64,000 nt of DNA from a bacterium SCSIO 12643 (GTDB lineage: Bacteria; Bacteroidota; Bacteroidia; Flavobacteriales_G; Salibacteraceae), in NCBI GenBank assembly GCA_024398135.1, contig CP073750.1, positions 1,054,001-1,118,000 on the forward strand. The letters are read 5' to 3'. The position numbers and the translations under genes are program-made. Below the pieces are notes generated by a model. That model worked only from the letters and a program-made list of their open reading frames with translations. It made no database searches and was not told the DNA's origin. This document shows positions 1-64,000 of the stretch, in pieces; position 1 is the first letter of the stretch; each line of letters opens with the position of its first letter.

Positions 1-85
1 AAACAACCTTAACCTTATCCGAAATTTGACCGTTGAGATAATATCTGGCAGAAGTAGTAATATCGATTTGATGCTCCTTAGACAT
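1..85 (-). CDS. Partial alpha/beta hydrolase-like protein (N-terminus only)
   Basis: Only the first 28 codons lie in the window, starting at the ATG on positions 85-83. This ATG overlaps the thiolase stop codon by one base (TAATG), so the two genes are translationally coupled. The residues read MSKEHQIDITTSARYYLNG and onward. This resembles the start of small predicted esterases often found beside thiolases in Bacteroidetes phenylacetate gene sets, but 28 residues are too few to be sure. No catalytic motif is visible because the gene leaves the window. Confidence 0.5.
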   Translation of the reverse strand, partial: MSKEHQIDITTSARYYLNGQISDKVKVV

Positions 86-1287
86 TATACTCTTTCAATA
101 ATTACCGCATAACCTTGACCTACACCAATACACATCGTACATAATGCATATCGCTTATTTTGTCTTTCCAACTCCAATGCGGCAGCATAAACAATTCGCG
201 TTCCTGTCACACCAAGAGGATGTCCGATTGCGATCGCACCTCCATTAGGATTAATTCTTGGATCGTTATCCTCCAATCCCATTTTTCTAGTACATGCTAA
301 AACTTGCGCTGCAAACGCCTCGTTTAATTCTATGATGTCCATATCGTCCATAGTTAGCCCTGCCTTTTTCAAAGCAATTTCACTAGCATATACAGGACCT
401 ATCCCCATATATCTTGGCTCGACTCCTGCAACTCCAGATGCTACAATTCTCGCCTTCGGAGTAAGGTTATATTGCTTAACACCATTCTCAGAAGCTATTA
501 AAGTCGCAGCTGCCCCATCATTCAACCCTGATGAATTTCCAGCGGTTACACTACCATCTTTCTTAAAGGCTGGTCTCAACTTGGCTAAAACTTCAAGATT
601 AGTTTTAGGTTTAATAAATTCATCCTCTGAAAAAATAATATCCTCCTTTTTTCTTTGAGGTATTGAAACTGATATAATCTCATCTTTTAAAACACCCGTT
701 TCGCGTGCTTTAGTCGCCTTCATATGAGAATTATATGCAAACAAATCTTGATCTTCACGGTTAATATTATACAATTCTGCAAGATTCTCTGCTGTCTGCC
801 CCATACCATCTACACCATATAAATCCTTCATTTTAGGATTGATAAATCTCCATCCAAAACTAGAATCATGCATTTCCGCATCTCGACCAAAAGGTTTAGA
901 AACCTTAGAAATCACCCAGGGACCTCTGGTCATATTTTCAATTCCACCAGAAATAAAAAGATCTCCATCTAAATTATTTATGGCTCTCTGTGCATGAACA
1001 ATAGCTGACATCCCTGAAGCACATAATCTATTAACCGTTTCTCCTGGAACTTTCCAAGGTAATCCGGCAAGTAATAAAGACATTCTGGCTACATTTCTAT
1101 TATCATCTCCAGCCTGGTTTGCACATCCCATGATCACATCGGAGATGGCATTTACATCTATATTAGGGTTTCTATTAATAAGTTCTGAAATCACCAACGC
1201 TCCTAAGTCATCAGCTCTTACTGTAGATAATGAGCCTCCAAAATTACCTATAGGGGTTCTAATTCCGTCTATTATAAAGCTTTCCAT
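85..1287 (-). CDS. Acetyl-CoA acyltransferase (3-oxoadipyl-CoA thiolase type)
   Basis: 400-residue thiolase that would cleave a 3-oxoacyl-CoA with CoA to give acetyl-CoA plus a shortened acyl-CoA. The nucleophile is Cys89 in NRLCASGM. The second active-site elements are His356 in GHPLG and Cys386 in MCIGVGQG, the usual thiolase triad at full family length. The stretch RNVARMSLLLAGLP and the neighbourhood of phenylacetate catabolism genes favour the PaaJ/PcaF role (3-oxoadipyl-CoA to succinyl-CoA plus acetyl-CoA), but a fatty-acid thiolase cannot be excluded. It is read away from the rRNA operon and followed directly, with a one-base overlap, by the esterase-like gene. Confidence 0.85.
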   Translation of the reverse strand: MESFIIDGIRTPIGNFGGSLSTVRADDLGALVISELINRNPNIDVNAISDVIMGCANQAGDDNRNVARMSLLLAGLPWKVPGETVNRLCASGMSAIVHAQRAINNLDGDLFISGGIENMTRGPWVISKVSKPFGRDAEMHDSSFGWRFINPKMKDLYGVDGMGQTAENLAELYNINREDQDLFAYNSHMKATKARETGVLKDEIISVSIPQRKKEDIIFSEDEFIKPKTNLEVLAKLRPAFKKDGSVTAGNSSGLNDGAAATLIASENGVKQYNLTPKARIVASGVAGVEPRYMGIGPVYASEIALKKAGLTMDDMDIIELNEAFAAQVLACTRKMGLEDNDPRINPNGGAIAIGHPLGVTGTRIVYAAALELERQNKRYALCTMCIGVGQGYAVIIERV

Positions 1288-1346
1288 ATTCTTTCAATAA
1301 TATATAATACACGAACAATTTTACAACAAGAAGTTGGTATAGGCAC

Positions 1347-1381
1347 AAAAAAAAAGGTGTCAATTTATAAAAATTGACACC
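1347..1381 (-). terminator. Rho-independent terminator of the rRNA operon
   Basis: Perfect 11-bp stem (positions 1356-1366 with 1371-1381, GGTGTCAATTT arm) with a four-base loop. On the minus strand it is followed by nine T residues (A run 1347-1355). It lies about 10 bases after the 5S gene and closes the operon before the thiolase gene begins. Confidence 0.9.
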
Positions 1382-1391
1382 TTCTGAAAAT

Positions 1392-1499
1392 TGGCAACGA
1401 CATACTCTCCCGCCTATTACAGCAGTACCATCTGCGCTGGTGGGCTTAACTTCTCTGTTCGGAATGGAAAGAGGTGATCCCCACCGCTATAGTCACCAT
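1392..1499 (-). rRNA. rrf: 5S ribosomal RNA
   Basis: About 108 nt. Read on the minus strand it starts TGGTGACTATAGCGG and contains the conserved CCGAACAGAGAAGTTAAGC region and the GGGAGAGTATG end typical of Bacteroidetes 5S. It lies about 70 nt after the 23S 3' end in the same operon. Ends are estimated from conserved sequence and may be off by a few bases. Confidence 0.9.
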
Positions 1500-1569
1500 A
1501 AACTATTCAATATTTTCGAAATTTTGAAGATAGACTTAATAACTTATACATCATCTCGGTTATTAGAAA

Positions 1570-4425
<2,856 letters not shown>

Positions 4426-4657
4426 TAACTTAAATCGAAATGATTTACAGTTATTAAGCCTTTTATAATAATATCTCTATTGTTAATGTTATCTTCAAAA
4501 TTTCAAAGAACTTTTTTGATACCAATGTATCAATTGTGAAAGATTTGGAGTTGAACCATTTTCTCGCTTACCTTATTAAGCTTCTTTCTTTATTCCTTTT
4601 ACAGATCTTTTGGCTCGTAAGCCGTTTTTGAGTAATTAGCGTTCCAATATACTCTTG
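4426..4657 (-). other. Spacer between tRNA-Ala and 23S
   Basis: About 230 bases of A/T-rich internal transcribed spacer. It is presumably processed by RNase III-like pairing of the 23S flanks. No further tRNA or gene was seen in it. Confidence 0.6.
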
Positions 4658-4731
4658 TGGAGAATATCGGAGTCGAACCGATGACCTCCTGCGTGCAAGG
4701 CAGGCGCTCTAGCCAGCTGAGCTAATCCCCC
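4658..4731 (-). tRNA. tRNA-Ala (TGC anticodon)
   Basis: 74 nt. The acceptor GGGGGAT pairs with ATTCTCC, the D-arm is AGCTCAGCTGG, and the anticodon loop contains TGC (CTTGCAC). The T-arm contains GGTTCGACTCC. The CCA end is not encoded. It lies in the 16S-23S spacer, the usual place for an Ile/Ala pair. Confidence 0.95.
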
Positions 4732-4738
4732 GTTATTG

Positions 4739-4812
4739 TAGTCCCAGGCAGACTTGAACTGCCGACCTCTACATTATCAGTGTAGCGCTCTAACCAGCTG
4801 AGCTATGGGACT
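4739..4812 (-). tRNA. tRNA-Ile (GAT anticodon)
   Basis: 74 nt. The acceptor AGTCCCA pairs with TGGGACT, the anticodon loop CTGATAA gives GAT, and the T-arm contains AGTTCAAGTCT. The CCA end is not encoded. Only seven bases separate it from tRNA-Ala. Confidence 0.95.
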
Positions 4813-4928
4813 CTATTCCCTTTCCTCTTACCGATAAAAACCCTACCGAGATTTCCGGGATCTCAATAATTTTAAATAGCGAAAAGCGCAAATATCCAAC
4901 AGATATATAATTGTGTAGTACACTCTAA

Positions 4929-6453
<1,525 letters not shown>

Positions 6454-6612
6454 AATAAACTTAATTGTCTATCACTCTTAAATATCTTGGGGGATATTTG
6501 CTTAAATTTTTATGCTTTTCAACTATTCAAAGAACTTTAATATTCTTTTCTCTTATTCACTTCGTCTCGTTCCCGAGACTCAACTCTTAAGAGCTTATTT
6601 CTTTTAATCTTT

Positions 6613-6660
6613 GCCCCTCGAAAGGGGCGGCAAAGGTAACTCTAGTTTTTATTCTGACAA
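6613..6660 (-). promoter_or_regulatory. rRNA promoter, copy nearest 16S, with start-site hairpin
   Basis: Read on the minus strand: TTG (6660-6658), exactly 19 nt, then TACCTTTG (6638-6631). This matches the Bacteroidetes -33/-7 consensus (TTG, TAnnTTTG). It is followed by CCG and the hairpin GCCCC-TTTCGA-GGGGC (6628-6613), which would lie at the very 5' end of the transcript. About 160 nt of leader precede 16S. Confidence 0.85.
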
Positions 6661-6734
6661 GCTTTTTCTGAAAAAATATTTTTTTTCTTCCTAACTCACC
6701 ACTTCAAAACCGCACCAACCTTTTCAAAAACTAT

Positions 6735-6781
6735 CCCCGCGAACGGGGCGGCAAAGGTAACTCTATTTTCTTTCCAAACAA
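6735..6781 (-). promoter_or_regulatory. rRNA promoter, middle copy, with start-site hairpin
   Basis: TTG (6781-6779), 19 nt, TACCTTTG (6759-6752). It is followed by CCG and the stem CCCCG-TTCG-CGGGG (6748-6735). Compared with the other copies the stem has gained a C-G pair around a TTCG loop. Confidence 0.85.
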
Positions 6782-6864
6782 GAAAAAAATTAAAAAAAAT
6801 ATTTTTCTTTTTTCTCGCTCCTCCTACTCCTCAATCTCTCCCGTTACCTCAACTTTTTCTTTAC

Positions 6865-6909
6865 CCCCGAAAGGGGCGGCAAAGGTATGTCGTTTATCCT
6901 TCTCCTCAA
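6865..6909 (-). promoter_or_regulatory. rRNA promoter, distal copy, with start-site hairpin
   Basis: TTG (6909-6907), 19 nt, TACCTTTG (6887-6880). It is followed by CCG and the stem CCCC-TTTC-GGGG (6876-6865). It has the same geometry as the two downstream copies, spaced 128 and 121 nt apart. Confidence 0.85.
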
Positions 6910-7259
6910 CCATATTTTTGAACTATTTTTTAAATATTTTTAGTTTAAACACATAACTCCCTCTTATACCATTACATACAGCACGATTTTTTTTTAGCTT
7001 TTCTTTAACCAATTCCACCTCACAATCCAACTCCTTAATCATCCCTGCAAGACACCTTTATTATATAGAAAGCAGTTTACACCTTTTTCAACAATTCACA
7101 CTTATTAAATACAGGGTTTCATAAACACAGCAAAAAAATATTTTATATAAATTTGATTACATACAGTTCCTTGATATAATGCAATTACACAAGGAATTGA
7201 CCGTTTAGTAAACATCCACCTCTTACATTGTATATAGCTTTGCAGATAATTATTCCCAT
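6910..7259. other. Gene-free stretch between rRNA promoters and the DUF5723-like gene
   Basis: 350 bases of A/T-rich DNA without a coding region. On the plus strand TAGCTTTG (7235-7242) fits a -7 element for the following gene, but no TTG was found at the right distance. Nothing else was recognised. Confidence 0.5.
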
Positions 7260-8702
7260 ATGGAATTAAACAAGCTAATCATATTAGTAGTATTTATCGC
7301 ATGCCATTCCCCTACGTTTTCTCAGTCCCAAATGGGCGTTGTCCATGACAACATTAACGTTACAGAAGGTATTCGATTAAATCCAGCGCGTGCTGTTGAT
7401 CCAAGACCATGGCTCGACATGCACCTCGGAGGGTTATATATGTTCGGTACAAGTAATGGTGCATACCTGGCAGCTGAAGATTTTTCCCCACTATCCGGGA
7501 AATTCCCTAGTCAACTTAGTCAGAATTTTAACGTTGATCAGGTTGATGGGCAAATTGAAGGCATTTTACTTGGTCCTGCATTTAATATAAGTCTTGGGAA
7601 ATTTTCACTTGGACTCAGCTCAGCTTTTAGAAATTATGCAGTCGGACGTAACATCCCCTTAGAATTTACCAGAGGATTAATCTATGGTTTGCAAATTCCA
7701 GAATATTATGGAACCAGACTAAACGGAGGAAACTATCGAACTAAAGCGCTTAGTTTTGTTGAAGTAGGTTTAAACGGAGGAATGATCGCCCATCAAAAAG
7801 GAAAAATTCTTGTAAACGTAGGTGTAAACTTTAAATACATGCTTGGAATTGGTGGAATTGATTTCCTTGTAGATGATTTCAGCTATGAGATGATTGACTC
7901 AACTAACGCGTTTGTATATAACTACACTGGAAAATATGCCGGAGCTGATATAGGCTTCCACCCTGGTGTTGGGTATGGTGCCGATTTGGGCGTGACCATA
8001 GAAAAGAAAGTAGTCCCATCCAGACATTACACACCTCACTCTCCACAAAGCAATTGTAAATATGTTGATTATATATACAGGCTCGGCTTCTCTATACTAG
8101 ACATTGGTGCTATCAAGTTTAAGAGTTCTTATTACAGAGAAGCTTCTCAAGCCAATGGCGAATGGGCCAACTATGCTGCTACAAGAGGAACTAATATTGG
8201 CGATATTATCAACACAATGGATCAGGCATTTCGCTCTGGAATTACTGATGTAAAAAACAGTTACTCCGCTACGCTTCCATTGACACTCTCACTACAATTT
8301 GACTACAACTTTGGAGATGGCTTATTCATCAACTCAACATTCATGTATGGTGTCCCGTTAAAAAGAGCTTTTGGCGGAGAGCGTTTAAGTATGATTGCAA
8401 TTACTCCAAGGTATGAAGAGAAGCGTTTCGGTATTTCTTTACCATTAAGCATGAATACCATTATGAAACCAGCAGCAGGCTTGGCGGTTAGATTCTGGTA
8501 TTTAACCGTTGGAACAGATAATCTTTCGTCCTACCTTATCAATACGGACGTATACCGTTTAGATTTATACGCACACTTAAAAGTGCCGATATTCGTTAAC
8601 AAACCATGTAGAAAAAGAGGTTTAGGAGAATATGACTGGCACTTCAGTGATTGTAGCGCTCCAGGCGCCAGAAATCCAAGAAAGAAAAGCAAACGATATT
8701 AA
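7260..8702 (+). CDS. Outer-membrane DUF5723-like protein
   Basis: 480 residues with a signal peptide (residues 1-21, ending TFSQ). A short stretch containing LNPARAVDPRPW follows, then alternating glycine- and aromatic-rich strands typical of an outer-membrane beta-barrel. The pattern of an N-terminal N-P-A motif, DMHLGG and repeated barrel strands resembles the DUF5723 family found throughout Bacteroidetes; its function is unknown. The C-terminus is basic (RKKSKRY). It converges on the paaH gene and overlaps its 3' end by four bases (8699-8702). Confidence 0.75.
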   Translation: MELNKLIILVVFIACHSPTFSQSQMGVVHDNINVTEGIRLNPARAVDPRPWLDMHLGGLYMFGTSNGAYLAAEDFSPLSGKFPSQLSQNFNVDQVDGQIEGILLGPAFNISLGKFSLGLSSAFRNYAVGRNIPLEFTRGLIYGLQIPEYYGTRLNGGNYRTKALSFVEVGLNGGMIAHQKGKILVNVGVNFKYMLGIGGIDFLVDDFSYEMIDSTNAFVYNYTGKYAGADIGFHPGVGYGADLGVTIEKKVVPSRHYTPHSPQSNCKYVDYIYRLGFSILDIGAIKFKSSYYREASQANGEWANYAATRGTNIGDIINTMDQAFRSGITDVKNSYSATLPLTLSLQFDYNFGDGLFINSTFMYGVPLKRAFGGERLSMIAITPRYEEKRFGISLPLSMNTIMKPAAGLAVRFWYLTVGTDNLSSYLINTDVYRLDLYAHLKVPIFVNKPCRKRGLGEYDWHFSDCSAPGARNPRKKSKRY

Positions 8703-9865
8703 ATCGTTGCCCTCTTACTAACTAGATCTTTTAATAATACACTTGGACGATATCTATCATCCCCGTATCTTTCGAAAGATTCATTTAATCCATCTAAAAC
8801 AGCATCAAAACCAATCTCAGCTCCCCATGTAATTAGACCTTTTGGATAATTCACTCCTTTAGTCATTGCGGTATCAATATCTTCTTTTGAAGCAATCTGA
8901 AGGAATAACGCATCTATAGCTTCATTTACCAACATATTTAAAATACGACTTAGAATCGCTTTTCCAAGTTTTTCATCTTTATTTGGCTCTGCGTTTCCGC
9001 TTGCATCCTTATAATTATAAAACCCCTGCCCAGATTTACGTCCTAACCTGTTTGCCTCAACCAAACGTTTCTGAGTCAAAGCTGGTTTATATCTAGGATC
9101 AAAGTACATTTCAGTCCAAACGGTTTCTGTTACAACATAATTTACATCATGACCGATTAAATCCATCAATTCAAATGGTCCCATTCTGAAACCACCCAGT
9201 TCCTTCATCGCCCAATCAATCGTTGCTTCATCCGCAAACCCCTCTTCTAACATTTTGATCGCTTCACTATAAAACGGTCTTGCGACCCTATTTACAATAA
9301 ACCCAGGCGTATCCTTTGCTATTACAGTAACCTTCTTCCATGAATCAATTAAATCCTTTACATTATCCACAATTGCAGACTCCGTAACTAATGAAGGTAC
9401 AATTTCCACTAATGGCATCAACGGTGCTGGATTGAAGAAATGTATTCCTAATAATCTCTCCGGATTTTTTAGTTTACCACCGATCGAAGCAATTGACAAT
9501 GAAGATGTATTTGTCGCCAATACGGCATCTTCTTTCATGACATTCTCCAGATGAGAAAATAACTCTTGTTTAACCTGAAGTTTCTCAACCACTGCTTCAA
9601 TAACCAGATCACAACACTCAAAATGACTTAATCCATCTACGTATTTTACACGTCCCTGAATTGCCTCACTTTCTTCAACGGTTACTCTTCCCTTCTCAAC
9701 CAATCTAGCCATAATTTTAGCCAATTTGCTTTTCGAATCCTGTAAAGACTTTTCATTTAAATCGAACAAACAAACCTCATGTCCAGCGGTCGCTGCAACC
9801 TGCGCAATTCCTGAGCCCATAGCTCCGGCACCGATTATACCTATGTTACTTTGACTATTTAACAT
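8699..9865 (-). CDS. paaH: 3-hydroxyacyl-CoA dehydrogenase (PaaH type)
   Basis: 388 residues. The NAD-binding Rossmann motif GAGAMGSGIA is near residues 12-21. The active site contains NTSSLSI (119-125) and His142 in HFFNPAPLMPLVE. Two C-terminal 3HCDH domains follow, with the second helical domain duplicated as in PaaH/PaaC. In phenylacetate catabolism it would oxidise 3-hydroxyadipyl-CoA to 3-oxoadipyl-CoA with NAD. It lies eight bases after paaG in the same direction, so the two form an operon. A fatty-acid beta-oxidation role is possible, but the length and the pairing with paaG support the assignment. Confidence 0.85.
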   Translation of the reverse strand: MLNSQSNIGIIGAGAMGSGIAQVAATAGHEVCLFDLNEKSLQDSKSKLAKIMARLVEKGRVTVEESEAIQGRVKYVDGLSHFECCDLVIEAVVEKLQVKQELFSHLENVMKEDAVLATNTSSLSIASIGGKLKNPERLLGIHFFNPAPLMPLVEIVPSLVTESAIVDNVKDLIDSWKKVTVIAKDTPGFIVNRVARPFYSEAIKMLEEGFADEATIDWAMKELGGFRMGPFELMDLIGHDVNYVVTETVWTEMYFDPRYKPALTQKRLVEANRLGRKSGQGFYNYKDASGNAEPNKDEKLGKAILSRILNMLVNEAIDALFLQIASKEDIDTAMTKGVNYPKGLITWGAEIGFDAVLDGLNESFERYGDDRYRPSVLLKDLVSKRATI

Positions 9866-9873
9866 CTTCTTTC

Positions 9874-10653
9874 TTATTTCCCTTTAAATTCTGGTTTTCT
9901 TTTTTCTAAAAAGGCATTTACCCCTTCTTGATAATCATAACTATTTCCTGCTACTGTTTGTAAAGTATCCTCTAAGTCTAATTGCTCTTCCAGATTATTT
10001 ACAAATGACGAATTCAACGCCTGCTTCGTTAATGCCAATCCCAATGTTGGCATTTTAGCTAGTTTTTTTGCGATTCCGAAAGACTCGTTTTCCAATTCTG
10101 CATCTTCAACAGCCTTATAAATCATCCCCATTTTTTCTGCATCATCAGCCATTACTTTATCTCCCAACATCATTAATGCTGAAGCTTTCTGCATCCCAAT
10201 TATTCTTGGCAAATAGTAAGTTCCTCCACTATCCGGAATTAAACCTATTTTACTAAATGCCTGAATAAAAGCAGATGATTTAGCGGCTAACGTAATATCA
10301 CACGCTAAAGCTATGTTTGCTCCAGCTCCAGCGGCTACTCCATTTACAGCAGCTACTACTGGTTTTTTAAGCTCTCTTATTCTTAAAATGATTGGATTAT
10401 AATGTTCGCTAACAATTTTTGACAATTCAGGTCCATCCGGATCTATAGCTTCTGCTAAATCCTGTCCGGCACAAAAAGCCTTTCCATTCCCAGTCACCAA
10501 AACCGCACGAATCAAATCATTATCAGCGCAGTAGTCCATATATTTTTGAAACGCAAGGGCCATTTCTCTCACAAATGAATTATACTTATCCGGTCTATTC
10601 AACCTAATGATACCGACACCTTCTTTTTCTTCAAATTGGATATATTCACTCAT
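9874..10653 (-). CDS. paaG: Ring-epoxide isomerase of phenylacetate catabolism (PaaG-like crotonase)
   Basis: 259-residue crotonase-fold protein. The oxyanion-hole segments are AFCAGQDL and GVAAGAGANIALACD. In place of the hydratase glutamates it has Asn (GAGANIAL) and the Asp-containing LIPDSGGTYYLPR segment seen in PaaG. PaaG isomerises 1,2-epoxyphenylacetyl-CoA to oxepin-CoA and also shifts a double bond later in the pathway. It is first in an operon with paaH. A weak -7-like TATTTTCG lies upstream on the minus strand, but no convincing promoter was found. Confidence 0.85.
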   Translation of the reverse strand: MSEYIQFEEKEGVGIIRLNRPDKYNSFVREMALAFQKYMDYCADNDLIRAVLVTGNGKAFCAGQDLAEAIDPDGPELSKIVSEHYNPIILRIRELKKPVVAAVNGVAAGAGANIALACDITLAAKSSAFIQAFSKIGLIPDSGGTYYLPRIIGMQKASALMMLGDKVMADDAEKMGMIYKAVEDAELENESFGIAKKLAKMPTLGLALTKQALNSSFVNNLEEQLDLEDTLQTVAGNSYDYQEGVNAFLEKRKPEFKGK

Positions 10654-10769
10654 AAATTTAGTTTTGACGAAAATAATTATTCCTCAGAGGTGAATCATAC
10701 AATTTTATTCAAATTTTAAGGTTTCTTTTTGAGGGATTTTACCAGTTTCAATCTTTAAACATTATTAGA

Positions 10770-11342
10770 ATGAAAGCTATTTATTTATACTTCTTATTGT
10801 TCTTTGTAAGTCTTTCGACTTACGCTCAATTTGAAACTGCAAATGACAGCAGTAATCAAAAACCATATTTTCAAGGTCCGGAAGTAAAAAAACAAAAATC
10901 ACCCATCAAAGATCGACTTCTAGTTGGGGGAGGATTTGATCTCAGATTTGGTGATATTACTGTGATTGGGCTTACTCCATTAGTAGGCTATAAAGTGACC
11001 GATCAATTGGTAACCGGTGGTATTTTCACCTATAGATACTTTAAAGACAACAGACCAGGATTTAACTATTCTACTACTACATATGGAATTTCTCCATTTG
11101 CACGATATACAATTTTCAGAGGTTTATTCGCACATGTAGAATATGAAATGCTTTATGGTGAATTTAGATATAACGATGACCCAAGATGGGTCAATAGTTT
11201 CTTCGTTGGAGGCGGATATGGTGTTCCTCTTGGAGATAAGGGGTTCGCTGGGTTGTATTTATTATGGAACTTAACAGAAGATCCAAACTATAGAATTTAC
11301 CAAAACCCTGTAGTAAGAATGAGTTTTGGCGTTGGTTTTTAA
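10770..11342 (+). CDS. Small outer-membrane beta-barrel protein
   Basis: 190 residues with a signal peptide (1-19, ending TYAQ). A short Asn/Lys-rich linker is followed by about eight amphipathic strands (for example LLVGGGFDLRFGD and QLVTGGIFTYRYF) and a C-terminal aromatic ending MSFGVGF, consistent with an eight-stranded barrel. No family was recognised with confidence. It is divergent from paaG and ends 24 bases before the SDR gene, so the two may be cotranscribed. Confidence 0.7.
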   Translation: MKAIYLYFLLFFVSLSTYAQFETANDSSNQKPYFQGPEVKKQKSPIKDRLLVGGGFDLRFGDITVIGLTPLVGYKVTDQLVTGGIFTYRYFKDNRPGFNYSTTTYGISPFARYTIFRGLFAHVEYEMLYGEFRYNDDPRWVNSFFVGGGYGVPLGDKGFAGLYLLWNLTEDPNYRIYQNPVVRMSFGVGF

Positions 11343-11366
11343 TCTGCTTTTTACATTTTTGTATTT

Positions 11367-12125
11367 ATGGGAAAAACTGCATTAATTACCGGAGCTACTT
11401 CGGGTATAGGAAAGGCTTGCGCCACTATTCTAGCCAAAAACAATTATGATTTAATTATCACCGGCAGACGTAATGAACGCTTGCAAGAATTAAAACTTCA
11501 ATTAGAAAAGGAATGCCAGACTCAAATCACTACACTTTGTTTTGATGTTAGAAATCGTGAAGAAACAATCAACTCATTAAGCAGTTTAAATAATAATCAA
11601 AAGAAAGTCAACCTTCTTATCAATAATGCAGGATTGGCAGTAGGAATCAATCCAATCGACCAGGGTGATTTTGAAGATTGGGATCGTATGATTGACACCA
11701 ATGTGACCGGCCTCCTGAACGTGAGCAAAACAGTTATTCCCTGGCTAAAAGAATCTGAAAACCCTCATATCATTAATATTGGATCTATTGCAGGTAAAGA
11801 AGTATATCCAAACGGAAATGTTTATTGTGCTTCAAAACATGCGGTTGATGCCATTTCAAAGGCAATGCGATTGGATCTCGTGCGCCACAATATAAAAGTG
11901 ACGAACATTGCTCCTGGGTTGGTAGAAACCGAATTTTCCAATGTACGATTTTATGGCGATAAGGAAAAAGCGGATCAGGTTTATGTGGGAATGGATCCAC
12001 TGACACCTGAAGATATTGCGGACACCATTTGGTTCTGTGCGTCAAGACCAGTACATGTAAATATTGCGGACGTATTGATTCTACCCGCTGCGCAAGCGAA
12101 TTCCGTTACAGTTATTAGAAAATAG
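11367..12125 (+). CDS. Short-chain dehydrogenase/reductase (YdfG-like)
   Basis: 252 residues. The NADP-binding glycine motif TGATSGIG is at residues 8-15, NNAG lies near 89-92, and the catalytic Ser/Tyr/Lys set lies in NIGSIAG and YCASK. PGLVETEF follows, as in the classical SDR family close to E. coli YdfG (3-hydroxy acid/serine dehydrogenase). The substrate cannot be told from sequence. The gene ends at a strong bidirectional terminator shared with the convergent peptidase gene. Confidence 0.85.
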   Translation: MGKTALITGATSGIGKACATILAKNNYDLIITGRRNERLQELKLQLEKECQTQITTLCFDVRNREETINSLSSLNNNQKKVNLLINNAGLAVGINPIDQGDFEDWDRMIDTNVTGLLNVSKTVIPWLKESENPHIINIGSIAGKEVYPNGNVYCASKHAVDAISKAMRLDLVRHNIKVTNIAPGLVETEFSNVRFYGDKEKADQVYVGMDPLTPEDIADTIWFCASRPVHVNIADVLILPAAQANSVTVIRK

Positions 12126-12149
12126 AAAAGGGCGCTTTCGCGCCCTTTT
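12126..12149. terminator. Bidirectional terminator between SDR and peptidase genes
   Basis: Ten-base-pair stem AAAAGGGCGC/GCGCCCTTTT around a four-base loop (12136-12139). A runs on one side and T runs on the other serve both converging genes. Confidence 0.85.
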
Positions 12150-12171
12150 CTATTAATATTTCATATTTGTT

Positions 12172-14349
12172 CTACTGCTCAGAATTCGAGTATAGGTCAG
12201 TATACCCCATATTGTAGAACATAAATGCCCAATGGTCTGCTTGTTCTTCGATTACTTTAGACATTGGCTTACCTGCACCATGACCTGCATTGGTTTCGAT
12301 TCTAATCAATACCGGATTTTCTCCTTTATGTGCTTCCTGTAGTCTTGCAGCGAATTTGAACGAGTGCGCAGGCACTACACGGTCATCATGATCAGCTGTT
12401 GACACCATAGTACACGGATAAGAAACTCCATCCTTGATATTATGTAATGGTGAATATCCATATAAATACTCAAACATCTCTTTGCTATCTGAACTTGCTC
12501 CATATTCCGGAGTCCAGCCCCATCCAATAGTAAACTGGTGATACTTTAACATATCCATTACTCCAACACCTGGGTAAGCTACACGAGCTAAATCCGGACG
12601 CTGATCCATCACTGCTCCAATCAAAAGTCCGCCATTTGATCTTCCTTCAATCGCTAGTTTTTCTGATGATGTATAATTTTCCTTTATTAGGTATTCTGCT
12701 GCTCCAATGAAATCATCAAAAACATTTTGTTTTTTCATCTTCATCCCGGCCTGGTGCCATTCTTCTCCAAATTCACCGCCACCTCTTAGATTGGCCATCA
12801 CATATACGCCACCATTTTCTAACAAGATGATTCTTGATGTGCTAAATGAAGGTGTCAACGAAATATTGAAACCTCCATACGCATATAACAACGTTGGATT
12901 GTTCCCGTCTTTCTTTAGGTCTTTCTTATGTACAATAAACACAGGAACTTTAGTGCCGTCTTTACTGGTAAACCACTCTTGTTTTTCTACATACTGACTT
13001 GGGTCAAAATCAATCGCAGGCTTATAGTACTCTGCAGACTCACCCGTAGTCACATCGTATTCGAATATGGTTGGAGGATATAAGAATGAAGTAAATGAAT
13101 AGAATAATTTCATTTCATCTTTCTTTCCACCCATATTACTTGCTGAACCAGTTCCAGGAAGTTTAATCTCTGTTTTACCTGATCCATCATACTCCATTAC
13201 AAAGATTTTCGTAGTCGCATTGATCATATATTGTGCAAACATCTTTCCACCTCCAGTTGCTACCGAAGACAAATAGTTTTCTGACTCAGGAATCACTACT
13301 TCCCAATTAGATTTATCTGTATTCGCAGGATCGATAGCCACAACCTGATTTAATGGGGCATCCATATCTGTCCTTACTAAGAACTTACCATTTACATGCT
13401 CAATCACATCACTCTTAGAAGTAAATCCGGTAATCAATGGTTTAAACGCTCCGGAAACATCAGAAGCAGGTTTGAAATGAATATCCACATTATCTGTTCC
13501 CTGATATACATAAAGTACTAAATACTTTTCATCCTCAGTTACAGATACACCATGATATAAGTTTGGATCTTTTGTATCTCTATACACCAATCTATCTTCA
13601 GATTGATCTGTTCCGATTTTATGATAATATACGGTATGATATTTATTCTCTGCGGATAATTCATTTCCTTCAGTTGGCGCTTCGAATCCACTATAAAAGA
13701 ATCCATCGTTTAACCAACTTGAACCGGAAAACTTCACCCATTTGATCACATCCTTGATATCCTCATTCTTTTCAATATCTCTCACACGAATTTCTCCCCA
13801 GTCAGAGCCTGCTTCCGAATATCTGTATGCAATTAACTTATTATCTTTTGATGCGCCAAGTAATCCAATCGTCACGGTTCCTTCCTCACTCATCTTGTTT
13901 GGATCCATAAAAACGCTCCATTCTCCAGACTCTCCTTTTCTGAAATAAATCACGCTCTGATCCTGTAACCCATCATTTTTATTCATGAAATAGTAATCTC
14001 CAACTTTACGTGGTGCAGACACTTTTTCATAATTAATCAACTTCGTATAACGTTCCTTGATTTTACCTCTAAATGGTATTTGACTTAAATAACCTTCGGT
14101 CACCTTATTTTCCTCAATAACCCACTGTTTTGTTTCTTCAGAATTATCATCTTCTAACCATGCATATGGGTCATTAATATCGGTTCCGAAATAATTGGTT
14201 ATTGAATCCTTTTTTGCTGTTTGGGGATAAGTTACTTTGATTTGCTCCCACTTTGAAGGCTCTTCCATTTTTTTATTGGCCACTTCGGAATTACTGCAAC
14301 TGGTTCCAATTACACTTAACCCGATAATGCCTAGCATTAATTTATTCAT
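12172..14349 (-). CDS. Prolyl oligopeptidase family serine peptidase, lipoprotein
   Basis: 725 residues. A lipoprotein signal with lipobox IGTSC (Cys18) predicts membrane anchoring. It is followed by the POP N-terminal segment (NDPYAWLED), a seven-bladed propeller region and a C-terminal alpha/beta hydrolase domain. Ser571 sits in EGRSNGG, an acid residue in the TADHDDRVVP segment and His690 in NAGHGAG, giving an intact S9A triad. The enzyme should cut short proline-containing peptides after Pro in the periplasm or outside. A -7-like TACATTTG (14384-14377 on the minus strand) lies 27 bases upstream. Confidence 0.9.
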   Translation of the reverse strand: MNKLMLGIIGLSVIGTSCSNSEVANKKMEEPSKWEQIKVTYPQTAKKDSITNYFGTDINDPYAWLEDDNSEETKQWVIEENKVTEGYLSQIPFRGKIKERYTKLINYEKVSAPRKVGDYYFMNKNDGLQDQSVIYFRKGESGEWSVFMDPNKMSEEGTVTIGLLGASKDNKLIAYRYSEAGSDWGEIRVRDIEKNEDIKDVIKWVKFSGSSWLNDGFFYSGFEAPTEGNELSAENKYHTVYYHKIGTDQSEDRLVYRDTKDPNLYHGVSVTEDEKYLVLYVYQGTDNVDIHFKPASDVSGAFKPLITGFTSKSDVIEHVNGKFLVRTDMDAPLNQVVAIDPANTDKSNWEVVIPESENYLSSVATGGGKMFAQYMINATTKIFVMEYDGSGKTEIKLPGTGSASNMGGKKDEMKLFYSFTSFLYPPTIFEYDVTTGESAEYYKPAIDFDPSQYVEKQEWFTSKDGTKVPVFIVHKKDLKKDGNNPTLLYAYGGFNISLTPSFSTSRIILLENGGVYVMANLRGGGEFGEEWHQAGMKMKKQNVFDDFIGAAEYLIKENYTSSEKLAIEGRSNGGLLIGAVMDQRPDLARVAYPGVGVMDMLKYHQFTIGWGWTPEYGASSDSKEMFEYLYGYSPLHNIKDGVSYPCTMVSTADHDDRVVPAHSFKFAARLQEAHKGENPVLIRIETNAGHGAGKPMSKVIEEQADHWAFMFYNMGYTDLYSNSEQ

Positions 14350-14376
14350 TTTTTAGTCATCTATTAGTTGGAAGCC

Positions 14377-14384
14377 CAAATGTA
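14377..14384 (-). promoter_or_regulatory. Candidate -7 element for the prolyl oligopeptidase gene
   Basis: TACATTTG on the minus strand matches TAnnTTTG. At the expected -33 distance (20 nt) TTC is found instead of TTG, so support is partial. Confidence 0.45.
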
Positions 14385-14532
14385 ATTAATTGGTTATGAC
14401 TTTCGAATAATTCTTTATAAACGGTAAATCTGAGCGATTTCCAATTCTATATCTCCCTAATTAAAGTTGTTGTCTCTATCATTTTATAATCTTCTCAAAT
14501 CTGCTACTTTTACCCATTCTATTATTTTAAAG

Positions 14533-16578
14533 ATGAAACTAAAAAATTATATACTCGGTCGATGGATCGAAGGACAAGGTGAAGGACAGGATTTATTCAA
14601 TGCGGTAACCGGAGATGTTATTGCATCGGCTTCTACCGAAGGAATTTCATTTGAAGAAGTACTGGCTTACGGACGAAACGTAGGGAACAAAAATCTTCGA
14701 AAAATGACCTTCCATGAAAGAGGAAGAATGATCAAAGAGTTGGCGCTATACCTTCATTCCAAAAAAGACATTTTTTATGAACTAAGTTGGGCTACCGGAG
14801 CCACAAAAATAGATTCGTGGATTGATATTGAGGGAGGAATTGGAAACTTGTTTGCCTACTCTAGTTTAAGAAGGCAATTTCCTGATACACCTTATTGTGT
14901 AGACGGGGATAGTATTCCAATGTCAAAAGGAGGCACTTTCTCTGCCACACATATTATGACTCCAAAAACCGGGGTTGCTGTTCATATTAATGCATACAAC
15001 TTCCCTATTTGGGGAATGCTGGAAAAAATTGCGGTGAATCTATTGGCTGGTGTTCCAGCAGTAGTCAAGCCTGCAACAGTTACGAGTTACCTAACAGAGT
15101 TAATGGTTCAGGAAATTCATAAATCTGGAATTCTCCCTGAAGGTGCTTTACAGCTTATTGTAGGTTCTGCAAGAGGAATTGTGGAACATGTAGGCATGCA
15201 AGATGTGGTGACATTTACGGGTTCCGCGTTCACAGGCCGTCAACTTAAGTCTCATCCAAACATCATTAACAACTCTGTACCATTTAATCTAGAAGCAGAT
15301 TCCTTAAACGCATCAGTTCTAGGTGCAGATGCAGTTCCTGGGACTCCTGAATTTGATATTTTCATCAAAGAGGTAAGTAAAGAAATGACTGTTAAAGCAG
15401 GTCAAAAATGTACTGCAATCAGACGTATTTTAGTCCCGTCCGAACTTGTAGGTGATGTACAAAATGCATTAAGTGCCAGACTGGCTAAAACAACTATTGG
15501 TGATCCAAGAGTTGAAGGAGTGCGTATGGGATCATTAGCCGGATTAGATCAAAGAACAGAAGTCATTGAAAAAGTAAATCAATTAGCGGCTTCCCAGGAA
15601 ATCGTTTATGGTAGTTTAGATGAACTTGAAGTCACCGGAGCAAATAAGGAAACAGGCGCTTTCATCTCTCCGATCTTAATGTACAACGACAATCCGTTTG
15701 AAAAAACTGATGTCCACAGTACTGAAGCATTTGGCCCGGTATCTACTATCATGCCTTATAATTCAATTGAAGAAGCGGTAGAAATTACGCAAATGGGCTT
15801 AGGTAGTTTGGTAACGTCTATTACCACTGCAAACGATAAAATCGCCCAGGAATTTGTTTTAGGTGCAGCTCCATATAATGGTCGTATCATGGTCTTAAAT
15901 AAAGACATGGCTAAAGAAAGCACGGGTCACGGTTCTCCTATGCCAATGTTAACACATGGCGGTCCTGGACGTGCCGGTGGCGGTGAAGAAATGGGTGGTA
16001 AACGTGGGGTTTACCATTATATGCAACGTACCGCAATTCAAGGAAGTCCAACTACACTTGGTGCGATTACGCAAGTATATCAACCTGGAGGAAAATATTT
16101 AGAGACTCCAGTACATGTGTTCCGCAAACATTTCGAAGAGCTTGAAATTGGAGAAACAGTTCATACGCATAAAAGGACCATTACCGAAGGTGATATCGTA
16201 AACTTTGCAAATGTGAGTTGGGACCATTTCTACGCCCATACTGATGTGACTTCATTAGATGGAACTATTTTCGAACAACGTGTCGCTCACGGATACTTTA
16301 TTCTTTCGGCTGCTGCTGGTTTATTTGTAGATCCAGGAAAAGGACCTGTTCTTTTGAACTATGGTTTAGAGGAATGTCGATTTACCAAGCCTGTATATGC
16401 CGGAGCGACTATTGGTGTGAGACTAACCGTAAAGGAAAAAGTTTTACAAGAAAAAAGAGATGATGATGAGTTTAGAAAAGGTATCGTGAAGTTCCTCGTG
16501 GATGTTTACGATGAAACGGGAGAAACAGTCGCACTTGCTACTATTCTAACTATGGTAAAAACTTTAGATCAAGATTAA
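14533..16578 (+). CDS. paaZ: Oxepin-CoA hydrolase / 3-oxo-5,6-dehydrosuberyl-CoA semialdehyde dehydrogenase
   Basis: 681 residues from the ATG at 14533. An in-frame ATG at 14467 would add 22 unrelated residues, whereas MKLKNYILGRW matches the usual PaaZ start. Residues 1-520 form an aldehyde dehydrogenase domain with FTGSAFTG, Glu254 in NLEADSLN and catalytic Cys293 in KAGQKCTAIRR. Residues about 540-681 form a MaoC (R)-hydratase domain (ITEGDIVNFANVSWDHFYAH). The enzyme opens the oxepin-CoA ring and oxidises the resulting aldehyde. It is followed at 28 bases by the paaF-like crotonase gene, forming an operon. Confidence 0.92.
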   Translation: MKLKNYILGRWIEGQGEGQDLFNAVTGDVIASASTEGISFEEVLAYGRNVGNKNLRKMTFHERGRMIKELALYLHSKKDIFYELSWATGATKIDSWIDIEGGIGNLFAYSSLRRQFPDTPYCVDGDSIPMSKGGTFSATHIMTPKTGVAVHINAYNFPIWGMLEKIAVNLLAGVPAVVKPATVTSYLTELMVQEIHKSGILPEGALQLIVGSARGIVEHVGMQDVVTFTGSAFTGRQLKSHPNIINNSVPFNLEADSLNASVLGADAVPGTPEFDIFIKEVSKEMTVKAGQKCTAIRRILVPSELVGDVQNALSARLAKTTIGDPRVEGVRMGSLAGLDQRTEVIEKVNQLAASQEIVYGSLDELEVTGANKETGAFISPILMYNDNPFEKTDVHSTEAFGPVSTIMPYNSIEEAVEITQMGLGSLVTSITTANDKIAQEFVLGAAPYNGRIMVLNKDMAKESTGHGSPMPMLTHGGPGRAGGGEEMGGKRGVYHYMQRTAIQGSPTTLGAITQVYQPGGKYLETPVHVFRKHFEELEIGETVHTHKRTITEGDIVNFANVSWDHFYAHTDVTSLDGTIFEQRVAHGYFILSAAAGLFVDPGKGPVLLNYGLEECRFTKPVYAGATIGVRLTVKEKVLQEKRDDDEFRKGIVKFLVDVYDETGETVALATILTMVKTLDQD

Positions 16579-16606
16579 ATTAAAAAAGAACATTACAACA
16601 TTACAT

Positions 16607-17380
16607 ATGCATACTAAAAACGACAATGACGGACATGTAGAATTTCATTTAGATAATGGAATTGCAACGATTGAGTTCTATCACCCAATGAGTAATTCAT
16701 TACCAGGGTATCTTTTGGACGAACTAGCTTCAACCATTAGTAATACAGGACAAAATAGCATGGTCAACGTTATTATTCTTAAATCCAGAGGTGATCGCGC
16801 TTTCTGTGGAGGTGCTTCTTTTGAAGAGCTTACCGCAATCGAGGATTTTGACTCCGGAAAAAAATTCTTTTCAGGTTTTGCGAAAGTGATTAACGCCATG
16901 CGCACTTGTGGTAAAATCATTATTGGTAGGGTACAAGGTAAAGCCGTTGGTGGAGGTGTTGGTTTAGCTTCATCTGTAGACTATTGCTTCGGAACACAAT
17001 ATTCATCTGTACGTTTAAGTGAATTGGCCATTGGTATTGGTCCATTTGTAGTTGGTCCGGCTGTTGCCAGAAAAGTTGGAGACTCCGCAATGGCTCAAAT
17101 GTCCATCACACCAGCAGTTTGGCAAAGCGCACGTTGGGCAGAATCTAAAGGTTTATTTGATGAAGTATATGAAACAACCGAAGAAATGGACGAAGCGATT
17201 TTGAAGTTTGCTCAAACACTAAACAGTTACAATCCGGAAGCTCTTGCCGAACTTAAAAACATCTTCTGGGAAGGTACAGATCATTGGGAAACATTGTTAT
17301 ACGAACGTGCAGAAATTAGTGGTCGCTTAGTGCTTTCAGACTTCACTAAAAACGCAATAGCGCAGTTCAAATCAAAATAA
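16607..17380 (+). CDS. Enoyl-CoA hydratase/isomerase family protein (PaaF candidate)
   Basis: 257-residue crotonase fold with FCGGASFEEL and GKAVGGGVGLASSVD for the oxyanion hole. The second catalytic glutamate is present in LSELAIGIGPFVVGPA. The position of the first hydratase glutamate (GGGxE in crotonase) is a glycine (GGGVG). Directly after paaZ it is the natural candidate for 2,3-dehydroadipyl-CoA hydratase (PaaF), but with one glutamate missing it could be an isomerase, a hydrolase or a hydratase using one acid. The family is firm; the exact reaction is inferred from context only. Confidence 0.75.
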   Translation: MHTKNDNDGHVEFHLDNGIATIEFYHPMSNSLPGYLLDELASTISNTGQNSMVNVIILKSRGDRAFCGGASFEELTAIEDFDSGKKFFSGFAKVINAMRTCGKIIIGRVQGKAVGGGVGLASSVDYCFGTQYSSVRLSELAIGIGPFVVGPAVARKVGDSAMAQMSITPAVWQSARWAESKGLFDEVYETTEEMDEAILKFAQTLNSYNPEALAELKNIFWEGTDHWETLLYERAEISGRLVLSDFTKNAIAQFKSK

Positions 17381-17446
17381 TTCTTAAACTTGCCACGGAA
17401 TTACCATGTTCAACATATTATTAATTGAATTTAATTCTCCTTCATT

Positions 17447-19150
17447 ATGAAAAAAGAAGAGATCAACACCGCACTGAAAGGACTTATCGATCAGGAAATG
17501 TCAAAAGACGTTATTTCACAGGGTAAGCCATTATTAGAAGCATATCAAACAGCAGTTGCCAACCAGGTTCATGAGCAGAAAGAAAAATACGATGCTGAGG
17601 AACACGAAGAAGGTGACGAGTTTAAACCAGAACGGGATGAACAGGACGCGCTTTTTGATTCTTTATGGGCTGAGTATTCTAAACTCAAAAAAGAGTTTAG
17701 AGAAAAATTAGCACAAGCGGAAAAAGACAATCTTAATATCAAAGAAGGACTATTAAGTAAGATTGAGGCTTTAAAAAGCGAAGAGCATATCAAACAAGCT
17801 CATGAAGCTTTTAAAGAGATTGAACAGAAATGGAAAGAAGTGGGCAAAATTCCTCAGGAAAAAATCAAGGAATTAGATGCTGCATATAGTAAAGCACGCG
17901 ATGAGTTCTTTTACAATATGCACATCTACAGGGAGCTTCTTGAAAATGACTTAAAACGTAATCTTCAGCTTAAGGAAGACATTGTAGCAAAAATGAAAGA
18001 AACTTTGGAACTGAAGAGTTTCAAAGACATGGATGCTACTGCACGAAGATTAACCAATGAATGGAACGAGATTGGCCCAACCTACAAAGAAAAGTGGGAA
18101 GGAATCAGAGATGAGTTTTGGGATGCACATCATGCCATCTTTAACAAAATCAAAGATTTCTACAAAACTCAAAAAGAGAAACAAAAGGATAATCTTGAAA
18201 AGAAACAAGCTCTAGTATCCAAACTAAAAGAGATCAATAATTACAACATTACTTCTGATAAAAGTTGGAAAAAGCATACCAAAATTGTTATCGACTTGCA
18301 GAAAGAATGGCGTTCTATTGGTTTTGCTCCCAAGTCTGATAATGAAAGAATCTGGGGGGAATTTAAATCGGCAGCTGATGCTTTCTTTAATGCAAAAAGT
18401 GCATTCTATTTAAAGGTTAAAGAAGTTTACGATCAAAATAAAGAGAAGAAGGAAAAACTGGTTGCCAAGGCAGAAAGCCTGGTTGATAGTACAGACCTCA
18501 GACAGACTGCTCAGATGTTAACCAATCTTCAAAAAGAATGGAGAACTATTGGAAGTGCGCATCATAGAGATGAGCAAAGACTATGGAAAAAATTCAGAGC
18601 TGCCTGTAACTCGTTTTTTGAAAACAAAAAGAATCAACAAAAACAAGATACTGTTGAGCAGAAGGAAAACCTGGAGAAAAAACTTGCATTAATTGAAAAA
18701 ATTAAATCTGTAGCTCCAGCTGAAAATGAAAAAGATTCGCTTGCTGCTATTGATGAGTTGATCAAAGAATTCAATCAAATTGGTTTCGTTCCGATGAACC
18801 AGAAACAAAAAGTTGCGGTAGATTACAAAAATGCGATCCATCAAAAGCTTTCTGAATTTGGTGTTCCGGAGCAAGAACTTTCTGACTATTTGTTTAATGT
18901 CAAAATAAACGAATTGTCAGGGGCACAAAACCCAGAGAAAGCTTTGGAAAAAGAAGCTTCACACATTCGTGAAAAAATTAGAAATGTAAAATCTAACATT
19001 CTTCAATACGAAAACAATTTGGGTTTCTTTAAACACAGTAAAGGAGCGAATGCGCTTAAAGATGAAGTTGAACAAAAAATATCTCACAATAAACAAGTCC
19101 TTGCTAAACTTGAAGCCAAGCTTAAATTAGTATACAAGAATCTAGATTAA
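17447..19150 (+). CDS. DUF349 repeat protein
   Basis: 567 highly charged, almost wholly helical residues. At least four or five DUF349 units are visible, each with a W-x-x-I-G or equivalent (EWNEIGPTYKEKWEG, EWRSIGFAPKSDNER, EWRTIGSAHHRDEQR, EFNQIGFVPMNQKQK), separated by coiled-coil Lys/Glu-rich linkers. There is no signal peptide, so it is cytoplasmic. The family is universal in Bacteroidetes and its function is not settled. It lies 66 bases after the crotonase gene and 21 bases before the DUF3078 gene. Confidence 0.88.
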   Translation: MKKEEINTALKGLIDQEMSKDVISQGKPLLEAYQTAVANQVHEQKEKYDAEEHEEGDEFKPERDEQDALFDSLWAEYSKLKKEFREKLAQAEKDNLNIKEGLLSKIEALKSEEHIKQAHEAFKEIEQKWKEVGKIPQEKIKELDAAYSKARDEFFYNMHIYRELLENDLKRNLQLKEDIVAKMKETLELKSFKDMDATARRLTNEWNEIGPTYKEKWEGIRDEFWDAHHAIFNKIKDFYKTQKEKQKDNLEKKQALVSKLKEINNYNITSDKSWKKHTKIVIDLQKEWRSIGFAPKSDNERIWGEFKSAADAFFNAKSAFYLKVKEVYDQNKEKKEKLVAKAESLVDSTDLRQTAQMLTNLQKEWRTIGSAHHRDEQRLWKKFRAACNSFFENKKNQQKQDTVEQKENLEKKLALIEKIKSVAPAENEKDSLAAIDELIKEFNQIGFVPMNQKQKVAVDYKNAIHQKLSEFGVPEQELSDYLFNVKINELSGAQNPEKALEKEASHIREKIRNVKSNILQYENNLGFFKHSKGANALKDEVEQKISHNKQVLAKLEAKLKLVYKNLD

Positions 19151-19171
19151 ACAAACACGCAAATTTTAAAC

Positions 19172-20134
19172 ATGAAAAAACTATTACTCTCTTTTGCTAT
19201 ACTATCAATGGCTACTATGGCCTCAGCACAAGACGCTGCTAAACCTGCTGCAGGCGATACAACCGCTGCAGATACCGCTGCCCCTAAATACTGGACTATT
19301 GAAGGTGGCGTAGGACTAATGTTAAATCAAGTGGGATTATACCGCTGGCAAGGTGGTGGTGAACCAAGTTTCTCTGCTACACTCTTATATAAAAGTGTAT
19401 ATAACTATAAAAAGGGTAAAATCAGCTGGGACAACTACGTAGATTTAGCTTATGGTTTAATCCAACAAGGTAAGAATGACCTGACCAAATCGGATGATAG
19501 GTGGGAAGTTGGGACTAAGTTTGGGCGTCAACTAAACGATAAATGGGACGTCAATGTTTTTGCAACATTACGTTCACAATTTGCAGAGGGCTTCGATCCT
19601 GATGATGTTAATCTAAGAATCTCAGATTTAATGGCTCCTGGATATTTATTAACTGGTATTGGTGCTAATTACAAAAAAGGTGATTGGCTTAATGTGAATC
19701 TTTCTCCGGTAACTGGTAAAATCACTTTTGTATTGAATGACTCTATTGCTAATTTAGAAGTAGTTGATGATGCAGGTGCAGGAACGGGTAAAGGAAAATA
19801 CGGTAACGATGTAGGTAAAAATGTGAGAAACGAATTTGGTGCGTATGCCAAAATCAGCATCAAAAAAGAGCTTATTGAAAATGTTACTTTGAGTACTCAA
19901 GCAGACTTCTTCTCTGATTATTTACACAATTTTGGTGCTATTGATGTCAACTGGAACCTTACTTTACTTATGAAAGTAAACAAGTATATTTCTTGTACAG
20001 TAACCACCAACTTGATCTACGATGAAGACATTTCAATCGTATTAGAAAAGAACAATTTGGGAGAACCAACACACATTGGCCCGGCAGTTCAATTTAAAGA
20101 AACAGTTGGCGTAGGTTTTACATATACGTACTAA
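19172..20134 (+). CDS. DUF3078 outer-membrane protein
   Basis: 320 residues. A signal peptide (1-19, ending ASAQ) is followed by an Ala/Asp/Thr-rich linker and a beta-barrel with the DUF3078 signature (LNQVGLYRWQGGGEPSFS and a WDNYVDLAYGL strand). The C-terminus ends in GVGFTYTY, typical for outer-membrane insertion. Function is unknown. It is probably cotranscribed with the DUF349 gene, 21 bases upstream, and ends at a hairpin terminator. Confidence 0.85.
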   Translation: MKKLLLSFAILSMATMASAQDAAKPAAGDTTAADTAAPKYWTIEGGVGLMLNQVGLYRWQGGGEPSFSATLLYKSVYNYKKGKISWDNYVDLAYGLIQQGKNDLTKSDDRWEVGTKFGRQLNDKWDVNVFATLRSQFAEGFDPDDVNLRISDLMAPGYLLTGIGANYKKGDWLNVNLSPVTGKITFVLNDSIANLEVVDDAGAGTGKGKYGNDVGKNVRNEFGAYAKISIKKELIENVTLSTQADFFSDYLHNFGAIDVNWNLTLLMKVNKYISCTVTTNLIYDEDISIVLEKNNLGEPTHIGPAVQFKETVGVGFTYTY

Positions 20135-20155
20135 CACTTATATAATATTCGTTGA

Positions 20156-20192
20156 AAAGCCAGTTTATCAAAATAATAAACTGGCTTTCTTA
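20156..20192 (+). terminator. Terminator after the DUF3078 gene
   Basis: Thirteen-base-pair stem (20156-20168 with 20176-20188; arm AAAGCCAGTTTAT) with a seven-base loop, ending in a T-rich stretch. Confidence 0.85.
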
Positions 20193-20252
20193 TTTGTACC
20201 CAAAGTTTAAAATTATTTTTTACCTTTATAGCCAATTATTATACGGCATTTA

Positions 20253-22346
20253 ATGGGAGTACAAAAAACAGTAATGGAAAAAACCGATCTTTCAATAGAT
20301 CGTGATACCTTATTGAAGGCGTGGAGACTAATGACTCAGGCACGCGCAATGTCTCATCTTTATGAAGACAAAAAAGAGATTACCGGAAAGTATGTTCATG
20401 CAACATCCATGGGGCATGAAGCGGTACAATTGGCTTTAAGTTTACAATTACTACCTCAGGATTATGTTTCACCTTATTATAGAGATGATTCAATTCTGTT
20501 AGGAACTGGAGTGACTCCTTATGATTTAATGCTTCAGTTATTAGCGAAAAAGGATGATCCTTTTTCCGGAGGCCGTTTATATTATTCGCATCCATCTTTA
20601 AATGATGCGGATAAACCAAAAATTCCTTATCAATCATCTGCTACGGGTATGCAAGCTATTCCTGCAACCGGATTAGCCATGGGAGTTCAGTATCGTGAGA
20701 AAGAACATATTGGATATACACCTAAGGATGAAAAAGCCGTTGTGGTATGCTCTATTGGCGATGCTGCAATGACCGAGGGGGAAATTTCGGAAGCTTTGCA
20801 CATGGCTGCTTTAAAACAGCTACCCATATTATATTTTGTTCAGGACAACGAATGGGACATTTCTGCACACTCTTCTGAAATCAGACTTCAAAACTCTGCT
20901 GAATATGCAAAAGGTTTTAAAGGAATTGAAATCATAGAAATAGATGGTGCAGACTTTTTTGAATCATATACTGCTCTTCAAAAAATTATTAAAACAATGC
21001 GTGAGGAGCGCAGGCCATTCTTAATTCGTGCGAGTGTACCTTTACTGGCACATCATACATCTGGTGTGAGAAGAGAATGGTATAGAGATGATTTAGATGA
21101 AGCTCAGGCAAAAGATCCATATCCTAGGTTCAGACAACAATTGCTTGATCATGGCATGTCTGAAAAAGAATTGGATCAGATTGAATCGGATTCTCAAGCA
21201 CAGGTTTTAGCTGATTTTGATAAAGCTTTAAAAGCGGAAGATCCAAGTCCTGAAGATTTATTCTTGTATGACTATGCTCCAACTCCTATTACTGAGGAAA
21301 AAGGTGAAAGAGCGCCAAAAGGGAAAGAAAAAACTGTAATGGTTGACTCTGCACTTTTTGCTGTACGAGAAATCATGGAGAAACATCCGGAAGCACTACT
21401 TTATGGACAGGATGTTGGTGGTCGATTAGGTGGTGTATTTAGAGAGGCTGCAACTTTAGCGCAGACTTTTGGAAACCACCGTGTATTCAATACACCGATT
21501 CAGGAAGCCTTTATTATAGGTAGTACTGCAGGAATGTCTATTGCAGGATGTAAACCTATTGTTGAAGTTCAATTTGCAGATTATATCTGGCCTGCTTTAA
21601 ATCAACTTTTCACAGAATTAAGTAGATCTTATTATTTATCAAATGGTAAATGGCCTATATCTTCTGTTATACGTGTTCCTACCGGAGCTTATGGTTCCGG
21701 AGGCCCTTTCCATTCTTCTTCAATGGAAAGTATCGTAACCAATATCAAAGGAATTAAAGTGGTCTATCCATCTACTGGTGCGGACATGAAAGGCTTAATG
21801 AAAGCAGCTTTCTACGATCCAAACCCGGTGGTAATCTTCGAACATAAAGGTTTATACTGGAGTAAAGTTAAAGGGACTGAAAAAGCGATGACTATTGAAC
21901 CGGATGAGAATTACGTGATTCCAATTGGTAAAGGTAGAATTTGCTTAGAAGCGACTGATGAGAATATTCAAAAAGGATATTCTCTAGCAGTAATAACCTA
22001 TGGCATGGGTGTACACTGGGCTCAGAATGCAGCTAAAAAACTAAAAGGACAAATAGAGGTAGTTGATTTACGTTCATTGGCTCCGTTAGACAAAGACCTA
22101 ATTGTAGAACGTGTTCAAAAACACAATAAGTGTTTAATTATTACCGAGGAACCGGATGGTCAAACATTTGCCAGAGGTTTAGCTGGTTGGATTCAAGACG
22201 TTTGTTTTGAGCAACTGGACGCACCTGTAAAAGTTTTGGCTGCTGCAGATGTACCTGCCATTCCATTAAACTCTGTTTTGGAAGAAACAATGTTACCTAA
22301 TGCGGACAAAGCATATGATGCGATGAGCGCATTGTTAAACTATTAA
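20253..22346 (+). CDS. Fused alpha/beta E1 component of a 2-oxoacid (branched-chain type) dehydrogenase
   Basis: 697 residues combining both E1 subunits in one chain. Residues 1 to about 340 are E1-alpha, with thiamine diphosphate binding GDAAMTEGEISEALHMAA followed by QDNEWDIS. Residues about 355-697 are E1-beta, with GQDVGGRLGGVFREA, TPIQEAFIIG, FADYIWPA, PTGAYGSGGPFHSS and the C-terminal VLAAADVPAIPLN. It would decarboxylate a branched-chain 2-oxoacid or pyruvate and transfer the acyl group to an E2 not present here. A second in-frame ATG at codon 8 (MEKTDLS) is an alternative start. It is a single gene with terminators on both sides. Confidence 0.88.
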   Translation: MGVQKTVMEKTDLSIDRDTLLKAWRLMTQARAMSHLYEDKKEITGKYVHATSMGHEAVQLALSLQLLPQDYVSPYYRDDSILLGTGVTPYDLMLQLLAKKDDPFSGGRLYYSHPSLNDADKPKIPYQSSATGMQAIPATGLAMGVQYREKEHIGYTPKDEKAVVVCSIGDAAMTEGEISEALHMAALKQLPILYFVQDNEWDISAHSSEIRLQNSAEYAKGFKGIEIIEIDGADFFESYTALQKIIKTMREERRPFLIRASVPLLAHHTSGVRREWYRDDLDEAQAKDPYPRFRQQLLDHGMSEKELDQIESDSQAQVLADFDKALKAEDPSPEDLFLYDYAPTPITEEKGERAPKGKEKTVMVDSALFAVREIMEKHPEALLYGQDVGGRLGGVFREAATLAQTFGNHRVFNTPIQEAFIIGSTAGMSIAGCKPIVEVQFADYIWPALNQLFTELSRSYYLSNGKWPISSVIRVPTGAYGSGGPFHSSSMESIVTNIKGIKVVYPSTGADMKGLMKAAFYDPNPVVIFEHKGLYWSKVKGTEKAMTIEPDENYVIPIGKGRICLEATDENIQKGYSLAVITYGMGVHWAQNAAKKLKGQIEVVDLRSLAPLDKDLIVERVQKHNKCLIITEEPDGQTFARGLAGWIQDVCFEQLDAPVKVLAAADVPAIPLNSVLEETMLPNADKAYDAMSALLNY

Positions 22347-22354
22347 TATCATTG

Positions 22355-22392
22355 AAAGCGTCAGAATGAATCATTTTTCTGACGCTTTTTTT
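22355..22392 (+). terminator. Terminator after the E1 dehydrogenase gene
   Basis: Stem AAAGCGTCAGAA (22355-22366) with TTCTGACGCTTT (22377-22388), a ten-base loop and an eight-T tail. Confidence 0.9.
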
Positions 22393-22595
22393 TACGCTCT
22401 ACTCTATCCCCTTTCCTTTATTAGCAATAACAGCTTCCCTATTATCTATTCTCCCGTCCCATTTTCAGGTATTCCATTTTGACTATTTTTTACCCTTTTT
22501 AGAAGAATAAGCACCTTTCTCAAACCTTAAAACTCATTCAAATTTGCAAGTAAGAAATCATCACTCGTACACACGAATATTAAAAAGGTTTGATC

Positions 22596-23324
22596 ATGAA
22601 ACAATGTCTTGCAATACTCATCATCTTATATTCCGGAATATCAATTAAAGGTCAAGAAGCTACTCAGGATTCTTTGAAAATCAATTTAGAAATTGGCTTA
22701 ATAGGAATTTGGCAAAAAGGAAATCTGGAGCAACTGAGTTTAATGCCAAATGGACAACTTAAACTACGCACCAATAAATGGTATTCTGAAATTTCCTCCA
22801 GCTACAATTTTCTAATAATTCAAGGCTACAGCCCCATCAATGATTTTTGGTTCAATGGACTGTATCAACACCAAAACAGCAAAAAGATTTATCCCTATTT
22901 TCAAAGTGTAAACGGCTTTGCTAAAACATACCTAATTGATGGCTCATCATTCAACAGCATCGGTTTAGGAATTAACCTCATACCTAACACACCGACAAAA
23001 TACTTTCAATTTCATCTATCTACTGGGTATTTATACTTCAAATTTTATCATGAATCATCTCATACCGCTTTAGGTTTTGGAACTTTAATCCGTGCTTATT
23101 TTCCTATATCCGATCATTTAAATCTTAAGTGGGAACTTGCAGGTTATTATTCCAGTGATGATCACACTTATGGTGGCGGAAATAATAATCTGACATTAGA
23201 AATGTTTGTAACTAAAAGAATCTTTGTCACATTAATGCATCAGTTCTACTATCACAATAGAGATATTGATGGCGTTGAAAGATATACATCTATCCTACAA
23301 TATGGATTGAAGTACAAATTATGA
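22596..23324 (+). CDS. DUF481-like outer-membrane protein
   Basis: 242 residues from ATG 22596 (a longer frame would use TTG at 22590). A signal peptide is present (MKQCLAILII to IKGQ). A predicted barrel follows, containing IWQKGNLEQLSL, a pattern of salt-stress-induced DUF481 proteins, then many alternating strands and a terminal YGLKYKL. The substrate or role is unknown. It is monocistronic, converging on the DUF2834 gene with eight bases between. Confidence 0.65.
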   Translation: MKQCLAILIILYSGISIKGQEATQDSLKINLEIGLIGIWQKGNLEQLSLMPNGQLKLRTNKWYSEISSSYNFLIIQGYSPINDFWFNGLYQHQNSKKIYPYFQSVNGFAKTYLIDGSSFNSIGLGINLIPNTPTKYFQFHLSTGYLYFKFYHESSHTALGFGTLIRAYFPISDHLNLKWELAGYYSSDDHTYGGGNNNLTLEMFVTKRIFVTLMHQFYYHNRDIDGVERYTSILQYGLKYKL

Positions 23325-23332
23325 TTCAACCT

Positions 23333-23674
23333 CTATGTATAAGACTGCGATTCATGGACCTTATTCTCCCTAAAAAAGAGAAATAAAGGAAGTCCTCCGG
23401 CTATTCCGAATGCAAACGTGTATAACCAAAACAGATACACCCTTTTCATCTTTTTTCTTTTGGCCTCACGATATGACCACATGAGAAATAAGACTACTAT
23501 AAATAATAAATCAACAACAAATGCGGATGAAATATTATTGGCAAACATTCCCTTAAACGTTTCTAGTGGATTTACATATAGTAAGTAGTTACCCGATTGA
23601 ATAGACTCCTTCATCACAAAAATATTTGGCAAGATTGTTCCAATAATTGTTAAAGTCAAATATGCTTTTTTCAT
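23333..23674 (-). CDS. DUF2834-like small membrane protein
   Basis: 113 residues with three hydrophobic segments (about 5-20, 50-68, 80-102). It ends with GLPLFLFFRENK, a layout typical of the DUF2834 family of small integral membrane proteins of unknown function. It is the last of three same-strand genes, 72 bases after the Crp/Fnr gene. Confidence 0.7.
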   Translation of the reverse strand: MKKAYLTLTIIGTILPNIFVMKESIQSGNYLLYVNPLETFKGMFANNISSAFVVDLLFIVVLFLMWSYREAKRKKMKRVYLFWLYTFAFGIAGGLPLFLFFRENKVHESQSYT

Positions 23675-23746
23675 ACTTCTAATTATTAAAAATCAAAAGT
23701 ATTCTCTCGTACAGGTTAAGTCAATTGACAAACGTCAATAAACAAA

Positions 23747-24319
23747 TTAACGATACATTCGTTTTCTGATTCGGCTCAAAGTCTCAGGAGTAACCCCTAA
23801 AAAAGTTGCTAACTGGTATTGAGGGATTCGCTGAATGAGCGGACTCTTATTTTCTAATAGTTTCTGATACCGCTGTTCAGCACTCAGTGTAATAAATGAA
23901 GAAACAATTTCCTGATATACGATCAGTTCTTCTTCCATCATTATTCTTGCTAAGAATTCAAACTTTGGAAACAATTCAAGAAGCTTAAAAGCCATTTCAA
24001 ACGAAACAACAGCCACCTTTGTTTCCTCGATTGCTTCTAAATTATGATTGGAAGCTGTCCTTTTGGTAAAACTTTCATAGGAGCTCACAAACATATTTTC
24101 AAAATAGAAAAAAGCTGTTTTCTCTTCAATTCCCACATTATAATAGAGTCTGATCCCTCCTTCCAGAATAAAATAAAACTCATTTGAAACTTCACCTTCG
24201 GATAGCAATAACTCTCCCTTTTTGAAGGATCGGACAGGAATATGTTCTCTTATGAATTGCTTTTCTATCTCATCAAGTGAAACATGTTTTTCAAAATAGT
24301 CTATTAAGTTCTGGATCAT
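23747..24319 (-). CDS. Crp/Fnr-family transcriptional regulator
   Basis: 190 residues. The N-terminal cyclic-nucleotide-binding-like beta-roll has FKKGELLLSEGEVSNEFYFILEGGIRLYY-type spacing (about 28-62). A dimer helix follows, then a C-terminal helix-turn-helix reading YQLATFLGVTPETLSRIRK. The phosphate-binding arginine of true cAMP receptors is not evident, so the ligand is unknown; many Bacteroidetes members are orphan regulators. It starts 19 bases after the metallo-hydrolase gene and probably controls or is cotranscribed with it. Confidence 0.88.
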   Translation of the reverse strand: MIQNLIDYFEKHVSLDEIEKQFIREHIPVRSFKKGELLLSEGEVSNEFYFILEGGIRLYYNVGIEEKTAFFYFENMFVSSYESFTKRTASNHNLEAIEETKVAVVSFEMAFKLLELFPKFEFLARIMMEEELIVYQEIVSSFITLSAEQRYQKLLENKSPLIQRIPQYQLATFLGVTPETLSRIRKRMYR

Positions 24320-24338
24320 ACCTTACCACCTATTTCCT

Positions 24339-25037
24339 CTAAATATCCAGGATGATCACTTCTCCCTGATCCACCAGTGGATGAATATTTTCTATCTCTC
24401 CCCACTTCTTTCTGGCACTTGGAGCCTGAACAGAAGCAAGATGATAGATATAGAACATATCCGCATCAATTTTTATATCCTTTTCCGCAGCATCAAGCAG
24501 TAACCAATAAGGAACAAAAGCCCAATCTATATCTTTAATTTCACCAATAGTTTCAGCACTTTCTGTGTCCCCTGATAAGTATATTCTCTTTCCGTGCCAA
24601 TTGATCGAGTAAGAATAATGTTTGAAGGAAATTCCCCAAAACTTATGCTCTGTTTTAAATGCTTTGATTTCGAAATTAGGAATCGAATTTCCCAAATTTT
24701 CTAATTCTTCAATATTCCAGGGGCCATAAGTTTGCCCACCTTTCTCTTTAAGAACCGTTTTTAGACTCTTTTTAGAATAATGATCCGAATGTTTATGCGT
24801 GAAAATATAAATCGAATTCTGTTTTAGACTATCCAATTCTGACGCCTCAAACTCCATATATTTATGCGCACCTGACTTATATGGAAAATCAATATAGAGA
24901 TTTGTTATTCCATCTGTCATATACAACCCACAGTTTCCAATAAATTCAATTTGAATATTTGATGTCTGGGTAATTCCTAAATTCGAAACAAGGTATAGAG
25001 TTATTACCCATATGATTTTCGTGAATATATTTTTCAT
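24339..25037 (-). CDS. Exported metallo-beta-lactamase-fold hydrolase
   Basis: 232 residues with a signal peptide (about 1-23, ending GITQ). The metal motif THKHSDHYS (HxHxDH) is intact. A later histidine lies in KTEHKFWG and an Asp in YLSGDTES, as in the UlaG-like metal-dependent hydrolase group. The substrate cannot be deduced. It begins a run of minus-strand genes with the Crp/Fnr regulator and the DUF2834 protein. Confidence 0.8.
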   Translation of the reverse strand: MKNIFTKIIWVITLYLVSNLGITQTSNIQIEFIGNCGLYMTDGITNLYIDFPYKSGAHKYMEFEASELDSLKQNSIYIFTHKHSDHYSKKSLKTVLKEKGGQTYGPWNIEELENLGNSIPNFEIKAFKTEHKFWGISFKHYSYSINWHGKRIYLSGDTESAETIGEIKDIDWAFVPYWLLLDAAEKDIKIDADMFYIYHLASVQAPSARKKWGEIENIHPLVDQGEVIILDI

Positions 25038-25098
25038 CTTACAAAATTCAATCTAGTATAATCGGTTGCTAAAAGTAGGTTAATATTCTACTTATTCA

Positions 25099-26220
25099 TC
25101 ATTTACGCACACCATCTTGTTCATGTATTTCTCCAACGTCATACGCAATACTTTGTATTTTTAATCTTAACCATGTCCACTGTTCATTCTCCACCATCCA
25201 ACTTGCTTCACACTCTACAGGTATTTTAATCCCATTTCTCTTTTCTGTTTTGGTAGCAGTAACAATCCACTCCGTAGGCGCTGTATCCTCTTTATCTTTA
25301 AACCGCATCGCTACAAAATTTTTAAACGTTCCATCCTCATCAAAAAAGAACACTCCAGAACCTTTTGTACCATTATAAGTCATTGTTGCTCTTGCAGAAT
25401 TTTCATCGATCTTCTCCCACTGAATATATGGACTTAATGCAGCTGAAGGAAACCAAACAATTTCAGCTAAAAATCTTTGTAATGATGCTTGATTTATTTT
25501 GAAATCATTTTTAACATCAGCCACCGGAATAAAAGATAATAGCCTGATCATCATTTCTCCCCTACCATCTTCAAACTTATCTCTACCAGTAACATTAAGA
25601 ACCTGATTCATTTGGGTATTCATACTCCAATTAAAAGCTGGACTTTGAATCGTAAAATACTGCTCAGCGCACCCACTATTCCACCCCTCCTGTTCCGGCT
25701 TTAACTTCAACTCCAACTTCTGCGTCAAAAACACATTAGAAACCATAGGTTTTCCGACTACACCACTATTTCTCATCCATTTTTGAACTATAGGTGGCAA
25801 ACTTTCTATATCCCTCGCTTGAACTATTGACTGATTGATAACACCTTCTTTATTCAATAGAACCTTCCGCTCCTCTCTAATTTCATTTTTAAAATTCTGA
25901 CGCGCATACGCTCCTATTATTACAATTAGGATAATCATATTGGCAATAGAACCAAATTTGGCATCAGACCAATAGGAAATGATTAAACCCTGAGAAAAAA
26001 TCAAAGCTAAAAACCCACTTATCCACCATGAATCATTTCTAATTAAAATTAAGATTCCTGAAAGCAGAAAGAGTATTGAAGTCAAAAGCCAAAAAATTCC
26101 TGATATTCTAGATATAGGTAGGTTAATTGCATTGAATTCAGAAATTCCAAATGCTTTGAAGAATCCAAACAAGTGAATTCCTCCGTGTAAAGCTATTAAT
26201 ATAATGAAGGCTATTCGCAT
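25099..26220 (-). CDS. Membrane protein with DUF6544-like C-terminal domain
   Basis: 373 residues. Three or four transmembrane helices fill the first 105 residues. A soluble part of about 250 residues follows, beginning LPPIVQKWMRNSGVVGKPMVSNV and containing the W-x-x-x-AEQYFTIQSPAFNW pattern of DUF6544-type proteins. The lone fusion of the membrane region to this domain is common in Bacteroidetes. Function is unknown. It is 61 bases upstream of the metallo-hydrolase gene on the same strand. Confidence 0.65.
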   Translation of the reverse strand: MRIAFIILIALHGGIHLFGFFKAFGISEFNAINLPISRISGIFWLLTSILFLLSGILILIRNDSWWISGFLALIFSQGLIISYWSDAKFGSIANMIILIVIIGAYARQNFKNEIREERKVLLNKEGVINQSIVQARDIESLPPIVQKWMRNSGVVGKPMVSNVFLTQKLELKLKPEQEGWNSGCAEQYFTIQSPAFNWSMNTQMNQVLNVTGRDKFEDGRGEMMIRLLSFIPVADVKNDFKINQASLQRFLAEIVWFPSAALSPYIQWEKIDENSARATMTYNGTKGSGVFFFDEDGTFKNFVAMRFKDKEDTAPTEWIVTATKTEKRNGIKIPVECEASWMVENEQWTWLRLKIQSIAYDVGEIHEQDGVRK

Positions 26221-26354
26221 TGTATTACTTGTTGGCTAAAGACAAGTAAAGGTACATCATATTCCCTCCAATAAACATATCAACCAGAGATATAAACCGC
26301 AATATTTCCTTTAAACAACTTTAAGAGATTTATTTTTTTACTGAAAGCTATTTA

Positions 26355-26990
26355 TCATGGATACAACTCATTCAATTGTCTTAAATATTCTATATATACT
26401 TCAACTGAGGGTTCTGAATTCTCAAATGATTCAAGCAAACTCTTGTTTTCTTCTAATAATTCTTTCAGTCGAGAGGTTGAAAGGACTTTTAATTTATGAT
26501 CAACCCTAGTATCAATAAAATATATCTTGTTTTTCCCAATTCCACCAGTTCCAGATAGAATTGTACCTCCAACTAATCCTCCACTATTAAACCCCGCTTG
26601 TCCTTGAATAACCATAGGCATAGACTCATCAACCACAAAAGCGCAATAGCGACCGATCACTACCAATTTAGCAAATCTATTCTTGGTAGAAAACTCAATA
26701 TTATACCTCATGTTATAATAAACTTCATTTCCATATGAAATTGCAATCAAGCTATTGATCTTTTTGAAATCTTCACATGAGCTATTTATATCTTTAACTG
26801 TCAGCAAATTAATTTGACTATCTTTTAATTGTATAGAATCATATTCACACGGAGTCATCTCCAAAAACTGATCAAAGGTCACAAATATTCCATTCAGAAG
26901 TATCTCTTTCTTCACAGGGCTATTTGAGGTCTGTGCAAATAGAGGTATTGAAATAAAAAAAATGTAAAATATTATTACTGATCTTTTCAT
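26355..26990 (-). CDS. Exported protein of unknown function
   Basis: 211 residues from the ATG at 26990. An upstream in-frame ATG at 27023 would place 11 charged residues before an evident signal peptide (MKRSVIIFYIFFISIPLFAQ). The mature part has a Gly-rich central stretch (GFNSGGLVGGTILSGTGGIG) and a Lys/Glu-rich C-terminus. No family was recognised. It stands alone on the minus strand. Confidence 0.65.
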   Translation of the reverse strand: MKRSVIIFYIFFISIPLFAQTSNSPVKKEILLNGIFVTFDQFLEMTPCEYDSIQLKDSQINLLTVKDINSSCEDFKKINSLIAISYGNEVYYNMRYNIEFSTKNRFAKLVVIGRYCAFVVDESMPMVIQGQAGFNSGGLVGGTILSGTGGIGKNKIYFIDTRVDHKLKVLSTSRLKELLEENKSLLESFENSEPSVEVYIEYLRQLNELYP

Positions 26991-27023
26991 CTTATATAAT
27001 TTGAATCTAGTTTTATTTATCAC

Positions 27024-27149
27024 TATAGGCGGATAAATTTATAGTTTTATTCTTTTTTATCTTATTTTTTTTTGCAAACCTGATTTGACACTTCTTCTTA
27101 GCTGAGAAAATACTCATTTAATCCATATTACTATAATTAAAAAATAAAA
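27024..27149. other. Intergenic stretch beside the tRNA remnant
   Basis: About 125 A/T-rich bases. Nothing beyond poly-T and poly-A runs was recognised. Confidence 0.5.
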
Positions 27150-27173
27150 AAGTCCTTAGGCTTCCTAAGGACT
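27145..27173 (-). terminator. Terminator after the tRNA remnant (duplicate of the tRNA-fMet terminator)
   Basis: Stem AGTCCTTAGG/CCTAAGGACT (27151-27160 with 27164-27173) with a three-base loop, followed on the minus strand by T residues. The stem is identical to the one behind the intact tRNA; only the loop differs. Confidence 0.85.
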
Positions 27174-27180
27174 TTAATAG

Positions 27181-27230
27181 TGGCGGAGACAGGACTCGAA
27201 CCTGCGTCCGTCAGCTGACGGATATGAGCC
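27181..27230 (-). pseudogene. 3' remnant of tRNA-fMet (anticodon loop to discriminator)
   Basis: On the minus strand it reads GGCTCATA, then a 16-nt perfect palindrome (27222-27207), then CGCAGGTTCGAGTCCTG and the acceptor CTCCGCCA. Positions 27164-27206 match the intact tRNA-fMet and its terminator (27504-27546) in 42 of 43 bases. The 5' acceptor and D-arm are missing, and the 3' side of the anticodon stem is replaced by the palindrome, so no functional tRNA can fold. It starts at the stop codon of the GIY-YIG gene. Confidence 0.85.
27207..27222. repeat. 16-nt perfect palindrome inside the tRNA remnant
   Basis: TCCGTCAGCTGACGGA is self-complementary over all 16 bases. It replaces the segment ACCCAAAGGT found at the same place in the intact tRNA. 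Confidence 0.9.
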
Positions 27231-27482
27231 CTACAATATTTTTGTTCTTATAAAATGTCTACCTCTACTTGACTTTAACTCTTTTTCTCTTTTCATCGCC
27301 TTGGACCTGGTTGAAAACTCTTCTTTATATATTACCTCCCATGGGCGATATGTTATTGTCCAACCTTTAGTGGCTAATTCATTATGAGATCGCAAACGAC
27401 TTTCCAAATCTGATGTATATCCAACATATATCTTGTCGTATTTCTCAGAATATAAAACGTATGTTGTAAAATTAGCTGCCAT
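27231..27482 (-). CDS. GIY-YIG nuclease-family small protein
   Basis: 83 residues from the ATG at 27482. The family motifs are TYVLYS and IYVGYT (the GIY and YIG equivalents), followed by an Arg helix (LESRLRSHN), the RPWEVIYKEEF strand and the Glu-bearing helix KAMKREKELKSSRGR; these are all parts of the roughly 80-residue catalytic domain. No extra DNA-binding domain is present. The start codon directly abuts the T run of the tRNA-fMet terminator, and the stop codon abuts a tRNA 3' remnant. The frame is also open upstream through the tRNA, but that extension is tRNA sequence, not protein. It could be a selfish nuclease or a UPF0213-like housekeeping protein. Confidence 0.85.
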   Translation of the reverse strand: MAANFTTYVLYSEKYDKIYVGYTSDLESRLRSHNELATKGWTITYRPWEVIYKEEFSTRSKAMKREKELKSSRGRHFIRTKIL

Positions 27483-27513
27483 AAAAAAAGTCCTTAGGAA
27501 ACACCTAAGGACT
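27483..27513 (-). terminator. Terminator of tRNA-fMet
   Basis: Stem AGTCCTTAGG/CCTAAGGACT (27489-27498 with 27504-27513) with a five-base loop. The T run on the minus strand ends at the base before the GIY-YIG start codon. Confidence 0.88.
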
Positions 27514-27520
27514 TTAATAG

Positions 27521-27593
<73 letters not shown>

Positions 27594-27635
27594 ATATGTC
27601 TTTGTGATTAAGTAGTGATTTCCGTTTCGGGGGTG

Positions 27636-27667
27636 CAAATATATACATATTTTTCGTTTCTTTGCAA
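27636..27667 (-). promoter_or_regulatory. Promoter of tRNA-fMet
   Basis: On the minus strand TTG (27667-27665), 21 nt, TATATTTG (27643-27636), about 40 nt before the tRNA. It fits the Bacteroidetes consensus. Confidence 0.7.
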
Positions 27668-27681
27668 ACTAATTTAAATAA

Positions 27682-28560
27682 ATGCACAAAGCCGGTTTTA
27701 TTAATATGATTGGGAGCCCAAATGTTGGCAAGTCCACATTGGCTAACCAATTGGTAGGAGATAAGTTATCTATTATTACCTCAAAAGCACAAACGACCAG
27801 ACATCGTATTTTGGGTATGGTAAATGAAGAAAATTATCAAATGATCTTCTCAGATTTACCTGGAATTGTAGATCCAGCATATCGTCTTCACAAGAGTATG
27901 ATGAATTTCATTTATCAATCTTTAAGTGATGCTGATATTTTTCTTATTGTAGTTGAAGCGGGCGAAAAAGAGTTTAAAGATCAATCTATACAGAAAAAAA
28001 TCAACAGCTTAGATATTCCTATTGTTGTTGCATTAAATAAAATTGATACCATTGATCAAGAAGAGCTAGATCGTAAAATTGACTACTGGAAAACACAATT
28101 TCCAAAGTCTATGATTGTACCTACTTCTGCATTGCATTCATTTAATATCGAATCACTGAAAACACTTTTATTAGATCTACTTCCGGAATCACCTCCATTT
28201 TTCCCTAAAGATCAATTTACCGATAAAAGCGAGCGTTTTATTGTTTCGGAAAAAATTCGAGAACAAATCCTAAAAGTGTACAAAAAAGAAGTTCCATATT
28301 CTACCGAGGTTGTTGTTACGGATTTTATTCGAGAGACGAACATTATTAGAATACGTGCTGAAATTATTGTAGAAAGAGATTCCCAAAAAGGAATTTTGAT
28401 CGGGAAAGGTGGAAGTAAATTAAAGCTTATTGGAACAGATGCCAGATTAGAACTTGAAGAGTTTTTTAACTCAAAAATCTTTTTGGAGGTATTTGTTAAA
28501 GTCGATAAGAATTGGCGCGATAACGCGAAGAAACTTAAAAAATACGGTTACGAAAACTAA
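27682..28560 (+). CDS. era: GTPase Era
   Basis: 292 residues. The G1 motif GSPNVGKST is near residues 11-19, followed by DLPG (G3), NKID (G4) and a C-terminal KH domain with GKGGSKLK. Era binds the 16S rRNA 3' end and helps small-subunit maturation in the cytoplasm. It lies 11 bases before der, forming a two-GTPase operon. Length and motifs are normal. Confidence 0.95.
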
Positions 28561-28571
28561 CACTATATTTA

Positions 28572-29876
28572 ATGGCAATTGTAGCAATCATAGGAAGACC
28601 TAATGTAGGTAAATCAACATTATTCAATAGATTAGTTGGATCGCGTGATGCGATTGTCAATGAATTTAGTGGAGTAACACGAGATCGTCATTACGGCAAA
28701 TCAGAGTGGAACGGAAAAGAGTTTACCATTATCGATACGGGTGGCTATGTTACGGGAAGTGATGATGTCTTTGAAAAAGAAATTCGCAACCAGGTTTCAC
28801 ATGCTCTGGATGAAGCCGACATGATCGTTTTTGTAGTGGATACTGCAGACGGACTTACTGATTTGGACAAGGAAGTCGCAAACATTATCCGTCCATATAG
28901 TAAAAACATTGTTTTAGCCTCTAACAAAGCGGATAACTCAGAACGAGAAATGATGTCGGCTGAGTTTTATCAATTGGGAATGGGGCAAGTTTTTCCTATT
29001 TCTGCCATCAATGGGTCAGGCACAGGTGATTTATTAGACGAGGTCGTTGCAAGACTTCCTGAAGAAACACCAAAAGAGGAAAGCGAATTTCCTAAAATTG
29101 CTGTCGTAGGACGTCCAAATGCAGGAAAGTCTTCATTCATCAACCAACTTACGGGACAAGATCGAAATATTGTTACTCCGGTAGCTGGAACCACCAGAGA
29201 CTCTATTAACACACATTTTAATGCATATGGTTTCGAATTTGACTTTGTAGATACTGCTGGTTTAAGAAAGAAATCAAAAGTTCATGAAGATTTGGAGTTC
29301 TACTCTACTCTCCGAACAATTAAATCTATTGAGGAATCGGATGTATGTATCTTGATGATTGACGCTACTGTTGGGTTTAATGTTCAGGATGTTACTATTT
29401 TCAGTCTTATTCAACGCAACAAGAAGGGCGTTGTCATCCTAATCAATAAATGGGATTTAGTTGAAAACAAAACAACCAACTCCATAAAAGAGTACGAAGA
29501 GACTATTCGCGAGCGTATCGCTCCTTTTGTTGATGTTCCAATGGTATTTGTTTCGGTTAAGGATAAACAGCGTCTATTAAAGGCTTTGGATGTTACACTA
29601 AAGGTTTACGAGAATAAAAATCAGAAAATCAAAACTTCTGAATTAAACGAATTCTTCTTACCGCTAATTGACCGATATCCTCCCCCAGCCATAAAAGGTA
29701 AATTCATAAAGATCAAATACGTAACCATGTTGCCTAAGCCTTTCCCGGCATTTGCATTCTTTGCAAACTTACCACAGTATATAAAGGATCCTTATAAAAG
29801 GTTCCTGGAAAACAAACTTAGAGAACAATACGACTTTACCGGAATTCCTGTGGTTATTTCCATTAAGAAAAAGTAA
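28572..29876 (+). CDS. der: Ribosome biogenesis GTPase Der (EngA)
   Basis: 434 residues with two tandem G domains: GRPNVGKST near the N-terminus with DTGG and NKAD, and GRPNAGKSS near residue 180 with DTAG and NKWD. A C-terminal KH-like domain ends in [11 protein letters not shown]. It is needed for 50S subunit assembly. It is cotranscribed with era and ends at a terminator shared with the converging T9SS gene. Confidence 0.95.
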
Positions 29877-29922
29877 TCGTCAGCTTATATTTAGATTTTT
29901 CTTTATTAAATTTTAATATAAA

Positions 29923-29955
29923 AAAAGCCTCTCAAGCAATGCTCGAGAGGCTTTT
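29923..29955. terminator. Bidirectional terminator between der and the first T9SS paralogue
   Basis: Stem AAAAGCCTCTC with GAGAGGCTTTT around an AGCAATGCT-containing loop. It has A and T runs on both sides, so it serves both converging genes. Confidence 0.85.
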
Positions 29956-29976
29956 CATTTGATATTATCTTATATC

Positions 29977-32900
29977 TTATTTCACAGCCATTCTATATAC
30001 TGCTGTTTCACCATCTAAGGTTACTTTGACGAAATAGATTCCTTGTGCTGCTCCTTCCAAGTTAATGGTTCTGTTTACTTCACCATTTACTTTTCCGTAA
30101 GACTGTACAAATACTTGTGATCCTCGTACATCTAGTACTTCTACTGACATATCCTTAGCCTCATCAGATTTTACATTTACTGTAAACACTCCTGCATTTG
30201 GATTTGGATATACAGAGATTAACGATGCTAACTCCACTTCAGATACACTTACTAACTGTCCTACTCTTACACAATCGTTTGTATAAGTGTTAGATCCACA
30301 GCTATTTGTTACAGTTAAAGTAACAACCATACAAGTACTATCTTCAATTGTCCAAGGATAAATGTGAATTGGATTTTCATCTGTAGAAGTTGATCCATCA
30401 CCGAAATCCCATAAGTATGAAGTTCCGTTTTGAGATGTATTTGTAAACACTACAGTAAAGTGAGATGAAGAATCAGCAAACGCAGCTACTGCATCTAAAA
30501 TCTCAGTTACATTCGTAGACGCTGAACTTACACAGTTTTGATCTGTTACAGTCACAGAATATGTACCTGGAGATGTTACTGATAAAGTTTGGTTTGTAGA
30601 ACCATCACTCCATAAGTAAGTTCCCTGCATGTTTGCATCTAATACAACGTTAGCACCTTGACAGAAGCTTGCGGAATCATCTAATACTACATCCATACTT
30701 TGTGTCACAATTGCAGTATCTGCAGATGCACAACCATGCATATCCACTACCTCAACATAAACAGTCATCGCAGAATCAACAGTTACAACTGAATCTGTAG
30801 AAGTATTTGAGTTCACATCGTTACTCCACATATAAGTACCACCAGAAATTCCAGTGTTTAATGTAGCTGAAGTACCCTCACATAAGTTCGTATCTCCTAC
30901 TACTGCTACTTGCTGTGGCATTACATCGAATACAGAAGTATCAGATCCACATTGATCGTATACTGCAACTTGTTGTGTACCTGGAGCTGTAATGTCATAC
31001 GTATTAGATGTATCAGTTGTATTCCATACTACAGTATCAAAATAATCTTGTTGTAAAGTCAACGTATCTCCGTTACACAATACCGGACTATTTGTAAATC
31101 CAAACTGAGATAATGGTAAGAACTCATCTGCACCAATACATGGAGGATCTTGTCTTACATCACCTTGATAATCCATAGCGTAAGCAGATAAATAAGTACC
31201 AACTCCCCATAAAGAATCGTTACATACTTTGAATGAAGAAGTATCACTAATTACATCATTCACATTCACTGAGTTTGAATCAAATCCAGTTCCAGTTACC
31301 CAGTCCGCTAATGTTGCATATGAAGTACCACTATAACCAATGTTACCACCATTTGGCGCACTGATATTGTTATAATCCATTTCATAAACACCAGAACCTG
31401 AGATATAAACAGCAGCACCAGAACCTCCATTAATGAAGATATTGTTTTTCACTTTGTTAAAACTACCACCAGTGAAATACAACGCTGGACTGAAGTTTGA
31501 AGTACTGTTCATATATACAGAGTTATGTGCAAACTCAACGAATAAACAGTTAGAAGCATAAATACCTCTACTTGCTGCTGGCTTTGGCATTACTACTCTG
31601 TTGTCTGTAACAGGCATAAATACATTTAAGTCTCCGGTCATACCTGTAAAGTATAAACCGTAACTTGGCCAAGAAGTATTACCATCAATATGGTTTCTTT
31701 GCACTTCTACTCTTACGTTTTGTCCGAAATACATTGCATAACCAAAGTTATAAGTTGTATTTGAAGTTGCATAGTTCTCGTTGAACATACCGTCTTCTTG
31801 ATAGTAGAAATAAGAAGATCTGTAATACTGATCCATAAAGTGGTTATTTTCTACCACATTATTTTTACAATAAGAACTGAAGTTACCATAGAAATATAAT
31901 CCATAGTTACCATTCATAATTGTATTGTTAGTTAAAGTCCAGTTGTCGTTACCTGGTCCATAAATATAAGAAGCATACTCATCAGAATCCCAAGTAGAAG
32001 TCGATGGCATACCAATCCATTTACAACCATCAATAGTAATGTGTGTATTACCACCTGAAGTGTTAGTTGTTACAACTCTAGAGTAACTTGCACCTAAGTT
32101 TTGTAATGTAATATCTTCAAAGCTGAAGTTTGAAGCTCCGTTGAAATTCAACACGTAGTTATCACCACTGTTAGTTGAAGAATAAGAAACAATAACACTA
32201 TCTACATTTCCTGATTGTGATCTAAAAGTCACATTATTAGCAGCAGACATACCGTTATATGATTCTAATTGGATTTGCTCTACATATGTTCCGTTCATTA
32301 CTTCAAACACAGTAGCTGCACAAATTCCGTAGTTACTCATTGCATTGATTGCATCAGCAAATGAAGTAAAGTCACCTGTAGCACCAATTGTATAAGTTCC
32401 TGAAAGAGAATTGTACACTGAAACATTTAATGTATCATTGATGTTGTTACTATCTGGAACTGCATTTGGCATTGAAGACCATACTACGATGTTATCTCCA
32501 TCATTTAATCCACCAGTAACCGTACCTAAAGTAACAGTATCCACTCCAAAAGAAGCCATGTTACCAGTCCAAGCATAAGCAGGCTGAACATTACCATTAA
32601 TTGTCCAGTTTACCGTAGCTGATGTCAGGTTGGCTGTACCAAAGTTTTTCAACTCCACTTTTACTACAGAATCCATAGCACAAGTTGGGAAAGTTGGATT
32701 TGTTAAAGCACCAATTGCTGCATCGTTAGCTAAAGGAGGACTAAACTCAAAACGGATATTTGGTCTTGCCATAAAGTCACTACCAAATCCACTACTACCA
32801 GTCATAGCACACCCTGTTTGACCATCTGCATATCTACCATAAACAGAGTTAAAAGTTGTTGCTGTATAGTTTACAGTACTGTTACTGTACCATGCACCAT

Positions 32901-33357
32901 TATCCCAACAAACCTCAATAACAATGTTTGATACACCATCCCAAGCAAATGGAGCTGAAAATGTAAACCCATTCCATCCTGTTGTTGCGGTGTGTGTACC
33001 AGAATACACATTAGTTAAACCAGTAGCATATGCGGTTAAAGATGTAGCTGTTGTATGCCCCATCTGAATATTGAATCCATTCATTGCATTTGAATTTGCT
33101 GTAGCTACATCAAATCCAATACTAAGAACACTACCTGCTCCACCTAAAGCTTGCAGTTCAGAAGCCAATACCAAGTATTGCGTTCTATTATCTTCGTAAT
33201 ATGTTCCAAATGGAGTCGGTAACGTTTGGAACGTTCCCGTTGTTGTCGTACCCGTACCCAGATACACATAGTTTTGCGCTGATACTTTTGTAAAGGCGGT
33301 ACCTAAAAATACCGCAAACAAAACCAGCATCGTTTTGTAAACGTAGTTTTTTCTCAT
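29977..33357 (-). CDS. T9SS-exported beta-helix surface protein, paralogue 1 (N-terminal type A)
   Basis: 1,126 residues. A signal peptide (1-28, ending VSAQ) is followed by a type A N-terminal domain (about 30-205) starting NYVYLGTGTT. Next comes a CARDB-like module (about 210-315, NDAAIGALTNPTFPTC). A parallel beta-helix spans about 320-745, rich in Asn and Tyr turns and ending QDPPCIGADEF. Ig-like Gly/Thr modules run to about 940, then a PKD domain (YLWDFGDGSTSTDENP). The type A sorting domain begins VYPNPNAGVFTV and ends TAVYRMAVK. It is presumably secreted through the outer membrane and attached or released; whether it binds polysaccharide or acts as an adhesin is not known. It has its own promoter and terminator. 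Confidence 0.85.
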   Translation of the reverse strand: MRKNYVYKTMLVLFAVFLGTAFTKVSAQNYVYLGTGTTTTGTFQTLPTPFGTYYEDNRTQYLVLASELQALGGAGSVLSIGFDVATANSNAMNGFNIQMGHTTATSLTAYATGLTNVYSGTHTATTGWNGFTFSAPFAWDGVSNIVIEVCWDNGAWYSNSTVNYTATTFNSVYGRYADGQTGCAMTGSSGFGSDFMARPNIRFEFSPPLANDAAIGALTNPTFPTCAMDSVVKVELKNFGTANLTSATVNWTINGNVQPAYAWTGNMASFGVDTVTLGTVTGGLNDGDNIVVWSSMPNAVPDSNNINDTLNVSVYNSLSGTYTIGATGDFTSFADAINAMSNYGICAATVFEVMNGTYVEQIQLESYNGMSAANNVTFRSQSGNVDSVIVSYSSTNSGDNYVLNFNGASNFSFEDITLQNLGASYSRVVTTNTSGGNTHITIDGCKWIGMPSTSTWDSDEYASYIYGPGNDNWTLTNNTIMNGNYGLYFYGNFSSYCKNNVVENNHFMDQYYRSSYFYYQEDGMFNENYATSNTTYNFGYAMYFGQNVRVEVQRNHIDGNTSWPSYGLYFTGMTGDLNVFMPVTDNRVVMPKPAASRGIYASNCLFVEFAHNSVYMNSTSNFSPALYFTGGSFNKVKNNIFINGGSGAAVYISGSGVYEMDYNNISAPNGGNIGYSGTSYATLADWVTGTGFDSNSVNVNDVISDTSSFKVCNDSLWGVGTYLSAYAMDYQGDVRQDPPCIGADEFLPLSQFGFTNSPVLCNGDTLTLQQDYFDTVVWNTTDTSNTYDITAPGTQQVAVYDQCGSDTSVFDVMPQQVAVVGDTNLCEGTSATLNTGISGGTYMWSNDVNSNTSTDSVVTVDSAMTVYVEVVDMHGCASADTAIVTQSMDVVLDDSASFCQGANVVLDANMQGTYLWSDGSTNQTLSVTSPGTYSVTVTDQNCVSSASTNVTEILDAVAAFADSSSHFTVVFTNTSQNGTSYLWDFGDGSTSTDENPIHIYPWTIEDSTCMVVTLTVTNSCGSNTYTNDCVRVGQLVSVSEVELASLISVYPNPNAGVFTVNVKSDEAKDMSVEVLDVRGSQVFVQSYGKVNGEVNRTINLEGAAQGIYFVKVTLDGETAVYRMAVK

Positions 33358-33389
33358 AAAATTTCTCTAAAATTGGTAAATAACGTCTC

Positions 33390-33419
33390 CAAATATATCG
33401 GTAATTATTTCTCATGCAA
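33390..33419 (-). promoter_or_regulatory. Promoter of T9SS paralogue 1
   Basis: TTG (33419-33417), 19 nt, TATATTTG (33397-33390) followed by GGAG on the minus strand. It lies about 33 nt before the start codon. Confidence 0.75.
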
Positions 33420-33536
33420 AATTTTTTTTAAAAAAAGCTTAATCTTACCCAACCCCCTATATTATTTATTCGTATCGCATACATTTTATTTTAAAACGGC
33501 AATTATCAATTTTAAAGAACTAAATACGCTTAAATC

Positions 33537-33570
33537 GAAAAGCCCGGGTGATATATCACCCGGGCTTTTA
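33537..33570. terminator. Terminator after T9SS paralogue 2
   Basis: 26-nt perfect palindrome (33541-33566, arm AGCCCGGGTGATA) flanked by A and T runs. Confidence 0.88.
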
Positions 33571-33592
33571 TAATTATTTTGGAAACTAATTA

Positions 33593-36500
33593 CTAGTTCA
33601 CGGAAATCCTATAAACTGCTGTTTCACCATCTAAAGTTACTTTAACAAAATAGATTCCTTGTGCTACTCCTTCCAGATTAACAGTTCTGTTTACCTCACC
33701 ATTTATTTTTCCGTAAGATTGTACAAATACCTGCGCCCCTCTTACATCCAGTACCTCAATCGACATATCCTTAGACTCATCAGATTTCACATTTACTGTA
33801 AAGATTCCAGCATTTGGATTTGGATATACAGAGATTAACGAGGCTAACTCAACTTCAGAAATACTTAACGGATTTACTGATTTCCCTACCTTTACACAAT
33901 AATCTGTATACGTAGCAGCCCCACAACTATTGGTCACTTCTAACGTCACAACGTAACATAGACTATCCTCATTTGTATTTGAAAAGGCGTGCGTTGGATT
34001 TTCGTATGTTGAGGTTGTCCCATCTCCAAAATTCCATAGATAAGAAACTCCATTTTGCGATGTATTTGTAAATACAGCTGTATAAAGTGAAGATGAAGTA
34101 CTAAACGAAGCTATAGCATTTAAAATTTCAGATACATTCGTAGACGCTGAACTTACACAGTTTTGATCTGTTACAGTCACAGAATATATACCAGGAGCTG
34201 TTACAGATAAAGTTTGGTTTGTTGAACCATCACTCCATAAGTAAGTTCCCTGCATGTTTGCATCTAATACCACATTTGCACCTTCGCAGAAACTTGCTGT
34301 ATCTGCCAACACCACATCCATACTTTGAGTTACAATTGCGGTATCCATAGAGCTACATCCATACATATCCACAACTTCAACGTATACGGTCATTGCAGAA
34401 TCAACAATTATCACTGAATCTGTCAATGTATTTGAATTCACATCGTTACTCCATAGATAAGTACCACCAGAAATCCCAGTGTTTAATGTAGCTGAAGTTC
34501 CCTCACATAAGTTGGTATCTCCTACTACTGCTACTTGCTGTGGCATTACATCGAATACAGAAGTATCAGATCCACATAAATCGTATACCGAAACTTGTTG
34601 CGTAGCCGGAGCGGTAATATCATACGTATTTGAAGTATCAGTTGCGTTCCATACTACTGTATCAAAATACTCTTGAACCAATGTTAAAGTATCTCCATTA
34701 CATAAAACCAAATCAGAGAATCCAAATTGTGAAGTCGGCATAAACTCATCCGCCCCGATACATGGAGGATCTTGCCTTACCTCACCTTGATAATCCATAG
34801 CGTAAGCAGATAAATAAGTACCTACTGCCCATAACGAATCGTTACATACTTTGAATGAAGAAGTATCACTAATTACATCATTCACATTCACTGAGTTTGA
34901 ATCAAATCCAATTCCGGTTACCCAATCTGATAATGTTGCATATGTAGTACCCCCCCTATAACCAATGTCACCTCCATTTGGCGCACTGATATTGTTATAA
35001 TCCATTTCATAAACACCTGAACCTGAGATATAAACAGCAGCACCAGAACCTCCATTAATGAAGATATTGTTTTTCACTTTGTTAAAACTACCACCAGAGA
35101 AATACAACGCTGAGTTAAAGGTTGAAGTACTGTTCATATATACAGAGTTATGTGCAAACTCAACGAATAACAAGTCAGAAGCATAAATACCTCTCCATGC
35201 GTTTGGCTTAGGCATAACCACTCTGTTATTATAAATTGATACAGATGCATTCAAATCTCCTTTTACACTCGCTAAATACAACCCGGTTGATGGCCAATTG
35301 ACAGTCCCTTCAACATGGTTATTAGAAATTTCAATTCTACGAGCCCCACCTATAAAGAAAGAACTACCACTAGGATGAGTTGAGTTAGATATAGCATGGT
35401 TTTCAGTAAACAAACCATCATCCTGATAGTAGAAATTTGCAGATATGTACCACTGATCAACAAACTCATTTCTTTCAATCACATTATTTTCCCCGTAATT
35501 TCCGTTAGTTCCATAAAAATACAACCCATAATTGCCATTTATAATAGTATTATTCCTAATCGTCCAATTATCATTACCTCCTCCATTGATATATGACACA
35601 TATTGATTACCGTTAGATCCATTAGTCGTTGGCATTCCAATCCACTTACATCCATCAATCGTAATATTCTTATTACCACCTGAAGCAGTAACTACTCTTG
35701 AGTATGAAGGTCCTAAGTTTTGAAAAGTCATATTCTCTACCAAAATATTAGAAACGTGATCAAATTTCAAAATATAGTTATCTGAACTTCCTGAGGAAAT
35801 ATATGATATGACCACACTATCTGCATTTCCGGATTGTGAACGGAAGGTTAAAGTATTCATAGAAGACATCCCTGGAAAAGTAGAAAGGTTTAATTGCTCC
35901 GTATAGGTTCCATTTACCGCTTCTACAATCAAATTTCCACAAACTCCATAGGCACTAAGGCTATTAATCGCATCTGTAAACGAAACGAAATCACCTGCTC
36001 CCGAAGGATCAATGGTGATTACACCACTATAACCCTGAGTGTACACCAACTGCGTAGAGTCATTGTATGTAGATGAATCCGTAACACCATTTGGCATTGA
36101 GGTCCACACATCTATGGTATCGCCAAAAGCGATATTTGAATTTGTACCTACAACAACAGTATCTAAATCATTTGTTGCTAAAGACCCCGTCCAGGAATAA
36201 GGCATTTGGAGATTACCATTAATTGACCAGTTGATTTGGGCAGAAGTCAGGTTTCCAGATCCATAGTTTTTCAATTCTACAGTAACGACAGAATCCAAAG
36301 TACATCCCGGAAGTTCAGGATTTAATACTGCAGTTAAACCAGAATTATTTACTAAATCAGAAAAAACCTCAATATCATCTAATGCAATATCGTTGAAATA
36401 TGGTGTGCTCCCATTTTGATTTACATTAAAACGGAATTTCGGAGGTCCACTGAAAGTGTATGCTGATAATGGGATAGAGAACTGTTCCCAATCTCGATTA

Positions 36501-36958
36501 GCCGTATTATTGGCAAATGTAAAAACTCCGGTATGCCAGGTTGCTCCGTCAAATACATCGACACTAAATGTATTAAAAGTGGTATTGTATCCTGTAATAT
36601 CACTTTTTAACCAAAAACGTAATTTTGGATTTATAAAACCATTTATATTCACAGTATCGGTTTCTAAAATTGAAATCAGATTGTTAGGAGAGGAACCATC
36701 AACCCAGGCAAACGAACCTCCATTCCCCGTATGATCTACTGTACCATTCATTGCAAAGCCAGGATGTCCACTGAGCCTCCATAATGCTTTATAACTTGTA
36801 TTACCTGTAGACGAGGTATTTGACCAACCCACAGGAACTGACGTATTATCAAATGTCTCGGTAAATGGCGGTGCAGAAACTGTCTGTGCAGAAACCGAAA
36901 ATCCCCAGGCTACCAAAACCAATAGCGCATAGATTTTTATTAAGTGATTTTTCCTCAT
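33593..36958 (-). CDS. T9SS-exported beta-helix surface protein, paralogue 2 (N-terminal type B)
   Basis: 1,121 residues. The signal peptide ends VSAQ (about 1-25). The N-terminal domain is type B: a MAM/jelly-roll-like domain of about 170 residues (FTETFDNTSVPVGWSN, LRFWLKSDITGY, FNDIALDDIEVFS). A CARDB-like module, beta-helix to PPCIGADEF, Ig-like modules, PKD (YLWNFGDGTTSTYENP) and a T9SS domain (VYPNPNAGIFTV) follow. Its N-terminal half is nearly the same as paralogue 4, while the late beta-helix is nearly identical to paralogue 1. This makes it a mosaic. The ligand is unknown. Confidence 0.85.
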   Translation of the reverse strand: MRKNHLIKIYALLVLVAWGFSVSAQTVSAPPFTETFDNTSVPVGWSNTSSTGNTSYKALWRLSGHPGFAMNGTVDHTGNGGSFAWVDGSSPNNLISILETDTVNINGFINPKLRFWLKSDITGYNTTFNTFSVDVFDGATWHTGVFTFANNTANRDWEQFSIPLSAYTFSGPPKFRFNVNQNGSTPYFNDIALDDIEVFSDLVNNSGLTAVLNPELPGCTLDSVVTVELKNYGSGNLTSAQINWSINGNLQMPYSWTGSLATNDLDTVVVGTNSNIAFGDTIDVWTSMPNGVTDSSTYNDSTQLVYTQGYSGVITIDPSGAGDFVSFTDAINSLSAYGVCGNLIVEAVNGTYTEQLNLSTFPGMSSMNTLTFRSQSGNADSVVISYISSGSSDNYILKFDHVSNILVENMTFQNLGPSYSRVVTASGGNKNITIDGCKWIGMPTTNGSNGNQYVSYINGGGNDNWTIRNNTIINGNYGLYFYGTNGNYGENNVIERNEFVDQWYISANFYYQDDGLFTENHAISNSTHPSGSSFFIGGARRIEISNNHVEGTVNWPSTGLYLASVKGDLNASVSIYNNRVVMPKPNAWRGIYASDLLFVEFAHNSVYMNSTSTFNSALYFSGGSFNKVKNNIFINGGSGAAVYISGSGVYEMDYNNISAPNGGDIGYRGGTTYATLSDWVTGIGFDSNSVNVNDVISDTSSFKVCNDSLWAVGTYLSAYAMDYQGEVRQDPPCIGADEFMPTSQFGFSDLVLCNGDTLTLVQEYFDTVVWNATDTSNTYDITAPATQQVSVYDLCGSDTSVFDVMPQQVAVVGDTNLCEGTSATLNTGISGGTYLWSNDVNSNTLTDSVIIVDSAMTVYVEVVDMYGCSSMDTAIVTQSMDVVLADTASFCEGANVVLDANMQGTYLWSDGSTNQTLSVTAPGIYSVTVTDQNCVSSASTNVSEILNAIASFSTSSSLYTAVFTNTSQNGVSYLWNFGDGTTSTYENPTHAFSNTNEDSLCYVVTLEVTNSCGAATYTDYCVKVGKSVNPLSISEVELASLISVYPNPNAGIFTVNVKSDESKDMSIEVLDVRGAQVFVQSYGKINGEVNRTVNLEGVAQGIYFVKVTLDGETAVYRISVN

Positions 36959-36990
36959 AATTTCTTTGATTTTAAGTTATACAATGAGGC

Positions 36991-37021
36991 CAAATATATT
37001 TCTCCACAATGAGCGAAGCAA
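36991..37021 (-). promoter_or_regulatory. Promoter of T9SS paralogue 2
   Basis: TTG (37021-37019), 20 nt, TATATTTG (36998-36991) followed by GG on the minus strand. It lies 33 nt before the start codon. Confidence 0.75.
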
Positions 37022-37277
37022 AGCAACAGCAAATCACAAACACCTTAAAAACAACACTTTAATGCTCGTGTATAGTTAAAATAAGGTTGAGTCAAATACA
37101 TATCCCACCTCTTTCTCAACCTTTTTCAACGATTCGTTCTTATCACATTAAGTATTTGTTTGGATTTCATTCTTGATGGGTTATAAAGTGTATGCAAAAA
37201 CACTTCTCGTTTCAAGGCAAATCCATCAATTTTAGAATAAACCATCCATAAGGTCATCTTACCAAAAGTTATTAAAC

Positions 37278-37308
37278 AAAAAAGCCCGAAGGATGAATCC
37301 CCCGGGCT
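37278..37308 (-). terminator. Terminator after T9SS paralogue 3
   Basis: Stem AGCCCG/CGGGCT (37283-37288 with 37303-37308) plus an inner GGA/TCC pairing. On the minus strand it is followed by T residues. Confidence 0.75.
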
Positions 37309-37334
37309 CTTACAATTATTTTGGAAACCAGTGA

Positions 37335-40300
37335 CTAGTTCACTGAAATTCTATAAACTGCTGTTTCACCATCTAAGGTTACTTTAACAAAATAGATTCC
37401 TTGTGCTACTCCTTCCAGGTTAACAGTTCTGTTTACTTCACCATTAACTTTTCCGTAAGACTGCACAAACACTTGAGCACCTCTGATATCCAGCACCTCT
37501 ATTGCCATATCCTTAGCCTCATCAGATTTTACATTTACTGTAAATACTCCTTCGTTAGGATTTGGATATACTGAAATTAATGAAGCTAACTCTACCTCAG
37601 AAACACCAACCATAACTCCTATTCTTACACAATCATCAGTATAAGTATGAGAACCACAACTATTCGTCACGGTTAATGTTACCACTTTACAAATACTATC
37701 TTGATTTGTCCATGGGTAAATATGAGTTGGATTTTCTTCTGTAGACGTTGTTCCATCACCGAAATCCCATAGGTAAGATGTACCATTTTGAGATGTATTT
37801 GTAAATTGAACAGCTAAATATGATGAAGAACTATTAAATGATGCCACCGCATCCAAGATTTCTGTCACAAATGTAGAAGCTGAACTTACACAGTTTTGAT
37901 CTGTTACAGTTACTGAATAAGATCCAGGAGAGGTTACTGATAAAGTTTGGTTTGTTGAACCATCACTCCATAAGTACGTCCCTTGCATGTTTGCATCTAA
38001 TACCACATTCGCACCTTCACAGAAGGTAGCCGAATCATCCAATACTACATCCATACTTTGAGTTACAATAGCTGTATCCATAGAACTACATCCATGCATA
38101 TCCACTACCTCAACATATACGGTCATTGCTGTATCAACAACTACAACTGAATCTGTAGACGTATCAGAATTTAAGTCATTACTCCACATATAAGTACCAC
38201 CAGAAATTCCAGTGTTTAATGTAGCCGTAGTTCCTTCACATAAATTGGTATCTCCTACTACTGCAACTTGTTGTGGCATTACCGTGAATACTGAGGTATC
38301 AGACCCACATAAATCATATACCGCTACTTGTTGAGAACCTGGAGCAGTAATATCATAGGTATTTGTTGTATCTGTAGTATTCCATACCACAGTATCAAAA
38401 TAATCCTGTACCAGAGTTAATGTATCACCATCACATAATACAGGACTATCATTAAATCCGAACTCAGAGATTGGCATAAACTCATCCGCACCAATACATG
38501 GAGGATCTTGACGCATATCGCCTTCATAATCCACCATATAAGTAGCTAAATATGTTCCAACACCATATAATGAATCATTACATACTTTAAATGTTGCGGT
38601 ATCGCTGATCACATCGTTTACATTTACTGAATTCGAATCAAATCCAGTAGCTGCAATCCAATCGGATAAAGTAGTATAACCTGTACCTGAAGTATAACCT
38701 ACATCCCCTCCATTTGGAGTACTTAAATTGTTATTATCCATTTCATATACACCTGATCCAGCTACATAAATTGCAGAACCAGTACCTCCGTTAATGAAGA
38801 TATTGTTTTTCACTTTGTTGAAACTTCCATCATCAAATTCCAATGCAGCGTCAGTACCTGAAGAACTATTCATATAAACTGAATTATGCGCCAACTCCAC
38901 AAATAGACTATTATATGACCTAATTCCATAATCCGCATTTGATTTCTTCATTACCACACGGTTATTCGTTATAGGTAAGAACGTATTCAAATCACCAGTC
39001 ATACCAGAAAAATATATCCCTTGATCTGGCCAGGTTGCGTTCCCTTTAACATGGTTATTACTTACCTCGAATCTGGTATTTTCTACAAAATAGAATCCAT
39101 ATGAAAAAGAAAGCGTAGAAGTTGACGTTACTTCATTACCAATAAATTCTCCATCCATTTGATAATAGATATATGCACCAGTATAATATTGATCAATAAA
39201 TGTATTATTCCTAACCACGTTATTCATTCCGTTGGTATTGAAATCTCCATCTAAATATAAACCATAGTTACCATCGATAATTGTATTATTTGTAATCGTC
39301 CAATTATCTTTTCCAGGACCATCAATATACGAAACAGCTTGCTCATCATCCCAAGATGATGTAGAAGGTACTCCTTTCCACACACAACCGTCAATTTTGA
39401 TATCTGTACTAGAATTATTTACAGCCGTAACAACTCTTGAATAACCAGCACCTAAATTTTGCATTGTAATATTTTCAATATTAAAATAAGACGCACCGTT
39501 AAAATTAACCACATAATTATCAGAAGATCCAGTAGCTGAATACGACAAAGTTACCATACTGGCATCTCCGGATTGAGATCTAAATGTCACATTATTTGCC
39601 ATGGACATTCCATCATAAGTTGTAAGGTTTATTTGTTCAACATAAGTACCATTCGCTACTTCGAAAACAGTTGCTGCACAAATACCGAAATCAATCATAT
39701 CACTAATCGCTGCTGCAAAACTCACATAATCACCCGCACCAGACGCATCAATGGTATATGTTCCGGACAATGAAGTATGTACCATAACAGCTAATGTATC
39801 ATTAATGTTATTACTGTCTAATACTCCATTTGGCATTGAAGACCATACCACAATATTATCTCCATCATTTAAACCACCAGTAACCACACCAAGGGTTAAA
39901 GTATCCTTATCAAAAGATGCTAAGTTTCCTGTCCATGCGTTAGCTGGCTGAATATTTCCGTTAACAGACCAGTTCACTGTTGCAGAAGTTAAATTTGAAG
40001 TTCCATAATTAATCAATTCAACTTGCACGTTAGAATCCATTGCACAAGTAGGAAATGATGGATTAATTAATGCGCCAGTAGCAGCATCATTTGCCAATGG
40101 TGGAGTAAACTCTAAACGCATATTTGGTCTATACGTTTGCTGAGCTCCAGTTGATGTATTACCGTTAGTCATTGAACATCCGGAATTTCCATCATCATAT
40201 CTACCATACACAGAATTGAATGAAGTGGCTGTATATCTAACGAAGCTGTTATCAAACCACGCTCCGTTATCAAAACAAACTTCTACAACAACATTTGACA

Positions 40301-40721
40301 CACCATCCCATGCAAATGGAGCAGTAAATGTAAAGTTATTCCATCCAGAAGTCGCCACATGGCTACCAGAATACACATTCGTCAAACCTGAAACAAAACC
40401 AGAAAGAGATGTTGCTGTAGTATGACCGATCTTAATATTAAACCCATTCATTGTTGCAGCGTCCGGTTGTGAGACATCGAACGCTAAACCTAATACACTT
40501 CCAGAAGCTCCCAAAGCTTGCAATTCAGATGCTAAAATCAGATATGACGTTCTACCATCCTCATAATATGTTCCAAATGGGGTTGGCATTGTTTGGTAAG
40601 TAGTGGTTGCTGTAGTCGCAGTACCGACATACAGATAGTTTTGGGCTGATAATTCTTGCAATGACAGCCCCAAGAATGCTATCATTACTATCACCCAATT
40701 AAAAAGATAATTTTTCCTCAT
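37335..40721 (-). CDS. T9SS-exported beta-helix surface protein, paralogue 3 (N-terminal type A)
   Basis: 1,128 residues with the same plan as paralogue 1. A signal peptide (ending LSAQ) is followed by the type A N-terminal domain (NYLYVGTATT, TPFGTYYEDGRTSYLILASELQ), a CARDB-like module, the beta-helix, Ig-like modules, PKD (YLWDFGDGTTSTEENP) and a T9SS domain (VYPNPNEGVFTV ending TAVYRISVN). Its region SEFGFNDSPVLCDGDTLTL is shared with paralogue 5 and not with its type A partner. It has its own promoter and terminator. Confidence 0.85.
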   Translation of the reverse strand: MRKNYLFNWVIVMIAFLGLSLQELSAQNYLYVGTATTATTTYQTMPTPFGTYYEDGRTSYLILASELQALGASGSVLGLAFDVSQPDAATMNGFNIKIGHTTATSLSGFVSGLTNVYSGSHVATSGWNNFTFTAPFAWDGVSNVVVEVCFDNGAWFDNSFVRYTATSFNSVYGRYDDGNSGCSMTNGNTSTGAQQTYRPNMRLEFTPPLANDAATGALINPSFPTCAMDSNVQVELINYGTSNLTSATVNWSVNGNIQPANAWTGNLASFDKDTLTLGVVTGGLNDGDNIVVWSSMPNGVLDSNNINDTLAVMVHTSLSGTYTIDASGAGDYVSFAAAISDMIDFGICAATVFEVANGTYVEQINLTTYDGMSMANNVTFRSQSGDASMVTLSYSATGSSDNYVVNFNGASYFNIENITMQNLGAGYSRVVTAVNNSSTDIKIDGCVWKGVPSTSSWDDEQAVSYIDGPGKDNWTITNNTIIDGNYGLYLDGDFNTNGMNNVVRNNTFIDQYYTGAYIYYQMDGEFIGNEVTSTSTLSFSYGFYFVENTRFEVSNNHVKGNATWPDQGIYFSGMTGDLNTFLPITNNRVVMKKSNADYGIRSYNSLFVELAHNSVYMNSSSGTDAALEFDDGSFNKVKNNIFINGGTGSAIYVAGSGVYEMDNNNLSTPNGGDVGYTSGTGYTTLSDWIAATGFDSNSVNVNDVISDTATFKVCNDSLYGVGTYLATYMVDYEGDMRQDPPCIGADEFMPISEFGFNDSPVLCDGDTLTLVQDYFDTVVWNTTDTTNTYDITAPGSQQVAVYDLCGSDTSVFTVMPQQVAVVGDTNLCEGTTATLNTGISGGTYMWSNDLNSDTSTDSVVVVDTAMTVYVEVVDMHGCSSMDTAIVTQSMDVVLDDSATFCEGANVVLDANMQGTYLWSDGSTNQTLSVTSPGSYSVTVTDQNCVSSASTFVTEILDAVASFNSSSSYLAVQFTNTSQNGTSYLWDFGDGTTSTEENPTHIYPWTNQDSICKVVTLTVTNSCGSHTYTDDCVRIGVMVGVSEVELASLISVYPNPNEGVFTVNVKSDEAKDMAIEVLDIRGAQVFVQSYGKVNGEVNRTVNLEGVAQGIYFVKVTLDGETAVYRISVN

Positions 40722-40757
40722 AATCGATATATAATATTAAATAGTTAACTAATGACC

Positions 40758-40788
40758 CAAATATATTCTTTAAGAGTATTTATTCCAA
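40758..40788 (-). promoter_or_regulatory. Promoter of T9SS paralogue 3
   Basis: TTG (40788-40786), 20 nt, TATATTTG (40765-40758) followed by GG on the minus strand. It lies 37 nt before the start codon. Confidence 0.75.
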
Positions 40789-40808
40789 CTTTTTTATTTC
40801 ACATAAAA

Positions 40809-40845
40809 AAGAAAAAGCCCCGATAGTGTAAACTATCGGGGCTTT
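40809..40845 (-). terminator. Terminator after T9SS paralogue 4
   Basis: Fourteen-base-pair stem AAAGCCCCGATAGT (40814-40827 with 40832-40845), loop GTAA, and a T-rich tail on the minus strand. Confidence 0.9.
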
Positions 40846-40869
40846 CATAAATGAATTATTTATTTAAAC

Positions 40870-43800
40870 CTATTTCACAGAAACTCTGTACACTGCAGTT
40901 TCACCATCTAAGGTTACTTTAACAAAATAGATTCCTTGTGCTGCTCCTTCCAAGTTAATGGTTCTGTTTACTTCACCATTTACTTTTCCGTAAGACTGTA
41001 CAAATACCTGAGCACCTCTGATATCAAGTACTTGTACTGACATTTCCTTAGCCTCATCAGATTTTACATTTACTGTAAAAATTCCAGCATTTGGATTTGG
41101 ATATACAGAGATTAATGATGCTAACTCCACTTCAGACACACTTACCAACTGACCTACTCTTACACAATCATTGGTATAAGTATGAGATCCACAGCTATTT
41201 GTTACAGTTAATTTTACCACATAACAAATACTATCTTCATTAGTCCATGGATAAATATGCGTTGGATTCTCCTCTGTTGATGTTGTTCCATCACCGAATT
41301 CCCATAAGTAAGATGTTCCGTTCTGAGATGCGTTAGTAAACACTACAGTATAGAATGAAGATGAATCAGAGAAAGAGGCTACAGCATCTAATATTTCTGA
41401 CACATAAGATGAAGCTGAACTTACACAGTTTTGATCTGTTACAGTTACTGAATAAGATCCTGGAGAGGTTACTGATAAAGTTTGGTTTGTTGAACCATCA
41501 CTCCATAAGTAAGTTCCTTGCATGTTTGCATCTAATACCACATTAGCTCCCTCACAGAAACTTGCCGAATCATCTAACACAACATCCATACTTTGCGTCA
41601 CTACAGCTGTATCCATAGAACTACACCCATGCATATCCACTACTTCAACATAAACAGTCATGGCAGTATCTACAACAACAACTGAATCGGTAGATGTATC
41701 AGCGTTTAGGTCATTACTCCACATATATGTACCACCAGAAATTCCAGTGTTTAATGTGGCAGAAGTTCCCTCACATAAGTTCGTATCTCCTACAGTGGCT
41801 ACCTGCTGTGGCATTACTGTGAACACAGATGTATCTGATCCACATAAATCATATACAGCCACTTGTTGCGTACCAGGAGCGGTAATATCATAAGTGTTTG
41901 AAGTATCTGTTGTATTCCATACTACAGTATCAAAATAATCCTGTACCAGAGTTAATGTATCTCCACTACATAAAACCGGACTATTTGTAAATCCAAATTG
42001 AGAAATTGGCATAAACTCATCTGCTCCAATACATGGAGGATCTTGCCTCACATCTCCCTCATAGTCTACAGCATACATTGGCATTGCTGTACCCACATTC
42101 CATAACGAATCATTACATACTTTAAATGAAGCAGTATCGCTCATTACATTATTTACGTTCACAGAATTTGAATCTAATTGTGTTGCAGCAACCCAATCAG
42201 TTAAGGTAGCTTGATTAGAACCGTTATAACCAATATTACCTCCGTTTGGCGCACTTAAGTTATTATAATCCATTTCATAGATTCCAGATCCCGACATGTA
42301 AACTGCAGCTCCAGAACCTCCATTGATGAAAATATTATTTTTTACAGTGTTAAAACTACCACCCGTAAAGTATAAAGCTCCATAAGAAGTTGAACTACTA
42401 TTCATGTAAACCGAATTATGAGCTACTTCCACAAACAAACAACTTGATGCATATATTCCATAATAACCGCTTGATTTTGGCATTATAATTCGGTTATTAT
42501 AAACAGGCAAAAATGTATTTAAGTCACCAGTTACAGATGTTAAATACAATCCATATCTCGGCCAATTTGCGTTTCCTTCAATATGGTTGTTAGAGATTTC
42601 AGTTCTTAGAGTCTGCCCAATATAGAATGAATAACCAGAGTTATAAGTTGTATTTGAAGTTGCATGATTTCCTGTAAACATACCGTCTTCTTGATAATAG
42701 AAATACGCAGATCTATAATACTGATCCATGAATTCATTATTTTCAACTATATTGTTTTTACCATTAGCACTAAAGTTTCCATAAAGATACAAACCGTAGT
42801 TACCATTCATAATCGTATTATTTACAATCGTCCAATTATCATTACCTGGACCATAGATGTATGAAACATATTCATCAGAATCCCATGTTGATGTTGAAGG
42901 CATACCTACCCACTTACATCCATCAATAGTAATATTTGTATTTCCACCCGAAGTTGGAGTGGTTACTACTCTTGAATAATCTGCTCCTAAATTTTGAAGC
43001 GTCATATTGGCAATCGTAATATATGAAGCTTCATCAAAGTTCAAAATATAGTTATCTGCACTTCCAGTAGCTGAATATGAAATAATCACACTATCCGCAT
43101 TTCCAGACTGAGAACGGAAGGTTAAAGTATTCATAGAAGACATACCTGGAAAAGTAGAAAGATTTAACTGTTCTACATAAGTTCCGTTTACTGCCTCAAC
43201 AATCAAACTACCACATACACCGTAGATATCAATATTATTAATCGCATCTGTAAATGAAACGAAATCACCTGCTCCAGAAGGATCAATAGTCATTACACCA
43301 CTGTAACCTTGAATATACTCCAATTGTGTAGAATCATTGTACGCAGCCGAATCCATAATACCATTTGGCATAGAGGTCCATACATCAATAATATCACCAA
43401 AAGCAATATTTGAATTTGTACCTACAGTAACAGTATCTAAATCGCTTGTCGCCAAAGATCCCGTCCAGGAATAAGGCATTTGGAGATTACCATTAATTGA
43501 CCAGTTGATTTGAGCAGAAGTCAGGTTTCCCGATCCATAATTTTTCAACTCTACTGTAACCACAGAGTCTAAAGTACAACCTGGAAGTTCTGGATTTAAC
43601 ACTGCTGTTAAACCTGCATTATTCACTAAATCAGAAAAAATCTCAACGTCATCTAAAGCGATATCATTCCAGTAAGGTGTCCCTCCTGTTTGATCTACAT
43701 TAAAACGAAATTTAGCAGGTCCACTAAAAGTGTATGCTGATAAAGAAACAGAGAATTGTTCCCAATCTTGATTAGCCGTATTATTAGCAAATGTAAATGC

Positions 43801-44214
43801 TCCGGTATGCCAGGTAGCTCCGTCAAATACATCTACACTAAATGTATTAAAAGTGGTATTGTATCCTGTAATATCACTTTTTAACCAAAAACGTAATTCA
43901 GGATTCACAACACCAGTCATATTCACGTTATCGGTTTCTAAAATTGAAGTCAGATTGTTAGGAGTAGAACCGTCAACCCAGGCATAAGAACCACCATTTC
44001 CAGTATGATCAGATGTACCACTCATCGCGTAATCCGGATCGCCATCAAATTTCCACAATGCATTGGTACTTGTACTACCTGTAGATGAAGTATTTGACCA
44101 CCCCACAGGCATAGTTGTGTTATCAAATGTTTCTGTATACTGAGCAGAAACGGAAAGTCCACACGCTGTTAACACCCCCAGCATGAGGCTTTTAATCGGA
44201 TAATTTTTACTCAT
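40870..44214 (-). CDS. T9SS-exported beta-helix surface protein, paralogue 4 (N-terminal type B)
   Basis: 1,114 residues. The signal peptide ends VSAQ (about 1-25). The type B N-terminal domain (YTETFDNTTMPVGWSN, LRFWLKSDITGY, YWNDIALDDVEIFS) is almost the same as in paralogue 2. A CARDB-like module (NPELPGCTLDSVVTVEL), beta-helix, Ig-like modules, PKD (YLWEFGDGTTSTEENP) and a T9SS domain ending TAVYRVSVK follow. The end of the protein is nearly identical to paralogue 5. It has its own promoter and terminator. Confidence 0.85.
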   Translation of the reverse strand: MSKNYPIKSLMLGVLTACGLSVSAQYTETFDNTTMPVGWSNTSSTGSTSTNALWKFDGDPDYAMSGTSDHTGNGGSYAWVDGSTPNNLTSILETDNVNMTGVVNPELRFWLKSDITGYNTTFNTFSVDVFDGATWHTGAFTFANNTANQDWEQFSVSLSAYTFSGPAKFRFNVDQTGGTPYWNDIALDDVEIFSDLVNNAGLTAVLNPELPGCTLDSVVTVELKNYGSGNLTSAQINWSINGNLQMPYSWTGSLATSDLDTVTVGTNSNIAFGDIIDVWTSMPNGIMDSAAYNDSTQLEYIQGYSGVMTIDPSGAGDFVSFTDAINNIDIYGVCGSLIVEAVNGTYVEQLNLSTFPGMSSMNTLTFRSQSGNADSVIISYSATGSADNYILNFDEASYITIANMTLQNLGADYSRVVTTPTSGGNTNITIDGCKWVGMPSTSTWDSDEYVSYIYGPGNDNWTIVNNTIMNGNYGLYLYGNFSANGKNNIVENNEFMDQYYRSAYFYYQEDGMFTGNHATSNTTYNSGYSFYIGQTLRTEISNNHIEGNANWPRYGLYLTSVTGDLNTFLPVYNNRIIMPKSSGYYGIYASSCLFVEVAHNSVYMNSSSTSYGALYFTGGSFNTVKNNIFINGGSGAAVYMSGSGIYEMDYNNLSAPNGGNIGYNGSNQATLTDWVAATQLDSNSVNVNNVMSDTASFKVCNDSLWNVGTAMPMYAVDYEGDVRQDPPCIGADEFMPISQFGFTNSPVLCSGDTLTLVQDYFDTVVWNTTDTSNTYDITAPGTQQVAVYDLCGSDTSVFTVMPQQVATVGDTNLCEGTSATLNTGISGGTYMWSNDLNADTSTDSVVVVDTAMTVYVEVVDMHGCSSMDTAVVTQSMDVVLDDSASFCEGANVVLDANMQGTYLWSDGSTNQTLSVTSPGSYSVTVTDQNCVSSASSYVSEILDAVASFSDSSSFYTVVFTNASQNGTSYLWEFGDGTTSTEENPTHIYPWTNEDSICYVVKLTVTNSCGSHTYTNDCVRVGQLVSVSEVELASLISVYPNPNAGIFTVNVKSDEAKEMSVQVLDIRGAQVFVQSYGKVNGEVNRTINLEGAAQGIYFVKVTLDGETAVYRVSVK

Positions 44215-44245
44215 AATTTATATTTGTGTTCACTAAATAAGCCCC

Positions 44246-44275
44246 CAAATATATCCGATATAACTACTTACACAA
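44246..44275 (-). promoter_or_regulatory. Promoter of T9SS paralogue 4
   Basis: TTG (44275-44273), 19 nt, TATATTTG (44253-44246) followed by GGGG on the minus strand. It lies 32 nt before the start codon. Confidence 0.75.
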
Positions 44276-44290
44276 AGTTTTTTTTGCTTC

Positions 44291-44328
44291 AAAAAAAAGA
44301 GCCATGGCAACAATTGTCACCACGGCTC
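44291..44328 (-). terminator. Terminator after T9SS paralogue 5
   Basis: Outer stem GAGCC/GGCTC (44299-44303 with 44324-44328) plus TGG/CCA and a partly paired interior. It is followed on the minus strand by eight T residues. Confidence 0.75.
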
Positions 44329-44354
44329 CTACCAATTTAGTATATTGATTTGGT

Positions 44355-47300
44355 TTATTTCACAGACACTCTATAAACTGCTGTTTCACCATCTAAGGTT
44401 ACTTTAACAAAATAGATTCCTTGTGCTGCTCCTTCCAAGTTAATGGTTCTGTTTACTTCACCATTTACTTTTCCGTAAGACTGTACAAATACCTGAGCAC
44501 CTCTGATATCAAGTACTTGTACTGACATATCTTTAGCCTCATCAGATTTTACATTTACTGTAAAGATTCCAGCATTTGGATTCGGATACACAGAGATTAA
44601 TGATGCTAGCTCCACTTCAGATACGCTTACCATCACACCCACTCTTACACAATCGTTTGTATAAGTGTGAGATCCACAGCTATTTGTTACAGTTAATGTC
44701 ACCACATAACAAATACTATCTTCATTGGTCCATGGGTATACATGAACTGGATTTTCATCTGTAGAAGTTGTTCCATCACCGAAATCCCATAAGTATGAAG
44801 TTCCGTTTTGAGACGTATTTGTAAACGCTACAGTATAGAATGAAGATGAATCAGAGAATGCAGCTACTGCATCTAAAATCTCAGTTACATTCGTAGACGC
44901 TGAACTTACACAGTTTTGATCTGTTACAGTTACTGAATAAGACCCAGGAGATGTTACTGATAAAGTTTGGTTTGTTGAACCATCACTCCATAAGTAAGTC
45001 CCTTGCATGTTTGCATCTAATACCACATTAGCTCCTTCACAGAAACTTGCTGAATCATCTAGTACCACATCAAAACTTTGAGTCACAATAGCTGTATCCA
45101 TAGAACTACATCCATGCATATCCACTACTTCAACATAAACAGTCATCGCAGTATCCACTACTACAACTGAATCTGTAGATGTATCAGAGTTTAAGTCATT
45201 ACTCCACATATAAGTACCACCAGAAATTCCAGTATTTAATGTTGCAGAAGTTCCTTCACATAAGTTAGTATCTCCAACTACTGCTACTTGTTGCGCCAGT
45301 ACATCGAATACAGAAGTATCAGATCCACATTGATCATATACCGCAACTTGTTGTGTACCAGGAGCGGTAATATCATAAGTGTTTGAAGTATCTGTTGTAT
45401 TCCATACTACAGTATCAAAATAATCTTGTTGTAATGTTAAAGTATCACCATCACATAATACAGGATTATCATTAAATCCGAACTCAGAGATTGGCATGAA
45501 TTCATCTGCACCAATACATGGAGGATCTTGTCGCATATCTCCTTCAAAATCCATTGAGTATGCAGGCATATACATACCTACTCCGTAAAGAGAATCATTA
45601 CACACCTTAAAAGTAGCTGTATCACTCATTACATTATTTACATTCACAGAATTTGAATCAAAACCTGTTGCCGCAACCCAATCAGTCAATGTCGCTTGAG
45701 CAGAACCATTATAACCAATCACACCACCATTAGGGGCACTTAAATTATTATAATCCATTTCATATACACCAGAACCTGAAATATACATAGCCGATCCTGT
45801 TCCTCCATTGATCAGGATATTATTCTTAACAGAGTTAAAACTACCACCAGTGAAATACAACGCTGGACTGAAGTTTGAAGTACTGTTCATATAAACTGAG
45901 TTATGCGCAAACTCTACAAATAACCAGTTAGACGCGTATACACCTCTTGACGCATTCGGTCTTGGCATAACCACTCTATTATTCACTACAGGCATAAATG
46001 TATTTAGATCACCTGTAAGGTTGATCATATACATACCATATCTTGGCCAAACATTTGTACCGTCAATGTGATTATTTGTAATCTGAGTTCTACTATGTCC
46101 ACTCAAGTACATTGCGTACCCACTAGTATAGGTAGAAGTAGAAGCTACATAGTTATTATCAAATATCGCATCTTCTTGATAGTAGAAGTGAATACCTCTA
46201 TAACGTTGATCGATACACTCATTGTTAGCAATAACAGTATTCTTGTTATAATTTGAGAAGTTACCATAGAAGTAAATTCCATAACTACCATTAATAAACT
46301 GGTTATTGGTAATTGTCCAGTTATCATTATCCGCACCATAGATATACGTCAAACTTCTTAATGTAGAAGTCGAAGTTGTTGTACTTGCTTTAATAATACA
46401 GTTGTTAATGGTATTATCATGGCTACCTCCAGAAGTTGGTGTAGTCAATACGCGCAAATAAGTTGACCCAAGGTTTTCCATGGTAATATCTTCAAACGTA
46501 AAATAAGAAGCACCATTAAAGTTTACCACATAATTATCAGCTGATCCGGTTGCTGCGTACGATAAAATTACGCTATCCGCATCTCCAGCCTGAGATCTAA
46601 ATGTTACATTATTTGTACTGGACATACCTGTGTAAGAACCTAATTCAATTTGCTCTACATAAGTATTACTTAATACCTCAAATACTGTTGGACCACATAG
46701 CCCATATGCATCCATAGCGTTAACCGCATCTGTAAAAGTGGTATAATCTCCACCTGTACCAATAGTATATGTACCATTTAATGCAGGTTCAAATACTCCA
46801 GACGCAGTATCATTACTGGTATCCGTATCCTGAACCCCATTTGGCCATTTTGTCCAAACAGTAATGTTCGTTGCTCCAGCAGGCATAGTTAAAGTATCCA
46901 AGGTAACTATTGTATCCGTTGCACCAGTACCTCCAAAAGTATCTAATGGTGCAATAAACCATGCTGAATCCATAACACTGTTCACATCCCAAACAACCAT
47001 AAAGCTGTCTACCTGATTTGTTCCGAAGTTAGACACTTTCACGCTAATAGAATCAAAACCACCGGCACAATAAACTCCCGGAGTTTCAATTGAAGATAAA
47101 CTAACGTTATCTGGCGAAGTACTTGCTGGCACATAAGTTACACTACCATTAAATTGTCTTGTACTAAATGTAGGATTTGGAATTGAACCTCCATATCCAA
47201 CACCAGGACCTGTTTCAATAGTTGTAAACGCATCTGTAAAAGTACTTTGATTAGACGAGTTGTAAGTCGTATATACTACCGATGAAGACGCTCCTCCAAC

Positions 47301-47705
47301 GTAAAACCCATAAGTTCCAGGACCCAATACTAATGGCGTATTTAATGTCAAACTTGAAACTACAGGTGTTAAACCTATTGATTGACCTGTCACAGTACCA
47401 GATTGAATCATCGTCCAACCATTTGCTGCTGAAATTGTAGGTGGTCCACTAATAGGCGTTGTGCTATACCAAATCTCGTACGGTTGCGTACTACTTTGGA
47501 AAGCCTGACCAATTTCAGTAACGATAATTGGTGCAGTAACGGTCAGGTTGAACGTACTACCTCCTGATCCATTTCCACCATTTAACGGTGGAACCGTAGA
47601 ATTGACAAACTGCCCGTTCACTGTAATCGTTGCACTCACGAAAAACAGGGTTAACATGGCAGCTATCGTTAAAAAATTCTTTTTACGAAGTAAAATTTTT
47701 CTCAT
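44355..47705 (-). CDS. T9SS-exported beta-helix surface protein, paralogue 5 (N-terminal type C)
   Basis: 1,116 residues. The signal peptide is longer (about 1-31, ending VNGQ). The N-terminal domain (about 32-200: PPLNGGNGSGGSTFNLTV, YGFYVGGASS) is unlike types A and B. A diverged CARDB-like module (SSIETPGVYCAGGFDSISVKV) leads into the same beta-helix, Ig-like, PKD and T9SS modules as the other four. It is the first gene in the direction of transcription. Its upstream region lacks the TATATTTG promoter of the others; only TATTTTAG was seen. Confidence 0.85.
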   Translation of the reverse strand: MRKILLRKKNFLTIAAMLTLFFVSATITVNGQFVNSTVPPLNGGNGSGGSTFNLTVTAPIIVTEIGQAFQSSTQPYEIWYSTTPISGPPTISAANGWTMIQSGTVTGQSIGLTPVVSSLTLNTPLVLGPGTYGFYVGGASSSVVYTTYNSSNQSTFTDAFTTIETGPGVGYGGSIPNPTFSTRQFNGSVTYVPASTSPDNVSLSSIETPGVYCAGGFDSISVKVSNFGTNQVDSFMVVWDVNSVMDSAWFIAPLDTFGGTGATDTIVTLDTLTMPAGATNITVWTKWPNGVQDTDTSNDTASGVFEPALNGTYTIGTGGDYTTFTDAVNAMDAYGLCGPTVFEVLSNTYVEQIELGSYTGMSSTNNVTFRSQAGDADSVILSYAATGSADNYVVNFNGASYFTFEDITMENLGSTYLRVLTTPTSGGSHDNTINNCIIKASTTTSTSTLRSLTYIYGADNDNWTITNNQFINGSYGIYFYGNFSNYNKNTVIANNECIDQRYRGIHFYYQEDAIFDNNYVASTSTYTSGYAMYLSGHSRTQITNNHIDGTNVWPRYGMYMINLTGDLNTFMPVVNNRVVMPRPNASRGVYASNWLFVEFAHNSVYMNSTSNFSPALYFTGGSFNSVKNNILINGGTGSAMYISGSGVYEMDYNNLSAPNGGVIGYNGSAQATLTDWVAATGFDSNSVNVNNVMSDTATFKVCNDSLYGVGMYMPAYSMDFEGDMRQDPPCIGADEFMPISEFGFNDNPVLCDGDTLTLQQDYFDTVVWNTTDTSNTYDITAPGTQQVAVYDQCGSDTSVFDVLAQQVAVVGDTNLCEGTSATLNTGISGGTYMWSNDLNSDTSTDSVVVVDTAMTVYVEVVDMHGCSSMDTAIVTQSFDVVLDDSASFCEGANVVLDANMQGTYLWSDGSTNQTLSVTSPGSYSVTVTDQNCVSSASTNVTEILDAVAAFSDSSSFYTVAFTNTSQNGTSYLWDFGDGTTSTDENPVHVYPWTNEDSICYVVTLTVTNSCGSHTYTNDCVRVGVMVSVSEVELASLISVYPNPNAGIFTVNVKSDEAKDMSVQVLDIRGAQVFVQSYGKVNGEVNRTINLEGAAQGIYFVKVTLDGETAVYRVSVK

Positions 47706-48013
47706 ACACTAAGCTGTTAAAAGTTGATAATTTTATTGATTTTAAGGGTACTAAAATAATTTATAAATACTTTAACTGAAAAACAGAAGCGTATTTTTTA
47801 ATTCCAATTCAATACGAAACAAATTTATTTTTATGACTTTTATCATAAAACATAAGGGCTACAGCAATTTTAATGATGTTAAAAAAAATTAACTTTTTCA
47901 TAACTTTTGAGTACCCAACCTTTCTAAAAAATGGAACAATCAGCTCTATTTAAAACAAAAAAGCCCCTAACTTTTATCAAGTTAGAGGCTTCAATCTCTA
48001 TATTTTAAACTAC
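47706..48013. other. 308-base gap between T9SS paralogue 5 and metK
   Basis: It holds the 5' flank of paralogue 5 and the metK terminator (47957-47991). The rest is A/T-rich with no gene. Confidence 0.6.
47957..47991 (-). terminator. Terminator of metK
   Basis: Thirteen-pair stem (47961-47973 with 47979-47991, one G-T wobble), five-base loop, and a T run on the minus strand. Confidence 0.88.
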
Positions 48014-49288
48014 TTAGTTCATTAACGCTTTAATCGCATCTACTTTATTCAACTTTTCCCAGGTAAACAACTCCACTTCTTCTTTCTTACTTCCTCCGTC
48101 CAGAGTTTTAAACTCTTTTACAACCGTTTCATTCTTTCTTCCCATATGTCCATAAGCTGCAGTTTCAGAATATATCGGATTTCTTAATTTTAAATCTCTT
48201 TCAATAATTCCTGGTCTTAAATCAAACACTTCCTTAACAATCTCAGCAATACGAATATCAGTCAATCCATTTTTTGCAGAACCATATGTATTTACGTTAA
48301 TACCTGTAGGCTCAACAACACCAATTGCATAAGAAACCTGAACCAACACCTGCTTAGCTACTCCTGCGGCTACCAAATTCTTGGCGATCCATCTTGTGGC
48401 GTATGCAGCTGAACGATCCACTTTACTCGGGTCCTTTCCTGAAAAAGCCCCACCTCCATGTGCACCTTTTCCACCATAGGTATCCACAATAATTTTTCGA
48501 CCTGTCAATCCGGTATCTCCATGAGGACCTCCAATCACAAATTTCCCGGTTGGATTAATATGATATTTAATATCTGTTGTAAACAGACTTTGAATATGTT
48601 CCGGCAACTTCGACTTTACACGTGGAATCAAAACATTTACAATATCATTATAAATCTTTTCTTGCATTTGTTGCTCAGCCAACTTTGGATTTCCTTCGTC
48701 AACTATAAACTCATCATGTTGAGTTGAAATAACAATAGAATCTATTCTAATCGGATTATGGTTCTCATCATACTCAATTGTCACCTGCGACTTGGCATCC
48801 GGTCTTAAGTATTTGATTTCAGATTCTTCTCTACGAATAACAGCTAGCTCTCTTAGAAGCAAGTGTGATAAATCCAACGCTAATGGCATGTAGTTTTCTG
48901 TTTCGTCAGTGGCATATCCAAACATCATCCCCTGATCACCTGCACCTTGCTCTTCCACACCACCTCTATCAACTCCCTGGTTGATATCGTTAGATTGTCC
49001 GTGAATGGCAGTGAGCACTCCACAAGAATTTCCATCAAACTTGTATTCGCTTTTTGTATATCCGATTTTATTAATTGTTTCTCTTGCGATTTGTTGCACA
49101 TCAACATAAGCATCAGTTTTCACTTCTCCTGCTGCTACTACCTGCCCGGTGGTCACTAATGTTTCACAAGCTACCTTAGAGTTTTTATCAAATGCTAAAA
49201 AGTGATCTAACAAAGCATCACTAATTTGATCCGCTACTTTATCCGGATGACCTTCAGAAACTGATTCTGATGTAAAAAGGTAAGACAT
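48014..49288 (-). CDS. metK: S-adenosylmethionine synthetase
   Basis: 424 residues. It has [13 protein letters not shown] at the N-terminus, the ATP-binding [12 protein letters not shown] hexapeptide region, and the phosphate-binding [18 protein letters not shown] loop; all three MetK domains are complete. It makes SAM from methionine and ATP in the cytoplasm. The chain is slightly longer than the E. coli enzyme, with a Lys/Glu-rich C-terminus. It is monocistronic with a leader of about 170 nt carrying a SAM-II-like aptamer, so feedback by its own product is likely. Confidence 0.95.
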
Positions 49289-49312
49289 ATATAATTATAT
49301 AATTAATTTAAA

Positions 49313-49361
49313 ATACTTTCTTCATGTCAATTCTAAGAATATTACGTCAATAAGAAAGTAT
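49313..49361 (-). repeat. Inverted repeat in the metK leader
   Basis: Perfect 10-bp arms ATACTTTCTT (49313-49322) and AAGAAAGTAT (49352-49361). At the centre lies a smaller palindrome ATTCTAAGAAT (49330-49340), flanked by TGTCAA and CGTCAA direct repeats. It sits between the riboswitch and the metK start and could be an RNA expression-platform hairpin or a protein operator. Confidence 0.75.
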
Positions 49362-49404
49362 CCAATTTTGTTTTTTGACTTTATTTAGACGAAAGGGTCG
49401 TGCG

Positions 49405-49460
49405 GCTTACAATTTAGCATTTTTTACTGTGGTTGCAAGCGTTCAAATCCTTCCACCGTG
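49405..49460 (-). ncRNA. SAM-II-like riboswitch aptamer in the metK leader
   Basis: On the minus strand, a P1 stem GTGG (49456-49453) pairs with CCAC (49432-49429). Its loop carries GATTT and CTTGCA, and GCTAAA (49418-49413) follows after an A-rich linker. These are the conserved elements I know from SAM-II aptamers. A possible pseudoknot pairs GCTTGC (49440-49435) with GTAAGC (49410-49405). The position, 3' of a promoter and 5' of the SAM synthetase gene, supports a SAM sensor. P1 is short (four pairs) with extra bases before GATTT, so covariance-model confirmation is the open point. Confidence 0.75.
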
Positions 49461-49493
49461 CAAATGTAATTTTTTTATATTAGCATTTGTCAA
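49461..49493 (-). promoter_or_regulatory. Promoter of metK and its riboswitch leader
   Basis: TTG (49493-49491), 22 nt, TACATTTG (49468-49461) on the minus strand. It places the transcript start right at the 5' edge of the aptamer. Confidence 0.65.
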
Positions 49494-49531
49494 TCTCCTG
49501 TTTCATATTATCAAATAACCATTCAAAACCT

Positions 49532-49539
49532 TACATTTG
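49532..49539 (+). promoter_or_regulatory. Candidate -7 element for kynU
   Basis: TACATTTG matches TAnnTTTG, 25 bases before the kynureninase start codon. No TTG at 19-22 nt upstream was found. Confidence 0.45.
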
Positions 49540-49563
49540 ACGCTCATATAGAATTACAATTAA

Positions 49564-50844
49564 ATGAGCGATTTTGAATTTTCTTTAGCATATGCTAAAA
49601 AACAAGATGAACTAGATCCACTTAAAGATTTTCGTCAGAAATTCCACTTTCCACAACATAACAATCAAGACACGGTATACTTTACCGGTAACTCATTGGG
49701 GTTAGCTCCCAAAACCGCTCTATCCGCTCTTGAACAAGAAGTCAATGATTGGAAAAAATATGGTGTTGAGGGCCACTTTCAAGCTAAAAACCCGTGGGTA
49801 AGCTATCATGAAATGTTTGCTGAGCCTTTAGCCAATTTAATGGGGGCTAAACCTGAAGAAGTGGCTGCCATGAATGGCCTTACTTCAAACCTTCATTTAC
49901 TGATGGTTTCGTTTTATCGCCCAACAAAAGATCGATATAAAATTATTTGTGAAGGCAAAGCATTTCCTTCTGATCAGTATGCACTTCAAAGCCAGGTAAA
50001 GCATCATGGTTTAAAACCTGAAGATGCTATTATTCAATTATTCCCTCGTGAAGGTGAGCATACATTAAGAACTGAAGATATTATTCAAACCATTCAGGAC
50101 ACGGGCTCTGAACTGGCATTGGTTATGATTGGTGGAGTCAATTATTATACGGGGCAATATTTTGACATTCCTCAAATTACCAAAGCAGGTCATGAAACCG
50201 GAGCAATCGTTGGATGGGATTTGGCACATGCTGCAGGAAATATTCCTATGCAGCTGCATGAGTGGGAGGTTGATTTTGCTGCATGGTGTTCATATAAATA
50301 CATGAATTCCGGGCCAGGAAGTATTTCCGGTATTTTTGTACATGAAAAACACTGTAAGAATCCTGATCTTCCAAGATTTGCCGGATGGTGGGGACATAAT
50401 AAAGAACGTAGATTTTTAATGGAGCCTGAATTTGAACCAATTCAAACGGCAGAATCATGGCAATTAAGTAATGCTCCAGTTTTGGCAATGGCTGTTCACA
50501 AAGCTTCTCTGGATATATTTATGGAAGCCGGAATCGAAAACTTAAGAGCCAAAAGCATCCATTTAACCGCTTATCTGGAATATGTGATTCAACAGGTTTC
50601 AAACGATGATCCAAATACGTCATTTGAAATCATTACCCCTTCAGTTCCTGAAGAAAGAGGAGCCCAATTATCCATTCTATCTCATGGAAAGGGCAAAGAA
50701 CTTTTTGACCACCTCACTAATGAAGGAGTTATAGCAGACTGGCGAGAACCTAACGTGATTAGAATCGCACCAGTACCTTTATATAATAACTATGAAGATG
50801 TGTATCGATTTGGTACAATTCTTCAAAATGGGCTAAAAGCATAA
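49564..50844 (+). CDS. kynU: Kynureninase
   Basis: 426-residue PLP enzyme of aminotransferase fold type I. The Schiff-base lysine is Lys245 in WCSYKYMNSGPGS. Other family signatures are TGNSLGLAPK near residue 41, GWDLAHAAGN and FAGWWGH. It cleaves kynurenine or 3-hydroxykynurenine to anthranilate or 3-hydroxyanthranilate plus alanine. The gene is followed by a small membrane protein and kmo, all in one direction with short gaps, so it belongs to a tryptophan/kynurenine catabolic operon. Confidence 0.93.
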   Translation: MSDFEFSLAYAKKQDELDPLKDFRQKFHFPQHNNQDTVYFTGNSLGLAPKTALSALEQEVNDWKKYGVEGHFQAKNPWVSYHEMFAEPLANLMGAKPEEVAAMNGLTSNLHLLMVSFYRPTKDRYKIICEGKAFPSDQYALQSQVKHHGLKPEDAIIQLFPREGEHTLRTEDIIQTIQDTGSELALVMIGGVNYYTGQYFDIPQITKAGHETGAIVGWDLAHAAGNIPMQLHEWEVDFAAWCSYKYMNSGPGSISGIFVHEKHCKNPDLPRFAGWWGHNKERRFLMEPEFEPIQTAESWQLSNAPVLAMAVHKASLDIFMEAGIENLRAKSIHLTAYLEYVIQQVSNDDPNTSFEIITPSVPEERGAQLSILSHGKGKELFDHLTNEGVIADWREPNVIRIAPVPLYNNYEDVYRFGTILQNGLKA

Positions 50845-50848
50845 ACCA

Positions 50849-51010
50849 ATGGAAGAACTCCTCCCATCTGCAATGAGAGAATTCAAACATCTGTTTTGGG
50901 TGTTTGGTGCATTACTTGTGGGTATAGTGATTATGCGTTTGGGGATCAAAAAATCAGTAAAACCTCCAAAAGGGGGTCGATTTTTTAAACGAAAAATGGA
51001 AGATAAATAA
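50849..51010 (+). CDS. Small single-pass membrane protein between kynU and kmo
   Basis: 53 residues, starting at an ATG five bases after the kynU stop. A hydrophobic segment (about 15-31, LFWVFGALLVGIVIMRL) is followed by a strongly basic tail (KKSVKPPKGGRFFKRKMEDK), predicting the C-terminus inside by the positive-inside rule. No family was recognised. Tight placement between two enzymes of one pathway argues that it is a real gene. The basic tail could help place KMO at the membrane, but that is inference. Confidence 0.7.
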   Translation: MEELLPSAMREFKHLFWVFGALLVGIVIMRLGIKKSVKPPKGGRFFKRKMEDK

Positions 51011-51041
51011 AGAATTAAACGGGACTAAATAAAGAATTAAA
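51004..51041 (+). repeat. Short direct repeat before kmo
   Basis: TAAATAAAGAATTAAA occurs twice (51004-51019 and 51026-51041), separated by six bases. The first copy overlaps the stop codon of the small membrane protein and the second ends three bases before the kmo start. It looks like a local duplication of the translation-start region. Confidence 0.75.
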
Positions 51042-51043
51042 GC

Positions 51044-52384
51044 ATGGAAAAAGTAGTAATTGTTGGCGCAGGATTAGTCGGGTCATTATGGGCTGTATAT
51101 TTATCTAAAGCAGGATATAACGTTACCATTTATGAACGTAGACCAGATATTAGACGCGCTGATATTTCTGCGGGAAAATCTATTAACCTTGCTCTTTCTA
51201 CCAGAGGTTGGAAAGCTCTTGATGCTGTGGGTATCGGAGATGAAGTAAGAAAAATGGCTATTCCAATGACTGGCAGAATCATGCATGATTTAAATGGTAA
51301 TTTAACTTATCAACCGTATGGTAAAGAAGGGCAAGCCATTTACTCCATCTCGAGAGGTGGAGCCAATGCTAAGATGATGGATTTAGCTGAATCTCATGGA
51401 AATGCAAAAATCCATTACAACATGCAATGTACTAATGTAGATGTTGAAAATGGAGTTATCTATTTAAAAAATACTGAAACTGGTGAAACATCTACCGATC
51501 AGGCTGATTTAATTTTCGCATGTGATGGCGCTTTTTCAGCAGTAAGATATAATGCTTTACAAAAACTAGATCGATTTGACTTCTCACAGAAATATGTAGA
51601 AGATGGATATCGAGAAATTCTATTACCTGCCAATGAAGATGGTTCTTATAAGCTAGACAAGAATGCGCTTCATATTTGGCCTCGCGGACGTTTCATGCTG
51701 ATTGCGTTAGCTAATGAAGATGGGTCTTTTACATGTACTTTGTTTATGCCTCATGAAAACGATGAAAACGCGTTTGACAAACTAAACAGTAAGGAATCTG
51801 TAGATCAATTCTTTAAATCCACATTCCCTGACTTTTACGAAATGATGCCAAATATTGCGGATGCCTGGGAAGATCATCCTCTTTCTTCTTTAGCCATAGT
51901 TCGTTGTTATCCTTGGACAGCTGGAAAAGTTGCTTTAATGGGAGACGCAGCACATGCTACCGTTCCATTCTATGGCCAGGGAATGAATGCTGGTTTTGAA
52001 GATTGTAGCATTATGTGGGAATTGATGCAAAAGCATGGCAAAGATTGGGATGCTATTTTTAAAGAGTATCAAATCTCTCGCAAGCCTAATGGTGACGCTG
52101 TTCAGGATTTATCAATTCACAATTACCATGTCATGCGCGACTTTGTAGGTGACCCAATGTTCTTATTACAGAAAAAAATTGAAGCGAAATTCTCCGCAAA
52201 TCACCCCGATAAATGGATGCCTTTATACTCTCAGGTAACATTCAGCAATATTCCATATTCTGAAGCGTTAGAAGTAGGGAAACGACAAGATGCAATCATG
52301 AAAGAAATCATGAAAACAGAAAACATTGATGAGATTTGGGATTCTGTGGAAATTGAAGAAGCTATCTTAAACGCCATTAAATAA
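51044..52384 (+). CDS. kmo: Kynurenine 3-monooxygenase
   Basis: 446 residues. The FAD-binding GAGLVGSLWA is at the N-terminus with Glu in IYERRPD. The arginine-bearing INLALSTRGW segment is typical of KMO, and the second flavin motif is LMGDAAHATVPFYGQGMNAGFEDC. It hydroxylates L-kynurenine to 3-hydroxykynurenine with NADPH and O2. The C-terminal part lacks the long transmembrane tail of eukaryotic KMO. Its stop codon overlaps the next start codon by one base, so translation is coupled. Confidence 0.93.
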   Translation: MEKVVIVGAGLVGSLWAVYLSKAGYNVTIYERRPDIRRADISAGKSINLALSTRGWKALDAVGIGDEVRKMAIPMTGRIMHDLNGNLTYQPYGKEGQAIYSISRGGANAKMMDLAESHGNAKIHYNMQCTNVDVENGVIYLKNTETGETSTDQADLIFACDGAFSAVRYNALQKLDRFDFSQKYVEDGYREILLPANEDGSYKLDKNALHIWPRGRFMLIALANEDGSFTCTLFMPHENDENAFDKLNSKESVDQFFKSTFPDFYEMMPNIADAWEDHPLSSLAIVRCYPWTAGKVALMGDAAHATVPFYGQGMNAGFEDCSIMWELMQKHGKDWDAIFKEYQISRKPNGDAVQDLSIHNYHVMRDFVGDPMFLLQKKIEAKFSANHPDKWMPLYSQVTFSNIPYSEALEVGKRQDAIMKEIMKTENIDEIWDSVEIEEAILNAIK

Positions 52385-53202
52385 TGATTCGAATAAGCCT
52401 CATATTTTTAAGCTTTTTATTCTTTTCTGCTCCAGCATGGAGTCAGAGAAAAGCATATAAAATTCAGAAAAAACAAAAGAACTACTATGAGGCTTATCCA
52501 AACCCTTTTGATTTTAGACCTACCGGATGGTTATTTGAAGGAGGTGTAACCGGAACGAAGGGTTTCGCAGATCCATCATCATTAGTTTCTGGAGATTCTA
52601 CATTTTCTTTTTCTTCAGCTATTCGTCCGGGTGTCGCCTTATCTGTTGGAAGATATCTCAGTCTTAAAAAAGGTCATAAGATCATTAAATACATTGACTA
52701 TACAGCCGGGTACAAGATGCTATGGAACCATGAAGGGCAAGACTTAAATGTGACGAATTCTTCTGCAAATCAATCCTTTTCAAACAATGCTGTTGCACAT
52801 TATGCCAGTGCGAATCTCAATTTGAATAATGTAATCAGCATAAACGATTACAATTTTATTCAAAACTCGATTGGAATTAACTTAGATTATAGATTCGCTC
52901 AGAATTTGTCAGGAGATGGTATCAATCAACAAATTGCACCCGACAAGTTTATTATTCAATTACACTATAAATTGGCGTGGGGCTTTATGATTGATAATGA
53001 CAAGGCACTTATCCCATATATTGAAATTCCAGTGTTTAATCTTACACCTTCCCAAAAGAACTTTTCTCAGTTAGATTATTTCAGTCAATCTTACCAAAGC
53101 GTAATTGTAGGAGTACGTTTAATGTTATTTAGATTGGGACAGAAAGAATGTCCGAAAGCCATAAATTACCAGGCTGATCCGAACCAAAAAAACGGATACT
53201 AA
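52384..53202 (+). CDS. Outer-membrane protein of the kynurenine operon
   Basis: 272 residues with a signal peptide (about 1-20, ending AWSQ). A Lys/Tyr-rich stretch is followed by barrel-like strands (GWLFEGGVTGTKGF, HYASANLNLNNV, SVIVGVRLMLF). No named family was recognised. It is translationally coupled to kmo (TAATG) and overlaps the convergent nucleoside kinase gene by four bases. Its linkage to the operon could mean uptake or envelope support, but that is inference only. Confidence 0.7.
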   Translation: MIRISLIFLSFLFFSAPAWSQRKAYKIQKKQKNYYEAYPNPFDFRPTGWLFEGGVTGTKGFADPSSLVSGDSTFSFSSAIRPGVALSVGRYLSLKKGHKIIKYIDYTAGYKMLWNHEGQDLNVTNSSANQSFSNNAVAHYASANLNLNNVISINDYNFIQNSIGINLDYRFAQNLSGDGINQQIAPDKFIIQLHYKLAWGFMIDNDKALIPYIEIPVFNLTPSQKNFSQLDYFSQSYQSVIVGVRLMLFRLGQKECPKAINYQADPNQKNGY

Positions 53203-53813
53203 AACAAGCCGTGTAATTCAGTGTCAATCTTGTGGATGATTAGACCTAAATCTTCCTTGTCTTCCTTGAAATTATTGTCATCCACATCAATGATCAATAA
53301 TTTACCACGGGTATAGGAATTAATCCAGGATTCGTATCTTTCATTCAAACTTTTTAAATAATCCAAACGAATAGATTCTTCATAATCTCTACCACGAGAC
53401 TGGATTTGTCTTACCAAAGTAGGAACTGAAGCACGTAAATAGATTAATAAATCTGGTGGTTGCACGAAAGAACCGATTAGGTTAAACATAGAAAAGAAAT
53501 TCTCGAAATCTCTGGTTGTCATTAAACCCATTGAATGCAAGTTCGGAGCAAAAATATATGCATCTTCATAGATCGTACGATCTTGAATAAAATCTTTGCC
53601 GCTTTCTCTAACTTTTAAAATTTGAGAAAATCTACTCGTCAGGAAATACACCTGAAGGTTGAAAGACCAACGCTGCATATCATTGTAAAAATCGTTTAGA
53701 TATGGATTTTCATCTACATCCTCAAAGTGTGGCTCCCATTTATAATGATCTGACAACAATCTGGTTAGTGTAGTTTTTCCTGATCCAATATTTCCTGATA
53801 CCGCAATATGCAT
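53199..53813 (-). CDS. Deoxynucleoside kinase
   Basis: 204 residues. The P-loop GNIGSGKTT is at residues 7-15, followed by the substrate-binding DRTIYEDAYIFA segment and an Arg-rich lid (RGRDYEE). This matches the deoxyadenosine/deoxyguanosine/thymidine-kinase-like dNK family used for nucleoside salvage in the cytoplasm. Base specificity cannot be read from sequence alone. It is a single gene converging on the kynurenine operon. Confidence 0.88.
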   Translation of the reverse strand: MHIAVSGNIGSGKTTLTRLLSDHYKWEPHFEDVDENPYLNDFYNDMQRWSFNLQVYFLTSRFSQILKVRESGKDFIQDRTIYEDAYIFAPNLHSMGLMTTRDFENFFSMFNLIGSFVQPPDLLIYLRASVPTLVRQIQSRGRDYEESIRLDYLKSLNERYESWINSYTRGKLLIIDVDDNNFKEDKEDLGLIIHKIDTELHGLF

Positions 53814-53866
53814 AATCCTTAATTTCTATTAATTTCAATATTTAAAAGGTGTCCAAATTTAAAATT

Positions 53867-54676
53867 TTACTTCACAACTATTCTATAAATCAACAACTCA
53901 TTTTGGGTAATTAATAACAATTTGTCATCATGCAGAGTAAAGTCAATGATATCAGCTTGCTCCAACTTCATTTCCGAAGTTTCAGCGGTTTTAAGATCAT
54001 ATGAAAATAATTTATTTTCTAATACGTAAAACATTTTATCCGATCTCAGCACCATTTTTTTCAATCCTACTACGGGAATTCTTTTAGTGTAACTACCATA
54101 CCAGTCAAAGACCAAAACACCTTCATTTGGATCATTTACATATAGCCACTTATTATACTCTCGAATGTAATTAGGTTCTGGCACAAAGCCCAAGATTTGA
54201 GATAGATTTCCACTTTGTGCAGTAGGTTCTAATTGTTCATCTAATCGAGTTAACTCAAAGGTGGTTTGATCAAAAATCCAAATCCCCTCATTGTACGATC
54301 TGCAAACTGCTGTCCCCTGAACATATCCAATCATATCCAATGAAACCCGGTCACCTCTTTCTGACAGCTGATTATCTATATAAATGATTTGAGACAAATC
54401 CTTAAAAAAAGTGATCATTTTTAATGCATTAGATGCATCTAATGAAGATATTTCCCCAAATGCCAATGCACTATTTTTTAACACAAAATTACCAGACTCG
54501 GTATACTTTCTGATTTCCCCACCTTTTACTAAATAGATATTTCCAATATTATCAGACTCTATAAAATCCGCCTGGATGGAAACCTTTTTTTCCAATTCCA
54601 AATATGACTCCTGACCATTAGTTTGACTAGCCAGCAAAAGCATCCATAAGCATATTTTAAAACGCCAAAATATCAT
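53867..54676 (-). CDS. Exported beta-propeller-like protein
   Basis: 269 residues with a signal peptide (ending TNGQ near residue 22). About five repeated strands of the type NIGNIYLVKGGEIRKYTESG and NKLFSYDLKTAE suggest a small beta-propeller. The start overlaps the 3' end of the GH3 gene by 20 bases, so it is translated together with it. No family name is justified; a periplasmic partner of the GH3 enzyme is only a guess. Confidence 0.65.
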   Translation of the reverse strand: MIFWRFKICLWMLLLASQTNGQESYLELEKKVSIQADFIESDNIGNIYLVKGGEIRKYTESGNFVLKNSALAFGEISSLDASNALKMITFFKDLSQIIYIDNQLSERGDRVSLDMIGYVQGTAVCRSYNEGIWIFDQTTFELTRLDEQLEPTAQSGNLSQILGFVPEPNYIREYNKWLYVNDPNEGVLVFDWYGSYTKRIPVVGLKKMVLRSDKMFYVLENKLFSYDLKTAETSEMKLEQADIIDFTLHDDKLLLITQNELLIYRIVVK

Positions 54677-56171
54677 CCATGTATTTTCTAGTATTCGACA
54701 ATCTCGGCACTTTATTCTGCCCCCCGAGTTTACCTTTCCCTTTCATCCAGTTATAAAACGTTCCCGCAGGCAATTTATGTATAATTGGTGCTTGCAAAAC
54801 AAAATCTTTATATCGCTTAGCCTCATAATCACTATTTAAAGACTTTAACGCAGTATCCAGAATTTCATTAAACTGCTCCATACTTTGAGGCGGTTTTGAA
54901 AACTCTATCGCCCATTCATGCCCGCCTCGATCTTTATCTTTCATAAAGATGGGGCAAGCCGTAAAATCAGTCATGGAAGCCTGAGTCCGATCACATGCAA
55001 TTTTAATGGCCTGTTCTGCATTTTCAACCATCAGTTCTTCCCCAAATACATTCATAAACTGCTTCGTTCTACCCGTAACTTTTATTCTAAACGGATACAG
55101 ATGCGTAAACATAATCGTATCTCCTATCTGATATCTCCATAAACCCGCATTGGTAGAAATAATCAAAGCATAATGTACTCCTACCTCTACCTCATCTAAG
55201 GTAAGCGTTTCCGGGTTTTCATCATCAAGTCTATCCAATGGTAAAAACTCGTAAAACACGCCATAATCCAGCATTAAAAGTAATCCACCATCAAAACTTT
55301 CACCATATAAATCCTGAATCCCGAAAAAACCTTCAGACGCACTATAAGTCTCCATATAATTAAGTCCCGGCAAATCAAAAATTTGATCAAACTGCTTTTT
55401 AAACGGCACAAAACTGACACCACCATGCGTATAGGTTTCTAAGTTTGGCCATACTTCACGAATGGTTTTTGCGCCTTTAATCTCTAACACCTTATTCAAT
55501 AAAACCAAAGTCCAGGAAGGCACTCCTGCCAACGTGGTGATATTCTGATCTGCGGTGCGCTCCGCCATTTTTGTAAGTTTTTCCTCCCACTCCGACATTA
55601 AAGCAATCTTCTTGGATGGAGTTCTATGTAATTCAGCCCAAATAGGTAAGTTATCAATGATAATTGAAGACAAGTCACCAGAATATGAAGCCGGATTCGT
55701 CTTATTGATTTCACTACTTCCACCCAGTACCAGGCCTCTACCCGTAAACATTTTAGAGTCAGGTTTATATTTGATATACAGGGAAATTAAATCCTTCCCA
55801 CCCTTATAATGACACGTCTCAAGCGCTTCAGGTGTTACCGGGATGAATTTACTCTTATCATTGGTTGTTCCAGATGATTTTGCAAACCATTTCGTCTCAC
55901 CCGACCATAACACATTTTGTTCCCCGTTCTTCGCACGATCAATAAAAGGTTTTAAACTATTGTAATCCTGAATTGGAACTCGATTCTTAAATTCCTGAAT
56001 TGATTTTATATCTGAATAACCGTATTTCTTTCCCCATTCCGTATTTTGGGATGTTTGAATTAGCTTGTTAAACCAATCATTTTGTACTTCAACAGGGTAT
56101 TTAATAAAAAGGTCGATTTGATGAATTCGTTTCTTCATCGCCCAAACCAATATCGAGTTTAGTATTTCCAT
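54657..56171 (-). CDS. GH3 auxin-responsive promoter family protein (acyl-amide synthetase type)
   Basis: 504 residues. It has FAKSSGTTNDKSKFIPVT (phosphate-binding loop), YMETYSASEGFFGIQ and YALIISTNAGLWRYQIGDT. The C-terminal domain contains FGEELMVENAEQAI. This is the adenylate-forming GH3 fold, which in plants conjugates acids to amino acids. The bacterial substrate is unknown. GH3 genes are widespread in Bacteroidetes. A -7-like TACATTTG lies 21 bases upstream with TTT at the -33 position. Confidence 0.85.
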   Translation of the reverse strand: MEILNSILVWAMKKRIHQIDLFIKYPVEVQNDWFNKLIQTSQNTEWGKKYGYSDIKSIQEFKNRVPIQDYNSLKPFIDRAKNGEQNVLWSGETKWFAKSSGTTNDKSKFIPVTPEALETCHYKGGKDLISLYIKYKPDSKMFTGRGLVLGGSSEINKTNPASYSGDLSSIIIDNLPIWAELHRTPSKKIALMSEWEEKLTKMAERTADQNITTLAGVPSWTLVLLNKVLEIKGAKTIREVWPNLETYTHGGVSFVPFKKQFDQIFDLPGLNYMETYSASEGFFGIQDLYGESFDGGLLLMLDYGVFYEFLPLDRLDDENPETLTLDEVEVGVHYALIISTNAGLWRYQIGDTIMFTHLYPFRIKVTGRTKQFMNVFGEELMVENAEQAIKIACDRTQASMTDFTACPIFMKDKDRGGHEWAIEFSKPPQSMEQFNEILDTALKSLNSDYEAKRYKDFVLQAPIIHKLPAGTFYNWMKGKGKLGGQNKVPRLSNTRKYMDDILAF

Positions 56172-56191
56172 TCAAAATATTTAGTGGTACA

Positions 56192-56222
56192 CAAATGTAA
56201 TCTTTGAATCTATTCTCCGAAA
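56192..56222 (-). promoter_or_regulatory. Candidate promoter of the GH3 gene
   Basis: TACATTTG (56199-56192) matches the -7 consensus. At 20 nt distance TTT (56222-56220) stands in place of TTG. Confidence 0.5.
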
Positions 56223-56279
56223 TTGTTGCTTTTTATTTTTTGTCAAACAAAAAACTATGTTTGTAACAAATAATCTAAA

Positions 56280-57503
56280 ATGAAACAAACTCTAGTTCTT
56301 TTTGCTTTTATATCCCTATGTATTTCTTCCTGTATTAAAGAAGAGCCTCCGGTTGGGCATCCACTACCTGAAGTTGTTATCATAGATGAAGACATTGTTT
56401 TAGACACCACATGGAAGGGGAACAAAGTATATCAAATTACCACAAACATCAACATTAGAAATTCTGCAACACTTACCATAGAACCAGGATGTATCATTAA
56501 GTGCGACCGTGATGTACTGATCAAAATTCCAGAATATAGTAATGGTGCCATCCATGCAGTCGGAACGAATCAGAAAAACATTATTTTCACTTCTTCAGGT
56601 AATCGTCAAGATTATAATGAATGGGGAGGCATTCAGATTTTTGAGTATTATACCGAATCTGTATTTGAAAATTGTATAATCGAACATGCCAATCATACTT
56701 TTTCTTATGGAGGAACCTTTAGCCCCAATATTTATGGTGGCGGTTCACTTGTTTGCTTAGGTCAATACATAACAATAAAGGAATGCACTTTTAGGAACGG
56801 AAATGGGGTATATATGTGTCCCATATCAAAATTTAATTCTTCCGGAATTGCTATTGGACCATCTTCCAGATTTACATCTTTTATCAATAACAACTTTGAG
56901 CTAAACGTGAGTGTTCCTTTGGTTATTGGAGCTAATTCGGTTTCAACAATTGGTGAGGGGAATAAATTCAACCCTCAGTCCGTCATCAATGTACAAGAAA
57001 ATTTGAATGAAGCAGGCTCGCATAACTGGATTAATCCTGGCATTCCATACGTACTCAATAATTACTTTTCTATTTGGGGCGTTTCTGGCAATCCTTGTAC
57101 TATGATTCTGGAACCAGGGACCGAACTCAAGTGCCCTACCGGTTTTTCTGTAGGTCAAAACTCCGGTTCCGGTGGTTTAATTGCTAATGGAACACCTGAA
57201 AACCCAATTATCTTTAGAGGAAGTTACGCAGCCGATCAAAACTCTCCTCGAGACTGGAATGGTTTATCGATAGAAAACCTAAATTCCGATGGAGTTGTAT
57301 TAAATCACTGTGTGGTTACAAATGGAGGGAAATATAGAGGTAACATTTACATTGGCAGCTCTATTGTAACTCCAATAACCATATCCAATTGTGAAATTAA
57401 AAACTCGTATAAATTTGGCATTTTTAAAGAACAGTTTGCCACAGAACCTATCCTTTTAAACAACACTTTTAAAAATAATGCCAGTGGCGACAAAAACTGG
57501 TAA
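56280..57503 (+). CDS. Right-handed beta-helix lipoprotein
   Basis: 407 residues. The lipoprotein signal has lipobox ISSC (Cys17). A beta-helix repeat region follows, with hydrophobic stacks such as NINIRNSATLTIEPG, FENCIIEHANHTF and NCEIKNSYKFGI, similar in fold to the pectate-lyase/NosD class. No catalytic residues were recognised, so carbohydrate binding is a suggestion only. TATGTTTG (56256-56263) could be its -7 element. Confidence 0.75.
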   Translation: MKQTLVLFAFISLCISSCIKEEPPVGHPLPEVVIIDEDIVLDTTWKGNKVYQITTNINIRNSATLTIEPGCIIKCDRDVLIKIPEYSNGAIHAVGTNQKNIIFTSSGNRQDYNEWGGIQIFEYYTESVFENCIIEHANHTFSYGGTFSPNIYGGGSLVCLGQYITIKECTFRNGNGVYMCPISKFNSSGIAIGPSSRFTSFINNNFELNVSVPLVIGANSVSTIGEGNKFNPQSVINVQENLNEAGSHNWINPGIPYVLNNYFSIWGVSGNPCTMILEPGTELKCPTGFSVGQNSGSGGLIANGTPENPIIFRGSYAADQNSPRDWNGLSIENLNSDGVVLNHCVVTNGGKYRGNIYIGSSIVTPITISNCEIKNSYKFGIFKEQFATEPILLNNTFKNNASGDKNW

Positions 57504-57544
57504 TCCTAACTGGTTTTACATCTCATCTATTTCATAAAACGCAT

Positions 57545-57552
57545 TACTTTTG
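57545..57552 (+). promoter_or_regulatory. Candidate -7 element for recG
   Basis: TACTTTTG, 20 bases before the TTG start codon. No matching -33 TTG was found. Confidence 0.4.
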
Positions 57553-57571
57553 GATTCAAACGAAATAGCAT

Positions 57572-59671
57572 TTGAATCCACTTCAAACCAAAATAGAATT
57601 CTTAAAAGGTGTCGGACCTAAACGCGCTTTATTATTAAATAAAGAACTAGGTATTTTCACATTTGGGGATTTACTATTTCATTTTCCTTTTCGTTATGTA
57701 GATCGATCAAAATTTCATCCGGTAAGTGCGGCAAATCAGGATCAGGCGTTTATGCAATTCAAAGGACGTTTACGCAAGATCAAAAAAATTGGTCAGACCA
57801 GAAAAATGAGATTAACAGCTGAGTTCTATGATGCTTCAGGAAGTATTGAACTGGTTTGGTTTAAAGGAATTAAATGGGTTGAACCTAAACTAGATACGGA
57901 TAGTGAATTTGTTTTGTTCGGGAAACCTACCCGATTCAACGGAAAATACAATATTGCGCACCCTGAACTCGAGTTAGCCAGTACGGCAAAAGTCACACAA
58001 GGACGTGCATTACAACCGATATATCACACAACTGAAAAACTGTCAAACAAAAACCTCCATTCCAAAGCTCTTGAAAAACTGGTCTATACTTTAACACAAC
58101 AAATCCAGGTTAACATTCCTGAAAATCTGACTCCGGATTTGGCAAAAAAATGGAATTTAATCCCCAGGAATCGCGCCCTGTTTGAAGTTCATTTTCCAAG
58201 TAATGCCGAATATTTAAAGCTCGCCAGATATCGATTAAAATTTGAAGAATTGTTTTTTATGCAACTTCAAATTTTAAGGTTTAAAAACTTCAGAAAATCC
58301 GAGCGTAAAGGCTTTATATTTGGACAAGTTGGCCCATATTTCAAGAAATTCTATGATGAAGTTCTCCCTTTCGATCTGACTGGTGCACAGAAAAGAGTTA
58401 TAAAAGAAATTCGTGCTGATGTCAAAAGTGGAGATCAGATGAATCGCCTATTACAAGGTGATGTTGGAAGTGGTAAAACCATCGTAGCAGTTCTTACCAT
58501 CTTATTGGCCATCGACAATGGGTTTCAAGCTGCTTTGATGGCTCCAACAGAAATTTTGGCTACACAGCATTATGAAGGGGTATCTGAATTGCTAGACAAA
58601 GTAGGTATCAAAACAACACTTCTTACAGGCTCAACTAAAGCAAAAGCCAGAACACCAATGCTCGAACAGCTCAAAAATGGCGAGATCGAGGTAATCATTG
58701 GCACACATGCTTTACTAGAAGATCGGGTTCAATTTAAAAATCTTGGGGTAGTCATTATTGACGAACAGCATCGTTTTGGAGTCGCTCAGAGATCGCGCAT
58801 GTGGGCTAAAAGCAAAGTTCCTCCACATATTCTTATTATGTCGGCCACTCCAATTCCTCGAACATTGGCCATGTCATTTTATGGTGACCTGGATGTGAGT
58901 ATTATCGATGAATTGCCTCCGGGTAGAAAACCTATCCAAACCATTCATAAATATGATGCAAACCGTTTGGGAATTTTTGGTTTTATCCGAAAACAAATTC
59001 AAATTGGACGACAGATTTATATTGTATATCCACTAATTGAAGAATCTGAACATTTCCAATATAAGGATTTGATGGATGGATTTGAATCTATATCCAGAGA
59101 GTTCCCTCCGCCACAGTTTCAGGTTTCCATTGTACATGGTAAAATGAAACCTGCGGATAAAGATTTAGAAATGCAGCGTTTTGTGAATGGTCAAACGCAT
59201 ATCATGGTGGCAACCACGGTCATCGAAGTAGGTGTTAATGTCCCAAATGCCTCTGTTATGATTATTGAAAGTGCAGAGAAATTCGGGCTGGCACAGTTAC
59301 ATCAACTTCGAGGTCGTGTAGGTCGAGGTGCCGAACAGTCTTATTGCATTTTGATCACAGACTACAAACTTTCTTCTGAAGCCCGAACCCGTATTGAAAC
59401 CATGGTACGTACCAATGATGGATTTGAAGTAGCAGAAGCCGATCTTAACCTTCGAGGTCCGGGAAACATTATGGGCACACAACAAAGTGGAATTTTAGAC
59501 TTTGCAATTGCTGATTTAGCCAAAGACGGAAAAATCTTAAAAGTCGCCAGGGAAGCAGCTATATCCGTTTTGGAACAAGATCCTAATTTAGAGTTACCTC
59601 AACACCATAATCTTAGAAGGCACTTCATCTCATATGTAAAGAAGCATCCAAATTGGGGTAATATTTCTTAA
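57572..59671 (+). CDS. recG: ATP-dependent DNA helicase RecG (TTG start)
   Basis: 699 residues. An N-terminal wedge/OB domain is followed by Walker A GDVGSGKT (near residue 298), the DEQH box (IIDEQHRFG), MSATPIPRT and the C-terminal helicase domain with QLRGRVGRG. RecG remodels stalled replication forks and Holliday junctions. The start must be TTG at 57572: an in-frame TAG sits at 57566-57568 and no ATG occurs before codon 61. The resulting NPLQTKIEFLKGVGPK start matches related RecG proteins. Confidence 0.93.
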   Translation: MNPLQTKIEFLKGVGPKRALLLNKELGIFTFGDLLFHFPFRYVDRSKFHPVSAANQDQAFMQFKGRLRKIKKIGQTRKMRLTAEFYDASGSIELVWFKGIKWVEPKLDTDSEFVLFGKPTRFNGKYNIAHPELELASTAKVTQGRALQPIYHTTEKLSNKNLHSKALEKLVYTLTQQIQVNIPENLTPDLAKKWNLIPRNRALFEVHFPSNAEYLKLARYRLKFEELFFMQLQILRFKNFRKSERKGFIFGQVGPYFKKFYDEVLPFDLTGAQKRVIKEIRADVKSGDQMNRLLQGDVGSGKTIVAVLTILLAIDNGFQAALMAPTEILATQHYEGVSELLDKVGIKTTLLTGSTKAKARTPMLEQLKNGEIEVIIGTHALLEDRVQFKNLGVVIIDEQHRFGVAQRSRMWAKSKVPPHILIMSATPIPRTLAMSFYGDLDVSIIDELPPGRKPIQTIHKYDANRLGIFGFIRKQIQIGRQIYIVYPLIEESEHFQYKDLMDGFESISREFPPPQFQVSIVHGKMKPADKDLEMQRFVNGQTHIMVATTVIEVGVNVPNASVMIIESAEKFGLAQLHQLRGRVGRGAEQSYCILITDYKLSSEARTRIETMVRTNDGFEVAEADLNLRGPGNIMGTQQSGILDFAIADLAKDGKILKVAREAAISVLEQDPNLELPQHHNLRRHFISYVKKHPNWGNIS

Positions 59672-59676
59672 AAAAG

Positions 59677-59709
59677 GGCTCCCATAATTAATTTACGGAA
59701 CCCCTTTCT
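59677..59709. terminator. Weak hairpin after recG
   Basis: Imperfect stem with AAAGGG-CTCC on one side and GGA-ACCCCTTT on the other, around an A/T-rich loop. A T-rich tail makes it a plausible terminator for recG and for the converging lipoprotein gene, but the pairing is not clean. Confidence 0.4.
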
Positions 59710-59713
59710 CATT

Positions 59714-60166
59714 TTAATTTCTTCGCATTTTCACACCTTCATTATTGAAATCATCCACCATCAGTTTTTGATTTTTACCATTGACATCGTAAAAAACTTC
59801 AATAGTCAGTTTTTCCGAATTAGACACCTCCTTTTTGATAGCTTTAGATGTATTCAAATAGACCGAAAATGTAGTCTGATCTACCGAATTTTTCAAGGTC
59901 TTACGTAATTCTTCATCATTTAAAACAATATCGTTATAGTAATAGTCATGCCCTTCATACCCATAGACTATCGCTTTTGTCACATGAATAGAGTCGTGCT
60001 TCGCCTTATTGAATACCAGAATAAATTCAGTGAACATTTCTTGCCCCTGATGACCCGGGCGAACTACTTTGTAAGAAGCAGTGCCCACCGTTAACGGAGA
60101 CTTGCATGAAAAAACTAATAGCGTAATTAACCCCATTAAAAAAGAGCTTTTTTTAGTTCTACTCAT
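59714..60166 (-). CDS. Small lipoprotein of unknown function
   Basis: 150 residues from the ATG at 60166. A longer frame beginning at 60250 runs into the upstream gene and is unlikely. The lipoprotein signal MSRTKKSSFLMGLITLLVFSC has its lipobox cysteine at residue 21. The mature part mixes strands and Lys/Glu-rich turns, with no family recognised. The start overlaps the end of the preceding Asp-box gene by eight bases, indicating translational coupling. Confidence 0.75.
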   Translation of the reverse strand: MSRTKKSSFLMGLITLLVFSCKSPLTVGTASYKVVRPGHQGQEMFTEFILVFNKAKHDSIHVTKAIVYGYEGHDYYYNDIVLNDEELRKTLKNSVDQTTFSVYLNTSKAIKKEVSNSEKLTIEVFYDVNGKNQKLMVDDFNNEGVKMRRN

Positions 60167-62672
60167 ATTTAACGATTTGATGTGTGAAGTAATCCTTTCC
60201 TTTCTTGATTGTAACGAAATAATTGCCATCAGCAAACTCAGAAATATCAATCATGGTTTTACCATCATGAATAGATTGTGTTTTTACAACCCCTCCAATT
60301 GAATTATAAATAATCACCTCATAATCAATTGCAGATTCTTTTTCGTTTAATTCAATAGTAAATACGCCTTGATTTAGAGTTGGAAAAACTTTAGAATGCT
60401 CCTTGATCTCTATACTTCCAACACTAGTCGGATTCGTATTATTTTCAAGAGGTGATTTCCAAATTCCTCTTCCATAAGTCGCGGCAAAAACACTATTTGA
60501 TGCATAATGTATCTCTAATTCTTTTACTTGAGTATATGGTAAATTCGTTCTAAACTCAGTCCATGAATTCCCTCCATTTGTATTGAAGTAAACCCCTAAG
60601 TCTGTTGCCAAATATAAATCATCATTTGTCCCGGTTGCATATACCATATGGCTGGTTGGAACATTCGGTAAATTATACGTCATATTTATCCAGGTCGTTC
60701 CTCCATCCGTAGATTTAAATACTTTTTTAGAAGCATCAAACCCACTTAAGGTCGCATAAATCTCATCTGGCTTCGTTCCATTTACAGCTAATGAGGTAAT
60801 CATCGTATTACCTGAAATTGGCAAACTCGTCAACTGAGACCAATTCTGCCCGTTGTCTGATGTCTTTTCTAAAACGCCACTAGATGTTGCAATATACATC
60901 ACGGTTGGATCTGAAGGCGCAATTGCAAAAGCTGTCAACTCACCACCATTCACAGAATATAATGCAGTCCAATTCACGCCTTGATCTGAACTTTTCACCA
61001 ATTTATTTCCTCCAAAAAAAATGGTAGAAGGATCTGTTGGATGCATAGCTACAATTACATCCCAATTGGCATAAAACCCGGCTCCAATGGTTATACTTGA
61101 TGCTGTCTGCCAACCATCGGTTGTCTTCTCTACATAACCTGCACCTGTGGTAGTGATATAAGAGATATTTGGATTAGAGTAATCGATCAAACCATCATAT
61201 CCATCGGAACCCGCTAACAAACCTTTCACTACATTCCCATTGATATAAACACCATCGTTATCCTGTGCTCCGGCAACCACAACTTTATCATCAGTACGTA
61301 ATCCTCCCAACCCATAATATTGAGTGATATACATATTCCCGGTTACGTCAACAAACGTTGTGTTCTGAGTAAAATCTCCATAATAAACACCTCCGTCATT
61401 ACCAATAAAAACTGTATCACTTCCTCCGGAAACAAACTTCATTACGTGATGATCAGAATGCACATAGAAATACGGATTACCCTGTTCCCAATAACCATCT
61501 AAATATAGCTCCCAGGTATCTCCACCATTAAAACTTCTCCATCCATTAATCCCTCCAATTAAGATTTTATTTTTATCTCCAGGAGAAACTGCAACGGTCA
61601 TATTATATCCTCCCTGACTATCAAAAGATGAGGGGCCAGAAACGTTAGACCAACTTTGCCCACCATCATTTGATTTAGCCATAGTACCAGAAGCATCTAA
61701 TGCAAAGATGAAATTTGCATCATCGGGAGTTATTCCCAACTCGATTCTACCAGAAAAAGATGGATTCCCGGGAGTTACATCCACCCAGGTATTTCCTGAA
61801 TTAGTGGTTTTCAAAATTTTTCCGGTACTCGTTCCTGAATAAAACACCTGATCATTCACCTTCACAATACAATATCCTAACTCATTACTTACCTTGGTCC
61901 AGTTGACTCCTCCATCTACAGATTTATGGATTCCATCATTAGCAGTTGCCACAATTGTATTTGCAGGAGAATTTAAAATGACCATCCTTCTCAATATATA
62001 CTCATCATCGTAATTATGATTTAACCCCACAATTGTCCAACTATCACCTCCATCAACCGATTTCAACATACCTGTAGAATACGGATTTCGACCACCATCT
62101 GCGTCACCAGTTATTGCATATAGAATGTTGACATTATTCGGGTCGTAAACAATATCACTGATTCCTACATTCGGTAACATATCCGTTCTTGGACTCCAAT
62201 TCGCACCTTTATCTGTAGACTTCCAGATTCCAGAACCTGCAGCTCCCGCAATTAAAATATTATGATTTGACGGATGAATCGCAATGGCATTCACACGCCC
62301 AAACCCGGGATAATATGCCACACTAGACTGTGGTAAAACCTTTGGACCAAAGTAAGTCCAATTTGAAGCATTTATCGATCTAAAAGACTGCATATCCAGA
62401 GCTTCCAGATATCCTTCGTTTAACGTACTTGATGTTGGAAACCCTCCATCCGGTAATAAACTATGCTTCCAAAAAAACTCCCATCTTTTAAACTGCATGT
62501 ATTCCCTTAAGAAATTTGGTTTTCCTTTTATAAATGATTTACCCTCGAATTTCTGATTCATATAATCACAAATCTCTTCAAATGTTTTTCCTTCGGTCTG
62601 TAACATCTGTGCACTTTGCCCAAAAGCCGCCATAGAAAATGCTACCAATAAAGCTGTTAATATCCTTTTCAT
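60159..62672 (-). CDS. T9SS-exported Asp-box (BNR/sortilin-like) propeller protein
   Basis: 837 residues from the ATG at 62672, where the signal peptide MKRILTALLVAFSMAAFGQ begins; an in-frame ATG seven codons earlier is less likely. About ten Asp-box motifs of the S-x-D-x-G-x-x-W type follow (STDKGANW, SVDGGDSW, SVDGGVNW, SNDGGQSW, SSDQGVNW, TSDNGQNW, STDGGTTW and others). They predict one or two beta-propellers similar to sortilin/VPS10 or sialidase-like folds. A type A T9SS domain ends the chain (VFPTLNQGVFTIEL to HQIVKYE). The sialidase catalytic residues were not recognised, so an enzymatic role is doubtful. Confidence 0.85.
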   Translation of the reverse strand: MKRILTALLVAFSMAAFGQSAQMLQTEGKTFEEICDYMNQKFEGKSFIKGKPNFLREYMQFKRWEFFWKHSLLPDGGFPTSSTLNEGYLEALDMQSFRSINASNWTYFGPKVLPQSSVAYYPGFGRVNAIAIHPSNHNILIAGAAGSGIWKSTDKGANWSPRTDMLPNVGISDIVYDPNNVNILYAITGDADGGRNPYSTGMLKSVDGGDSWTIVGLNHNYDDEYILRRMVILNSPANTIVATANDGIHKSVDGGVNWTKVSNELGYCIVKVNDQVFYSGTSTGKILKTTNSGNTWVDVTPGNPSFSGRIELGITPDDANFIFALDASGTMAKSNDGGQSWSNVSGPSSFDSQGGYNMTVAVSPGDKNKILIGGINGWRSFNGGDTWELYLDGYWEQGNPYFYVHSDHHVMKFVSGGSDTVFIGNDGGVYYGDFTQNTTFVDVTGNMYITQYYGLGGLRTDDKVVVAGAQDNDGVYINGNVVKGLLAGSDGYDGLIDYSNPNISYITTTGAGYVEKTTDGWQTASSITIGAGFYANWDVIVAMHPTDPSTIFFGGNKLVKSSDQGVNWTALYSVNGGELTAFAIAPSDPTVMYIATSSGVLEKTSDNGQNWSQLTSLPISGNTMITSLAVNGTKPDEIYATLSGFDASKKVFKSTDGGTTWINMTYNLPNVPTSHMVYATGTNDDLYLATDLGVYFNTNGGNSWTEFRTNLPYTQVKELEIHYASNSVFAATYGRGIWKSPLENNTNPTSVGSIEIKEHSKVFPTLNQGVFTIELNEKESAIDYEVIIYNSIGGVVKTQSIHDGKTMIDISEFADGNYFVTIKKGKDYFTHQIVKYE

Positions 62673-62850
62673 AATCCTAGTTATTTGATCCACAGCTCAA
62701 AACTAACTTCATCGTTTTCAAATAATAATGCTTAAATCTCAACATCTGGTATATAAAGCCTGATTTTCTTCTATAATTTGGTTAACAGATCAAAAAGCTA
62801 ACATTTGAAAATCAACACTTTAAATGCCGTCAAAGGTTTACAAACTGGAT

Positions 62851-64000
62851 TTAAGCGTTTAAGAAGTCAATTAAAGTAATATCCTTTGGAACATTCAATT
62901 TTGACCTTAATCGATGTCTACTCATCTTCACCGCTTGCTCTGAAACATTGTTGATTATTGAAATTTCTTTGGAAGATAAACCTAGTTTTAACAGAACGAT
63001 GAGTTTCTTTTCGTTTCTGGTTAACTTTAAATCACCAGATTGATATTTATCTACAAAGTCATTTTCCAAAGCTTCTGCCTGAACATAAAAATCTTCAATA
63101 TCCGAACCAAGCCCCTGAATGTTGCGAATTTCAGAATTGATTTGTTTTAATTTCAAGTTCAACTTTTCATCTGAAGTTTTTAGTTTTTGAAGATTCTGTC
63201 TTAACTCATCAATCAATTTCTTTTTCCAGATGATATGTAATCCAAAATTGGTCAATGAAGTTTTTTTAATCTCCAAATCCTTCTTTTGAGCCTCAGTAAG
63301 TAATCTGAGATTCATTAACTCGGTTTCCAATAATTTAGATTTATTCTCAACCAAAATCTTTTGTCTACTCGCTTTTAAACGCAAAGAATAAACAACAAAC
63401 ACAAGAATAATAATGATTAAAACAGCTACAACTGAGCCGAACCAGACCAATTGCGTTCTGAGTTTATTCTCCTTCTCCAATTTTTCTTCAGCTAACTTCA
63501 GCTCATATTTATTTTCGACCTCCTGGACTTTAATCAAATCATCCGCAAATAGAAGACTATCCTGAAACCTGTTTATTTCCTCAAAATAATAGATCGCTTT
63601 CTTGTACTGACCTCTACTCTTATAGATATCAGCCATTTCAACATATATGGTCATCAATAATCCTTGATCTAATACCTGTTCATTTTTAAAATGGAGTACC
63701 GAATCAAAATAATTTAGAGCTTCGCCCTGCTGCCCCATCTTGTTCTTCAATACCCCCAGATTGGTATAAAAAATCATTCGATCTTCATATGGTGTATCAT
63801 CTCTTTCAACAAATTCCAAAGCCAATAAATACAGTTTTTCTGCTTCTACATAATCTTCCAGCTCTTCCTGGATAATGGCCATATTAATGTAATAAGCAAA
63901 CAAGGATGCTGTATCTCCGATTTCCTTATAAACATCTAAGGAAAGGTCATAATACTTAATGGCCTCGGGATAATCCTCTTTCTCAGCATAAATGTTCCCC
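62851..64000 (-). CDS. TPR / transmembrane / LuxR-type HTH regulator (5' end outside window)
   Basis: The reading frame continues to the window edge, so the start is missing. The codon at 63903 is TTG inside a TPR, and in-frame sequence upstream (YAEKEDYPEAIKYYDLSLDV) is another TPR. The part seen has about four TPR units, one transmembrane segment (LVWFGSVVAVLIIIILVFVVY), a long coiled coil and a C-terminal helix-turn-helix (LTRNEKKLIVLLKLGLSSKEISIINNVSEQAVKMSRHRLRSKL). This layout is typical of Bacteroidetes membrane-anchored transcription regulators. Its signal and targets are unknown. Confidence 0.8.
   Translation of the reverse strand, partial: GNIYAEKEDYPEAIKYYDLSLDVYKEIGDTASLFAYYINMAIIQEELEDYVEAEKLYLLALEFVERDDTPYEDRMIFYTNLGVLKNKMGQQGEALNYFDSVLHFKNEQVLDQGLLMTIYVEMADIYKSRGQYKKAIYYFEEINRFQDSLLFADDLIKVQEVENKYELKLAEEKLEKENKLRTQLVWFGSVVAVLIIIILVFVVYSLRLKASRQKILVENKSKLLETELMNLRLLTEAQKKDLEIKKTSLTNFGLHIIWKKKLIDELRQNLQKLKTSDEKLNLKLKQINSEIRNIQGLGSDIEDFYVQAEALENDFVDKYQSGDLKLTRNEKKLIVLLKLGLSSKEISIINNVSEQAVKMSRHRLRSKLNVPKDITLIDFLNA

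Follow-up and report, generated by a model that had tools for sequence, protein, structure and literature searches.

Tandem T9SS cargo genes of bacterium SCSIO 12643 carry unrelated head types on a stalk that is probably homogenised locally by recombination

The KLIKK proteases of Tannerella forsythia are a precedent for the gene array described here, since in both a cluster of genes combines differing N-terminal domains with a common T9SS tail (PMC4404884). The KLIKK proteins however carry protease domains, whereas none of the five array proteins matched a protease family at E 0.01, and the shared part to be set beside that of KLIKK amounts to some 900 residues in this array. The words 'recombination', 'duplication' and 'tandem' do not occur in the main text of the KLIKK paper (PMC4404884), and the recombination and phylogenetic analysis given below goes beyond that account. 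The gingipains RgpA and Kgp and the HagA protein of Porphyromonas gingivalis are likewise T9SS cargos with common C-terminal adhesin modules and differing N-terminal domains, and they have repeats that recur identically inside one gene and from gene to gene, a combinatorial modularity and high recombination (PMC5266723). These proteins have cleaved-adhesin domains and catalytic N-termini, whereas the array is without a recognised catalytic domain and furthermore differs in that homogenisation is array-local in tandem genes and in that the chassis spans genera. Polymorphic toxins have a constant N-terminus and a variable C-terminal toxin, an arrangement that the array reverses, the N-terminus being variable and the sorting tail C-terminal. 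Among the other papers listed from the open-access literature, judged by title and opening of the abstract, we recognised none that describes this array or an array-local homogenisation of tails.

The window, by which we mean the whole stretch of 64,000 nucleotides analysed, contains in its ORF list five adjacent and complete minus-strand ORFs of 1,114-1,128 aa at positions 29977-47705, between two flanking genes confirmed by Pfam:

28572..29876, plus strand: der (EngA) GTPase ORF, array flank
29977..33357, minus strand: g1A, 1,126 aa, T9SS cargo, head type A
33593..36958, minus strand: g2B, 1,121 aa, T9SS cargo, head type B
37335..40721, minus strand: g3A, 1,128 aa, T9SS cargo, head type A
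40870..44214, minus strand: g4B, 1,114 aa, T9SS cargo, head type B
44355..47705, minus strand: g5C, 1,116 aa, T9SS cargo, head type C
48014..49288, minus strand: metK ORF, other array flank

ORFs, Pfam and alignment thus bear out the sequence-only reading, which had described five neighbouring same-strand genes of 1,114-1,128 codons with one body. Of the modules which it assigned to that body, the C-terminal Por_Secre_tail (PF18962/TIGR04183) and PKD_4 are above cut-off in all five proteins by profile search and Beta_helix in four, with g1A below, while Ig_7 is seen in four proteins and below cut-off in each. A linker domain 3' of the head had been missed; it is 42-55% identical between A and B, and that of C is 17-36% identical to the linker of A or B. 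From alignment column 780 onward protein windows are 70-100% identical in all ten gene pairs, and over the first 210 columns pairs with different heads are 5-41% identical. A profile of the whole protein (13 sequences) matched solved structures in the PKD region only.

The N-termini of the array proteins are hydrophobic by eye, and leaders and heads are located as follows:

32734..33357, minus strand: leader and head A of g1A, matching no Pfam/NCBIfam head family
36350..36958, minus strand: leader and head B of g2B, MAM-like, 16.6 bits, below cut-off
40089..40721, minus strand: leader and head A of g3A
43630..44214, minus strand: leader and head B of g4B, MAM at 25.4 bits (cut-off 26.4)
47118..47705, minus strand: leader and head C of g5C, matching no Pfam/NCBIfam head family

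The three N-terminal types had been called unrelated and placed in the order A, B, A, B, C (C, B, A, B, A along transcription), and this holds: profile-profile alignment between the families is limited to the leader or a few residues, and judged by sequence homology the head types are non-homologous. The B head of g4B falls just under the cut-off of MAM (PF00629) and gave no match to choice-of-anchor J (NF038128) when searched to E 10, a family whose cut-off of 30 bits is passed by the B-type head of one relative, G013, with 32.2 bits. The GEVED domain (PF20009), to which one scanned member of the frequent head type T0 of relatives matches at 1.9e-21, is absent among the three head types of the window. 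Against solved structures head A had no profile match, head C only weak ones (E 0.075 and 0.43) and head B a weak match to the BambL lectin (E 0.06) that we do not count as evidence; structures predicted for heads A and C from two-sequence alignments had a mean pLDDT of 50 and 55, too poor for a fold search.

Relatives were taken from 37 stretches among the matches listed, two of them from the window's own genome, the members being those found by comparison with g4B, for which 12 candidates were scored in each genome, so that copy numbers are lower bounds, and a member ORF requiring both a linker hit and a helix hit. Of the 67 heads taken, one has only 8 residues and no type; clustering by single linkage leaves 66 typed members of the same architecture in 25 genomes, the window's included, with at least two members in 17 genomes and at least two head types in 15. 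The chassis in relatives is often in tandem and with other head types, and heads A, B and C are found on it in other genera, so that the head types are common to several genera. A separate scan of named genomes gave five loci, of which the one close locus (L060) coincides exactly with a contig of G001, a genome of the same genus.

Stalks resemble one another within this genome and within several relatives. Pairs from one genome with different heads are 27.6% identical in the head and 54.0% in the helix (n=64) and 66.4% in the Ig module (n=57), and pairs from different genomes with the same head are 39.9% identical in the head and 34.6% in the helix (n=285). The proposal of a constant stalk with a variable tip consequently stands within the genome and is mostly reversed between genomes, where the head is more conserved than the helix in 219/285 same-type pairs and the helix equals or exceeds the head in 66/285; for head type T2 the head leads in only 17/48, and the C head of G012 is 64% identical to the window type with a helix at 39%. 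On a stalk tree of 63 rows, four short rows being left out, the rows cluster for the most part by genome; the genome label requires 29 changes (minimum 24, shuffled 51.7, 0/200 shuffles as low) and the head label 32. AU tests rejected clades made up of stalks with the same head type (C 1.4e-88, A 1.5e-12, B 1.5e-87), very small values that are partly an effect of recombination within rows and were obtained from 20 rows of eight genomes, without a mixture model and with two long branches of G015 (L099) left out.

On average, then, the stalk modules of copies in one genome resemble each other more closely than those of same-type copies from different genomes, and the exceptions are G011, G013, G018 and G025 and the tails of G004, G007, G012 and G015. 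The two copies each of G011, G018 and G025 stay separate lineages on the stalk tree, on which the T2-headed stalks of G027, G029 and G030 cluster across genomes, and the different-headed copies of G013 and G018 are not homogenised (24-29% and 20-33% identical per module). In G004, G007, G012 and G015 the tails are 31-36% identical though the other modules are alike, which lowers our confidence in the explanation preferred below.

Within the array the genes are mosaic. The partner of highest identity switches along the genes in windowed alignments and a permutation test, in which, under the assumption that constraint is even along the gene, a run of identity went beyond all 2,000 permutations in 7/10 gene pairs and no such run was found in g1A-g3A, g2B-g3A and g3A-g4B. 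Exact runs common to array genes reach 146 nt, and one recombination tract is delimited as follows:

31153..31602, minus strand: tract in g1A (aa 586-735), 92.8% nucleotide-identical to g2B, the remainder of the shared region being 74.4% identical

The dS between the g1A and g2B helices is 0.39 in the second half versus 1.70 in the first. We consider it probable that shared head types are here carried by a stalk which recombination homogenises locally, in an array for T9SS surface display. The data fit either direction of exchange, as the stalk may have been overwritten or the head swapped in.

The latter direction would be taken further if heads were gained horizontally and then recombined onto a resident stalk, a notion that agrees with head history differing from stalk history and with upstream DNA being alike across head types (g1A-g4B, g3A-g4B and g2B-g3A, 0/300 shuffles each), as a two-sided swap would leave it. 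The head trees however need no transfer, since the G000 and G001 C heads group in one clade (98/98) and a single clade of A heads of genus g1 is not rejected (p-AU 0.345), and in these small trees of 10, 13 and 6 rows transfer of heads between genera is unsupported. We therefore regard a horizontal origin of the heads as rather unlikely.

If one gene or a B-A unit had recently been duplicated in tandem in this lineage, with fast N-terminal divergence and no exchange afterwards, this would account for the tandem order on one strand and for the whole-stalk trees, in which the five window stalks are monophyletic (95/99), the two A genes (85/84) and the two B genes (100/100) being sisters. Indeed this sisterhood favours some duplication event like that of the B-A unit proposed in the sequence-only reading. 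The alternation of A and B that had suggested it is weak evidence, as by our count 4/30 possible orders of two A, two B and one C have A and B alternating and C at one of the two ends, and as a sufficient account the unit duplication is rejected. Homology of the 3' flanks is clear only for g2B-g3A (score 59, 0/300 shuffles as high), g4B-g5C being next best (11/300), whereas the heads pair g2B with g4B; the two B heads have a dS of 0.58 and the two A heads one of 1.21; and the sorting tails pair g4B-g5C (76/76) and g2B-g3A (70/58) with weak support, as is mostly the case in the seven segment trees. Since the identity tracts furthermore switch partner along the gene and other genera have heads A, B and C on this chassis too, duplication without exchange is improbable.

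Strong purifying selection, rather than recombination, might alternatively keep stalk and tail alike and leave the heads free to diverge. This agrees with dN well under dS in the Ig and tail modules, where dS is 0.17-0.86 in the computed pairs and thus not near zero, and dN far below dS means that selection also holds the stalk. The same modules nevertheless average only 28-38% identity between genomes, in a comparison that leaves out one row without head type, and within this genome the tails of different places, taken from seven hand-picked arrays and a single-copy gene, are 18-40% identical. A trio and a pair of genes elsewhere in the genome have shared blocks at a dS of only 0.09-0.14 over the last 300 codons, with DNA 3' of the stop that looks different by eye, and in G027 five 30-codon blocks are 98-100% nucleotide-identical between diverged flanks (71-80% before, 74-83% after). 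A pair in G030 with unrelated heads is likewise 86-100% identical over the last ~300 codons. Selection acting alone accordingly has little probability as the explanation.

The genome-wide census of sorting tails points in the direction of local homogenisation as well. All 150 candidates scored of 287 were over cut-off, giving at least 150 tails in this genome; 150/332 were scored in G013, one tail in each genome lacks an ORF, and the neighbour pairs cover part of the total. Of these pairs, 20/44 in this genome have tails with at least 60% identity, versus 2/2,048 non-neighbour pairs, the latter two representing one two-gene block that has a second copy elsewhere. With thresholds set by us at 60% tail identity and an N-terminal score below 60 (the 99th percentile of non-neighbour scores is 59), 11/44 neighbour pairs share a tail under unrelated N-termini, or 7/40 without the four pairs of this array, against 0/33 in G013 (p 0.0018 and 0.014, respectively). 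A twelfth pair is not counted, as it involved a 125-aa ORF that is the 3' remnant of a disrupted gene; the 5' remnant resembles its neighbour at 93%.

A programmed surface-variation locus, where the head on display would be switched by recombination, is the least probable reading, since the long exact runs and the unrelated heads on a common body are set against five complete copies on one strand, four of them with the same promoter-like motif, and against the lack of a Pfam recombinase match in ten neighbouring ORFs scanned, two of which matched nothing.

That motif, a candidate -7 element of the form TAnnTTTG, lies 5' of four of the five genes:

33390..33397, minus strand: TATATTTG, candidate -7 element of g1A, 32 bp 5' of the start codon
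36991..36998, minus strand: TATATTTG, candidate -7 element of g2B, 32 bp 5' of the start codon
40758..40765, minus strand: TATATTTG, candidate -7 element of g3A, 36 bp 5' of the start codon
44246..44253, minus strand: TATATTTG, candidate -7 element of g4B, 31 bp 5' of the start codon

Together with a hairpin seen by eye 3' of each stop, it suggests that each gene may be transcribed singly. The chassis consists of linker domain, beta-helix, Ig-like region, PKD and type A sorting tail. Under local homogenisation, homologous recombination among neighbours, by gene conversion and occasional unequal crossover, would overwrite stalk DNA, here up to the stop codon. The heads would be spared because there is no homology between them, and one body would thereby be kept under several unrelated tips. 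The T9SS would export the proteins and the sorting-tail pathway anchor them at the surface, where the head might bind a glycan or protein ligand with the remainder as a spacer. The surface display family proposed earlier is in line with sorting tails in all five proteins and with SprA and GldM over cut-off in the genome, and display itself, as read from these sequences, is the likely role of the array proteins.

It is possible, though on balance somewhat doubtful, that the T9SS cargo genes of some Flavobacteriales form a genome-wide plug-in display, in which recombination would keep the cassettes of tail and stalk interchangeable within each tandem array, new heads could be joined to a module already competent in export and anchoring, and the combinations would differ between strains. 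Trees or annotation derived from the C-terminal half of such proteins carry little information on the head and should be used with caution. The array shows how a bacterium with this many T9SS sorting tails can run unrelated heads on one export-ready body.

The array (29977-47705, minus strand) comprises five complete genes placed head-to-tail in tandem between der and metK, and the encoded proteins of 1,114-1,128 aa all follow the same domain order from N- to C-terminus, namely a leader, a head, a linker, a beta-helix, an Ig-like region, a PKD domain and a T9SS type A sorting tail. We denote the genes g1A, g2B, g3A, g4B and g5C by rising coordinate, the final letter being the type of the head, and refer to the common body as the stalk or chassis. 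Head and leader together make up 195-211 residues; the linker is CARDB-like by eye and has no Pfam match, and the matches of the Ig-like region, like that of the g1A beta-helix, fall under the cut-off. There are three kinds of head, arranged C, B, A, B, A in the direction of transcription, and profile comparison of A, B and C found no homology past the leader, so that the sequence-only reading of a tandem array of five proteins with three unrelated N-terminal types is borne out by complete ORFs and by the comparison of heads. The genome, a single contig of 4.12 Mb, furthermore carries SprA, GldM and at least 150 sorting tails over the cut-off (150 of 150 scored, of 287 candidates).

The array genes are mosaics, and by both protein and DNA identity the closest partner of a gene shifts along its length. 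The g2B-g4B pair is thus 96% identical in protein and 91% in DNA in the linker, falling to 64% and 69% near residue 674 (g1A numbering), where g1A and g2B are 89% and 93% identical, and near residue 434 g1A and g4B reach up to 90% and 80%. Likewise, dS between g1A and g2B drops along the helix, being 1.70 in its first half and 0.39 in its second. Identity runs exceeded all 2,000 shuffles in seven of ten gene pairs, in a permutation test assuming uniform constraint along the gene, and seven segment trees disagree with each other, many of their nodes being weakly supported.

The order of the heads had been taken to suggest duplication of a B-A unit, and the 3' flanks of a copied unit would be expected to pair as the heads do. 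These flanks speak against simple duplication as a sufficient account, as DNA 3' of the stop codon is clearly shared between g2B and g3A only (0/300 shuffles), which carry unlike heads. Upstream DNA exceeds all 300 shuffles for g1A-g4B, g3A-g4B, g2B-g3A and, barely, g2B-g5C, all of them different-head pairs, and the like-head pairs g1A-g3A and g2B-g4B lie at 1/300 and 37/300 shuffles. What stands of the notion is that whole-stalk trees make sisters of the two A genes (85/84) and of the two B genes (100/100), and duplication followed by exchange between the copies is therefore possible.

Searching 60 relatives with g4B and taking members from the stretches fetched at its matches gave at least 66 typed chassis members across 25 genomes, counting that of the window; among the matches listed, 17 of the 25 have at least two members and 15 at least two head types, and several arrays hold 2-4 consecutive chassis genes. 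The ORF is complete in 59 members; 44 of these are shorter than 1,200 aa, and 41 of the 44 measure 1,090-1,160 aa. The head types are common to several genera, A being found in 11 genomes, B in four, C in seven and a further type, T0, in 12 (among the matches listed; the sole T0 member scanned is GEVED), and relatives also carry T2, of 470 residues, and heads confined to single genomes. A block of about 250 additional residues between head and linker, seen with B and C heads in L076 (genome G019) and with an A head in L098:1959-6158 (G033), is a further exchangeable module. One array chassis copy (L087:14507-17947, G026) has several stops and is seen as two ORFs.

Within one genome the stalk is shared between copies with different heads, the heads being on average 27.6% and the helices 54.0% identical (n=64) and the Ig region 66.4% (n=57); by module (n=52) the linker is 39%, the first Ig repeat 65% and the tail 51% identical, and between genomes each module's mean identity is 28-38%. 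The tail of the window's array is 91% identical among the five genes and 32.5% identical to two outside copies, one far away in the same genome and one in G002. The proposed constant stalk and variable tip consequently hold within a genome but not between genomes, where same-type pairs average 39.9% in the head and 34.6% in the helix and the head exceeds the helix in 219 of 285, though in just 17 of 48 T2 pairs. The C heads of g5C and G012, for instance, are 64% identical, their helices 39%. On a tree of 63 stalk rows the genome label requires 29 changes, where 24 is the minimum and shuffling gives 51.7 on average (0/200 shuffles as few); the head label requires 32. A 20-row tree rejects stalk clades by head type, and small head trees fit vertical descent.

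Homogenisation depends on lineage and in some genomes stops short of the tail. Different-headed copies occur without it in G013 and G018, tails are just 31-36% alike in G004, G007, G012 and G015, and on the stalk tree both copies of G011, G018 and G025 fall in separate lineages and the T2 stalks of G027, G029 and G030 cluster together across genomes.

The combination of shared tails and unrelated heads extends beyond this array to others in the same genome (G000):

G000:C1:1510447-1533865 (L115, L116), three large T9SS genes (2,494, 1,642 and 1,487 aa) whose N-termini are unrelated and whose tails are 100% identical across 80 residues
G000:C1:2005551-2009720 (L118), two adjacent T9SS genes whose tails are identical although the N-termini are unrelated
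G000:C1:352781-358158 (L114), six consecutive small T9SS genes (269-310 aa) that share tails and have two or more kinds of N-terminus

When neighbours are defined as sorting-tail genes on the same strand within 10 kb and shared tails as at least 60% identical, tails are shared in 20 of 44 neighbour pairs versus 2 of 2,048 non-neighbour pairs (150 scored tails of 287 candidates), both of the latter stemming from one duplicated two-gene block. The copies of this T9SS block, at G000:C1:291524 and 4013307, lie about 3.7 Mb apart with tails 89% and 79% identical. Tails from different arrays are 18-40% identical, and tail sharing is therefore local. Unrelated N-termini accompany the shared tail in 11 of the 44 neighbour pairs, from five arrays including the window's (the script counted 12, one pair being dropped for a broken gene), and in 7 of 40 without the window's array. 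In single-contig G013 (150 tails scored of 332) tails are shared in 3 of 33 neighbour pairs, all with related N-termini, and thus under unrelated heads in 0 of 33 (p 0.0018 against 11/44; p 0.014 against 7/40). The last 300 codons of the large trio are 97-98% identical in DNA, and in both the trio and the adjacent pair dS over this part is 0.09-0.14, identity drops upstream and post-stop DNA appears unrelated by eye. A T9SS gene at L120:6181-7458 (G000) is split into ORFs of 274 and 125 aa, 93% and 97% like a 446-aa neighbour.

As to the der-metK site, G005 has one B gene of the chassis between the two genes, in G012 the chassis adjoins der on one contig and metK on another, in G019 it adjoins metK and other ORFs follow der, and in G008 it adjoins der. 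The gap in the congener G001 holds a different protein of 2,116 aa with a local B-head-like stretch (L102:4938-11288), and in G015 and G044 no array separates der from metK, which are close to each other. A SAM-II riboswitch is found upstream of metK (49404-49462, minus strand), and the window also holds an rRNA operon (1389-6453, minus strand) with tRNA-Ile and tRNA-Ala in its spacer.

We propose that gene conversion operates between neighbouring genes, limited to regions already homologous; since conversion needs existing homology, it would stop at the unrelated head at one end and at the diverged flank at the other. The alternatives considered alongside it were selection by itself, plain duplication, head transfer and a programmed switch. 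In the open-access literature searched we recognised no account of a long stalk homogenised in this array-local way beneath unrelated heads. Each gene is likely transcribed separately, as suggested by TATATTTG 31-36 bp ahead of the start codon in four of the five genes (across the window TAnnTTTG has a density of 0.48 per kb per strand, and for g5C the sole candidate is TAAATTTG, 114 bp away) and by a hairpin and T run, identified by eye, after every stop codon. B heads lie close to MAM/choice-of-anchor J domains, and two A and two C heads from relatives had no match in Pfam or NCBIfam. The array proteins would be exported by the T9SS and anchored by the sorting tail, with the beta-helix and Ig stalk probably serving as a spacer for the head, a putative binding domain.
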